From the NCBI GenBank assembly GCA_946699065.1, contig CAMPDV010002048.1, positions 19,035-83,034 on the forward strand: 64,000 nucleotides of DNA. Direction: 5' to 3'. A model generated the notes under the pieces. That model worked only from the letters and a program-made list of their open reading frames with translations, was not told the origin of the DNA and did not search any database. A program made the translations under genes and the position numbers. Origin of the DNA: Loxodes magnus. Lineage: Eukaryota > Ciliophora > Karyorelictea > Loxodida > Loxodidae. This document shows, piece by piece, positions 1 to 64,000 of this stretch; position 1 is the first letter of the stretch, and each line of letters begins with the position of its first letter.

Positions 1-209
1 AATAATAAATTCTAGAAATTTTAATTTTAAATTAATAAAAAAATGTAAATGAACACTATTATTGAATAACTTTTAGAAATAAATCAAATAAGCCAGATCA
101 TAAGTAAAATACTCATTAAATTTGAAAAAAATCTTAATGTATAATTGTTTTAAATTTGGTTTATTTGAGATATTTATATATAATTAATTTCAGTAGATAT
201 AAAATAAAA
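1..209. other. AT-rich flank, nothing recognised
   Basis: Short A/T-rich stretch upstream of the first tRNA gene. No RNA, repeat or convincing protein pattern was seen. Confidence 0.4.
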
Positions 210-281
210 TGCCTCATGGTGTAACGGTTAGCACTTTGAACTTTAAATCCAGCAATCCGAGTTCGATTCTCGGTGAGGCAA
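210..281 (+). tRNA. tRNA-Gln, anticodon UUA (reads UAA), copy 1
   Basis: A 72-nt cloverleaf. The acceptor stem TGCCTCA pairs fully with TGAGGCA. The body closely resembles eukaryotic tRNA-Gln (D arm GGTGTAACGGTTAGCA, T arm CCGAGTTCGATTCTCGG). The loop CTTTAAA centres on TTA instead of TTG, so it should decode UAA as glutamine, as the UAR-reading tRNA-Gln of other ciliates does. The anticodon stem TTGAA/TCCAG has one A-C mismatch that copy 2 lacks, so this copy may be weaker or inactive. Identity as Gln is inferred from similarity to ordinary tRNA-Gln. Confidence 0.9.
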
Positions 282-2128
282 TTATAAGTTTTAGTTTTAT
301 ATAATCAAATATAAAAAATATTAAAACTAATTTAAAATTATAAATAACTTAATACCTATTTAATATCTTACCAAACTAAAAACTATTTTAAGAAGTATCA
401 ATTTAGAAAAATATACTAAATTTAGTAATAAAAAAATTATAAAAAATATAGATAAATAATTGTGGAAAGAAATTATTAATAGAATAAATTTTATTGCATA
501 TCTAACAAATCTAGACCTTATAAAAAAATTAAATTAACTAATGAGAATTAATAGATTGAAACAAGAAAATTGTAATTAATAAAAGGGGTTTGTAAAAAAG
601 TAAAATTTTATAAGATCTTAACTTCATAAAATAAGTATTTTTGATAATTATATGAAATATTAGGGATTTAATAAGTTATTTTAGTTAAATTAAGATAATT
701 CTTGATGTTCGTTACTATAAATATAATTATTTTCTTTTAAAGTTTAAAGTTGTTTCAATAGTGAAATAAATGGTAAAAGCTTATATAGTCTGAATTTATT
801 AATTTCATTCAAATACCTGTTTGCATTTACCAATAAATTACAAAGAATCTCAATCAGTTAAATTTAAAAATTTAAATGCAAACGTATTCTTACCTGAATT
901 TTATAAACTTAGTAATTTTTATTATGTTTTTTAATATTTCATACTAAATAAAATCCTTACATTAACACTAAATTCCTCCATTAGAAATAAATTACCTTTT
1001 ATTATTATTTTATATAAATTAAATAGTCTTTTCTCAACTTAAAATAAGTTATTCTGTCATATATTCTCCTATATGTCCTCCTAGATATTTTCCTTTTTTT
1101 ATGATTTTAATCATATAATAAATTAAAAAATTAGTTTAATCTATAGACTTTTTATTCAAATAGGCATCATCTATATCTAATAAAAAATCTTTTTTGGCTT
1201 TAATGAAATTAGAAAGGAGTTTAAAAGAGCTTTAAAACTTTATCATGAAAAATTAGAAAAAAACTAAAAGAAGATATTCAAACTTAATAAGATTTAATCT
1301 AAGCATAATTTTTACTATCCATTCCAGTCGTCTTATTTCATATCAGAATGCAAGTAAAAGCTATAAGATTTGAATTAAAAAAGCATATTGCTTTTTAAAC
1401 TTTTTAACTTTAAAAAGATTTTTTGGATTCCATTTTACTTTCTGCCTTTTTTAGAATTTTTCAAAATTTATATTTTATGATTTAGATCTTTTCAAGGTGG
1501 CTTTTTTTTATTATTTTTTTAACTTTTTTTTCTCAATTTTTTTATTTTTAGTTTATTTAGTGATTAAACATTTAAATTTAAAGCCTTTTTTTAGTCTGCT
1601 TTTGACTTTTATAGCGTTAGTGACTTTTAAAAAAATAAAATGCTAATTTCATGAATTTCAAATTTTTTATTGTTTTAATAGAATTTTATTTTATAAAGTC
1701 AATCTATTCAAAGTCTTATTTTCCGTTTTTCATTTTTGATTTATATTACTCTCTATAATAGCAGCTTTCATTCGGTGGTGCAATTAAATTTTTGTTTTTT
1801 TCCAAAATATTCAAATTATCTAATCTTAAGTTTGTATATCTTTATGTTCGTGTTGTCATCAAAAAGTCCAAAAAAAGTTCATTTTATAAGGAAGTATCAA
1901 AATTAAATTTTTTTTCTATAATCTTTTTAAAAATTGAAAACCTGAATAGATAGACTATAGAAATGAAAATTAATAACTAAAATAATATAATAATGTATTA
2001 ATATAGCTATGCATAAACATATAGTAAAATCATATAAATCTAAGATACTTAAGAGATTATTATGCAAATTTAATTTATTAAGATTAGATAAAATCATACT
2101 TTGGTTCCTTAAAACAAACTATAAAAAA
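282..2128. other. AT-rich intergenic stretch
   Basis: About 1.8 kb of A/T-rich sequence with long T and A runs. A short reading near 1200-1260 loosely resembles a J-domain helix but lacks the HPD tripeptide, so it is not called. Nothing else was recognised. Confidence 0.4.
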
Positions 2129-2200
2129 CTCCGAGGCCGGGGATTGAACCCGGGTCGTCTGCGTGACAGGCAGAAATACTAGCCACTATACTACCTCGGA
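2129..2200 (-). tRNA. tRNA-Asp (GUC), copy 1
   Basis: On the minus strand a perfect cloverleaf: acceptor TCCGAGG/CCTCGGA, anticodon arm TCTGC-CTGTCAC-GCAGA with anticodon GTC, T arm CCGGGTTCAATCCCCGG. The body is the same as the copies at 22.0 and 29.0 kb. The upstream flank (TCTATTAATTATAAGA) is shared with the 22.0 kb copy, marking one end of the inverted duplication. A T run follows the 3' end, as expected for Pol III termination. Confidence 0.95.
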
Positions 2201-2333
2201 TCTTATAATTAATAGACTCAAATCCTTAAATTCTTAAATTCTTAAATTATCATATCTTTACTACGTTAGTTAAGAAAGAAGCCACGAAATAAAAAACAAA
2301 TAAAGTTTAGGATTTTATTTATTATGTTTAAGC

Positions 2334-2996
2334 GAAATAAATCAGATTACCTTTTAATAGAAAAAGACAATACAAACATAATAATAGGTATAAAGATCCA
2401 AACTGGAAGATTAAAGTTTAAAATTAAGTATAAGATGCAAAAATTAAAAATTTTTAATGGATTTAAGGTTATTATTGAAAAGAATGAAAATAGTTGATTT
2501 AAGATTTAGTGCTATACAATAGAGTTTTATGAAAATAAAAATATTATAAAGTTATATTTGAACATGTATAATATATCTTTGGCTTATTGGTAAGTTATAA
2601 TATAATTAAAATAGACATAGCATCAATTTTTGCAAATTAGGATAAACAGATTTCCTCAAAAATTAAAAATAAAAATAGTCTTATAAAAGATTAAGAGTTA
2701 AGTAGATTAAAGGTAACTAGATAAATTTAGTGAATTAAATTTAAATTTATTATCGATTTATATTAAGACTAAAGTAAGAAAGAGTTTAGTAAAATCAATT
2801 AGAACCATCCTTAAACAAATTAAAAAAGATTTAGTGTGATCGAATAAGGAGAAAAGAAATTATTAAGTATCAAAAGAAGAGGAAAAATGATTAAGTTTGG
2901 AAATAATTTGATTTAGACAAAAGAAAATAAAGATTTGCTTTAAATTTGATTTTTAGAATCTAAAAGTTTAAAACTCTACTTATATTCATCATTTTA
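2334..2996 (+). CDS. hypothetical protein (UAR=Gln), low certainty
   Basis: Read with TAA/TAG as Gln and TGA as Trp, this gives a lysine/isoleucine-rich protein starting MFKRNKSDYLLIEKD. It is divergent from tRNA-Asp by about 130 bp. Part of it (about 2765-2820) aligns with the minus strand near 21.55-21.6 kb in the other duplication arm. Several differences there are synonymous (GTA/GTT, AGT/AGC, TTA/CTT), which hints at past coding constraint. The start region of the paralogue carries indels that break its frame. No domain is recognised and the 3' end is arbitrary, because no firm stop can be set. It may be a real gene, a decaying one, or chance openness. Confidence 0.25.
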
Positions 2997-5123
2997 AATA
3001 CTTACACCTATACTAACAACTCTTAAGATTAAGTATAAGATTTGTTTAATTGTAAACAAACATAATCATAACTTAATATTAACCTAAAATAGAATGAAGT
3101 TTTAGAGATAGTTACTTAAAGCTTATTTTAAAAATTATGATTTAGTAAAAAATCTAATTTGGAAATTATCCTTTTTATAATTAGTTATAGAACTCTATAT
3201 TTTATATTTCTAAAGGAAATATAAAATTATATCTACCTAACTTTTATTCTTTTTTATTAAGCTTTTTAAACTTTTTAAAAAAGAATCACAAGACAATGAA
3301 AAATTTATTTAAAAAAGCCTTCATTTTTTCATCTAATTACTCTTAAAAATAAATAACTAGCGAAATCTTTTAAACATTGCATTTTCAATTTTTATCATTT
3401 AACTAGAAATTTATATCTCTCTCATAATTAAAAATTATGAAAACTAGAAAAAATTAAAAATTATGAATAAAAATAAAGCAAACTTGAGATATTTTTTATC
3501 TATTTATTAGTAATTGGTATGATGAATATACATTTTATATACATATAAACTTAAGTTATTTATTATTTATAAACTTAGAACACACAAAAACCAACGATAT
3601 TAAAGTATCTACAATTTTATTATTTTTAGGATTAAATTTCAAAGAAAGTTGATAATTGTATTTAGTTACTTTTTTGAATTAAGTTTAGTAACTTTTTAAA
3701 GTGTATAACTATTGATCCTATTTATTTGAACTAAAATAGAAATTAAATTAAGCATGAAGGGTATAATATTAGATAAATAAAACCTTTATGTGTATAGCTT
3801 CTTACCTAGATTAAGTTTATTTAAACTTAAAGCTAGACTTGAGACTAGAAAAAGAAATAAAGAATACTTATGATGTAATAATTGGCTAGTGCTTTTATTA
3901 GGAACTAAATGAATATTGGAAACTTTATATAAGACTAATTTTGATTTTATTTTAGAGTAAAGCTAAACCTAATATTAATAGGAGCTTGAGCTTATAAGTG
4001 AGTGGCTTAAATTGCCTTATACAAGCTTAATTAATAAAATTTCTACTTTGATCTATCTCTAAGACATATCTCTAAGGTTTAAATATTTAGTTAAAAGAAC
4101 AAATAATTTAATGTAATGATACCGCTAAGTTGAAAACAATGTAGATGAATTATATAATAAATTTAAAGCTACTAGTAGTATCTAAAAAGTTAATATGCTT
4201 TAAAATAACGGAAAAAAGTTATACAAAGCATTATACTAGGAGGTTATTATACATCTTTACAACACGATTTGATAATTTAAATATTTAAAATCTTAGAAAT
4301 TTAAATTATTATGACAAAGATACCTCTATTTGAGTGATTATACTATTATTAAATTTTTAAGCTTATATTTAATTTTGACTCAGTGAAAAGAGAAAATTCA
4401 ACTGGGGTAAAACAAAATTAAAGTTTATATAGATTTAATTAGTGGATTCGTAATTATTTGCAAGATAACCCTATTAAAGGATAAATCTTAATAAATTAAA
4501 TCTACTAAATTATCAGAAACTAGCAATAGATCAGAAAAAATATTTAGGAATTAAATTTTGTAAAGGAAAGGAAAGTTACTACTAACTCGGAAAGATTTTT
4601 ATAAGTTTTTTCTTTATTTCTTAAAATTTATCCTGTCAACAGTGATATTTAAAAAAAAATTAAATCAATAAAGATATTAAATAAAATATACTCAAGCATC
4701 TTACAGCAATAAAATGAAATGTATAGAAAATCAGAAAAAGATTTATAACTATTATGCTGCTAAAAGAATAGATAAAAAAAGTTTTATTTATGTTCTAGCA
4801 AGCAAAATTATTGCTCACATTTCTTTCAAATTTTTATATTTTCACTTAAAATTTTTAATTTTTTAAAAATCTAAATTTCCAACTTTAAAAATCTATAAAT
4901 CCTTCAACAGGTTACAAAGTTATCTTTCAAATTTAACTAAAATATTTATTTAAAATACTTAATAAATCAAGTTAAATTAAGGATATGATAATCAGTTAAA
5001 ACTAATTTATTTAAGTTAATGAAATAAATACAGTAGCCTATCCCTTAACATTTTAATTCAATTTTAAACTTAATAGCATCCTTATGTTTATTAAGCTTCA
5101 TCTTTATTTATATTATAATCAAA
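2997..5123. other. AT-rich region upstream of zinc-finger gene 1
   Basis: About 2.1 kb without a recognised gene. Blocks near 3140-3230 and the last 500 bp are conserved in the other duplication arm. The final 100 bp (ATTTTAATT...TATAATCAAA) is conserved upstream of all three zinc-finger copies and so probably contains their promoter. Confidence 0.45.
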
Positions 5124-5978
5124 ATGCAGAAGGGTCACAATTAAGTTTTTAATTACGAAAATTTTTCTAACTTGAGCCAAGTTTTCTTCAAAAAGAAAAA
5201 TAGGGAAGAAACTTTAGCTACTCGGACTCTGGATAGTACTTTTAAAAAGGTAAAATTTAATATTCAGATTAAAATACTTCAAACTAGTTCTGCCGCTCAC
5301 AGTTAGACTGATGAAATAGCTACATAAAATATAAAAAAATACGTGCTGAATAAGTAATTTATGCCTAAACATTCGGAAGTAAATTAAAATGGAAAGTAAG
5401 TCTAACTTTTGAATGAGAATATTTCGAGCGCTAGCCATTTTCTATTTGAAGATATTATGTAAGAAAATAAGAATGGAATGGAAAAAGATGAAAAAGAGTA
5501 AGAGTAAAATGAAAATGCTTAAGAAGCTCCTGGTCTCGATTCGATATAATTAGAATTTTTCTGTGAAATTTGCTAAAAGCAGTATAAGAATAAAAAAACA
5601 TACAATTCTCATGTTTAAACGAAACACAATGAGACCAAGCCGTTTTTATGTAGATTTTGCTAAAAGAGTTTTAAAAGACCGGATTATCTACAAAAGCACA
5701 TTGAATCACATAAAGAAGGTAAGGAAATTTCTTGCAAAGAGTGTGATTAAAAATTTAAGTCGAAGCACACTCATGAAAAACATGTTAAGACAGTACATAA
5801 AAAAATAATATGTGGAACATGCAAGTGTTGTAACAAAGGATTTACTCGCATGGATTATTTAAAGAAGCACTTGTAAAGAGGATATTAAAACTATAAATGT
5901 GTTTATTAAGGATGTGGAAAAAAGTTTTCAAGTAAGCAATCGATGGAAAGACACAATACAATCTAGCACCAAGGTTGA
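5124..5978 (+). CDS. C2H2 zinc-finger protein, copy 1 (intact, 284 aa)
   Basis: Probable nuclear DNA- or RNA-binding protein. Only with TAA/TAG as Gln is there one open frame of 285 codons, ending at TGA. The N-terminal 146 residues are acidic, Q/N-rich and featureless. Five zinc fingers follow, starting near residues 147, 176, 204, 230 and 259. Fingers 1, 2, 3 and 5 have CX2C or CX4C, then X12, HX3-4H. Finger 4 keeps CX2C-X12-H but lacks the last His. The start ATG is conserved in the other two copies and preceded by a conserved TATAATCAAA. No TGA is used internally. A conserved motif TTTTCGTATATA lies about 20 nt after the stop in all copies. Same relative arrangement with tRNA-Asp as copy 2. 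Target and role are unknown. Confidence 0.85.
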
Positions 5979-8395
5979 GTTCTAGAAATTTATATTTTCG
6001 TATATATTTCCTTAAATATAAAATAAATCTCAAATTTAGACTTCATATACTACATTATTGTTAAAAAATTCTAATACTATTAAAGATAAAAGGAAATTCA
6101 AAGATGTATTTCAGATGATGATTGCTAGCAAAATTTAACTATTAAACGTTAAAAAGTTTATTATATAATTTAATAGAATTTAGAAATAAAAAGAAAATTC
6201 GGAAGTTTAAATAAATATTTATCTCTCAAATTATAGAAGTTAGGTAATTGACTACTCATCTTTAAGAACGGTATTGAGCAAAGAAAACTTTTGAAAGAGA
6301 GCGGAACTTTAACTAGATTAAAAGATTAATTTTAATACCTCCTTAAAATATTTATTTTAGAAGGTATTATATCTAGTTAATTTGCTTTATCTATCAAACT
6401 TTGCTAACAAGTATTATCTATAAATATAACTTAAACCTTAAATAATAAATCTTAAATAAAAGTTGTAATTGAAATTTACTTCAAGCTGTAAATCTACATT
6501 CATATACTATATTTACAAAGAAAAACTAAAAGTTTATGCATGAAGCATTAGATACTATCTAAAAAGTATATTGCTTATGGTCTTTATATTTTACGGAGAA
6601 TTTATAATAAATAATTTCATTTAAACTACTTTAAAATATTCCTATCTTAAATACTTAATGTATGCGAAGGGAGAGCCTTATATTAATTTTTCCAAAACAA
6701 GCTGAAGAAGCTTAATTAATAAAAATTAGGGAAAAATTTATGAATTAGACTTAAGTAAAAATATTAGAATCATTTTAATAAAAATTTGATTTGATTGATA
6801 TCTATAGGAGCTTCTTATGCCTTTATGTAAGAAAAGGAAGGAAAAGTCATAGAGTATATTTTAACACTTTTGATATATATAAATTTAATACTTTTTTAGT
6901 AGTTTTAATTATCTCCTAAAATAATGAGATTTATAAATTATCAAAGAAATAGTTATTCATAAAAGTTTTACTTAAAGAAAATTTAAGCATAATAAGAGGA
7001 AGAATATTTTCAATCATATATCTATAAATGTACTAAAAGAATGTTTATAGGAGTCTCCCAAGATAAAGTGAAAACTTAAGTTTCATCTAATGATTTTGAC
7101 TAGAATTTAGGTAATTAAAAAAATATTGTAGATATATAGAATAGTAAAATGTATTATCTTTAGTTAGAAAAGCATTCTGTTTATACTAATAAATTTAAAG
7201 CCTCTATTTTTATAATTTAAATTTGCAAAATTATTTTTTTAATTATGAATTATTCCAGTTATAATAATCTCTTCCATTCTTAAATTTTATTAAAAGGAAA
7301 ATATTTAAAGATTTTATTAGATATTTTCAAAGATAAAAAATAACTTGAAGAATCTAATAAAAAACAAAATATTAATGATTCTTTTAGTTATATTAATAAC
7401 CTAAATCTAGACAGTGACTTTATTCTTAAACTACTTGCAAAAATTATTTCGCTTATAATCAATCATTTTTCACATTTTTTGAAAATAGTGTAAATGACTT
7501 AAATTTTATTTAATATACATCAAGATTAGTTATTTTTTTCTATTTTGCAAGCATAAATGACTGGAATTTTTTCTCATATGAAGTTTTTCGCTTTTGATTT
7601 CGCTTTTCTAGACTGATTTCAATTTAAAAGAGCAAGATAAATATTTTTGACTCTCCTTTTATTTATTTTATAATAGCATTATTATTTATTTAAATGAATA
7701 GAATAGACTTAGTTACCTATTAATCTTAAAAACCCCTAGAGCTTGTCTATTTATTAAAAAAATTAGATTTTTGAATATAAGTAATTTAATAACTTTAAGA
7801 TTTAGTTAGCTTTATAGTAAAGGATTATCAATCAAATGACCATTTAAGATCAAAAATACTTTAACTAGGTCTAGTATTTTGTCTTTTACACATAGTAATT
7901 TTGATTTATATTTTAAAATAAATTATTGGCTGAACTTAAAATAGCAGCAAACTAGAATCAATTTATCTAATAATTACAATCGAATATTAAATAGTAGTTT
8001 ATATTAAAATAACCTTTTAAAAGTAAAGCTATTTAGTTAGTTAGATATTTGTTAGTTTGCTATTTTTCTATTATATTAAACTAAGTTTTATATAAACCAA
8101 ATAAAGCTCTAGTATTTCTATCTCTTTAATAGTCTATTTTTAATTAGGATATTAAGTTGGCTTTTATGATAAATAATAACTTTGTTTAATATAAATGATA
8201 TATCTTCTTTATTAAGCTTACAATAGCTAAGTTTAATTTAATTTTCTTAAGACTATTATTATAATAATGGACTAATGCTAAATAAAATTAGTTATAAAGC
8301 TTTAGATTAAATTGAAGAAAGCAGTTAGTATATGAGATGCTAAGTTGAAATAAGCAAGCATATATATAGATTATTTTAGTAGTTTATAAATAAAA
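5979..8395. other. AT-rich region, partly duplicated
   Basis: No gene is recognised over about 2.4 kb. The first kilobase is shared with the other inverted-duplication arm, for example an ATCTCCTAAAATAATGAGAT block near 6910. The remainder is A/T-rich without clear repeats or RNA genes. Confidence 0.4.
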
Positions 8396-8467
8396 TTCCT
8401 CATGGTGTAACGGTTAGCACTTTGGACTTTAAATCCAGCAATCCGAGTTCGATTCTCGGTGAGGCAA
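8396..8467 (+). tRNA. tRNA-Gln, anticodon UUA, copy 2
   Basis: A second UAA-reading tRNA-Gln, nearly identical to copy 1. Here the anticodon stem TTGGA/TCCAG pairs fully, but the acceptor stem TTCCTCA/TGAGGCA has a T-C mismatch at position 2. So each of the two copies has one defect in a different stem. The flanks differ from copy 1 except for a short A/T-rich lead-in. Confidence 0.9.
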
Positions 8468-9029
8468 TTATTAAGTTAATTTTAATTAATTAAATATAAA
8501 AATAAATAAAGCTATTAAAGAAATAATTGATGTCTTTTAATCCAATTAAGTAGCAAAAAGAATATTCTAGAAAATGATCTAAATATATAATATTTTTCTA
8601 AGTAAGCAAATATAAAAAGCTTTATATAGTTTAAGTTTTTGATATTCAAAGTTAATAAGTATGAGAAAGCATATAAAAGCTAATAAAGGATTATTTAAGA
8701 GAATTTTAATATAATTTAATATTTTAGCTTTGCATTTAGGATTTTTATAACTAATAGCATTAAAACATTTATTGCGTAATTTGCCAATAAATTTGAGTAA
8801 GCGAATTAAGATATTATGGTAATATGTTCAAATAAAATATCTAAAATTATCTTATTAAATATAAATGAAAATGTATAATGCCTATTTTATTTAAATTTTA
8901 TTTTTATTCTAATTATTATTTTATCAAATTTTATAAAATAATTGAACATTTCCAGAAAAAATTCTATTTTTAAAAGGTTTTATCTCATCTAAATAAAATC
9001 AATAGACAATATATTAAGAACTCAAAATT
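8468..9029. other. AT-rich spacer
   Basis: No gene, RNA or repeat was recognised in this stretch between tRNA-Gln copy 2 and the gag-like relic. Confidence 0.4.
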
Positions 9030-9600
9030 ATGCAAAAAGAGAACTTAAAATTATTTAGACAAATAAAGAACTTGTAAAAAACAGAATTCCTGATGATCAA
9101 TATACAAGAAAAAAAATTGGAAATAAATAGTCAGAAAATGTTAAAATAGACTTATTAGAAACAAAATTTAACCGATTCACAGAGTTGATAAAAAAATACT
9201 TCTATCAAAGCTTTCGATGAATGATTCAATGAACGTAGAATAGAAAATTTCAGTAACTTATATCCCCTATCAAAAAATGATGATATGTTGATACTACAAG
9301 CGACCAGAGCACAAAATAAGAAATTGCTTCCAAATTTTATAAAGAAAAAAAAGAGAATTATAGAAATTTAATATAAAAAATAATTTTAGGATTAATTACA
9401 CTCAAGAAGGTAAAATTTACAGGAAAAATATTCCAACTAAAGAAAAATGCTCCAAGTATTTAACATGTAATAATGAATTCAATAAGAAATGAAAGGGAAT
9501 CGACTTATCTAAAATTATTAGAAAACAAATTAAAAATAATGAGGACTTATAACACACACGATTCAAACAAATTTGAAATTACTTTTATTTAGTAATGAAC
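9030..9600 (+). pseudogene. retroelement gag-like relic with damaged CCHC knuckle
   Basis: Reads as a lysine-rich protein with a zinc-knuckle-like block at 9286-9326: Cys-X-X-Tyr-X4-His-X4-Cys, where the second Cys (TGY) has become TAC and the codon after the first Cys is TGA. About 25 residues further on it has NYTQEGKIYRKN, a C-terminal motif also seen (GGIYRKK, SGKIYRKN) in the gag-like genes at 14.9 and 24.0 kb. Together these mark it as a decayed member of that family. Frame and boundaries outside the knuckle-to-C-terminal block are uncertain. Confidence 0.5.
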
Positions 9601-10429
9601 TTTTAATTCGTAATGAACCAAATAAAGGTGAAATCACATTAATTAATTATTATAATTATATTTAAAGAAAGTAAGTATTTAAGAATATACTGAGATAAAG
9701 AACGTTAATGAAGGATAAAAATTTATATCTAAAATAAAATAAAAAATTTGAGATATTTATATCTGATTATTGAACTTACCTTATATAGTCTAATTATCAT
9801 CATTTTCTTATTTTATCCTTAATTAATTTGCCAAGTTTCTTTTTATTTTCTTAAATAGATAATTTTTTTTAAATAAGGAGCTTCTCAACAAAATACATCT
9901 GCTAAAACTATTTAATCCTACTTTAAATAAATAAAACAAGCTTTATAAATTATGCTTATTTAACTATAATAATCAACTACATAAATTCTAGTACTAAACC
10001 AACTTAAGTTAGTATCTAGCTAAATATTATGAGTTAATAGCTAGATTTAAAGATATTTATAACTAAAACTTAAATAAAAGAGAAAATTAGAGTATTTATG
10101 ATGCATTAAAGTGATTTTATTAATATGAAGGATTAATTGAATAAGAGGATAAATATAGTGACTAGAAGTAAATATAGGGATAAATATATAATATTTATAT
10201 AAAGCTTTAAAAATAAAAAATGAATATACTTAACTTTATTATACTTATATACAAAAATTAATATAATCATATTAGAGCTAGTTAGTCAATTTAAAACTGT
10301 AGGCAGTTTTAATTTATAGATACAGCTAACTAAATTTAAATTAATCAATTAAATATTATCTTTCTGTTAATTCGCTAAGTCTATTAATAATAATAATAGA
10401 TAAAATTGTTTAGAGGTCTTCTTGGATTT
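9601..10429. other. AT-rich spacer
   Basis: No gene or RNA is recognised. Contains short inverted A/T blocks such as AACTGTAGGCAGTTT near 10296 whose significance is unclear. Confidence 0.35.
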
Positions 10430-10686
10430 TCACCATTTTCCTTCTTTCACCCAGAATAGTCTGGTGGATAAAAAAAAAGTTTATAATTTCATTTCTATTT
10501 TTTCTTGTCTTAAATCTTGTATTTCTCTTCTCTCTCCATCTTTCATCCATCTACCTTGCTACTATTCTTTTGGTGCTTGTCTCTTTAATTTGATAAATAG
10601 ATTCTCTCTCAGAATATAAATTCTTTCTGTCAGTCTGTTAACTCTCTAATTAAATTCATTCTTGAATATATAGAAATTTCTACACT

Positions 10687-11771
10687 ATTTGTATTAGTGT
10701 GATAAAATGGCTGGCTTCAAGAAGGGTTTTTTTTACCACCTCCTCAGAACAGGAGAGAAAACCAGAAGCAAATATTCTCACCACGTCTTCTTCAACTTAA
10801 CACTCTTCTTAATAAAAATAACCAGAACAACAAAATAAATTAGAAGAACTAATAAAAAATACTAAATCCTACAAATTAAAATAAAGCGAACTTCTTCCAT
10901 CAAAGGACAAGCAGGAACTGAGACAAAAATTCAGAACAGAAAAGTTGACACAGATCTCAACGCCTCCATTAAAAACTGAAAAAAGAGACCACTCAACTGA
11001 ATCGATGAAAATAATAACGAAGAAATAAAAAATAAACGAAGAAGGTAAAGTACGATAATTTAATATAGATTCTATTGCCTTTGATTTAGACAACATTGAA
11101 ATAGAACAAATGAACTCTGAATAGATGAAACAACTGATTCATCTACTTATTAGAAACATAAAAAAAACTCGAAGAGGAATTAAACTCCCAGAAGGAAGAG
11201 ATGTTTACAATAAGTCAGGATCTGATAAACCATGAAGATGATGACGAAGTCCATATGGTAGACCGAAGAGCTAAAGTCGGAGTCTATGAGTCAATTTAAA
11301 ATTTAGAGAATGATATTCGAGTAATGCAAGAGCAAGACGAGAAAAACTGAGTAAAATTTGATTCCAGACTTAAATTAATAGAAGAAAACCTGTAGAAGCC
11401 TTCTAAAGGAATTCCAATGGAAATAGAGAAACAAGAAAAGATATTTCCTAGAGCAAGGAAAAGATGTTACATTTGCAACAGCACTTGACATCTATGGCGA
11501 AAATGTCCCCAATAGAAAAGAATAAGAATGAACATTTGGAGTAATATTAACTATTAGCAACTGAAATGGCGAGCAACAGAATTCTTCCCATCGGGAAATG
11601 GGAAAATCTGGAAAAAAACAAATTCTTAACTCAGACTATTAAAAAGTGAGAAGTTCAGGAAAAAGAGCACAAGGAACAAACACGCAGGAAAGGAGATTTT
11701 ATAAATTTAAAACTTCAATTAAGCCGGAAGGCGAACAGTTATTTTAATGATTTAATGATTTGTATTAGTGT
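10687..11771 (+). mobile_element. gag-only retroelement, copy A, with 14-bp target-site duplication
   Basis: The unit at 10701-11757 is flanked by exact direct repeats ATTTGTATTAGTGT (10687-10700 and 11758-11771). A second copy lies at 35.57-36.63 kb with its own, different flanking repeat, so the boundaries are well supported. The unit consists almost wholly of one gag-like ORF, beginning six bases after the left repeat and ending in TTATTTTAATGATTTAATG. No endonuclease or reverse transcriptase is present, so it must be mobilised in trans, presumably by a LINE such as the one at 48.9 kb. Confidence 0.85.
10707..11757 (+). pseudogene. gag-like CCHC zinc-knuckle protein (copy A), frame broken
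   Basis: Probable RNA-binding ORF1/gag-like protein. Order: conserved start M-A-G-F-K-K-G-F; Ser/Gln-rich segment; basic segment; acidic coiled-coil-like part; knuckle at 11465-11515 (CYICNST, TGA, then HLWRKCP), giving CX2CX4HX4C with TGA as the residue before His; basic tail ending EGEQLFQ then TGA. Against copy B it has one extra T in the T8 run near residue 9 and one extra A in an A8 run in the coiled coil, each shifting the frame. A combined reading of both copies is otherwise continuous. Two in-frame TGA codons (after EKN and in the knuckle) are shared with copy B. Confidence 0.7.
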
Positions 11772-12231
11772 CCTTTTTTCTTGCAGTAATAGCACTTTCT
11801 ACTCTTCATTGTATTCTGGCAAGTTTTTGGTCTGTTTTTAATTTCCATTTGACAACCTTGCTAATTGTTTTAAAACTATTCTTAAATTTGATTTTGCTCC
11901 AATATCGCAATTGGTTCTGGCCATTATGCACGTTCTGTTTATTTAATTAATTATGATTGTGAGTTTAATTTCATTTACTATATTTGCTAAGAGCAGTCAG
12001 TTTGAATATTTCAATAGGCATCCATTCTCTTTCTTATTTAATTAATCTATCTTCAACATTTTCACGGTTCTCTATCAACATTTGATTTTACTCTTTAAGC
12101 TTTTTAACTTCATTAAGCAAAATTTTTACTAATTCTGTAAGTTATTCAATGCTATTTTGATCCTCACTAAGATTAATTTCTGAAAGATCTTAGTCAACTG
12201 GAGTTTCTTATTACTTTGGAGATGTGGACAT

Positions 12232-14019
12232 TCTCTTCCTCAGTTTTGATTGCTTCTACTTTTTCTCTTCAGATTATTATTAATTTTTACCTTTCTAATT
12301 TAATTTGGTAAAAAAGCTTAATTTTTTTTTCTTTGCATATTAAATTTTGGAAATTTGACTTTGACTTTAATAAAATTTCTAAATATTGTAGCAGGTTTAC
12401 TTTGGAACTGGGGATTAGCTAATAGCTTTTATTTAAATAATAAATTTCTCATAATTATATTTAGATTTCTCATATTAAATTGACTTAATTTATAATACTA
12501 AAGTTTTACTAAATAATGGTTATTCTGTGAGGGTATATTACTCATAATGGTTTTTAAAAAGCTAGTTTCTAAATAAAGGTTAAATTATAAATTCTATTGA
12601 ATCTCTTTTTGTAATTTTCATTTAGAAATATTAACGAAAAAGTTTTATAATTTCCTACAGAGAATCTAACTCTGATTGGAGGATTTAAAATCCAAATTGG
12701 TAAAGTTTACACTATGAGGCATTTTATTTAATAAGCACTTAAATAGCGAAAATAATGAGGTGATTTACACATAATATTGGAAGGTATAAGGTATTAAATT
12801 GTATTTGATGAATAAGTTGATTTAATAAATGATATTAAATTAGACTAAAATAAAATAAAAATGTAAATAAGTAATTTAATTAAAAGCTATATTAGTTACT
12901 TTCATATAGCGTTTAGTAATTATATATAATTAGTATTAATATATTATAATTTAGGCATATTGAATCATAATAGCTATAATTAGAGTGCTGCTTTAGTTAT
13001 AGAATTAAATTAATAATTAATAGATATTAATTTACTTTATTAATAGCTTTCCTTTAATATTTCATTATAATTTAATACTTATATTTATAACTACTTATAA
13101 AATTAATTAGACATATTTATTTAATTATATACAAAATATCTGTAATCAAACTATATAAAATATATATACAGGAAAAATTAATTACTTAGTGATTCAATTT
13201 ATTTAATTTATATTAAATAAAAACTAATATTTAGTAGTTCTTAAAAGCTAGTTTAGTTTTACTCAAATTATTTATCTATAAGATGTCTATAATTTATAAC
13301 CATATTTAAATTATTTATAACTATATCATATCAAATTAAATTAATTCCAAACTATTATTTTTAATATATTCATTCTTATAATTCAATGTTCCAATCTATA
13401 TAGATAAACATACAATTATTTTTAATCATTAATTCAAATAATTTAATATAAACTAACAAGAATACCATTAACAACTATAATAGTATACTTTTATAAGAAA
13501 ACTACTTATATATTTCTTATTTAGATTTATAAATATTAAATTAGTATTTAGTACAATTATTTAAATTATTAAGTTATTGCTTTAGAGTATAGAAATATTT
13601 ATTTTTAATTAAATATTTCATTTATTATATTATATTACTTCAAATACACTTATTACTAACTTTTTAATACTTATTATAATAATATTTTAAGTCTTCTATT
13701 TATTTCATTTTTTAGGAAATTTTATTTCTAAATATATTAATATAAACTTTATTTAAATTCTGCTAAGTTTACATATGAAGAAATTCATTTAATTTATATA
13801 AATATAAATATTCTTAATATATTTTAACAATAAAAGAACGTATAAGAGATCTTCATCTTTATTTTAAATTAAAAGGCAACTAAATTCATTTTTATAAATA
13901 GGTTATATAAGAAAGAAGGATTTTTTCTTTATAGACATAATTTATTTCTAAAATTAATAATTAATTTCATATATAAAATCATTAATTTTCATCCATATAT
14001 ATTTAGAAATTTCCCAACC
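12232..14019. other. AT-rich region
   Basis: About 1.8 kb with no recognised gene. The first 60 bp may extend the N-terminus of the split gag-like gene. The rest is extremely A/T-rich (12.8-13.8 kb) with no stable motif. Confidence 0.4.
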
Positions 14020-15148
14020 AGGAATGGAGAAATTTATAAGAAGAAAGCAAGCTATATGAAGAGACAACCATTCCGAAAACTTGACAGTGAAGGGAGGAGA
14101 AGACCCTAGAGATCAAGTTCCTATTGGTTGGATAGGGAAGTAAGAAGCTTTTAAGTAGATGATCCTTCTTTAACACTTTAATTTTAATTTAAATATTTAG
14201 AAATTTATCTCAAGGATAATTATTTTCAAAAATTGTATAATAAAATAAATAATCTTAATTAAAGTTAAATAATTATAAGCATAGATCTTAAAATGGAAAA
14301 AAAACCTGGGAATCTAAACCTTGAATTCTAACCTTAAAGATCAATCTTAAGTCTCAGTTAACTAACAAGAACCAAGAATTCAAAAAAGATAAATATATTC
14401 CTGTTAAGGATTGGGAAATACGGAATTTCCTAGCAAACTGAAAAAACTTGAGAAACCCCACGAGGAAGACATTATATAGCTTTATTCATTAATTGAGAAA
14501 ATGAATACCGAAATATAGATCCTGAAGGCGGAAAACTCGAATCTTCGGCTTCTTTTGTAAGATAGAAAAAAGGAAGATCAAGACTTGGTAAGTAAAGTTT
14601 AGTTTTAAATTGAAGCCTTAACTTCCTAATTTGAACTATTAGAAAAAAACCTAGAAGCAAATCAATAGAAAATTAAAGAAGAAATTCTATTACCAATCAA
14701 AAAAAAACTAACTTCTATCAGAAAAGATGGAAATTGAAAATAATGTAAACAGAATAAAAATTTTGATTCAAGCCCTTAATAAAACGTTGCTATTGTTGTC
14801 AAAAGGCTGGGACATTTTTGGAGGTAATGTCCGAAGTGAAGAAGAGTGCTTGAGCAGCACCGTAAATAAACTTGGAACATCGAGAGGCTATATTTTAACT
14901 ACTTTGGAGGTATTTACAGAAAGAAGCTGATATTAGATGATTCAAGTGTGACACTAATCAAACAGGATCTTAGTAATTAATAGTAACAGAATATATAGCT
15001 TTAAAAGGACAACAATGACCTTAGAATTTGTTTAGAGAAGCTGGAGAAAAATTACAAGAAGATGGAAGAACAATTCTATGAGATTATTGAAGAGAAAGAA
15101 GAATTATCTCAGTTTGAAATTGATTCAGATGAAGACATGTACAGTTGA
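14020..15148 (+). pseudogene. gag-like protein with coiled coil and CCHC knuckle, frame broken
   Basis: A GC-richer lead (14020-14170) is followed by a clear amphipathic coiled coil at about 14420-14700 (LIEKMNTEIQILKAENSNLR). The zinc knuckle starts at 14788 (KRCYCCQKAG, then HFWRQCP after removal of one base near 14810). The C-terminal motif NYFGGIYRKK follows, and a second acidic coiled coil ends at TGA 15146-15148. At least two frame changes are needed: between coil and knuckle, and one extra A after GGG in the knuckle. Probably ORF1 of a retroelement, unrelated in detail to the 10.7 kb unit but sharing architecture. The start is uncertain; an ATG at 14293 preceding an A run is one option. 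Confidence 0.6.
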
Positions 15149-16630
15149 GTATTGAATATAGAAACTTTTATTGTCTTTAATTTGAGGAAACATTTCCTCT
15201 AATTAAAGATGACCCTAACCCTTATAGTTAAAATTAATTAATTATTTAATTATAAGCATAATAATTTAGAATAAAGGTTGAAGATATCTATTTAACTAAA
15301 ATAAATGATTAATTTAAATTTTTTAATAAAAGTTTTCTTATAAAGTTATTTATTGCTATAAAAATAAATGCAAGCAAATAGATATTTAACTTAAGTTTTC
15401 TATCATTTTAATAGATAAATATATCATTAGTTAATTAATTTTGATTACTTTTGTAATAATAGCTATCTTTTTAATGGTATTAAATTAGTTAATTGATGTT
15501 TAAAATTTGTAGATAATAAAATGTTTTTATAACTAGAGTCATTTCTTTTTATTTTATATTTCAACAATCATTTTTAAATTTTGTTTAATATCATCATTAT
15601 GATTCACGAGCTTTCCAGATTTATTAAAAAGCTATTTCCAAAACTAGCCTTTTTGCATGTTTTAATAATAACTTATGTAAATTCAAATTTTCTTCCTTGC
15701 TTAAATATTTTTATATTAAGTGTCTTTATATAATTATTTTCTAAAATAAATTTAGTATTATCACTTAAATCTATTAAACTAAAAATTACATGAATTGTAG
15801 AAAAACTAAAATTGTATCTAAGATTATTCCATTCCTAAGCACAATGGTTGCTTCTATTGTTATCAAATAATACTAAAATATTGTTTTTTTATTTAGAACT
15901 ATCTCATTAATTTTTAATCTATTTTTGGAAACTAATTTTTCCAACTTGTTTTTAAATAATTTAATCTTCATATTATATCTAAATTTTTATTATAAGATAT
16001 ATATATTAAAAAATAACTTAAATTATTATTTATTGAATATCAAACCATGCCAAACTTTAAAAATAATCAAGAACTAAGCTTATTTAAATAGTATTAGAAG
16101 CTTATAAAATTAATTTAAAGACATAGTGTATAACTGTAGAATTTAATCTTGAATCAAAGTTATTACAATTTTTATTAATAATTAATTATAAATTTTAAGT
16201 TATTATTATAAGATGCTATCAATAGTAGATAGTAATAAAAGTATTTGTAAAGGTAATCGCTAAAATTTATTAATTAAGCATCATTGAAAAGAGAATAAAA
16301 GTTCTTTTATTTGAGAAAACGTTTTCGCTTTCTTTTTCTAACTTTCTTAGATAAATTTTGCTATTAAAATAATTAATTTATATCCTAACTTGCAGATTTA
16401 AGAGAGTAATACTTAATTTAAATTTTAACCTTGTAAATTCTGATTTTCAGCTCTGAAATCTGCTTGATATATTTAATAGCCACTTTTAATATAATAATGA
16501 ATATATTTTCCATAGCAAATTCTTTAATCAAACATTTCTTTTTATCCTTAGTAAGATAAGGTATTTTTAAAAATTGATTTGGGATTTTAAGACTAAATAT
16601 TTATATTAGACAAATAATTAAGAAACTAAT
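15149..16630. other. AT-rich spacer
   Basis: No recognised gene or RNA over 1.5 kb. Confidence 0.4.
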
Positions 16631-16731
16631 ATATACGAAAATTAAAAATCTATATTTCAACCTTAGTGCATTGTTTTGTTGTGTCTTTCCATCGATTATT
16701 TACTTGCAAATATTTTCTCTCATTCTTAATA
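16631..16731 (-). pseudogene. 3' fragment of a C2H2 zinc-finger gene
   Basis: The minus strand matches the last ~75 bp of the zinc-finger genes (AATCGATGGAAAGACACAA...CTAAGGTTGA) plus the conserved post-stop motif TTTTCGTATATA. Everything upstream in that gene is missing or unrecognisable. This is a fourth, relic copy of the family, 1.9 kb beyond copy 2 and in the same orientation. Confidence 0.7.
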
Positions 16732-18605
16732 ATATAGCTTTAATTAAGTTAAATAGGATTAAATCTAATTAGTAATTAGCTATAATAGCAATTATTTATA
16801 TTAATAGCTTTCCTTTTAATTATTAGTTTGCTATTATTAATTATTAGGCTGCTAATAGTTATTAAATACATTCATTACTTTAATTTACTTTTTTAGTAAT
16901 TATTTAAAAAGCTAGCTTATATATCTAAGAAAATGTATTAGACTATATGCAAGTATTATATTACCTATAGCATTTATATCCTTATAAAATAATTAAAACC
17001 TTTAAGTTATTAAATCATCTTAATTGAATGCCTTAAATATTTTTAATAAATGGTTAGTTCTATTATATTTTTAAGATTAATAGGTAACTAAAAATATATT
17101 CTTTACTTTAAAATAAATAATGCTGTGATTATCAGCAAAAAAGGAAAAACCTATTACTTCATCTGGCTTTTATACTAATTCTAAACTTAAAATAACAAGG
17201 AAGAAGATATAGTCATTTATGCTAAAAATAGTTAAAAGAAATAAAATAAATAATTATTTTAGTTATGTAAAAAATTAAGTTCCTTATATTTATTTTAAAG
17301 GGATTTTGCAAAAAGTATTTATTTAATAGAAATAAACTAAATATCTAAATTATAAAATCTGAACCTAATATCTATTAACTAACAACTAAAGCAATCATTA
17401 ATATTTTTATTTTATAATAAAATATTTAAAGTGAGTTCTTTATCTTAAAGTTTATAAGATAAATACTCATTTATCCATAATTTTAAACTTTATAATTATT
17501 AAAATAGAAATAAATAAAATAGAGATTTAAAATGTATAAGCATAAAATGCTTTATAAAGATACTTATTTTTAATTATTTAGTAAATAAACAATCTTTTTA
17601 TAAATTCTAATAAAATCACTTAGTTTTAAGATTATTTAAGATACTTATATAAATATTCTTTTAAACATTTATAGATATATCACTTATAAGATTCTATCTC
17701 CTTATTACACTTAAAGATAAATAGATGTTAAAGATTTATTATCTCTAAGATAATTTATAAATCTCTTGATTTTAGGAGATAATTAAAACTACTTAAAAAG
17801 ACTAAAAATTAGATAAAATAGTAAATGTGAAATAATACTTTACCCTTTTCATCTCTTATATAAATGCATCTATTGATATCATTCAAATTCTTATTCATAT
17901 AATTCTAATACTTTTATTTAAATTTAAATCTTAAATTTTTCTCTTTAAACTTATTTAACTTGCTTCAGAAAAATAAATTTAAGCCTCTCATTTAGCATAC
18001 AAAAAGTATCTAAGATAGGAATATTTATAAAGCATTTTAAATTTAGTATAATAATCTATCTTAACTATAAAAGATAATAAGCAATATTACATAGTATCTA
18101 ATGATTTACAACATAAACCTTTATTCTATTATTTAAAATATATTAAAGAGCTTGAAATAAACTTAAGGTACAATTTTGATTTAGTGTTTAAGTTATATTT
18201 ATAGATAGTACCATTAATATACTTATAAGCAAAGTTTAATAATTAAGATATAGTAGCTTCCAAAATAAATATATAAATAGGTATTAAGATAAATCTTTTA
18301 GTCTAGTTAATATAACGACATCTCTTAATAGTTTTCTTTGCACAATATCGTTATCAAAGATGAGTAATAAATTTTCTAACTCTTGAGAGATAAATAATAA
18401 TTTAAACATTCTAAATTATACTTAAATTATATAATAAACATTTTTTAACTTTAATAGTTAATAAAAGTTATATTCAATCATCGTCTTAATTACATCTTTT
18501 AAATACCTTTATCATAGGTATTTTTAACAATAGCGTATTATATTAAATCTAAATTTATTTTATCTTTAAGGAAATATATACGAAAATAACAAAATATTTT
18601 AGATA
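16732..18605. other. AT-rich region, outer part duplicated
   Basis: From about 17.7 kb onward this is the reverse complement of the region downstream of zinc-finger copy 1. No gene is recognised. Confidence 0.4.
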
Positions 18606-19459
18606 TCAACCTTGATGCTAGATTGTGTTGTGTCTTTCCATCGATTACTTACTTGAAAATTGTTTTCCACATTCTTAATAAACACATTTATAGTTTCTTT
18701 ATCCTCTTTGTAAGTGTTTCTTTAAATAATCCGTACGAGTAAATCCTTTGTTACAGCATTTGCATGTTCCACATATTATTTTTTTATGTACTGTTTTAAC
18801 ATGCTTTTCATGAGTATGCTTCGACTTAAAATTTTAATCACACTCGTTGCAAGAAATTTCCTTACCTTCTTTATGTGATTCAATGTGTTTTTTAGATAAT
18901 CTGGTCTTTTAAAACTCTTTTAGCAAAAGCTGCATTGGAATGGTTTGGTCTCATTGTGTTTCGTTTAAACATGAGAATTGTATGTTTTTTTATTCTTATA
19001 CTACTTTTAGCAAATCTCACAGAAAAATTCGAATTTCATCAAATCACGACCAGGAGTTTCTTAAGCGTTTTCTTTCTACTCTTACTCTTTTTCATCTTCT
19101 ATCATTACATTCTTATTTTCTTACATAGTATCTTTAGGTAGAATATGGCTAGCGCTCGAAATATTCTCATTCAAAGGTTAGACTTACTTTCCATTTTAGT
19201 TTACTTCCAAATGCTCAGGCATAAATTACTAATTCAGCACTTATTTTTGTATATTTTAGTTAGTTATTTCATCAGTCTAACTGGGAGCGGCAGTATAAGT
19301 TTGAAGTGTTTTAATCTGAATATTAAATTTTACCTTTTTAAAAGTACTATCTAGAGCTTGAGTAGCTAAATTTTCTTCCCTATTTTTCTTCTTGAAGAAA
19401 ACTTGGCTCAAGTCAGAAAAATTATCGTAATTAATAACTTAATTGATACCCTTCTGCAT
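18606..19459 (-). pseudogene. C2H2 zinc-finger protein, copy 2 (one-base frameshift)
   Basis: Closest relative of copy 1: same start (MQKG), same five fingers, same TGA end. It is 854 nt long against 855 because one base is missing in finger 2 (near 18885, CTAAAAAACAC against CTACAAAAGCAC). This shifts the frame at the end of finger 2; downstream the reading is again intact in the restored frame. All other differences keep the frame and many are synonymous. It is either a recent pseudogene or an assembly error in an A run. The flanking promoter-side and post-stop motifs are present. Confidence 0.8.
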
Positions 19460-22045
19460 TTTGATTATAACGTGAATAAAGATGAAAATTAATAAACATA
19501 AGGATGCTATTAAGTTTAAATTAAAATACTAAGGAATAGACTACTGTTTTTATTTATTTAAATTAGGTTTAGCTGATTGTTATATCCTTAACTTGATTTA
19601 TTAGTATTTTAAATAAATATTTCAATAGTGAGATATAACTTTTTAAAGCTGTAGAAGGATTTATAGTTTTTTAGTTGATAATTTAGAGATTTAAAAGATT
19701 AAACATTTTAAGTGTAAATATGAGAATCTGAAAGGAATACAAGTAATAATTTAGTTAGAACATAAATAAAATTTATCTATTCTATTTAACATCAAACTAG
19801 TTATAAAATCTTAATTTGGTTTTTTATACATTTCATTATTCTATTGTTGTAGAATATTTTAGTATTTTATCTTCTATTATTAGCAAGCTTAAATTTGTTT
19901 TCGAAAATATCAATGTTGCAAGTAGAAATTTTAAGAAATAAAGACAAAGTTTATAAAATTATTTCCAAGTTAGAAACAACTTTCCTTTATTAAGCTGGTT
20001 TAATAAATTCTTTTTGTTGTATTGGAAGCTTCTAATGTAAATTAAATTTATTAAGATTTATCTTAAAGTAGGAATATCTTGCGATTATTTATGAAATCAC
20101 TAAATAAATCTGATTTTAGTTGATTTTTCTCTTTTCACTGAATTAAAATAAAATGTTTGCAATTTATTAATAGAATAATTACTCAAATAGATGAACCTTT
20201 ATCTTAATAAATTAGATTTGTTAGACTTAAATGTTTAAATAATGAAATAATGTTGTATTATAATAGCCTCTTAGTATGATGCTTTGTATAGTTTTCTTTA
20301 TTTTATTTAGCTTGTTTGATAGTATGAATATTTTTAAGCTTATAAGACTAGTTCTTCTAGCTTTTTAAAGTGAGCAATATCTTTACAATAAACTATTGCT
20401 GTTTCAACTAAATATTTAAATGATATTATTAAGTTTTAGAGATAAAGTAGAACTTTTATAAATTAAGCATAATAAAGAAATGAAGGATACTTGTAATATA
20501 AACTTAAGCTTATTTATATTTTATGCTTGTTTCTTTAACTAAATCCAAGCTATTCATATATAAACTTTCCATAATGAATTAAGTTCTTTATGGGGCACTA
20601 TATGATAATTAAATTTCCAGTTTGGTTTAAAATAAACTTAATCTTGGATTTAAGATATACACACAAGTGCTTTTTTTATCTTGTATAAAATAAATAGTAT
20701 TAATAGTCATACAATTAGTTATAATGGTATAATTCTAATTTAACTAGAACAATTGTAAGCATTCACTGAAAAATAATAATAAAAGTAATAAAATTAACGA
20801 TAAACGTTTATTTATTGTTGTGTGTTTGAAGTTTATAAAAGTAATAAGCTAACTTAATTTAAAGTTTATATTCATCATAATAATATAAATAAATAGATAT
20901 AAATGATTCTAGTTTGCTTTATATTTAATAATTATTTAAATAGTTGCCTTTTATTTTCATACTTTATTAAGGAGAAATATCCAGCAATAAGATAAAAATA
21001 ATATAATATTTAAATCATTATTTGCTATTAGTTTATTATTTAATTATAGCTAGACTAACTAATTAAGAACTTATTAACTACTTTTCTCATTTATCATTCT
21101 TTTCTAAATTTAAGAATGTTAACTTAAAGTTATGTAGCTATAATTTTTATATTTCATTCTAGGAATATAAAATATATAGTTCTATAACTAATTATGCAAA
21201 CAATTATTTCCTAACTTAGATTTTTAACTAAATTATCATTTTTGAAAGAAGAACCTCTATGTAATTATCTCTAGGGACTTCATTCTGTTCGGAGTTAGAT
21301 ATTAAGTTCTAATGAAATTACAATTAAAAAAATTTTACAATTAATCTTAAGAGATTAATATATAAAGTGCATGTGAAAATGAAAAGCATTAATAAAGTTT
21401 AAACCTTCTATATTCCAAAATTATAAGCTAAATAAGTATTTTATTTCCTTTTATCTAAATCAAACTATTTTCTATCTTGATCTTACTTTTTCTCTACTTT
21501 TATATTAATAATCCCTTTTATTGTTTGCTTTTCTTTAAATAATTTTTAATTATTTTAAGGATATATCTAATTAATTTTACAAGGCTATTTCTAACTTTAG
21601 ACTTATTATAACTTGATAATAGACATTAAATTTAATTTCGCTAAAATTGTTTAGTTTATAATAACCTATTTAAATTTTTATCTTTTATAAGATTATTTCT
21701 ATTTAAAATTATGAGGAAATCTATCTATCCTAAATCATAAAAGTTAGAAGTTAAATCTATTTCTGTTTAATTCAAACTTGCTAAAAAACATATTATAAAT
21801 TTTATATTTCATAGTAACTTTTGTATGCATATTAGCTAGAAGCATTTAGCAACTAGTTTCTATTATTTAAATTAAATAATAACTATTAACTTTTTCTATT
21901 AAAAGACTAACTTAATTTATTTCTCTTAAGCATAATCAATAAAATTCTAAATTCTAAATTTTTATTTTGTGGTTTCTTTCTTAACTAACAGAGATAAGAT
22001 ATTATAATTTAATAATTTAAGGATTTGAGTCTATTAATTATAAGA
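19460..22045. other. AT-rich region between zinc-finger copy 2 and tRNA-Asp
   Basis: Homologous to 2.2-5.1 kb in reverse. The segment near 21.45-21.94 kb is the diverged counterpart of the hypothetical CDS at 2334 and is frame-broken. Nothing else is recognised. Confidence 0.4.
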
Positions 22046-22117
22046 TCCGAGGTAGTATAGTGGCTAGTATTTCTGCCTGTCACGCAGACGACCCGGGTTC
22101 AATCCCCGGCCTCGGAG
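22046..22117 (+). tRNA. tRNA-Asp (GUC), copy 2
   Basis: Complete 72-nt cloverleaf, same sequence as copies 1 and 3, anticodon GTC. Followed by a T run. A SINE-like element begins about 40 bp downstream. Confidence 0.95.
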
Positions 22118-22145
22118 TTTTTTATATTTATAATTATAGAAGCAA

Positions 22146-22496
22146 AAAACTAATTTGATATAATTGAAAAGATGGTGGAAGCTGAGAATGACCTTCGTGA
22201 CTAAACTTTCTGGTTTTATGACTAGGAACAAGTTCCTTTCCTGTCACTGAGAAAGTCCCTGGTCAGAGTCATTTTCTGAAGGGAACGCTGTCTTTGAGAT
22301 TATCCGCTCTTGGTAGGGGTTGAAGCCAGGGTGCTCATAGCGATGGAACTCCCTAGCAACTGTACCTGGAACACAACAGGATATCCCCGTTATTCCATAA
22401 AAAGAGAGCATCGAGTCGTGCAATCGGAAAGGAGTTTCCGATCCAAAAACTTTTTTAGTTGAAATTAATTAATTAATTAATTTAAAACTAATCTGA
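22146..22496 (+). mobile_element. SINE-like Pol III element, copy A, with 13-bp target-site duplication
   Basis: A GC-richer 325-bp unit (22159-22483) flanked by AAAACTAATTTGA (22146-22158) and AAAACTAATCTGA (22484-22496), one mismatch. The second copy is at 29.95-30.25 kb. Near the 5' end TGGTGGAAGCTG fits a Pol III A box. GGTTGAAGCC near 22317 resembles a B box lacking one base. The 3' part ends in a CTTTTTT terminator-like run followed by a TTAATTAATTAA tail. A TCCCT...AGGGA hairpin in the middle is present in both copies. The parent RNA is not identified: the GAGAAAGTCCCTGG segment recalls the RNase MRP/P core but not convincingly. Confidence 0.75.
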
Positions 22497-22730
22497 CTTA
22501 AGCAATTTTAAACTATTGCATATTAAATAAAAATCTCTTTACTATCTTAGAGTCTAACTATTTTATAATTGTATAGCTTATCAATTAATAAAACTCACTC
22601 ATTAAATTTACTCCCTTGGAGCAGTAAATAAAAAATTTAGTAATAATTCTAAAACTTAAATTAACAAATCAATTATCTAATATACTATACAACTATAAGA
22701 TGATAACCAATTATTAAAACGGAAATTAAT

Positions 22731-23330
22731 ACTAAGGCTTCAATTTCGCAAGTTAATTAAGAACTGGAAGGAGCGGAGTAAAAAATAGAAGAAATTAAAA
22801 AACCGAATAATTATATACAGCTCACTTCCCATCACAATCCTAATATAAATTCTATAGTAATTGAAGAACAGAATGCAAATACTCTTTCGAATCGAAAAAA
22901 ACTTCTAAAAAAATATCTAAAAATAGGTCATGATTCAAAGAATTGCAAAAAAAGATGATTCTGCTGTTAGAAGATTGGACATATTTTTAGAAGATGCTGG
23001 TGTTTTAGAAGAAACAAGAAAATTAAATACCTAAAAGATATAAAATAATATGATTAAATTATACTGCTCCCTAGAAGGGAATATCTACAAGAAAAAGATA
23101 TATATTTGAGATTAATTCATGCTAGATATAATAAATGCTTAAAAAGAAGATCAAAATAAATATTTGGGCTAAAATGAGATTGGAGAAAGATTACTGTGGT
23201 CAAGAAATGTTAAATTTGCGCAAGTCGTTACACAATAGAAATAGTGAGCTCTAAAAAAGACTTCAATGATCCTATAATTGCATGAAGCAATCCTTTCATC
23301 TCATAAAACAACGTATAAATTTATCAGTGA
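22731..23330 (+). CDS. gag-like protein with two knuckle-like motifs (199 codons, start uncertain)
   Basis: One uninterrupted frame with TAA/TAG as Gln runs to TGA 23328-23330. Around residue 70 is half a knuckle (KIGHDSKNC, its Cys pair lost). It is followed directly by a second: FCCQKIGHIFRRC, whose first Cys codon is TGA. Further in-frame TGA codons give LK(W)DWRK and IIA(W)SNP. The tail is basic. No ATG is seen at the beginning, so the N-terminus is missing or upstream. Probably an ORF1/gag-like relic; replacement of a zinc ligand by TGA suggests it is not fully functional. Confidence 0.55.
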
Positions 23331-23457
23331 TAAACCTAATAATATAAGTATCACTTTAATTATCTTATCTTATAGTAGCTTAAAATCTAACTAAGATAAT
23401 TAAAGTTTGATGCTATAATTAAATATTAAAGATTTATATTTATTAAATATTCATAAA
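23331..23457. other. short AT-rich spacer
   Basis: No feature seen between two gag-like genes in the same orientation. Confidence 0.4.
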
Positions 23458-24450
23458 ATGGCTTCTAAGAAATAACAGAACTTTGAACAAAACATTTAAA
23501 CAGGAAAATTCTCTAAAAAATAAAAAACGAAATAATTACAATGAGTGAAAGTGAGAAATATGATTGATATGACGAACATTAACCACTTGGAAATCCAGAA
23601 TTAAAAAACTTCCGACAAAAACTCAAATAGAAATATTATCTAAGTCATTAAAAGAGTTTATGTTCAAAAATAGATACCTCACTGATAAAGTAGAAAAATT
23701 AGAAAAACTAATAACGTTTTTACTTGAGAAACAATATTAATAATCATAAGAAATTAAAACAAACTGGAACAAAGAATTCTTTAAATTTAATAATAAATTC
23801 AGGTAACGCCATTTTCGTTTTAACAGAATTAATCAGATCCTATGGAAATAGAAAATAAAGCCTCAAATTAAAATACAGTAAACGTTTATTTAAAATAAGT
23901 AGTAAATTTAAATTAAATAAGTGTTACAGGAATAATAGTTTAAAAGAAAAATAAAATGCTACGTGTGCAATAAATAACACCAATGAAAATACTGCTACTA
24001 ACTAAGCGAAATTTAAAGAAAGAATAAATAAGATATTTTTAGAAAATTATTTAGGATATATCCAACATAAAGCGGAAAAATTTATAGAAAAAATGCTTTA
24101 ATTCAAATCTTAATCCTTGGATAAATAATTAGGAACGCTAAGTGCAAGATTATAACTATTCAGAATATTAAAGGATGGTGTACTAATGAAGTGCTACACC
24201 GCCTAACTAAGCCTAGTAGGAATTCAAGACAAACTAATAGAGACAAGCTGATAGAATAGGTCAGACGGCTGACTACTAAGGCTTTAACAAAGCTTTTTAA
24301 CTGTTTTAACTTTAACTTTTTTATATAAAATCTAAGTTTTCTGGATAAGATCTTAAATAATTTTACAGTCAAACTAGAAACAAAACTTAATCATAATTTT
24401 TTAAGAGAGAATGATTTACCAAATTCTGCTGGTAGAAAAATATTAGCTTA
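23458..24450 (+). pseudogene. gag-like CCHC protein, frame broken
   Basis: Starts at ATG 23458 (MASKKQQNFEQ). A coiled-coil-like part at about 23640-23740 (YLTDKVEKLEKLITFLLEK) is followed by a knuckle at 23957-23995: CYVCNKQHQ, TGA, KYC. Here TGA occupies the position that is TGG (Trp) in the HLWRKC and HFWRQC knuckles of the 11.5 and 14.8 kb genes. The C-terminal motif SGKIYRKN follows. The N-terminal frame differs from the knuckle frame, so at least one indel is present. The 3' end is not fixed. Confidence 0.55.
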
Positions 24451-26540
24451 TATATATTTGGTTATATATATGGGATATAAGAAATAGTATAAAATAGGAA
24501 AAATTTCATTTTTAAATATCCTCTTTTAATTCTAAACCAAAAACTAACTTTCTGAAATTACTATAACTTTAATAATTTTTTGCAAATTTATTAAAGAATA
24601 AAGAATTCTTTAGTTAAGTTGCTATTATTCTATTTAAAAGTAAATAAAACTAGGTTTAAAATAATTTATATTAAGCTAAAATGATATTAAGAGGTAAATA
24701 TCTTAAATTTAACTTTTTCATATAAGAAAATTATTTAATATCTCCATTAAATATTTATATTTACACTATTTCTACTATTATGAAAGTGCTTTCCTTAATT
24801 AGTTTCTTTATTGTATCATTTATGAATTAAATTTTATAGTTACTTTTCTTCTTAAGTTATAAAGTTTAGATAGAAAATGAATTATTAAACTTATAAATAG
24901 GTTTTATTAGAGCAAATTATTAATGAGATATTCTTAGATTTTGCAACTCCTTTTCCTTAAAAGTTTATTTTTTAGTAAATTTTACTTTTTACTATTTTGA
25001 GAAATCTCAATCTTCCTTTTTAAATCTAAGCATTTTGAAACAAATATTTAAAAATAAAAAGGAACAAATCTACATATTAAGGATTGGCTTTTCTAATTAC
25101 TAGATGGATAGTTTATTTAAACTTTTTAACTAAAGTAATTTCTTTTATGAAATATGTTTTATTACACTGGCGCTAATATTAAATATTTTAAACTTCTATC
25201 ACAAAACCATAAGCAAGATTATTTTACATAACTAAGAATTTAAAGGCTTTGATCATATAAAAGTTGATTTAAGTGTCCTATCTAACTATAACACCTAAAT
25301 AGTTAATTATCTAAAATAAATTTTTAATTCAATTTGCTGTTTAGTACTTCAAGAATGCTATTAGACAAACAGTATATTATAACTCTATATTTATGATATA
25401 ACTTGAGTAACTTAAGTTAATAGTTATCTCATCATATTATCATATTTTCAATCATTTAGGTATGCAAAGTTGAAAATAATGATTTAGAGTATAATTTTGC
25501 TTTTCTTAAGATATGAAAGCTTATTGATAGTGATATAATGTTTCTTCATCATATATCAGTTTTAATTTAAATTATAAGACATTATATGTAGAAGTTCTAC
25601 ATATCAAACAGATAAGTTTAGAAGAAGAAAAATTAGGAACCTAAAAATTTAAGTTGCAAATAACTTAATTTGGGCCAATGTTGATTAAATTTTATTGTCT
25701 CCACTTATCTTTTTTTTCAAGAATATAAAAAGCTATTTGTGAGTTAATTATAACAATTAAAAACATATATAAGTGCTATGAGAACCATAATATCAAGAAT
25801 TGAAATATAATAAAATATCTATTCTATTTAAATTATAAAATTATAAGATAAATACAGAGAAAAAAACTAAGAAATCTAAAATATTATTAAATTTTTAAAT
25901 AGCAAAGAGCTAAATAAAAAATGCCTATTTATTAATTAGCTAAATAAAAATTATTTAGCTTAATTTAAAATCTCCAAAAAATAAAATAAATAATCAAGAA
26001 TATTTCTAAGATTGCTTTTTTTTATTTTTTTAAACTAGTAATGTAGAATTATCCTTAGTTTTCTAACTAAAGTTATACAATCCTGCTATTAATGCTTTGA
26101 ACTAAATATAATTTAAAAAATATTAATCTTAAGCTTTTATTTTTTATATTTATTAAGCTTAATTATATTCTTAAAATCCAATAAAATATTATTTTGTCAC
26201 TTGCTAATTCTATTAAGTTTATCTTTTTATCTACATTTGCAGTCGAATAAAAATCTTCATATATATTAAGTTTAATTTATGCATAAATATGGTTATAATA
26301 CTCTTTGAAGCATTTAATTGTCTTATAATTCTACAATTAGCTACTTTGAAATTATACATTTAGCTTACTAATATTTCCATTTATTAATATTATGATCATA
26401 ATTTTTATTCTAATTAGCAAGGTTTTTACTAAATTTAAGTGTATTTTAACTTTCTATAGTTAAAAATATAGCTATTAGCTTTTATTAGAAATTAAGAATA
26501 TTTTTCTATTAAAATACAATTGATTATAGAAGGTTATAAT
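24451..26540. other. AT-rich spacer
   Basis: About 2 kb with no recognised gene, RNA or repeat; protein-like readings were not assessed in every frame. Confidence 0.3.
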
Positions 26541-27401
26541 ATGGAAGAAAAAACTAGTTAGGAGATAGTCAGTTTTATTACACTAAGCTAACGTATTATG
26601 GTATATAATTTCTTTCAGTCTTAGGTTTGGGAATTTTAAAATAAGATGGAAGAACTGAAAGAAGATGATGTGATTAGATTAGTTTCTTTCTATAATCTAA
26701 CTCACTTAGAAACTTTACACCTTCTATATTTTATTTCTAAATGAAACTTATTTCAAATGATTCCTAGTGAATAAAATCTAGAGAAAATAGTAGAGGCAAT
26801 CAAGCATCATAAAAGTAAGGGATTGTAGTATACTATCTTTAGCAAAATTTAGTTAAACAATGAGAGCATCTAAATAGAACTAAAAATGCTAGAATACTTA
26901 CTAAGTCATAATAAATGATAATAAAATTGTAATGAGAAGGTTAAGAATCTATTTGAATATTTGAATAGAAAGAAAGAAAATTAAAAGTCCATAACTAACT
27001 TGAAATAAAATAATCATTTATGGCTCAACAAATTGATTAAAACGAAAACCACTAAGAAAAACAAAAATAAGGGTTTACTAAACTGTGATAAACATATGTA
27101 AGATAAATTGGAAGAAAAACCTTTTAATACTCATGTAACTTAAAGTTAAGTTTATTCTGAAAAAAGTTCAGCATGCAACAAATATTAGCGAAAAAGCTAG
27201 AATGAGGCATCAAAAGATTATAACTAAACAGTATAAAACATTTCAAATCAAATGAGAAGAAAGTAAAATTAAGAATTAGAACTAAAAGTGATATTTCAGT
27301 ATGCTTTAAAGATGAAAAGAAGAAGAAATAAAGAAAGCCGCCTTTTAAGTTTTAACTTATTAGAAGAAAGTATTTTGAAAAGAAATAAGCAAAACCTATG
27401 A
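26541..27401 (+). CDS. unrecognised protein family, member 1 (286 aa)
   Basis: One open frame of 287 codons from ATG to TGA, needing TAA/TAG as Gln and two internal TGA as sense. It aligns along its length with the minus-strand gene at 42.8-43.8 kb: shared HLETLHLLY.SKWN, LKMLEYLLSHNK, NEKVKNLFEYL, VIFQYALKMKRRR. At the Trp of SKWN this gene has TGA (26742-26744) where the paralogue has TGG. The second internal TGA (after SHNK) faces a Glu codon. Basic and Lys/Asn-rich, no known domain, no signal peptide or membrane segment seen. Function unknown. It sits among gag-like genes, so it could be part of an element, but it lacks knuckle motifs. Confidence 0.65.
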
Positions 27402-28225
27402 ACTTTTTATTACTAAATATTAATTAAAAGTTTAATAACTAAGTAATATTAATTAATAGCTCTTTCAACTTTTCTATTAATTATATTTAAATAAATAAAC
27501 ATTAATTATATACTTATTGGCTTTTTTAAGAAAATTCAAGTTAAAGAGACTAAGTTAAATATTTAATATCTTAATGTTTATTAGTATTCAATAGTCACTA
27601 TGTATTTATACCCTTAAGTTTATATTTTTTTATCTAAGGTTGGTTATTAAGATTAAATGAAGGAATAAGTATTTGCAAATTAGTTTTTAGCTTAATTTTT
27701 CCATATTTCTAAGAAAGCTATCATTTAAATAACAATTAGGAGACATAGATATAAAAATAAAAATAAGGATTATTCCTTTAAAGACTGATAAGCTATTAAG
27801 TTTTAAAGTTAATATCTTATTTATTTAAAGAATCAAATGTTTTACTCTTTGTGCTTCTACTCTGTCACTTAGTTCTAAATAAAAGTATAATTAAACCCTA
27901 GCTCTTTATATCCTTTTGACATTAATTTTTTAGCTTTTCTTACTATACTATTAAAAGGGAAAAATCAGGAAATAAATTCTATTAGTGATATGTGATTTCT
28001 TTTTCCCTAATTTGAGAAATAAAGCTTAACTTAGATAATGTAATATAAAACTTTCTAAGGAATGTCCTTTACTTGAAAGACTCAAAAGAGAGAGTTGATA
28101 ATCTTTAAAAAGTATATTGGGTATATAAAGCAGATCAGATAGATCCTATAATCAAATGAAGCAAAATTTAAATAAACTTTCACTAAAAATTTCAAAAATT
28201 AAAGCAATAGAAACTTTCTTTTTCT
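27402..28225. other. AT-rich spacer
   Basis: No recognised gene or RNA. Confidence 0.35.
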
Positions 28226-28713
28226 CAGTCGAATAAAGAAGCGATAACAAAATGTTGGCTATCATAAAAAAAATAAAGTATTAAAAGATCGTTCTACTAC
28301 AATAATGAGAGATATTAGCATCAGATTAAATAAATTTGATGATTCTAACCCCTTCATAAATTAATGAAGAAGATAATTAAAAATTTTGAGAATAATAATT
28401 TTTCATAGACAAATAAAATGAAATAGAAGAGAAGGATTTATATTATGAGAATTTTCTAAGATAAATAAAAAGAGAGAATAAATCATAATTTATACTTTAA
28501 GAATAAAAAGGAAAATTGTTTGAAAACCAATAAAGAAAAAGCTAAGAAAAAGGATTTCCATAGATTCAAAAGATTTTTTATAAGAAACTATTACTAATAT
28601 TTTAATAGATTAAGAATAGTAAACTAATAAAACTTAAAAATTTGATGAAATATAAAATAATAAATTAAGATGCAACACATTCTGCTCTTAATACACTATA
28701 TAAGTACTTATGA
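28226..28713 (+). pseudogene. decayed coding region, acidic/lysine-rich
   Basis: Three protein-like blocks in different frames: one with VLKDRSTTIMRDISIRLNKF, one with NEIEEKDLYYENFLRQIK, and one with TNKEKAKKKDFHRFKRFF. Composition is like the gag-like proteins, but no knuckle is seen. Frames change at about 28365 and 28500. Most likely a relic; the boundaries and identity are uncertain. Confidence 0.3.
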
Positions 28714-29037
28714 TTTTTTCTTTAAGATGATAAAGATTATATTGCTTATAAAGATAAAAAAATATTCTTAATTGTTTTAAAAAAATTAAGAGGTAAATAC
28801 AACTTTTATAAACTTTTGAATTTAAGAAATTAAATTTTAGTATTTTGAAATATTTAACAATGAGATTAAAACTTTTTCGCAAAGCTTTTTATTTATTATT
28901 AAATAAGTCTATTATGAATCTTAATTCGTATATCAAATTAATAATTATACTTATTTTTTAGTAAATTTCATTTAAACTTAAATATATAAGATATTTATAT
29001 TTAAGTATTTAAGAGTTAGATGCTTTTAATTATAAGA

Positions 29038-29109
29038 TCCGAGGTAGTATAGTGGCTAGTATTTCTGCCTGTCACGCAGACGACCCGGGTTCAATCCCCG
29101 GCCTCGGAG
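29038..29109 (+). tRNA. tRNA-Asp (GUC), copy 3
   Basis: Complete cloverleaf identical in body to copies 1 and 2, followed by a T7 run. It starts a segment that is duplicated at 56.77-57.83 kb. Confidence 0.95.
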
Positions 29110-29931
29110 TTTTTTTAATAGATTTCTAAGAACAACTAAATATTTTAAACTTGATTAAAGTAATTCTAAGTTAATTAATTTTGAAGCTAAACCTCTTAAA
29201 AATATTAAACTATTTAGATTTGTTTACTATATGTTTACTAATATTCATTTTTATTTAAATATCATCCAGTTTCTTTATTAATTTTAATTTGACAACATTA
29301 TTTTCTTATATTAAGATTTTATAAAGTTTATACTTATAAACCTATATTTCCTATTTAAAAATCATTTCTTTATTTATTTTTTTATTTTTTATTATGTCAT
29401 GTAAAGACTTAAAAAGATATACAGACTTTTAGATGTTTAAAGCTAGAAAGTTATGAAGCAAATTAATTTTCTTATTCAAATAAAATAGATATGATAGTTA
29501 AACTTAATATAGTCCTCTTTAAGAGTGAAAATTAAAACTTAAAAGCAAAGCTTATAGCCTTTAATATTTTAAACTTTTTCTAGTAGATAAATAATAAAAA
29601 TATTAAAATATTATTGTATATTGACTTAGGTTTTATATGAGAAATATTAGTAAGTTTTAGAAGCTACTTGAGAAGTTAGAAAATGCTTAATATTTTTGAA
29701 AGCTTAAATTAAATTTTGTTAAATTATTTCATTTTCTATATTTTCTAATTTAGGTAAAATAAAAATTTTAAAATAATTAAAAAGTAAAAAATAAATAATA
29801 TTATTAGATATTTATGAGCTAAGCAGGTAGACAGAAACTAGAGCTAATTCCATGTTAAAAATAATTGAAAAACTATTAATAATTTATAGATAAAAAAAAT
29901 TTGAAACCTTAGAAAAATAATTAAGTCTTAA

Positions 29932-30266
29932 CTTTAATTAATTAATTTCAACTAAAAAAGTTTTATGACCGGAAACTCCTTTCTGATTGCACGACCCGAC
30001 GCTCTCTTTTTATGGAATAACGGGGATATCCTGTTTTGCTCCAAGCACAGCTGCTAGGGAGCTCCATCGCTATGAGCACCCAGGCTTCAAGCCCCTACCA
30101 AAAGCGGATAATCTCAAAGACAGCGTTCCCTTCAGAAAATGACTCTGACCAGGGACTTTCTCAGCGACAGGAAAGGAACTTGTTCCTAGCCATAAAACCA
30201 GAAAGTGTTCTCACGAAGGTCATTCTCAGCTCCCACCATCTTTTCAATTATAAGTCTTAACTTTAA
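29932..30266 (-). mobile_element. SINE-like Pol III element, copy B, with exact 16-bp target-site duplication
   Basis: The unit at 29948-30250, reading on the minus strand, is flanked by TAAGTCTTAACTTTAA at 29932-29947 and 30251-30266. It is about 85-90% similar by eye to copy A, including the 5' TAATTGAAAAGATGGTGG, the TCCCT...AGGGA hairpin, the terminal CTTTTTTAGTTGAAATTAATTAA and the overall length. A GCTCC...GGAGC hairpin that is perfect here is mismatched in copy A. The start of this unit pairs with its end (ATGACC/GGTCAT and CTTTCTG/CAGAAAG), so the RNA may close on itself. A 74-residue standard-code ORF inside it is a by-product. Confidence 0.8.
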
Positions 30267-30600
30267 ATTAATAGATAAATATTTACTCAAAAGTAAACAC
30301 ATAAAAGAACTATTTAAAATTTTTTAAAGGATTATATCAATAAAAATTAGTAGTCATGAGCTTTAATAAATTGTATAATTTACTATTTATGAAAAGTGGT
30401 GAAATATAGTTAAAAAATCTCAAAGAAAACTAATAATCAAATTAAATAACTATTTTAATATCTCTGAAATTTTTGCCAAACTTGCATATTTTAAGTTTAT
30501 AATAAGCAACATTTTCAAAGTTCATTTTCACAAAAAAATGTTTTAACTCATAATAATTAACATCTAATAAGTGAAGAATATTTCAATCTAATTTCAATCT

Positions 30601-32458
30601 AAATATTACTTATAGTTACTATTAATTTTGTCTTATTTCATAATATAAATTATTAAAGCGATATCTTTCTAGTATGAAGATAAAGCTTAAGAAATATAAT
30701 TATATAAGTAGGTCTAAGTTTCTAGTAGGATTATCAATTTTAATGCTAACAAGGAGATTTAATGAAGGTACTATTTTAATTTAGGATATTTTGTATAATT
30801 TTAAAATTTTAATAAAAGTAGATGAAGGAATAAAAGTTTGGTATCTCTTTTAGAAGAAAATATTAAAGCTTTTAGAATTATTAATGCAAATTATCTTTTC
30901 TAAGTTAGATTTTTTTAATTAAATTATCATTTTTTTAGTGAAATTATCATTAACTATCTCTAAAGATTCTATTTAATTTTAAATCAAATTTTAAGCTTTT
31001 ATTTTGTTTATTTGCAAATAAGGAAAATTTTCCATTCAATTATAAAGACCAAATATATAAAGCATGAGATTTAAAATGTAGAATACTAGTAAAATTAAAA
31101 AAATATTTACCAAAAATCAAATTTCAACTCAGTTTTACAACTACAAAGTCTTCTTAAATTCGTTATATTGATTATACAAATGAAAAAGTTTAGAAAAGTC
31201 TTAATCTTATGCTAAAAATAAATAAAAACCTTAGGCTTTCATATCCATTTAGTGTTTATTTAATAATTGTATAAAAAATCTGAATAAATACTAGGAAAAT
31301 TTAGTTTTAATAACGATTGTATCTAGTGCTATAATAATGATAATATAATTCTAAGAGTTATTAAGATATAAGTACTTAAATGTCTAATATCATTATAGTT
31401 ATTTAATCTATTTTGATTAATGTTTAAGAATAATAGTTATATTATATATGAAGTTAAAAAACTGGAAGTTTAATCTTTAGCTACTGTTCAATTTTTTAAA
31501 ATTTCGGTGAATTAATTTTGGAAATTTAAGTTACTTAAATGAACTAGGAAATTAGAACATTTTAAAGAAGGAAAAATTATTTAATACGTCTTACTAAGAG
31601 ATAGTTCTGCAGCTTCGCATTAACATTTAATATATAAAAGCTAAGCTCTTAGATAATTAGCTCTTGTTATAAAATTTCTATATTTGAGTGCTTTAAGAAT
31701 TGATAAAATTTAGAACTATAAATTTAATTTTAATTCCATTTGCTCAGTAAAATAGCAAAAAAATCCAGATAAAATCAAAATTTCTAATTATCTTAATTTT
31801 AGTTTTATAAAGTACTAGCTAGATAGTCCTAATAAAGGATAAAGCTTATTAAATAACATTTTCTAATTTATCTGAAATTTACAAGGAATCAGAAAAAGAA
31901 TTAGTTCATTAGCATCAAACAGAATATCTAGTACTTATATAGAATAAAGTAATTAGTTTTCTCCTTGTTTCTTAGATTTTTTTAAATAAAGTAAACATTT
32001 TCTAAAAAGAAAAAAAGTTTAAATCATAGAATAAAAATAGATAGAAGATAATAAAATTGTGGCAACATATTAAGAAGCTAGATTAAAAAACTATAAGAAG
32101 CTAGATGCTTTAAACATATAATCATTAATTTTATTTCTGTTTCGCCAAAAAAAAAAGCTTCAATTGAAGTATTTTCATATCTTCACTCTAACTATTATAA
32201 TTTTTTAATTATCTCAAAATTGCAGATTATAAAAGTCTGAAAGGCCTTCAAAGGCATTAAAAAGTTATCTTCCCGAATATTTCTAAATATGCTTAATGAA
32301 AGTTATTAGATTAAAGTACTAAATTGAATTTAAATAGAAACTAGATTATTTATGCTTTTGAAATAAATAAAGCAGCCTATCCATTAGCATTTTAATTTAG
32401 TAAAAGTTAAGAGTTCCTTTTATTTATTAATCTCATATTTTTTCATATTATAATAAAA
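30601..32458. other. AT-rich region upstream of zinc-finger gene 3
   Basis: No recognised gene. A block near 30.85-30.96 kb resembles 21.2 kb and (inverted) 3.15 kb, and the last ~400 bp resemble the upstream regions of the other zinc-finger copies. So this is a rearranged third version of the same duplicated neighbourhood. Confidence 0.45.
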
Positions 32459-33319
32459 ATGTAAAAGAGTTATGCTTAAATAAGAAACTTTGAAAATTTT
32501 TCTGACTTGAATGATATTTTCTTTAAGTAAAAAACTAGGAAAGAGAATTTAATTAGTTAGACATTAGATAATAGTTTAAGAAAGGTATAGATTAATATTC
32601 AGATTTAAATATATCAAACAAATTCTGTTGCTTCTGTTAAGATTAATGAAATGGCCACCTAAAATATTCAAAATTAAGTGATGATCTAGCAATTTTGTCC
32701 TGAAAATTCGAATGGAAATTTCGAAGAAAAGGATGTCTTACCATTTAAAGAGAACATTCAGAGCATTAGTCATTATATACCTAAAGATACAGTAGAAAAA
32801 TAAATGAGTTAGTAACAATTAAAAAAAGAAGAAAAATAAGAAGAGTTGACGCAAATTGCTCAAGATGTTTCTGATCTATATGAGATGTAAATAGAATTTT
32901 TCTGTGAGATTTGTTAAAAGTAATATAAGAATAAAAAAACTTATAACTCTCATGTCTAAACTAAACACAATGAGACTAAACCATTTTAATGCAACTTTTG
33001 TTAAAAAAGTTTCAAAAGACCAGATTATTTATAGAAGCACAAATAATCACATAATGAAGACAAAGAAATTACTTGTAACGAGTGTGATCAAAAGTTCAAA
33101 TCCAAGGTCACCCATGAAAAACATGTTAAAACAGTTCACGCAAAAATTGTATGTGGAACTTGCAAATGCTGCAACAAAGGATTCACTCGTATGGATTATT
33201 TAAAGAAGCATTTGCAAAGAGGATAATAAAACTATAAATGTATACATCAAGGATGCGCAAAAAGATTTTCAAGTAAGCAATCGATGGAAAGACACAATGC
33301 AGCAAAGCACTAAGGTTGA
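32459..33319 (+). CDS. C2H2 zinc-finger protein, copy 3 (intact, 286 aa)
   Basis: One open frame of 287 codons with TAA/TAG as Gln, ending at TGA 33317-33319. Same design as copy 1: acidic Q/N-rich N-terminal half, then five zinc fingers in the C-terminal half. Finger 4 again lacks its last His; finger 5 is CX4C. The finger half is strongly conserved and the N-terminal half only weakly, suggesting selection on nucleic-acid binding. The post-stop motif TTTTCGTATATA is present. Unlike copies 1 and 2, the neighbouring tRNA-Asp points toward this gene. Confidence 0.85.
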
Positions 33320-34497
33320 CATCTAAATTTTTATTTTCGTATATAAAGACCCTTAAATATAAGCATATAATAAGTCTTATATTTAGTCTTAAATTATTAA
33401 AGTTTTATTTAAAAGAACCTAATTTTAATTAAGATAAAAAGTGTATTAAAGATATAGAAGAGGACTTTCTATGAAACTTATGTTTATTAATTATATTCTC
33501 TTATTAAACTTCAAAAACGCTTATTTAAAATATTAAGCTAAACTTATAACTAAGGATGGAAATAAAAAAATTAACAATATAAATCAAAAATTCCTCTCAT
33601 AAATATAAGTAAAAAGATGAAGATTCTTTATTTTTTAAGATAATAAATTTATTAAATAATGCAATCTATAAAATCTTATTAATATATCTTAAGCATTAAA
33701 TAGTTTATCAGTAATAAAATTTTCTATGAAGGGAATTTAAAGCAAGTCTAGATCATATTACTATCTCTTTTCAAAATCAAATTAAAAGTTTATATTATAA
33801 AACTATAAATACTATCTAGATAAATTAAGTTTTTTGCTTATTATCTTTTAAAGTTTAGGTTGAGTTTTATATTAAAATGAATTTCATTTTAAACTAATTT
33901 TAAATATTCTTCCTTTGGAACATTTTGAAAATAAAAAATAAAATTTATTCTTTCTTTTGAATGAGTTAAAGAAATTTAATAGCAAAAAAGGAAAAAATGA
34001 AGAGTTAGTCTTAGATAAAAGTTTTAATTATTTTAATAAAACGATGATTTGATTGATTATAATAAAAGAAACTAAAGAACTTATATAAGATAATCAAGGA
34101 ATTTTAGCAGGGTAACTTTCAGAATTCTTTTACTAGATATAACTTTTGAAATATTCAAGTAATTCTTATCTTCTTCTAAAAGCTTTAAGATTAGTAAATT
34201 ATCTAAGAAAATAATTATTCATGCAAGGCTTTTATTATAAAAAACTCAAATAAATCAAATTTATATAGCCAAATATTTATAAGATACTAAAAGATTGCCT
34301 TTAGAAGATTCTTTTAATTAATCTAAAATCTTAATTTTTCAGATGATATTCTTAGATAAAATTTATTAATCATTTTTTTTATTTATAAATATTCCTCTCA
34401 ATTTATTATATTTCCATAAATATAGAGAATCGGCTTATATATTATTTTAAAATAAAAATATCATTGAATGCTTTTTTATTATTATATCATTTTTTTA
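33320..34497. other. AT-rich spacer
   Basis: No recognised gene; partial similarity to the region downstream of zinc-finger copy 1. Confidence 0.4.
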
Positions 34498-35009
34498 AAA
34501 TCGCCATAGTTGTTTGAAGGTGTACAACAAGGTCATCTTCATCAGAGGTTGGGGAAGTTAAGTACCCATAATCGACTTTATGTCTTCCTCTGCTTTGGTT
34601 TGGTCTCGAGACATAAGATTCTTAGACCTTCGACACTGGCTTGGCTTGGCTTCGTTTATTTTTAATTCTGGAACGAAAAAGAAATAATATTGCGAGCTTC
34701 ATCAGAGGTGGGGAATTTAAGTACCCATAATTGACACATGTCGTCCTCTTCTTTGGTGATGCAATGAGACACAATCCTGCCATGTCCTTGGACCTCCAAC
34801 AAGTAGAAAAGATTACGAGTATTCTTAAATTATATCAGTATTGAACATTTTTATCAGTACTGAATAATTATACCAGTATTGAACAAGGTCTACCAGTATC
34901 TGATAATTTTATCAGTAACAAACATTCTTGTCAGTATGAAACATTTTTTTTAAAGAGCTGCGCACCAACGAGAGTGCTACGCGCTCTATAATCAAATTTA
35001 TTTATTTAT
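34498..35009 (+). mobile_element. dimeric SINE-like element, copy A
   Basis: A GC-richer ~510-bp unit, repeated in reverse at 60.68-61.20 kb. Left to right: lead TCGCCATAGTTGTTTGAAGG; two related ~100-bp monomers starting CTTCATCAGAGG (34537 and 34697), each with GGGGAA(G/T)TTAAGTACCCATAAT and ending GACCT(T/C)C(G/C)AAC-like; an array of about six 19-21-bp units with core CAGTA (34832-34950); a hairpin AGAGCTGCGCACC...GTGCTACGCGCTCT; and a tail ATTTATTTATTTA. GAAGTTAAG in the monomers is also found in 5S rRNA, but overall 5S identity is not supported. No coding capacity. Flanking duplications were not found by eye. Confidence 0.75.
34832..34950 (+). repeat. 19-21-bp tandem array inside the SINE-like element
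   Basis: Six imperfect units with core (A/C/T)CAGTA(T/C) followed by TGAACA-, TGATAA- or AACATT-like sequence. The same array, reverse-complemented, is in the 60.7 kb copy, so it belongs to the element and is not a local expansion. Confidence 0.7.
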
Positions 35010-35387
35010 GAAAGAAAGAATAAATTAATAATTTTTAATCTAAAATAAGATTAATTATGCTTAAAGATTTATTAATTAAATATCAATATTATATTTTTTA
35101 TTTAAGGATTACTAATAAGTAGCTTAAGAAGATTGCTCGTATTTTATTTTAATTTATAAAATAAAAAATTGTCTAACTTAATAAATTTAAAACTAATTTT
35201 AGAAACTTAATTTTCTTAATTTTAGCTTTTTCATAATCAAACATTTATGTCCTATCTAATTATTTATTTATTTTATAACCTTCTTATAAAACTAATTTTT
35301 AAGAGTATAACTAGATTCTCAATTTAATTAACTTCATATATTTAAATTAATTGTTATATATAACAAGTTAAAATAAGGCTTCCTTAT
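35010..35387. other. AT-rich spacer
   Basis: No recognised feature between the SINE and the interrupted gene. Confidence 0.4.
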
Positions 35388-35558
35388 ATGAGATTCTCTA
35401 GCTTACTCAAGCTGTATATTGGAGTAGAAGGTACTAGATATTCAAGTAATAACATGGATGAACAAGTTTTTAGGCTAATTAAGCATAACTTGAAATAAAA
35501 TCCACTGTTTTGGTGTTCGATTGAGTAAGTGGACATCTATTTAGCGAAAATTTTCTAG

Positions 35559-36642
35559 GTAAGGCAAGGAAATATAAAATGGCTAGCTTCAAGAAGGGTT
35601 TTTTTACCACCTCCTCAGAACAGGAGAGAAAACCAGAAGCAAATATTCTCACTACGTCTTCTTCAACTTAACCCTCTTCTTAATAAAAATAACCAGAACA
35701 ACAAAATAAATTAGAAGAACTAATAAAAAATACTAAATCCTACAAATTTTAATAAAGCGGACTTCTTCCATCAAAGGAAAAACAGGAACTGAGACAAAAA
35801 TTCAGAACAAAAAAGTTGACAAAGCTCTCAACGCCTCCATTGAAAACTGAAAAAGAGACCACTCAACTGAATCGATAAAAATAACAACGAAGAAATAAAA
35901 AATAAACGAAGAAGGTAAAGTACGATAATTTAATACAGATCCTATTACCTTTGATTTAGACAACATTGAAATAGAACAAATGAACTCTGAATAGATGAAA
36001 CAGCTGATTCATCTACTTATTAGAAACATAAAAAAACTCGAAGAGGAATTAAACTCCCAGAAGGAAGAGATGCTTACAATGAGTCAGGATCTGATAAACC
36101 ATGAAGATGATGACGAAGTCCATATGGTAGACCGAAGAGCTAAAGTCGGAGTCTATGAGTCAATTTAAAATTTAGAGAATGATATCTGAGTAATGCAAGA
36201 GCAAGACGAGAAAAATTGAGTAAAATTAGATTCCAGACTTTATTTAATAGAAGAAAACCTGTAGAAGCCTTCTTAAGGAATTCCAATGGAAATAGAGAAA
36301 CAAGAAAAGATATTTCCTAGATCAAGGAAAAGATGTTACATTTACAACAGCACTTGACATCTATGGCGAAAATGTCCCCAATAGAAAAGAATAAGAATGA
36401 ATATTTGGAGTAATATTAACTATTAGCAACTGAAATGGCGAGTGATGGAATTCTTCCCATCGGGAAATGGGAAAATCTGGAAAAAAAATTCTTAACTCAG
36501 ACTATTAAAAAGAGAGAAGTCCAGAAAAAAGAGCACAAGGAACGAACATGCAGGAAAAGAGATTTTATAAATTTAAAACTTCAAATAAGCCGGAAGGCGA
36601 ACAGTTATTTTAATTATTTAATGATTTAAAGTAGGGCAAGGA
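35559..36642 (+). mobile_element. gag-only retroelement, copy B, with 12-bp target-site duplication
   Basis: The unit 35571-36630 is closely similar to 10701-11757 along its whole length. Flanks are GTAAGGCAAGGA (35559-35570) and GTAGGGCAAGGA (36631-36642), one mismatch. Both the start (TAAAATGGCT) and the end (TTTAATTATTTAATGATTTAAA) match copy A, so the boundaries are mutually confirmed. It is inserted in the sense orientation into an apparent protein-coding gene. Confidence 0.85.
35579..36630 (+). pseudogene. gag-like CCHC protein (copy B), frame broken and knuckle damaged
   Basis: Same product as copy A, starting MASFKKGFFTTSSEQERK. Here the T run near the start has the in-frame length, but an A run near 35850 is one base short (five A against six in copy A), which shifts the frame; the coiled-coil A run is in frame. 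In the knuckle the second Cys codon TGC has become TAC. A CGA found in copy A has become TGA near 36187. The last TGA of copy A is TTA here. So this copy has decayed at a zinc ligand, which homopolymer error cannot explain. Confidence 0.7.
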
Positions 36643-37764
36643 TAGAACTTTGGAAATACCTCTTATATTAATCTGGATGAAAAAATGGTAGTTAATGAAA
36701 AGGTGTAAAACTAAACACGATTAGAGACTTCTAGTATATAAAAGAAGCAATTAAATAAAGAAATAAAATATCCATTCTTTACTAAAATATTAAAAATGAA
36801 GATCGAAGCTTAGTTAATTTACGATTGTGAGATAAAAAGAAAACGTTAAAAAAAAACTTTTTATGACTAATCTAAAATTGGCTTTACTAGTTCTTATGAA
36901 AGAAGAATAATTAAGAAATCGAAAATATGAACTTGCATTCTCAGATTTAATCTGGTTCAAGTTTTTTTTAATATTTTAAAATATGCAAAACATTGAAGAT
37001 CCCATTAAAGGAGGACTCGTTTTAATTTATTATTGAAATAATAAAAAGATTTATTTTAGTATTTCCTAATAGACATTTTCTTTAAGAAATTGATAAATTA
37101 TATTTACTATTTTATTTAAAAAAACAACTTGCAGTAAAGAACAAAGAGATTAAGAAGACATTCAAAATCGAAAAAAAATGAAAATCTTAGTACAAAAATT
37201 AAAAATTTTCAAGAGAAAGAAAAGATTATATAAAAAATTAGATAAATCTTCTTTGCAAATCTTTTGTGAGAATTATATTAAATTATATAGAAGAGAGCAT
37301 TTTAAATATGGAATTACAATAAATAGTGATAGTTGCAAACGAAAAGGACGAATGTTTAATTTTGGAGATTCATGAAGAAAATAATATTTTAAATATCTTT
37401 CGCATGAACGTATTATTTCAGAAAAAGTAAAAAAATGTGAAACTTTTATATTTAAACTTTAAAAAAGAAAACCTATTGATGTATGAAACCACTTTAAACA
37501 ACTATTATCACTTATAATTATTTTTTTTATAAAATTTTGTAAATTCTCGAAAATTACAAATATTTCTTCGTTATTTATTTAATTTTTTAATATATATTAT
37601 TAAAATTGATAGAGTTTTATAATATCAAATTAGGTTTATAAACTATATAAATTTTAGTTTATAGATAATATATTTAATTATCATAAAGAAATTTAGAAAT
37701 CTTCAGTAAATAAAGAAAACAATTAAGTTTTATAATTGATAAATTTATTTTATTACATATAACT

Positions 37765-37824
37765 AAATAAATAAATAAATTTGATTATAGAGCGCGTAGC
37801 ACCTCGTTGGTACGCAGCTCTTTA
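37765..37824 (-). mobile_element. 3' tail fragment of the dimeric SINE-like element
   Basis: The minus strand reads TAAAGAGCTGCGTACCAACG, then the GTGCTACGCGCTCT arm, then ATAATCAAATTTATTTATTTA: the last ~60 bp of the element at 34.5 and 60.7 kb. A strongly 5'-truncated insertion is the simplest explanation. It begins 6 bp after the TGA of the kelch gene on the same strand, so it now forms that gene's 3' end. Confidence 0.75.
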
Positions 37825-37830
37825 CATATC

Positions 37831-39519
37831 TCAATATATGTCAGTTTCTTCAAGTAAACCTTCAGGTAATAGAAATTCTTCTCTTATTAGTTCCATATCT
37901 TCATCATTTTCTTCTTCATTATCTCTTGTTCTGCTGTCTTCTATCTATCTACGTTTTATTGATTCTTTATTACAAGCGTCCATTATTTTTTCTTACATAC
38001 TTTGCTAATTTTCGTTTCTAATTATTTTCTTCTTGATCAAGTTTTTATACACTCATAAAAATTATCCATTCCCTGTTCTATAATATTTTCCTATTTCTTT
38101 TTTTTGATTCAATTTTCTTTTCTATATATAATAAAAATCTTATATAAGTTTATAATTTTATTTTTAGTAGCTTTTCTCTCATTCAATCTTCTACCAAAAT
38201 CCATTGCTCAGTGTATAGTAAAATAAGTCTGTATCAAAGTCAAACTAATATACTTGCTTTTTATTTCTATTTGCAAAGTAAAACAATTTTAATTTCCTTA
38301 AAATGATTATCCATGCTTTATTATCTATTTTCTAAGTTTTTCGTATAAATTAATCCAGAATTTTTACTTTGTAAAAAGCAAGAATCACAAGAATATTATT
38401 TGATAATTGACTTTTAAGCAGCAATCATTTGTTATTTATTAAATCATACATTTAAATTTTTTTTTATGAGTCGAAGCCTCCAATCACGAATATTTCGTTT
38501 AATAATCAATAAAGGCTCCAAAATATGATGCTGGATATATTATATTTTAAATTTATTTAAATGTTTGACTATTTTTATCAAAAACTTCACATTAATTAAC
38601 GTAATCTGAATAATATCCAGAAATTATAAAAATATTCTACAAGTGATTGCAAATAGTTCCATGATTATATCTACTAAACTTCATTTAAAAGTATCCTTAT
38701 TTTTATTTTTAGTTATTTAAAAAACTAAACTTTTGCCATTTTACTCACTTCCAGATATTAATAAAACTTATTCTTCTATTTGCTCTATTTAAGTATTATC
38801 GAATCTTGTCTTTAAAATATCAGTTTAAAATGTTTTAATTTAAGTTTTTCTAAATTATAATCTTTCCTGGTTTTAGTGTAGCTTTTTATATATGATGCAT
38901 TTTAAATTCCTTAATATCTACTTTTTTATTAATTTTCCACTATTTTCTTCTGTCTACTATTTTACAATTAAGCTTCTTGTAAGATGTTTTAACTTGTTGA
39001 TTATTTTTATTCTTATAAGCTTTACAAAAATATCTTAAAATTTTGCTTGAAAAATTCTAAAAAATACTCTAATTTTTATATTTACTAGACTCCATGAAGC
39101 TCTACTTTCTCATAGAATTTTCAGTTAATTTCTTGCTCTTTACTGTCTTCAAATTCGATTATATCTTTCTCTTCTATAAATTTTCTAAAAACAATTTAAA
39201 GTATCTAATTTATTAGCTGGCTTTATCTTAAGAACTTAATAGCTTTTAAGAAGTAGAATCCTTAAATAGAGTTTAGTACATCAAACTAACAGCACTCCAA
39301 ATGAAGTGGCTCGAAGTTTATTAATCTTCTGAAGAATTTGTTTATTTTTTCCGTGCTGCATTTAAAGTTTCTGATATGTATCTTTTATTGCTTCCTTCTA
39401 ATTTTATTGATTAATCTAGTCCTCAACTATTTATTTATCCTGCTATAAATTTATTGGGTGTATATTGGAGATTTACTTACAATTGGAGAAGGAACAAATA
39501 ATTTATTAATTTGTTTCAT
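37831..39519 (-). CDS. kelch-repeat protein (about 562 aa, start uncertain)
   Basis: One open frame on the minus strand from ATG 39519 to TGA 37831-37833, with TAA/TAG as Gln and seven internal TGA. A clear kelch repeat lies at about residues 345-375: LLNEIFVIGGFDSQKKIQMY, then DLINNKW, with the hydrophobic strand, Gly-Gly, Tyr-Asp and final Trp in kelch spacing. That Trp codon is TGA (38425-38427). A degenerate second repeat may follow (ending NKAW). The C-terminus is acidic (EEENDEDMELIREEFLLPEG). Kelch repeats form beta-propellers for protein interaction; the partner is unknown. The N-terminal half has no recognised domain and the frame stays open above the chosen ATG. An adjoining kelch-like reading upstream suggests a tandem pair. 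Confidence 0.65.
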
Positions 39520-39838
39520 ATTAGTTATAAATACAGCTTTAGCATAGAGTATGAGAGCATGGGAATTTTAGAGGAATGTGTCTAAGAGCATCGAATGGAT
39601 ACTAGCAAGATGCACACTCCTGCCTTAGTGACATTTTAATATTAGGATAGTAGGATGCTAGAATAAATATGATTTATATAATTTAGAAATACGTGGATTT
39701 TGGTGAACTTATGCTAGCTGTTTTATTTTAAAATTATATTATAAATAATTAATTAATCTTTGGATTCTTTTTCTAGATATAAATCCCAGAGTTAAAATTC
39801 CTTTTTTGTAATTCCTAAAAAGAAAAAAAAATCCTCAT

Positions 39839-40700
39839 TCATATTTGCCTACATTCCTTTATTTTATTTAATATAAGGTTAAATTGTTAAATTAAAAAGA
39901 CTTAAGTGTTTTCCTACTATTAGCAGCTTTATTGAAGTTTATTTTTTATATAGTAAATTTTCATAGATTAACAGAATATCTTTTGAAAATACCACATTGT
40001 AATCTCATTTACCATCTTAGCATTGATTTCTTATTTTATAAATGCTTAAATTTTTAATTTCCTACTTTAAAAATAGATTAAGCTTCTAGAAACTATTATA
40101 TAATTATTAGATGCTGCTAATGCTTCTAATTTACAATATAATTAATCTCCTTTTCTTAATTTAAATAATAAGCCTTTAGAAATTTCTTATCTATTAGATT
40201 TTATTTTAACGCTATCATTTATGTAGTTTTAATATGCTGCTAAATTTATTCTTTTGCTTAAAACTGCTTCTTATTTTAAATTTTTTTGTTTATATCTCTT
40301 GCAGCCTTTCTAATTTTTTTGTTTCCTACATTTGTTATCCTCCAGAAATAATTCAAATTGATTACTTTCTTAATTTAATATTTTAAGTGAATATATAAAA
40401 GCATTATTCGCTTTAAATTTTCTGCTTTTATCCGAATCATGAACTGATTCTTATCACTCGAACCAAATAATCAATAAAGTCTCCTTTTATTATATTTCAT
40501 CAATCCGAAAAAATTTCCATTTATTATAATTTACCACAACAAGCATCCGATAAATAAAAGCAACCAAATAAAAAAGCAAAAGTTATATTTCTAAAGCTGG
40601 ATATAAATCTCTAATTTAATATACTAGAGAATATTTAAATTAAGCATCCTAATATTAAATTAGCTTTAGAAACTATTTTACTATTATTTTCCCTTTTATC
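39839..40700 (-). CDS. kelch-like protein, second gene or N-terminal part (partial)
   Basis: The minus-strand frame ends at TGA 39839-39841. It contains beta-strand-rich text LVAFIYRMLVVVNYNKWKFF, kelch-like in pattern (hydrophobic strand, then NKW), and further on FKANNAFIYSLKILNQESNQ and KLEALAASNNYIIVSRSL. The frame differs from the 37.8-39.5 kb gene. So it is either a separate upstream gene or the front of one long gene broken by an indel near 39.6-39.8 kb. The start could lie near or above 40700; ATG 40546 is one internal candidate. Confidence 0.45.
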
Positions 40701-41081
40701 ACTCTTCATTATTTAAAAAATATCTATCTAGGCTGATTATTTTTCCTATTAAGAGTCTCTTTATTATTTACATAATTAGATGTGTAATTATAAAAGCCAA
40801 AATATCTTAAATATTTATATACTTGGAATTTGGTAGAGATGCTAAGGATCTATTAATTTTTATAAGAGATTGCATTTTAAAATTAATGATAGAGTTGAAG
40901 ACTAAAATAAGATATCAAGCATTAATGTATAAAGCAGCTACTTAGTAATAAAATAGAAAAATAACAGTTTAGATGATTTATTCTAAATGATTAGGGGATA
41001 ATAAAAGGCAGAGTTAATTGAAAGAATTAATAATCATATATAAAATAAAAATTATGCCTAGCTTTATTATTGATATTGATT
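40701..41081. other. AT-rich spacer, divergent gene starts
   Basis: Lies between a minus-strand and a plus-strand gene, so promoters are expected here. No motif stands out. Confidence 0.35.
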
Positions 41082-41765
41082 ATGAGAGCTTACAAATGGA
41101 ATAACTAATAAGATATAAAATACATAGAAGAAACTTTTGATAACGAAAGATGCTTTGGTTTAGAAAAATAATTAGTCACTATTGTAGTCGAAATTAAAAA
41201 AATTAAGAATTAAATAGAAACAGCAATTTAGTAGGTATAAGTAAAATAATTTTTTAACTTTATTAAAGAAGCCAAATAATTTGAGTAAACCTTATTATTT
41301 AAATTATAAAATAACGCATCCAATTAAAAAAGAAACAATTTAAAATTATATTTGATAAATAATAAATATCCCTATTTAATTCTATCAAATAGCTATAATA
41401 TTAGTCTTTATATTCGATAAGCCAAAGAAAAGAGATATAAAATCTTTTATTATTAAAAAAAATTATATAAAAGATAGATTAAAAACTTAGTAATAAAAGA
41501 AAATTTATAAAATTAATGCCTTCAACTATTTTATTTCAAGAATGAAGATTAATAAATTTTAATTTTGTCTTGCTAATTTTTTATATTTTTGCTATTAAAG
41601 CATCGTTAGATTTTAAACTTGAAGTGCATTTTATTTGAAAACTAAAATAAAAAATAAAAGAAATAATTTTACCTTATATAAAGAATGTCAAATATTTTAA
41701 AAAAAAACTTTAGAATACAAAAAATTTAAATTTCATGTATAATTTATTAAAAGAAACATTAGTGA
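41082..41765 (+). CDS. hypothetical protein (227 aa)
   Basis: An open frame of 228 codons from ATG (MRAYKWNNQQDIKYIEETFD) to TGA 41763-41765, with TAA/TAG as Gln and no internal TGA. The N-terminal half is acidic and helical (LVTIVVEIKKIKNQIETAIQ); the C-terminal half is Lys/Tyr/Asn-rich. No known domain, signal peptide or membrane span seen. The true end could be earlier if TAA can also stop near 3' ends. Divergent from the kelch-like gene. Confidence 0.45.
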
Positions 41766-42806
41766 CTACATAATCTATTTTTTCTTTCTGAAAAATTATT
41801 TTTAAAATTATTCTAAATGTTTTTCTTAAATTGCTCAAATTGTTAAAATTATCAATCATAAAACCATTTTTGTTCTATAGATAAAGGATATCTATTTTTT
41901 ATATTTATTCATTTCATACTAGGCTTTAGCTTTAAGTATAATGAGAAACTTAAATTATTTCAATAAAAATTTAAAGCGTTTTTATTAGATTTTAATCATA
42001 ACACTAGTTCTTTTTCTCTATTTTTATGAGTTTTTAAAAATATTTATATTTAAAAGTTCTTTTATATGTCTTAATATAGCTTTAGAAAGAATTAAAATTA
42101 TATTTCTCAGAAGAAAATACTCAATTCTCTTATTTTCTTAAAAAGATCTTCAATTTATGTCTTAAAAAATGTCTTACAATCTATTTTTAATGATTTAGTT
42201 GCAAAATTAAAAGTTCTAACTCTATTAATTGTTTTTTAACTAATTTCCTAAACTATTTAAAGTTTACCTTGGTCTTAAAATTTAATTATATTTCTTGCTT
42301 TTTATACTTATAAAGATATCTTTCTCTTTTGATTTAACTAGTAAGTATCTTTATATAGAAAATCTATCATTGTTTAAGCTTAATTCTTTTTTCTCTTTAC
42401 AAGGTATATTTTTTTATTTTTATCCGTAAACTTTGTTTCAAAAATAGAAGTGTTTGTCTTAATTGATTATCCATTAAACTTAACTAAGAAAAATAAAGGT
42501 TTTATATCTTGAAGATTAAATAAATAACATCTAATTTTATTTTAGTTTAAGTTTGAAAAAGCCAAAGTTAATGATTGTAGAATTAATATACCTATTATAA
42601 AAATAAAAAATGAATAAGCTTAAAATGAATATATCCTTATTTTTATTTCAAATCATGAATAAAATAATCAAAATGGTGATAATTTCAAAGACAAGAAATT
42701 AATAATTTTTTATGTTTTTTGATTTATTCATTCCATCGAAAAATTAACTTTTGCTAAATCGAAAAAACTAAAATATTTCCTAATTTTTTGCAATAAAGAT
42801 GATTAT
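41766..42806. other. AT-rich spacer between convergent genes
   Basis: No recognised gene or RNA over about 1 kb. Confidence 0.4.
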
Positions 42807-43790
42807 TCATTTAGATATATTTTAAGTTTTTCTTGTAAACTTTACATCTAAAATTTTTTTAGATATAGGATAAATAAACATTTGCTTTATTTTTAATTTT
42901 TAAGTATAGGTATTTAAAGTTTATGCTTTAATTTTGAATAATTAGTAAAAAAAAATTTAAAAGCTGTCTAGTTATTTTAAAATCTCATGAGTCTTTTTGA
43001 TTCTCTTCACAGGGCTATCTTCTAATTGGTTTAACCTATGAAGATAATTCTCTTTATCTCTACTTCTTTTCATCCTAGAAAAATACTGAAATATCATTTT
43101 CATTTCTTCTTTATTTTATTTTCTTTTCGATTATTTTGAAAGTTTTTCAACTATTTGGTTATAATTTTTTAATCCAGCACTCTATCTTTATTGCAAGTAT
43201 TTATTTTATAGTAAACTCCTATCAGGATTAATTTTACTTTAAATAACTGGAGTATTTAAGGGCATAATTTTAGATGAATCCTAAGTATATTAATTATAGT
43301 TTAGTTTGTTGTCTTTATTTATGTTCCTCAAATTTCTTCTAATTTCAATATCCTTTTCTAATACTTATTGAGTGCTTCCATGCAAGCTAGTAATATATTT
43401 TTTATTTCCTTTCTTGCTACTCAAGTACTAAAATAAGTCTTTAACCTTCTCATTGTAGTTCTATTATTCCTTATTATAACTTAGCTAATATTCTAGCATT
43501 TTTAGTCCTATTTAAATATCCTCATTGCTTAACTAAACTTTGATATAATTAATATATTTGAATCCTTTGCTTAAATGTAGCCGGATTATTTCTATAGCTT
43601 CCTTTAAATCACTTCGACTTGGTCTTTTCTCCAATGGGTTCCATTTAGATAGAATATAAAGAAGATGTAACGTTTCCTAGTGGTTTAACTCATAAGAAGC
43701 TATCATTTTAACTACATCAACTTCATTCAGTACTTCCTACTTATCTTTACATAGCTAAACCTTCTACTAAAAGAAGTTATTTACCATCAT
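42807..43790 (-). CDS. unrecognised protein family, member 2 (about 327 aa)
   Basis: Paralogue of the gene at 26.5 kb. A frame from two adjacent ATGs (43790) to TGA 42807-42809 contains no internal TGA. Matches include VNNFFQ, HQETLHLLYILSKWNPLEK (Trp = TGG at 43641-43643), LKMLEYQLSYNK, NEKVKDLFQYL and MKMIFQYFSRMKRSRDKEN. Alignment with member 1 may extend further upstream (about 43.86 kb) without an ATG in frame, so the start is open. The C-terminus is about 35 residues longer than member 1 and its end is less certain. No known domain. Two independent, frame-preserving copies make it a genuine protein family. Confidence 0.65.
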
Positions 43791-43991
43791 ACGCTAATCT
43801 ACCGTAACTTAATTGGCAACTAAACCAAATTCATTTATTCTTTCATCTTATAAAATGCTGTAAATTCTCCTTTTCTAGAAAAGTCTAACTTAATTCTAAT
43901 AAAAGCTATTGGCATCGTAAAATAAACTTTATTTAACTAAAAAAACTAAAATTTCAATAAAAACTAATAGACTTAGATATGTATACCTTAT

Positions 43992-46900
43992 ATGAAAAAT
44001 AGCTTTGATGATTTACTTGCTAAACACAGAGAAAAATTAGTAAAAAAGAATCAAAATGATAAAATAAAGAATTGATATAGATGAAATGATTATAGCATAT
44101 CTAGAGCTTTACATTTGTATAAATTAGCTTTATACATAGTGAGAAAGTATTTGTATGAAAGAGCATATTAAAAATACAAGCTTTTATTTAGTTTAGAAGT
44201 TATAGAAAGTTTTTTTATCTAGCTGTAAAAACATTAAATAGCTTATTTTACAATTAAAAGAATGAATTTTGATAAAGATTCATATTCCTTCATTAAATAA
44301 ATTAGTTAAAGTTAATTTTCATAAAGCATACCTTTTATATAGTCAAAAATAATATTGCTTGCTAAAAGAAAAAAAATGATCTAAATAAGAAGTTTAGAAA
44401 ACTAAGAAGCGAATTGTAAAATTCCTAAATGAATTTCCTATTATTTTATTTTAAAATTCCGCAGAATTAGATGCTTGCAAAAATAAAATTTAAATAGGAT
44501 AAATTGTATTAAATTCTTAGTTATAAAATGTCAATAACAATACTTATTAATGCTAGTTTAAATTAAAAGTACTGTGTAATAGAAATGAGTTAATAAAAGA
44601 ACTCAAATGGTTTATTTTGATGACTAAATTAAATACACAACTCAATTAAAATTCAGAAATATGAAAATAAAATTTAGTAATCTAAATTCGGAATTTATAC
44701 TAAATTAATTAAATAAAGCAAATGAAATTAAATTGTTTCATATAAGTAAAGCATAATTAAATAGTAAATGACAAGTTACTTTTTTACTTAGATTCTAATA
44801 ATTACGCCTGAAAAATTAAAAAATGTTAAAAGTGATGTTTGATGCAAATGATTCAAACTAATTAAATAAAATAATTGAGCAACAAAATAATTAGAATTGT
44901 TTAAAAGATTATAATTTAAAAATAATACCTAGGCATAAAGTAAACTATTGTAGATGCTTAACTAATTAAAATTTAATTTTTTTATTATGCTTTGATAATA
45001 GAGTCAATTATTAAGTATATATATTTTCAGGAAACGATCTTAAATGAAGGAATAAAAAAACAATTACGATATACAAAAAAGACTTGCTGATTCTTGAATT
45101 AATTTTAAAGATACTTAAACGATAAATATTTGAATCTTTTTTAATTCAATTAAATAATGACTTCAATGATAAAATTTCTATTTGATTATTTTCAGAATGT
45201 CAATAAGAATAATTTTGATTAACTTTAATTTCTATAATTTTAAAAATTTTTAATTGATTTAAATTATTATTTCATCTCCATGATTGGTAATTTATTATAA
45301 GATCCTATTTTTTATATTATTTATGCCATTCTAATCTTTAAATTTTATACCTTTATTTACTAAATTTCCTAAATATTTATTAAGCATTATGATTCTCAAC
45401 GGAAGCTAGATAATTTTCCATGCTATAATTGAATAAAGTTTTAAGCAGATTTAGATGTATAAAGATGTGAAAAAAGTTAAGAAATTATGTTTAGTAATTA
45501 ACTTAAAAAAGTTTGATTAATAAACTAAAATAATTCTTATATATTCAAACTCTTTTAGTGGCTAAAGTAGAAATTGTTCAGTTTATAAATATAAAGATTC
45601 ATTATAAAAATTATCTTAAAGAAGCCACTTAAAAATTAAAAAATCTAGAATCAATATAAAAAATTAAAAGAATCAAATAAAACACAAGCAATATTTATAT
45701 ATATATAAAAGTATTGGCAAAAATAAAGCTTAGATTGAGTTATTAAATTCTTAAAATTATAATTAAGGTTTTATAAAAAGATTTTAGTTTGCTATGTTTG
45801 ACTTAAAAAATAAAAGTAAGCTACTAGCAAAAAATTTAATTTTTTATAAGTTTGACAAAGAAATTCTTAAAAATATATAGCAAATTTAAATTTGCTCGAC
45901 TTTTCTAAAAGTTTCATTGATGGTTATTAAATATGCTAATTTTTTTATTTTTGCAATCGAAAAAGTCTCTTGCTTTTGCTGTATATAGATATTAGTTTTT
46001 TGTACTTAAAATAGAAATATCTTGCAAATTAAATTTTCTTTATAAATTTAGTGCAAAACTTTTCGTTCTAGTTTATTGATAAAAAGTGTGTAATACCATC
46101 TTTAGATTACCTAAGACTTTATAGAAATTATTTAAAACAAAGCGAATCATAAACTTTAAAAACTGGTATTAGAATGGAAGAAGATAACTATAAAATAAAT
46201 AAAAAGATTCTTTTGATATGCAATAGAATGAACTCTTTGGAAGCATATTAATACTGAACTATTAATTTGAGGAATTAGCAATTTAAATAAATATTAACTA
46301 AAAGATTTTGTGTTTGAAAATGTTATAATTAGCAATCCAAATTTTTATGGGATGAAGGTTTAAACTAAATATGAGCATTAATATGTAAAACATGACTTTG
46401 ATAAGGATTTATAAAAAATCATAAAAGCAGTTTATGAAATCTCATTTCGAATAACTCAACAAAAATTTAAAATAAATTATAAAGATTCAAATGATTTAAA
46501 AAATAGCAAACTTTGTTGTATTTTATCAACAAATTATGTAGTGAAAAAATTAAAATTTTTAATAGATTTATAAATTAAAATATATAAAAGAGATTATTAT
46601 TTTTATAAAAAATACTATTAAAGAAATAATTAAAAAGTATTAAGAAATACTATAAAAAGAAATTTAAGTTATGCTTAATATTTTAATTGTTGTAGATTGA
46701 GATATTCTACAAGCTTTAAAAAAGTTAAAGGTATCAGAGTTTAGGAACAAAGATTTTTTGTTGAAGATAATTCACAAACTTGATTTAATGATAATTAAAG
46801 GTAATAAATAGCAAAGTCAAATTTTAAAAGTATTTACCTTATAAACAAATTTAAGGGTTGGTTTAAGATTTTGCACTTTTTATAATTTTTTTTCATTTTC

Positions 46901-47158
46901 TTAACTCAATTAAAAGAAAAGATAAAAAGGTATAAAATTAAAAAAAATTATGATATAAATGATAGAATCTTTAGACTAAAATTTATTTATTTCATAAAAA
47001 TAATAATGGCTATAATCTCAAATATAAATTTCATTATTTATTTAAAAAAGTATTAGATATTTAAAACAACTGAGATAGATAGAACCAAATAGAAAGCTTA
47101 AGAAGTTACATATTTTATCTCTGTAAAATAATTGTAAATCTAATTTAGAAAACAATGA
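43992..47158 (+). CDS. long hypothetical protein (about 1,050 codons, one probable frame break)
   Basis: From ATG 43992 (MKNSFDDLLAKHREKLVKKN) a coding-like frame runs to about 46.29 kb. Coding character then continues in another frame (VFENVIISNPNFYGMKVQTK, DKDLQKIIKAVYEISFRI, FDKAQ-poor but FNDN-type text) to TGA 47156-47158. TAA/TAG are Gln and roughly a dozen TGA read as Trp. Strand-like blocks such as NLIFLLCFDNRVNYQVYIFS are propeller-like but too weak to name a family. Composition is Lys/Ile/Asn-rich. The frame change may be an indel, or two genes may abut here. Alternative frames in parts of this region are also open, so confidence is moderate only. Confidence 0.4.
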
Positions 47159-47733
47159 ATTAATTAAAATCAGATTTAAGAATTTTCATATTAAGATATA
47201 TTAAGAATAGAGATACCTATAAATGATTTTCTTAATAGAATAGAACATCTTCGTTTTAAAGGTTTTGCTTGAAGCATTCCCTAAAAATATAGAAACCATA
47301 TAAAATGCTTATTTTTAATATTAATAGTATCTGTTAAGTGAGATAAGCTGAATCATAAAACTTAGTTTTAATTGGAAAGTTTCCAATTTTAAAGCTATAT
47401 AGTTTGGTTTGGGATTACCTAAGAAACTTATATAAAATTTAAGCTAGTGTGAAAGGCAAATCTTAGTACCAATTAAAAAAAATAAAATTTTTAAATTTTT
47501 AAATTTTTAAAATTATTACAGCAATAGACAAATCATTTTAATTATTGCTCTACCTTATCAAGAATATTTGATTTAAGAAAAGTCTATAAATAATTTCTAA
47601 ATTTTATTATGTTGATACTAATGAAATAATTTGAAAATAATATATATCAAAAATGAAAAAATAGTTATATAGATATTTTAAATTAAATTGAGATAAGCTT
47701 ATTATATATAATATTTTAGTAATTAATAAAAAA

Positions 47734-47806
47734 ATGAGAAATGGTGTGACAATCAGCACTTTGGATTATAATCAAGCAATTGTAATTCGATGCTCCGTTG
47801 AGGCAA
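47734..47806 (+). pseudogene. decayed tRNA-Gln copy
   Basis: Clear remnant of the tRNA-Gln genes: ATGGTGTGACAATCAGCACTTTGGA against ATGGTGTAACGGTTAGCACTTTGGA, then AATTCGATGCTCCGTTGAGGCAA. The acceptor stem, anticodon loop (TTATAAT in place of CTTTAAA) and T stem are all damaged, so it cannot be functional. Confidence 0.7.
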
Positions 47807-48859
47807 AAACCAAATTTTTTAAAAGAAAAAATTACTCTAAACTAAAATAAAAATCTGTAACTAGCTTAAAATAAATTTGCTTATAAACCTACCTAAAAAG
47901 ATTAAAGAAGATACAATTTAGGTAAGCATCCTGTCTTTAATAAAAGCATACAAAAAATATAATTAAAATTGGTAAAGAAGCTAATTTAAATATTGTGAAT
48001 TAAAAATAAATCTAGGTCTAATAATTAAACCTAAACAAATCATTAAGAAATTGATAGAATACAATGTGAAAATGTAATAAAAATAAAAGCAGATTGTAAA
48101 CCTTATAAATTTATTAGATCTTAGCAATCATAAAAATAAATTATTTTGCTATATAGCATGAAATAATAGGAAATTAATAAGTTTAATTGATTCTGCATTA
48201 AAAAGGTCTTGAAATTAATTACTATAAATATAAATACCTTTCTATTAAAATTTAACTTAGCTTCAATTAATCTAATGTAATCAGCAAAAACTTCTTCAGA
48301 AATATTTATTTATATAGTGTAAAATCTCTCTTTGTATTTACCTATGAAATAAAAATAAACTCTATTTTTTCATCTTAATAAATGAAATGTAAATTTCTTA
48401 AATATTAAGCATATCCTGCCTTAGTTAAAAAACTTAATAATTTTTATTATGTAAATAAAAAGATTCTTAAACAGACAATAAACAAATCAGAACCAAATTA
48501 AATTCTTCCTTATGAAATCACTAAATATTTGTAAGTTAGATTTAAATAAAAATTTAGATCAATAACTTAAAAATACAAATACGATTAAATACCTTCATCT
48601 AAAATACTTTAAAATCTAAAAAACTATTAAAAAAATTTATCTTTAAGATTTGAAAACAAATAGAGAAAAAAAGGAAAATTAAATTTAAAATTTTCATAAT
48701 AAAAATAAAGAAAAAAAATTATTAAAAATGTGCAGGTGAAAGTTAAAAAAAAATCTAAAATATATAATAAATAAATTTTAAGCGAGAAGAACGTTAAAAA
48801 AATCTTAATCAAAAACATTTTTTATTAAATCTAATTTCTTAATATTTCATATATAATAT
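47807..48859. other. AT-rich spacer
   Basis: No recognised gene or RNA before the LINE. An A-run-dominated reading on the minus strand near 48.63-48.82 kb is compositional. Confidence 0.4.
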
Positions 48860-48886
48860 AAAACTTTTATTTCAAAAAAAAAAAAA

Positions 48887-51412
48887 ATGGACGAAATATA
48901 GAATTCACTAGTTTTTAATAGTGACTCTTCTTTAATTAATTTCAAAGAAGCTGCAAATTCATAGGAAAAGCATAGGCAGGTGCATTAAAATCTCCAAACG
49001 AAAGATTTGGAGTAACTACAAATTAAATAAGTAAACCTAATAATGAATTTATTAAGACAACTACTTAAAAATTGTAGTCCAAAAACCGGAAAAACAAATT
49101 CATACGCGTCCCATTAAAACTACTTAGGAACTCTCTTCAACGTGGATATTAATTGTAGCGTATTATGAAAGTGAAATCAACCTATAAATAGATGAACAGA
49201 TTAACCGCCTAAAATAATACCGCGAAAGATACGAAACGATTACCTAAGAAATCTTTCCAAAAATAAGATATTATCTTAGATAGTTAGAATTCAAAAGATA
49301 TACCTTCAAATCCTAATTAAAATTCAAATAAAGATATCCTTTTATGGTAGTCAAAAATAACATAAACTTAAGATTAATTTTTGAATAATACTAATTAACA
49401 ATTCTATTAAATTTCAAATAACGAAATTAATCAGAAATAAAATAATACTACTAATCCTGATAATTCAAATAATCATTATTTACCTGATCTTCAGAGCAAA
49501 CAAGCTTAAAATTAAACTGCTGATTTAAGAAATGTAATATAAAATCAAATAATTAATTAGTCTAATGAGAATTTATTTACCTTAGAAATAAAAGAACTTA
49601 AACATAATATATAAAGACTTATAGATAAGAACCAATAATTAAATGAAATGTTAATTAATATAAAAGCAAAATATGAACGAGATATTGAAACATTGATAAG
49701 TAACTAAGAAATATCCAAAATATATTATAAAACTTATATAAATAAAATTTATTAGAAATATAAACAATTATAGAACAATTTTTAGTCAATCAAATCTGAT
49801 ATATAGCAATATCACAAAAAAATGCTATCAAAATAACTAGTTCATAAAATTACTTAAACAAACTTCTCCACTTATTACAGTAACTAAATAGTTTAAAACA
49901 GATGAAATAATTAGTATATTTCAAGAAATTTAGATATAATAGAAAAACTATGAGAATTAAGTCAATTCAAAATATGAAATATAATCTAATTAAGAGATTC
50001 AAATTGAAGCCAATGCTAATTAAAGCTTTACTTAAGCTTAAATGATAGGAGCAAATAAATTCACTATGCCAAAACTTTAATAAAATTAAAAATTTTACTT
50101 AAATTGAAATAGATAACTTTCTAAATAAAACTTAGCAAGGATATCAATAGACTATATTAGAATAGAACTAATATTTACTTCAACAAATTACCTAATAAAA
50201 AATAATAACGAAATTTAACTCCAAGAGTTATATTCTTAATATTAAAAATTATAAAACTAAAATAAGTAATTTATAGATTAAGAATAGAAAGCTTAAATGG
50301 AAATTTTAACTTTTAAAATCGAATTAGATAAGTAAAGATAATAAAATATGAAATAAATATAGCTTTTCAAAATTAAATTCTATTAAAAAATAAGGAAATT
50401 CAATGTATAAAGAATTATTTTAGAATTAAATCTAACATACAAAAGAATTCAGTAATTAATAGTAATTTTAGAAGAAGTAATTTGTAGATGCATAAACTTA
50501 GACATTATATGGAAATATTTAAACAAAGGATAGTATTATCTAAACAGATAATATAAATAAATAATAAACAGCTTTTTTGTGTCAAAAATTTACTCAAACA
50601 AATATAATCAAGCAAGACAAGTTATGTAAACTTAAAATAATTAATAGGAAGCATAAACTAATACTATTATAACATAACATAATAACTAATACTGTCAAAT
50701 AAAATTGCCAGATGAAGATTTTGTTTTACTATAGCATTAATATCACTAACTCAACTTAAAATTCATTTAAAGTACCCAAAATATGTAGACACTTGAGATA
50801 AAAATAGAAGAGTTTTAAAAACTTAATTAAAATTTGAAAAAAGATATATTTAATTATTCTACTAAAAGATGAAAAAAAGATTAATAAAACTAAACAGATT
50901 CGATCGATGCTATTTATCAGAATTAAGCCTTATCTTCCAATATTAATCTTAATATTCTTAAAAGGAAACATGAAGAAGAAGATAAAACAATTCCGCCAGC
51001 AAAACGTATGAGTAAACATAATAATAAAAAAGAGTGCGATTAAATAATATGTTATTTCAATCTGACTAGTCTATAACTTTAAAAGTTTATTAAATCCGAA
51101 ACTTGAAGACGGCCATAGTACGAAATGCACAATATATAAGGTAGATATGTCACAGTTACTTAAGATTTAGAATAAGGTACATGTGATAGTGTGAAAAGTA
51201 AAATTGATATAGATAGAAAGCTACTTAAAAAATATACGACGTAAGTAATATATATTTTGATACAATATTTTCATTAACATCCTGAGTATGGAAAAAGATT
51301 AGTACATATTTAGATTAACCAATAAGGATAGAAAAGCATTTGCATTTACGAAAGTGGTCTATCTGCAGGCTCGGAAAAAATTAGAAAGGACTAATAAATT
51401 TAAAAAATAAAG
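48887..51412 (+). pseudogene. LINE ORF1: Asn/Gln-rich coiled-coil protein, frame broken
   Basis: Starts MDEIQNSLVFNSDSSLINFK. A one-base shift near 48975 leads into KAQAGALKSPNERFGVTTN, and an Asn/Gln-rich stretch then a coiled coil follow (LKHNIQRLIDKNQQLNEML, YERDIETLISNQE; about 49.58-49.75 kb). Later blocks include IKLPDEDFVLLQHQYHQLNL and a basic segment KRKHEEEDKTIPPAKRM. From about 50.69 kb the frame runs directly into ORF2 with only TGA codons in the way. So ORF1 and ORF2 could be one polyprotein or be separated by the TGA near 51105. No CCHC knuckle seen. Presumed RNA-binding partner in the retrotransposition complex. Confidence 0.6.
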
Positions 51413-54400
51413 ATGGGACATATAAATATTAATGGAATAGCGAGCAAGTGCTTGAATATTGAAGAATTTATCAGAGATAACAGTATAGATATTTTATCAA
51501 TAAACGAAACCTGATAAAAAGATGACTTTCCTCCGATATTGATAAATGGATTTAAAACATATTTTAAGAACTCAGGAAAAGGAGGAGGTGTATGCTTAAT
51601 TGTAGGAGAAGAATTTAATAGTACAGAAATACATATATAAGTTGAAAAAGAAATAAATAGATTCATAACAATTAAACTGGATAATATTTTAATCACGTCT
51701 TGTTACATGCCTGATAATGGAAAAAGTTAAGATGTTAAAGATTTAGCTTATGAACAACTAAATACATTGCTGAATTTATATAATGATAATCCACATATAC
51801 TAATGGAGATTTCAATGCTCTTTTATAAGGCTTCGGTGATAATCCTGAAAATGCTTATGATAATAACATTAGACTATAAGAATTCTTACTATAAAACGAT
51901 CTTGAGATAGTGAATGATAGCAACATTAATACATGTATTCACAAAGGAACAGGAAAAACGTATTATAATGATTATATCATTATAAACAACCATTTGAACG
52001 TTAATTAGTTTGCAAATTTCACTGCTCATAATAATAGTTTATTTTCTGATCATATTCCAATCACTGTCGACTTTATCAATAATTCTATAGTATATTGGGA
52101 AAAGATAACTCAGAGAAAATATAAAATAAATAGGTTATAAGATGCAATAGATAGATAAAAATATTAAGAATCTTTCCTACAAACTTATCTAGAATTCTTT
52201 CAAATAGATTAAGATAATCTTGAAGATTAATATGAATGCATCAAAAGTAATATTTAAGACAATGCTGATCAAACATTAGGTTCGTTTATTCCAGATTCAA
52301 ATTATAACAAACTTCCTCGAGCTCTCACAAAAAAATATATAGAGGCAAAAAGAACTAACTCAGAATATAAGGAAGCTCACGTAAGATTTGGAAGAATAAA
52401 CTAGCAAGTAACTAATCTTCATGAGGAAGCAAAACGACTTTGGAAAGACTTCAAGTATAATCTATGAAAATTTAAAAAAAACAAGCAAAAAAGAAATTTC
52501 TACTTCTTAATGGAGATTCTAGGGAAATTTTTTCACAGGCTAAGAAAATTCTAAATCCTTTGAAGAGAAATACTATGAACTTTAATTAAGAAATCAAAAA
52601 TAAATTCATTGAATCATGGGAAAATTGTGTTTTTAACAAGCATTATAATCTAACTCAAGAATAGATAAATCTTAGTAATTAAAAAATAGATAAAATATAC
52701 GATAATATTTAAGAAATTAAAGATTATCCACTCTCGTATTTGTAAGGATTTGATCTTTTTACCATAAAAGAAATCTAAGAAATTATAAAAGAAATTCCGA
52801 ATGGAAAAGCAGCTGGTCCAGATGGAATAAAAGGCGAACTTCTGAAATATGGTGGATAATATTTATTAATAATTCTTCATTCTTTTCTGAATAATATGCT
52901 AAGACTTGGAAGAATCCCTTAGGAATTAAATATATCGGTGATAATTCCAATATTTAAAAAAGGAAATAAAGATGATTGGAAAAACTGACGACCTATTTCT
53001 CTTATTAATACTATTCTAAAACTATATGATAAAGCTTTAACAAAAAGATTATACAATCTGATTTATTAGAGAAATTTGATTCACCCTTCATAAATGGGAT
53101 TTATGAAAACAGATAAACAACTTAATAAATTTGAATAATATAACAAATAATTGATAACTATCGGAAATGTGCTAAAGGTAAGACTAAATTGATAGCAACA
53201 CTGATAGACGTTGAAAAAATGTTTGACTCAATAGAAAGAAGACTCTTGTTTGATTAACTTAAGAGAGTTAAACTACCACTTGGAATAATAATAGCCTTAG
53301 AATCGTTTTATAAAAAACCTAAATTCTTCATTTATCATAGATGGTAAGAGCACCAGAACTTTATAATTCAACAATGGAGTTATGTAAGGAAGTTCTCATG
53401 GACCAGTTTTAGCATTATTGTATTATGACATAGTAATTAGATATCTGGAAAGTAAAAGTAACTAATTGGGATTTAAATGCCAGGATTCAAGTATTAGCTT
53501 CGCTTGTAGAGGATGGGCAGATGATCTTATTCTTCTTTCCAAATCTGCAAAGTAGATGTAGAATTTAATAAATGAAGCAAATAAAGTTTTTGCATGAACA
53601 CATTTAAAGATTAATGTTACCAAATCCGAATGCATCTAATTTCTAAAGAAGAATCAGAAATAATAAATTTTAAATTTATGATTAGGAAATTAACCAATTG
53701 CTTAAAAAGAACAAGTAACATATTTAGGAGTTATTCTACATTAGAAGAAGAACTTAAATCCCCATTGCAAAGAAACTGCATTCAAGTATATAGCTGCAAT
53801 GAAGAAAGCTGTTTTTTAACTGATGAGATATAAGAATGTAACTCCTTGACATTTTAAAACTTTATGTAGACTTTTTACATTACCTAAAGCAGAATATGGA
53901 GGAGACTTAGTACCATGAAGTATTCAAAAAGGAGTAACTGGAGTTCTGAACAGAATAGAATCAAGCATGAGATTAATTTCAAGAAAAGCTTTTTAAGTAG
54001 CAACTTCAACATTTAATGAATCATGTTATATAGACCTGAATTGATTACCCTTTAAGCACATTATGGCTATAAAATTCTTCAGATTCTACCATAAAATTAA
54101 ATAAGAAAGTACTGATTTTCCAAGATCAACAATAGGCTCTCTTTTCATTAATATATGGAAAAAGGATTTCAATACTACGATTAAGTGTAGCAATTATCAG
54201 ACCTTTATAATATCGATCTGCAGAATTAATAGAATAATACCAATCTTAAACTTTTACTAAACATGTAAGAGAAAAAATACAACAATATTTCTACAAAGTA
54301 GCTACTAAAAAATTTATGAGGATGAAAACAGCTAAAGTATATACTGAATAATTTGGTAATCTTTAACAATTTCCACAAATTACTTAAACTAAATTAAACA

Positions 54401-54920
54401 AATAGTATAGACGAGAAATTATCAGTATATATAAACTTAGAACCTAAACTTATAATTTCCGTAAGGATCTTTAAGATCGTCATTACCCCATTGATAATCC
54501 CTATTGTATGTGTGGAGAGTATGAAACTTTCGAGCATATCTTTAAATGTGTGTACTATTCTAATATAATGAATTGATTATCGGAAAATATCGGAAATTAT
54601 GACTTAAGGTGCCTTATACTATACGATCAAGAATATCTAAACTCATTTCAAGGTCTAAATTGGAGTATTTAGACTTATAGATCAAAATATTTCATAAGAA
54701 GCTAATGACAAGGAGACTTGAGATTCTAGAAATGGAGAAAGCAAAAAAGGAAGAAGCTAAAGATGAATAGAAAGAAGAACTAATTAAAGAAAAATGATGA
54801 GATGTAAACAAGATTAAAAAACTATTTAAAAACATTTACTAACGTCTATAATTGAAAGAAGCAATTCTTGCAATTAAAGACGTCAAAAAACTCTTTTAGT
54901 TTAAATTTAAATTTAAATTT
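51413..54920 (+). pseudogene. LINE ORF2: AP-like endonuclease plus reverse transcriptase, frame broken
   Basis: From ATG 51413: endonuclease with HININGIASKCLNIEEFI, DILSINET followed by TGA (expected Trp), GDFNALLQGFGDNP after a one-base shift near 51800, and FSDHIPITVDF. Then the RT: NGKAAGPDGIKGELLKYGG, DDWKN-TGA-RPISL (TGA at the Trp of NWRPISL), LIDVEKMFDSIERR (motif A), GVMQGSSHGPVLALL (motif B), WADDLILLSK (motif C, near 53510), ending with LN-TGA-LPF and a terminal zinc-binding CMCGEYETFEHIFKC. Several one-base indels relative to copy 2 (for example at the NRQTTY segment near 53115) break the frame. Reaction: nicks target DNA and primes reverse transcription. Confidence 0.85.
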
Positions 54921-54935
54921 AAAACTTTTATTTCA

Positions 54936-55040
54936 TAATACCATTATGAAAACTATTGTAATTTATAATTCCTAGTTTACTTTATAAAATTTTATTATTT
55001 ATTCAGTCATTTTATTTCATAATAAAATAGTAAAAAAATC
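54936..55040. other. short AT-rich spacer
   Basis: Flank immediately right of the LINE; may contain the N-terminal part of the following small ORF. Confidence 0.4.
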
Positions 55041-55289
55041 CAAGATTGAAATTAAACAAGTTATTTCAATCATGCGGAACCAAATAAATATGAAAAGTAG
55101 AAAGTGTTCCAGATTTTAGATTATGCCCAAAATACTAAAGTTTTATTATTTATGAAAAAGGTAGAAGGAATATTTGTTGTTAAATTACAGTATGATTTTT
55201 TTATGTGCTTAAGTATAAAAGTAGAAGGAAAATGGAAATGTGGAGGTTCAAGTAATATATGCAGAATTGCTGTAAGACAACAAGCATAA
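55041..55289 (+). CDS. small protein with FLYWCH-like zinc-binding pattern (partial)
   Basis: Read with Gln-coded TAA/TAG: NHAEPNKYEKQKVFQILDY, VLLFMKKVEGIFVVKLQYDF, IKVEGKWKCGGSSNICRIAV. The WxC...CxxA spacing near the end resembles FLYWCH zinc fingers, which are common in Mutator-like transposons, but only half of that motif is convincing. No ATG is evident at the front and the end is set at the TAA 55287-55289 only for convenience. No transposase was found next to it. Confidence 0.35.
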
Positions 55290-55344
55290 ATTTTCTCAAT
55301 AATAATAGTAGACTAAAAGTAATTAATGTTTAACTATTTCTGGA

Positions 55345-56040
55345 TTTTCAACCAAATTTTTTGCTACCTTTTTTTGTGAATGGATCCACTGAGAACCTTC
55401 TGTTTTTTATTCGAATAGTTTCTTCTTGTAAATTTCTTTTACGAAATTTAGAGTCTGATGAGCAAGCTTAACGATCTTTATTGTTCTTTTATTTAAATTT
55501 ACTTTCATTCTTCTCAATGTTGTAATAAGTGTCACTTTTATTTACAATAATAGCATTGCATAATTTGTCTTTTCTTGGTTTTCTTCAAATTTTTTTTTCC
55601 AAATTAATCAATTCTTTTAGATAAATTTTTATTAATCTTTTGACATTTTATTTCTTCGATGTTTGCTTATGTAGAAACTTTTTCAATAATCATGTTGTGT
55701 TTTTGCTTAAATGTGATTGAGATTATTCATAAAGTTACTATTCCATGAAAAAATTATCTAAAGTAGTTGATATCTAATTATCAGTAGTTCATTTTTTTAA
55801 TCTTTTAAATTATTCATTAGTTCTCTTAATTTCCCATTATTGTAAATTGTTCCCTTATAATTTTGTTTTGTTTTTTTAATTTAGTCAAGTTATATTTAGA
55901 TTTTTGATTATTTTTATACCATTGATAAATTCTCCAACCTTGATTTTCCTTCAGATGAGGAACTTGATTTATCATCTTACTATTGTTGACTCTGTATTTT
56001 TTGCAGCTTTCCTTTTTGATTTCTTAATTTGATTTTTGGA
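55345..56040 (-). pseudogene. gag-like gene with CCHC-type knuckle, frame broken
   Basis: Minus strand, in order: acidic start DDKSSSSEGKSRLENLSMV; coiled-coil-like segment; basic knuckle block RQIMQCYYCKQK, TGA, HLLQH (CX2CX4H with the last ligand His instead of Cys); then IRIKNRRFSVDPFTKKGSKK. The TGA again lies directly before the knuckle His, as in the 11.5 kb gene, where other members have Gly. Three frames are used, so at least two indels are present. Convergent with the small ORF at 55.04-55.29 kb. Confidence 0.55.
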
Positions 56041-56768
56041 AAGGCTAATATAATTCCACTTTTTATATATGATCTTTTTTAATATTTAAATTAAAAACAA
56101 TATAAAAATTATTGGTTTGATTATGTTAAGATAAAACTTTTTATTGATAATTTTTATTTATTTATAAAATATCATATCTATAAGAAAAATTTCATATATT
56201 TACCCCTATTAAAATGCTTAAAGTTGATATAATAGTTCAAAGAGCATAAAAAACTAGAAAATAGATTTAAGATTGAGTAACAAATTAAACTTACATTTTC
56301 CTATTATTTTACTTTATAGTTTATTTATTTTTTGATTTTTACTAATTACTATCTGCTTTTTATTTTTAGTTAAATTTGATAAATCTTTATTTTTTTTAAT
56401 TTTATTACATTTTTTCTTTGTTAAAGTATTTTAAATTTTCCTTATTTATTTAATTATTTTTATTTAGATTTTGATTGCTTTCCTTTAGCTTATCTTTATT
56501 TTTTTATAGCGTAAGTTAATACTTTAAAAATTAAAATGATTTGTTTACGAAGTTCCAATAATTTGGATTTAATTTTACTATTTCTTTTTTATAAATTAAT
56601 CATATAAAGTTAGAAAGTATCTGCTTATTAATTGTGAATGCTTGTATTTTATAGATCTTTTTTGGCGATAGAACAGAAACTGATTTTTATTAAAGGTAAA
56701 AAAGATTTGGGAGCTTTAATATTTTAATTTAAGTTTTGAAATTTTGAAATTCTCTATTAATTAAAAGA
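56041..56768. other. AT-rich spacer
   Basis: No recognised gene. Confidence 0.4.
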
Positions 56769-56841
56769 TCCGAGGTAGTATAGTGGCTAGTATTTCTGCC
56801 TGTCACGCAGGACGACCCGGGTTCAATCCCCGGCCTCGGAG
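56769..56841 (+). tRNA. tRNA-Asp (GUC), copy 4, with one extra base
   Basis: Same as the other tRNA-Asp genes except for an extra G after the anticodon stem (CACGCAGGACGACC), giving 73 nt and a longer variable region. All stems still pair, so it may function. Alternatively the extra G is an early sign of decay or a sequencing error. It begins the segment duplicated from 29.04 kb. Confidence 0.8.
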
Positions 56842-57830
56842 TTTTTTATAGATGCTTAAGAAAAAGAAAATTTTTTAGGTATAATTTTAGCAAATTTTAT
56901 CCTTTAAGCTAACCTCTTAAAATATAAAGCGATTTAGTTTTTTTTTACTATATGTTTACTAATATTAATTTTTACTTCATTATCATCTAGTTTCTCTATT
57001 AATTTAACCTTAACAACATTATTTTCTCGTATTAAGATTTTATAAGGATAGATAGAAAAACCAGGGACTTTTAATTTAAAATATATCGTTCCTATTGAAA
57101 TTTTTTTATTCATTTTTTATTTAATTTATGATAGCCTTTCAAACTTTATAAAATTATACAGACTAAAAGATTAAAAAAAGCTAAAAAATTAGAGAAACAC
57201 CTAGTGTGCTAATAAAAATAAATAGATGTAATCTAACTATAGATGATCTGATTTAATAAAATCTGCTTTAAGAGTTAAAACTAAAACCTAGATACAAAGT
57301 TTATAAATTCTAATATTTTAGATTTTTTCTAAAATTTATAATATCAAAAAAGAAATAGTTTAAGCAGACTGACAGTGACTAGAAAGAGTTTTGTGTTGTA
57401 AAAATAATTAAAAGTCTAATGCAAATAATAAATAATTATAGTCAAAATATTTGAAAAAACTGAAAACAGGACTAAGATTCATCTTTAAACCAATAAATAA
57501 AAAGGTTACTTAAAAGTGAAATAATTGCATATAAAAGTTTTATTTAGATATAATTATTATCAAGGCATTATTCAAATTATTATATCAATAAAACTTGGTA
57601 GTCACATACTTAAAGGAATTTTTTAAGTTGCTATAAAGAAAATTAGTGAACCACAACTAAATGCTCTAATAAAAATCTAGCAGTTAAAGTAAAATAAATA
57701 TATTAAAAATTTTGAAAGTTTCGGAATCTTACCGGCTATAAGTTTATATAATCAATTAAGTCAAGTTTATTTATAAAAAAAATGTATTTACTCATAATAA
57801 TTTACATCTAAAAAAATGACAGAAAGTTTT
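56769..57830 (+). repeat. segmental duplication of 29.04-30.6 kb (SINE-free copy)
   Basis: Shares the tRNA-Asp and about 1 kb of downstream text with 29.04-30.6 kb but lacks the SINE. The region near 57.47-57.50 kb (GACTAAGATTCATCTTTAAACC) corresponds to the single, unduplicated target. The gag-like gene at 57.8 kb follows where similarity fades. Confidence 0.65.
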
Positions 57831-59090
57831 AAGAAGGATTTTTTGCAGGCTCCATAGATAAAGGAGCAAAAATCAGAGATTTCTAATTCTTCATCCATCA
57901 CGTCTTCTTTAATAAAATAATAATCTTCTTAATCTTAGTAACTCCAATAGTTGAAAATTTAAGACAATCTTAAATAAAATAAGAACTTAAATAAGCATAA
58001 ACAGAATAAAACTAATAGTAAAATATTGACTTTCTTCCTAAACCGAGACCAAGTAACTATAGGAAATAAGAGAATCAAAAAAAGATGCAAAAACAGACAA
58101 ATATAGTTTCGTATCTTTAAAATTTGATAATTAGTTAAATATAAAATAAGGCTTAAATTTTAAAATTCTCATTTTCTAAACTAAAATATAGTTAAACTTT
58201 AGCTTTAGATTTTTAATCTAATTAAGCTACAATTTGTAAGAGTTTTAAAATATATTCAATCAATCTTTCCTTTAAATCATAGCTAAATTAAAATTAAGCC
58301 TGCTTTTACTAAATTAATTTAGAAAAGTCAAAATTAAGAAGAATCAGAAGGGAACAAATAGAAATCAGTAAAGCCAAGAATAATTATCCTTCAAAATAAG
58401 AAACTAAAATTTAATAAGATTTTTAAGAATCTATACAGCAAGAAGTATCATAATTCAACATCTAGCAATAGATAAGCTTATAAAGGTGGTGCTTAATCTC
58501 CAAGAAGAGGTTAAAAAGCTTCGAAAGGAGAACGCCGAGTTGACAGAATTAGTGACTGGATGACTCTAAGATTCTATTGACCTAAGACTGTACAACCAGG
58601 AAAGAGAAATCAGCGCACTCTAAAACTATCAACGTGAATAGTTGAGCCAGACAAATCTCAAGTCTAAAGTATATAGGACTAAAATTAACAGCTCGAAAAC
58701 ATTCTTCAAAGTTAAAAACCTTAACTCCCAACTTAAAAACATGGAAATAGAAAAAGAAAACAATGAATAATAATAGTGAAAAATGAAAATAAGGAAAAGG
58801 AAACGTACACTACTGTAGCAGCTAACAACATTTATATAGAAATTGCTGAAAATTCTTAAAATTTAAAAAACATTATTGAATCTAGGAAAAAAGAAAAAGA
58901 GAACATATTTATTGCAATCAAGAAAGATAAATCTATAGAAGAAAAGAAAATAACAACTGCTGTGATTATATTAAACAGGACCTTAAAGAAGAAAACTTTA
59001 TGATATTCAAGAGCAACCTTCTCCTAAATTTATAAACTTCTTTGAGCAGCGGTCATGAACTACTGCAAAACTATTTTAATTATTTAATTA
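57816..59090 (+). pseudogene. gag-like protein related to the 10.7/35.6 kb units, knuckle decayed
   Basis: Starts MTESFKKDFLQAPQIKEQKS, matching the M-x-x-FKK-x-F start and Ser/Gln-rich lead of the gag-only units. A long coiled coil follows at about 58470-58740 (LQEEVKKLRKENAELTELV, SQLKNMEIEKENNEQ), then a remnant knuckle VHYCSSQQHLYRNC near 58812, in which the first Cys is lost. The 3' end TTTTAATTATTTAATTAA resembles that of the gag-only units. At least two frame changes are needed. No flanking direct repeat was found by eye. Confidence 0.6.
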
Positions 59091-60137
59091 ATAAAAATTT
59101 AGCTGGTTATTTTATCAAGTTTAAAATAGATTCAACTTTAAAATTTCTAACTTAAATTATTCTAGCTAGTTTAGTGGTAGAAGGTTATCTCTATAATAAT
59201 TTAAACTAATAAAGTTTTATAATTAAAAACTAGTAATTTTAAGTGATACTTATAAAGCAAGCTTAATGCATTCTTCATTAGCTGTAACTTATTATGAGGA
59301 AATCGCATTATTTTTATGAATAGCTACTCATTTACCTTTATAAGTAAAATTAGTTTCCACATATATATTTAATGCTCTCAAATTTAAAATAATTTTTATT
59401 ATGCTGATTTACTTAGTTACTAATAATAGTAAGTTTAATATAACTTTGAAATAGATTACTTGCTTTTGTATGGATTGTATATAAGATACTTAAATTAGAA
59501 CCTTTAATATAATAATACCTAAAATATTTAGGGAAAATTTTTAATTGCATGTGTTTTTCAAAATTTCTAAACTAAAGGAACAATATGATCTACATAACAA
59601 CTTTTATATTTTATAAACATAAAATATTTCTAGCTACTTTTAATATGCTTAACTCTAAAATATATAATTAGAGTATTTCACATTCTAATTTGCATGAGAT
59701 CTATTTATCTACTTTGAAAAAGATAAAGGATAAAAGATATACTGATAAATTAATTTTATATCTTGAAATCAAATTTATTTCATATTAAGTAGTATAAATA
59801 TAGTACTTAAATCAATTATTTCATGACTCTCTATCTTAAAATTTAAATTTAGTCTTATTAATTTTGAATTGTAGAATTAAGTTTCATCTTTTTAAAAATT
59901 CTATTTATTAAATATATTCCATAAACTTTAGGACCTAATTGGAAAATCTTAGCTGAATAAGATTTATTCCTTTAATTAAAAGCAACATCAACCTTTTCTA
60001 CATAGAGATAGATTTATTTAACTTAGTCTCTTTCAATTATAAATGTTTCTTACATTTTTTATTTTATTTCTTTATAAACGCCTAAAATAGATAGACTGCT
60101 AATTTAAGTAGAACCTTTTATTTTTTTATTTATAAAA
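59091..60137. other. AT-rich spacer
   Basis: No recognised gene over about 1 kb. Confidence 0.4.
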
Positions 60138-60208
60138 CCTGAGGTAGAATAGTGGCTAATATTTCTGCCTGTCAAACAAATCTATTTCAGCTAATCTCTA
60201 TCCTCAGA
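60138..60208 (+). pseudogene. decayed tRNA-Asp copy
   Basis: Matches tRNA-Asp over the D arm and 5' anticodon arm (GAGGTAGAATAGTGGCTAATATTTCTGCCTGTCA). The 3' anticodon stem and T arm are ruined, though the end CCTCAGAG still pairs with CTGAGG. Non-functional relic. Confidence 0.75.
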
Positions 60209-60344
60209 GTTCTTTTTAATAGAAAGTAAAGAAAAGTTTACTTATAAGTTTAATAATTAGTAGATAACTAGCTTAAATAAATGTCTCTTAATGATAGTAT
60301 ATTATATCCTTTTTATTATTATTTTAACTAAATGTAAAATTAAA

Positions 60345-60470
60345 GTTTGCCTATCCTGGGTTTTCAACCAGGTTTCTGCTGACAAGTTTTTTTCCGTGGT
60401 TGCTTTCCACGACTTTTTTTAAGTGGACGGCTGCCACGAAGGATTCTCTTAATTTCTTGTTCATAGTTTC
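60345..60470. other. GC-richer block with three potential hairpins, unidentified
   Basis: Contains CCTGGGTTTTCAACCAGG, CGTGGTTGCTTTCCACG and GTGGACGGCTGCCAC within about 80 bp, next to T-rich loops, in otherwise A/T-rich DNA just left of LINE copy 2. Could be a small structured RNA or part of another element. No family is recognised and no second copy was noticed. Confidence 0.35.
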
Positions 60471-60477
60471 TATTTAT

Positions 60478-63400
60478 ATATTTACAAAGGAACAGGAAAA
60501 ACGTACTGTAATGATTATATCATTATAAAACAACCATTTGAACGTTAATTAGTTTGCAAATTTCACTGCTCATAATAATAGTTTATTTTCTGATCATATT
60601 CCAATCACTGTCGACTTTATCAATAATTCTATAGTCTATTGGGAGAAAATAACTCAGAGAAAATATAAAATAAATAGGTTATAAATAATAAATAAATAAA
60701 TAAATTTGATTATAGAGCGCGTAGCACTCTCGTTGGTGCGCAGCTCTTTAAAAAAAAATGTTTCATACTGACAAGAATGTTTGTTACTGATAAAATTATC
60801 AGATACTGATAAACCTTGTTCAATACTGGTATAATTGTTCAATACTGATATAATTATTCAATACTGATTTAATCTCAGAATGCTCGTAATCTTTAATACT
60901 TGCTGGAGGTCCAAGGACATGGCAGGGTTGCATCTCATTGCATCACCAAAGCAGAGGACAACATGTGTCAATTATGGGTACTTAACTTCCCCACCTCTGA
61001 TGAAGCTCTCAATATTATTTCTTTTTCGTTCCAGAATTAAAAATAAACGAAACCAGTGCCGAAGGTCTAAGAATCTTATGTCTCGAGGCCAAACAAAAGC
61101 AGAGGAAGACATAAAGTCGATTATGGGTACTTAACTTCCCCAACCTCTAATGAAGATGACCTTGTTGTTCACCTTCGAACAACTATGGCGGTTTTAAAAT
61201 ATATAATAAAAATAAAGTCATAAGAACAATCTATAGCACTAATTAAATTATTTCTCCTAATCAACTAAAAGAAAAATCCTTTATATAATATGCAATAGAT
61301 AGGCAAAAATATTAAGAATCTTTCCTACAAACTTATCTAGAATTCTTATAAATAGATTAAGACAATCTTGAAGATTAATATGAATGCATCAAAAGTAGTA
61401 TTTAAGACAATGCTGATTAAACATTAGGTTCGTTTATTCCAGACTCAAATTATAACAAACTTCCTCGAGCTTTCACAAAGAAATATATAGAGGCAAAAAG
61501 AGCTAACTCAGAATATAAGGACGCTCACATAAAATTTGGAAGAATAAACTAACAAGTAACTAATCTTCATGAGGCAGCAAAATGACTTTGGAAAGACTTC
61601 AAGTATAATCTATGAAAATTTAAAAAAAAACAAAGCAAAAAAAGAAATTTCTACTTCTTAATGGAGATTCCAAGGAAATGTTTTCACAAGCTAAGAAACT
61701 TTCTAAATCCTATGAAGAGAAATACTATGAACTTTAATTAAGAAATCAAAAATAAATTAATTGAATCATGGAAAATTGTGTTTTTAACAAGCATTCTATT
61801 CTAACTCAATAATAGATAAATCTTAGTAATTAAAAAATAGATAAAATATACGATAGTATTTAAGAATTAAAGATTATCCACTCTCATATTTATAAGGATT
61901 TTATCTTTTTACCATACAAGAAATATAAGAAATTATAATAGAAATTCCGAATGGAAAAGCAGCTGTCCAGATGGAATAAAAGGCGAACTTCTGAAATATG
62001 GTGGATAATATTTATTAATAATTCTTCATTCTTTTCTGAATAATATGCTAAGACTTGGAAGAATCCCTTAGGAATTAAATACATAGGTGATAATTCCAAT
62101 ATTTAAAAAAGGAAATAAAGATGATTGGAAAAACTGACGACCTATTTCTCTTATTAATACTATTCTAAAACTATATGATAAAGCTTTTAACAAAAAGACT
62201 ATACAATCTGATTTATTAGAGAAATTTGATTCACCCTTCATAAATGGGATTTATGAAAAACAGATAAACAACTTATAAATTTGAATAATATAACAAATAA
62301 TTGATAACTATCGGAAATGTGCTAAAGGTAAGACTAAATTGATAGCAACACTGATAGACGTTGAAAAATGTTTGACTCAATAGAAAGAAGACTTTTGTTT
62401 GATTAACTTAAGAGAGTTAAACTACCACTTGGAATAATAATAGCTTTAGAATCGTTTTATAAAAACCTAAATTCTTCATTTATCATAGATGGAAAGGGCA
62501 CCCGAACTTTATAATTCAACAATGGAGTTATGTAAGGAAGTTCTCATGGACCAGTTTTAGCACTTGTTGTATTATGACATAGTAATTAGATATTTGGAAA
62601 GTAAAAGTATCTAATTGGGATTTAAATACCAGGATTTAAGTATTAGCTTCGCTTGTAGAGGATGGGCAGATGATCTTATTCTTCTTTCCAAATCTGCAAA
62701 GTAGATGTAGAATTTAATAAATGAAACAAATAAAGCTTTTGCATGAACACATTTAAAGTTCAATGTTACCAAATCTGAATGCATCTAATTTCTAAAGAAG
62801 AATCAGAAATAATAAATTTTAAATTTATGGTTAGGAAATTAGCCAATTGCTTAAAAAGAACAAGTAACATATTTAGGAGTTATTCTACATTAGAAGAAGA
62901 ACTTAAATCCCCATTGCAAAGAAACTGCATTCAAGTATATAGCTGCAATGAAGAAAGCTGTTTTTTAACTGATGAGATATAAGAATGTAACTCCTTGACA
63001 TTTTAAAACTTTATGTAGACTTTTTACATTACCTAAAGCAGAATATGGAGGAGACTTAGTACCATGAAGTATTCAAAAAGGAGTAACTGGAGTTCTGAAC
63101 AGAATAGAATCAAGCATGAGATTAATTTCAAGAAAAGCTTTTTAAGTAGCAACTTCAACATTGCATGAATCATGTTATATAGACCTGAATTGATTACCCT
63201 TTAAGCACATTATGGCTATAAAATTCTTCAGATTCTACTATAAAATGAAATAAAAAAGTATTTATTTTCCAAGATCAACAATAGGCTCTCTTTTCATTAA
63301 TATATGAAAAAAAGGATATCAATACTACGATTAAGTGTAGTAATTATCAGACCTTTATAATATCGATCTGCAGAATTAATAGAATAATACCAATCTTAAA

Positions 63401-64000
63401 ACTTTTACTAAACATATAAGAGAAAAAATTACAGCAATATTTCTACAAAGTAGCTACTAAAATATTTATGAGAATGAAAACAGCTAAAGTATATACTGAA
63501 TAATTTGGTAATCTTTAACAATTTCCACAAATTACTTATACTAAATTAACAGATAATATAGACGAGAAATTATCAGTATATATAGACTTAGAACCTAAAC
63601 TTATAATTTTCGTAAGGATCTTTAAGATCGTCATTACCCCATTGATAATCCCTATTGTATGTGTGGAGAGTATAAAATTTAGAGCATATCTATAAATGTG
63701 TGTACTATTCTAATATAATGAATTGATTATTGGATAAGATCGGAAATTATGACTTAAGGCGCCTTATGCTATACGATCAAGAATATCTAAACTCATTTTC
63801 AAGATCTAAATTGGAGTATTTAGACTTATAGATTAAAAATATTTCACAAGAAGCTAATGACAAGGAGACTTGAGATTCTAGAAATGGGAGAAAGCAAAAA
63901 AGGAAGAAGCTAAAGATGAATAGAAAGAAGAACTAATTAAAGAAAAATAATGAAATGTAAACAAGATTAAAAACTCTTTTAGTTTAAATTTATTTATTTA
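60478..64000 (+). mobile_element. 5'-truncated second LINE copy, interrupted by the dimeric SINE
   Basis: Begins within the endonuclease (matches copy 1 from about 51935) and runs to the window end. It finishes CTCTTTTAGTTTAAATTTATTTATTTA, so the 3' tail is TTTA-type rather than TTTAAA-type. RT motifs as in copy 1, with TGA again at the NWRPISL Trp (62135-62137). Some copy 1 indels are absent here (for example GFMKNRQTTYKFE is readable) while others are new. Between the matches to copy 1 ending at 60683 and resuming near 61291 sits the SINE-like element plus about 90 bp of extra A/T-rich DNA. Truncation at the 5' end is usual for LINE insertions. Confidence 0.85.
60684..61197 (-). mobile_element. 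dimeric SINE-like element, copy B, inserted in LINE copy 2
   Basis: Reverse complement of the 34.5-35.0 kb element with the same parts: two monomers (about 61010-61165 and 60895-60995), the CAGTA tandem array, the terminal hairpin and a longer TTTA tail (AATAAATAAATAAATAAA at the left). It splits the LINE after GGTTATAA. An 84-residue standard-code ORF within it is a by-product. A target duplication is not clear, partly because of extra A/T-rich sequence at its 5' side. Confidence 0.8.

Follow-up and report, generated by a model that had tools for sequence, protein, structure and literature searches.

Features of the 64 kb window

The DNA analysed, referred to here as the window, is a 64 kb stretch with a G+C content of 22.7% (bases 19035-83034 of contig CAMPDV010002048.1). 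It contains two C2H2 zinc-finger genes, a pair of coding-like paralogues, a kelch repeat, two decayed LINE ORF2 copies and tRNA genes. An earlier note on this DNA had proposed that UAA and UAG (UAR) encode Gln and that UGA means Trp or stop according to its context. It cited TGA codons starting at 23984, 26742, 51512, 52986, 54042 and 62135 on the forward strand and lying at 38425-38427 on the reverse strand, together with a TGG at 43641-43643 on the reverse strand. All of these codons are in place, but several of the examples are weaker than they were presented.

The paralogues, A (26547-27296, forward strand) and B (43077-43811, reverse strand), were searched against Pfam and no family was found for either. 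Their alignment covers 244 codons with dN 0.36 and dS 0.78, values at which constraint on the protein is visible. At 26742-26744 (forward strand) paralogue A has an in-frame TGA at a Trp position where B has the TGG at 43641-43643, and this example holds up in the alignment. A second in-frame TGA in paralogue A, at 26916-26918 (forward strand), was absent from the note; it faces GAA (Glu) in B and counts against the Trp reading. It also favors a Tetrahymena-type code (table 6), in which UAR is Gln, UGA is stop only, and internal TGA codons are products of retroelement or pseudogene decay, TGG to TGA being a common change. The 12 aligned pairs of Gln codons comprise four TAA/TAA, three TAA/TAG, two TAG/TAG, two CAA/TAA and one CAG/TAG. 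The mutual replacement of TAA, TAG, CAA and CAG at these sites supports the assignment of UAR to Gln. Two other coding-like stretches, 22020-22440 and 29940-30240, have translations that look alike by eye and are perhaps inverted repeat copies.

The TGA at 38425-38427 (reverse strand) occupies the conserved Trp of the kelch repeat. The Pfam Kelch_1 score was 14.3 bits with TGA read as X and 21.1 bits with TGA read as Trp; of these two readings the second passes the cut-off of 20.1 bits, and the note's kelch example holds up. At the zinc knuckle cited for the TGA at 23984, the one Pfam hint was to zf-RVT, below threshold (E 0.031), and it stops just short of the codon. The two C2H2 zinc-finger genes are open frames when TAR is read as Gln, one at 4989-5978 (forward strand, TGA end at 5976-5978) and the other at 32300-33319 (forward strand, TGA end at 33317-33319). 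Both do end at TGA and lack internal TGA, but the absence is uninformative because neither has a TGG, and hence a Trp codon of either kind.

Two tRNA genes in the window have the anticodon TTA and read UAA. In the one at 210-281 (forward strand), labelled tRNA-Stop by ARAGORN, the anticodon stem has a single A-C mismatch; in the one at 8396-8467 (forward strand) the acceptor stem has a single T-C mismatch. Judging by their likeness, both are presumably tRNA-Gln. The window also includes four tRNA-Asp(GTC) genes (2129-2200, 22046-22117, 29038-29109 and 56769-56841), three of them identical and one with a base inserted after the anticodon stem. Their upstream flanks are partly similar, and the set is perhaps a dispersed tRNA-derived repeat.

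Codon meanings in protein kinase and aminotransferase genes

Taken alone, the examples in the window suggest a dual UGA. The decisive tests were those made in genes elsewhere in the assembly (705,730,643 bases in 7843 contigs). Protein kinase domains were compared by codon fit, using 70 of the 136 listed matches, namely the 50 best and 20 chosen for their many TGA codons. All three stop codons were masked, and each codon was left out of the columns against which it was scored, so that TGG was unable to score Trp. Using 92 of 92 TGA cells in the 70 domains, TGA fitted Trp by 401.5 bits, and the next residue was Phe with 44.3 bits. The same 70 domains gave 222 bits for Gln versus 121 for Lys at TAA, and 169 for Gln versus 68 for Lys at TAG. 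Together with the exchange of CAR and TAR between the window paralogues, these values support the note's assignment of UAR to Gln.

Where one residue made up at least half of a column, TGA faced Trp in 48 of 53 cases and TGG in 62 of 68; this count kept 74 of the 92 TGA cells, sparse columns being omitted. At the invariant kinase Trp (column 219) the 70 domains have TGG in 36 cases, TGA in 28, Tyr in three and Phe in three. Column 285 has 18 TGA and 15 TGG among 38 domains, and column 323 has 26 TGG and 20 TGA among 57. There were exceptions: one of the two TGA codons of gene L023 lies in a non-Trp column rich in Phe and Tyr, and the lone TGA of L012 is also in a non-Trp column.

UGA encodes Cys in Euplotes. 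Nothing was found to support that meaning here, and its probability is negligible: Cys does not rank among the top four residues fitted to TGA in the kinase domains, TGA stands at the invariant kinase Trp, and the codon fit refutes the Cys reading.

A kynurenine-aminotransferase-like gene (L096), which we read as adjoining a Pelota-like gene, has a TGA at a Trp kept in all four displayed PDB alignments, these being near-copies of two enzymes. A second TGA in the gene lies at an unconserved, non-Trp place. The earlier note had named, as the finding that would speak against it, that TGA should never mean Trp outside decayed retroelements; in the kinase and aminotransferase genes TGA faces Trp. 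The same observation stands against the table 6 reading, as does the pattern of the kinase columns, since random decay would hit Cys, Arg, Gly and Ser columns too, whereas 48 of the 53 TGA codons in conserved columns face Trp. Unless all of these genes are pseudogenes, a UGA that is stop only is ruled out, and we regard that code as extremely improbable.

UGA at the ends of genes

Seven of the kinase genes (L009, L014, L018, L019, L023, L027 and L029) have a C-terminal EF-hand-like motif, and in each a TGA follows 4 to 12 codons beyond the last conserved motif. We read these genes as calcium-dependent kinases, a name assigned by us and by no tool. Both eRF1 paralogues described below end at TGA, followed by one or two further in-frame TGA within six codons, and the aminotransferase gene also terminates at TGA. 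UGA is thus a stop in seven EF-hand-like kinase genes, two eRF1 genes and one aminotransferase gene.

An aggregate statistic was calculated for the 17 of 30 loci with a clear coding end, the other 13 being left out. Of the 17 genes, 9 had a TGA within 10 codons of the predicted end (P 1.6e-4), 9 had a TAG (P 8e-4) and 6 had a TAA; as TAG is as frequent as TGA near the coding ends, the statistic is not specific to TGA. The table 27 code is further marked by short 3'UTRs and by a scarcity of sense UGA in the roughly 20 codons ahead of the stop. The 25 codons upstream of the 17 predicted ends included three TGA in 425 codons, too few to judge depletion.

The presence of TAG near these ends, and the frequency of TGA as a sense codon, would suit a code in which UGA is wholly reassigned to Trp and termination depends on another codon or on none. 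This alternative appears very improbable in view of the TGA that follows the conserved C-termini of the seven EF-hand-like kinase genes and both eRF1 genes, and of the fit of TAA and TAG to Gln; in addition, UGA is the sole stop according to the part of PMC11441545 available to us. Both kinds of UGA occur in the same genes. In L023 and L029 one TGA lies inside the gene, at a Trp column, and another soon after the coding signal ends. L036 has two internal TGA at Trp columns and a TGA soon after the coding signal, although its end is less clear. The codon meanings, and the existence of genes with both kinds of UGA, are therefore shown from conserved genes, and the note's inference that UGA is Trp or stop by context is supported across the assembly by the kinase, aminotransferase and eRF1 genes.

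UGA in LINE elements

The two LINE ORF2 copies in the window, at approximately 51440-54700 and 60500-63900 (both forward strand, limits set by eye), are decayed, because the reading frame changes along them. The first contains the in-frame TGA codons at 51512, 52986 and 54042, among others, and the second has at 62135 the equivalent of 52986. These codons were compared with a profile built from 120 outside LINE-like proteins, dropping cells of low posterior, which kept 238 of 284 LINE TGA cells and 11 of 17 window TGA cells. The note had read four of them as Trp. For 52986 and 62135 this was not borne out, the profile giving Tyr a probability of 0.86 and Trp 0.77 bits. At 54042 Trp is enriched (2.96 bits), but Ile is the commonest residue in the 120 proteins. 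The codon at 51512 falls within a sub-threshold Pfam endonuclease match (E 0.048). Several other TGA codons of the window LINEs face positions where Lys is the commonest residue.

The LINE copies of the assembly gave a similar picture, with most TGA positions facing non-Trp residues in outside LINEs. Normalised scores for TGA, again with cells of low posterior dropped, were 0.81 bits for Phe, 0.63 for Trp and 0.53 for Tyr, while TGG gave 2.0 bits for Trp; ranked by Trp excess, TGA was only sixth among the codons, below TGG and those for Tyr and Phe. The non-Trp positions and the broken frames of the window copies are on the side of decay under table 6, the code that the kinase and aminotransferase genes speak against. 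Where a column had three or more TGA, the top alternative codon was TGG (34), followed by AAA (28) and TAT (24); where it had three or more TGG, the top alternative was TGA (29). These counts include both window copies. Two columns, with AAA or TAT in 23 copies and TGA in three, contribute most of the AAA and TAT alternatives. The exchange of TGG and TGA agrees with Trp, though taken by itself it is weak, and the TGA codons of the window LINEs are compatible with the dual code as weak evidence for it.

The 150 scored reverse-transcriptase matches have 3 to 9 in-frame TGA apiece, mostly 8. One LINE copy (L001) keeps a single frame across 862 codons, and alignments with outside LINE-like proteins cover as much as 96% of this copy; frame changes were seen in other copies. 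Head-to-tail arrays of LINE reverse transcriptases with an even spacing of about 2.5 kb were noticed at C5131:5395-26349 and C20:2028-7877, and these are either tandem copies or an assembly artefact.

TGA accounts for 172 of 197 Trp codons in 24 related reverse-transcriptase copies belonging to three clusters, and for 19 of 21 when one copy per cluster is taken. The share in host genes, measured in the flanks of the kinase genes, is 73 of 116, an upper bound in that the flanks may include the terminal TGA. A preference of LINEs for UGA over UGG as Trp codon, beyond that of host genes, is a lead rather than a result.

Avoidance of UGA by the host genes was also considered, from a first hint in the 50 best-scoring kinases, where TGA makes up 40 of 131 Trp codons and the A-ending share is 0.77. 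The idea was dropped because ranking by profile score penalises TGA; in the flanks, outside the scored domain, the 73 of 116 just given compare with 0.74.

tRNA-Trp and eRF1 genes

One gene for tRNA-Trp(CCA) was found, at L099:1494-1566; its anticodon stem has five pairs and its T-stem an extra base. About 700 bases away lies a tRNA-Met gene (L099:719-791), and the acceptor, the D-arm and the unusual T-arm with an extra base are common to both. No tRNA-Trp with a UCA anticodon was found in the window or in the 99 fetched loci (251,522 bases). A 4-bp anticodon stem is cited for the tRNA-Trp of Loxodes, from another source, in the text available from PMC13092985 and PMC12005148.

The assembly has two close eRF1 paralogues (L097 and L098), about 35 kb apart on the same contig and encoding nearly identical proteins. 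In eRF1, NIKS and a second motif that includes YLC are recognition motifs. Compared with the best solved-structure match, the eRF1 of 3j5y chain A, L097 keeps NIKS, immediately preceded by Gln in place of Ser; six residues after NIKS it has Ala where the match has Ser, and in the second motif it has FLC in place of YLC. No conclusion is drawn from these changes because single eRF1 changes do not track codes, as stated in the part of PMC4967479 at hand.

A wider proposal would combine the LINE lead with the tRNA gene: LINEs would write nearly all Trp as UGA, more than their hosts do, and Loxodes would decode UGA with a normal tRNA-Trp(CCA) with a 5-bp stem and an altered eRF1, not with a 4-bp-stem tRNA. 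We consider this combination unlikely. If it were true, UGA-rich LINEs would be translatable only in hosts with such a code, and they would be the messages most dependent on how tRNA-Trp and eRF1 compete.

The code and its relation to known systems

The best account of these results, with a probability of about 0.97, is that the source of the DNA is a karyorelict, very probably Loxodes magnus, using the table 27 code, in which UAA and UAG are Gln and UGA is both an internal Trp codon and the stop. How one triplet could serve both purposes may be proposed from the literature. Inside the message tRNA-Trp would outcompete eRF1 at UGA, and near a short 3' end and the poly(A) tail eRF1 would win. 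Translation would then be the default, and eRF1 would be favored where UGA lies near the end of the transcript, a scheme derived from what the consulted portions of PMC4967479 and PMC11441545 say.

The dual use of UGA departs from the rule that each codon has one meaning, as a single triplet is an amino acid codon and the sole terminator. The case is known and important. Context-dependent UGA has already been published (NCBI table 27; genetic code 27) and hence is not new. What is added here is that conserved genes in one assembly confirm it from genomic sequence, as well as corrected examples from the window and one checkable discrepancy, the stem of tRNA-Trp.

That discrepancy separates our case from read-through of the Blastocrithidia type. 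As that system is presented in the accessible text of PMC13092985 and PMC12005148, UGA is Trp and the tRNA-Trp has a CCA anticodon, as here, but the anticodon stem of that tRNA has 4 bp, whereas the one tRNA-Trp gene found here has 5 bp. Condylostoma magnum and Parduczia sp. share with our case a UGA that is both sense and stop, and the excerpts of PMC4967479 propose for them a default sense reading with termination near transcript ends. For Condylostoma the same excerpts report that a tRNA-Trp with a UCA anticodon was not detected and that all three codons may stop, whereas in the genes inspected here TGA is the only end. The closest match is the karyorelict code itself. In the portion of PMC11441545 on which we rely, karyorelicts use NCBI table 27, with UGA the sole stop and yet Trp if it is far enough from the poly-A tail. 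We found no difference from it in the code, and Loxodes as described there and the assembly analysed here have in common a UAR that is Gln, a UGA that is Trp or stop and a LINE-rich genome.
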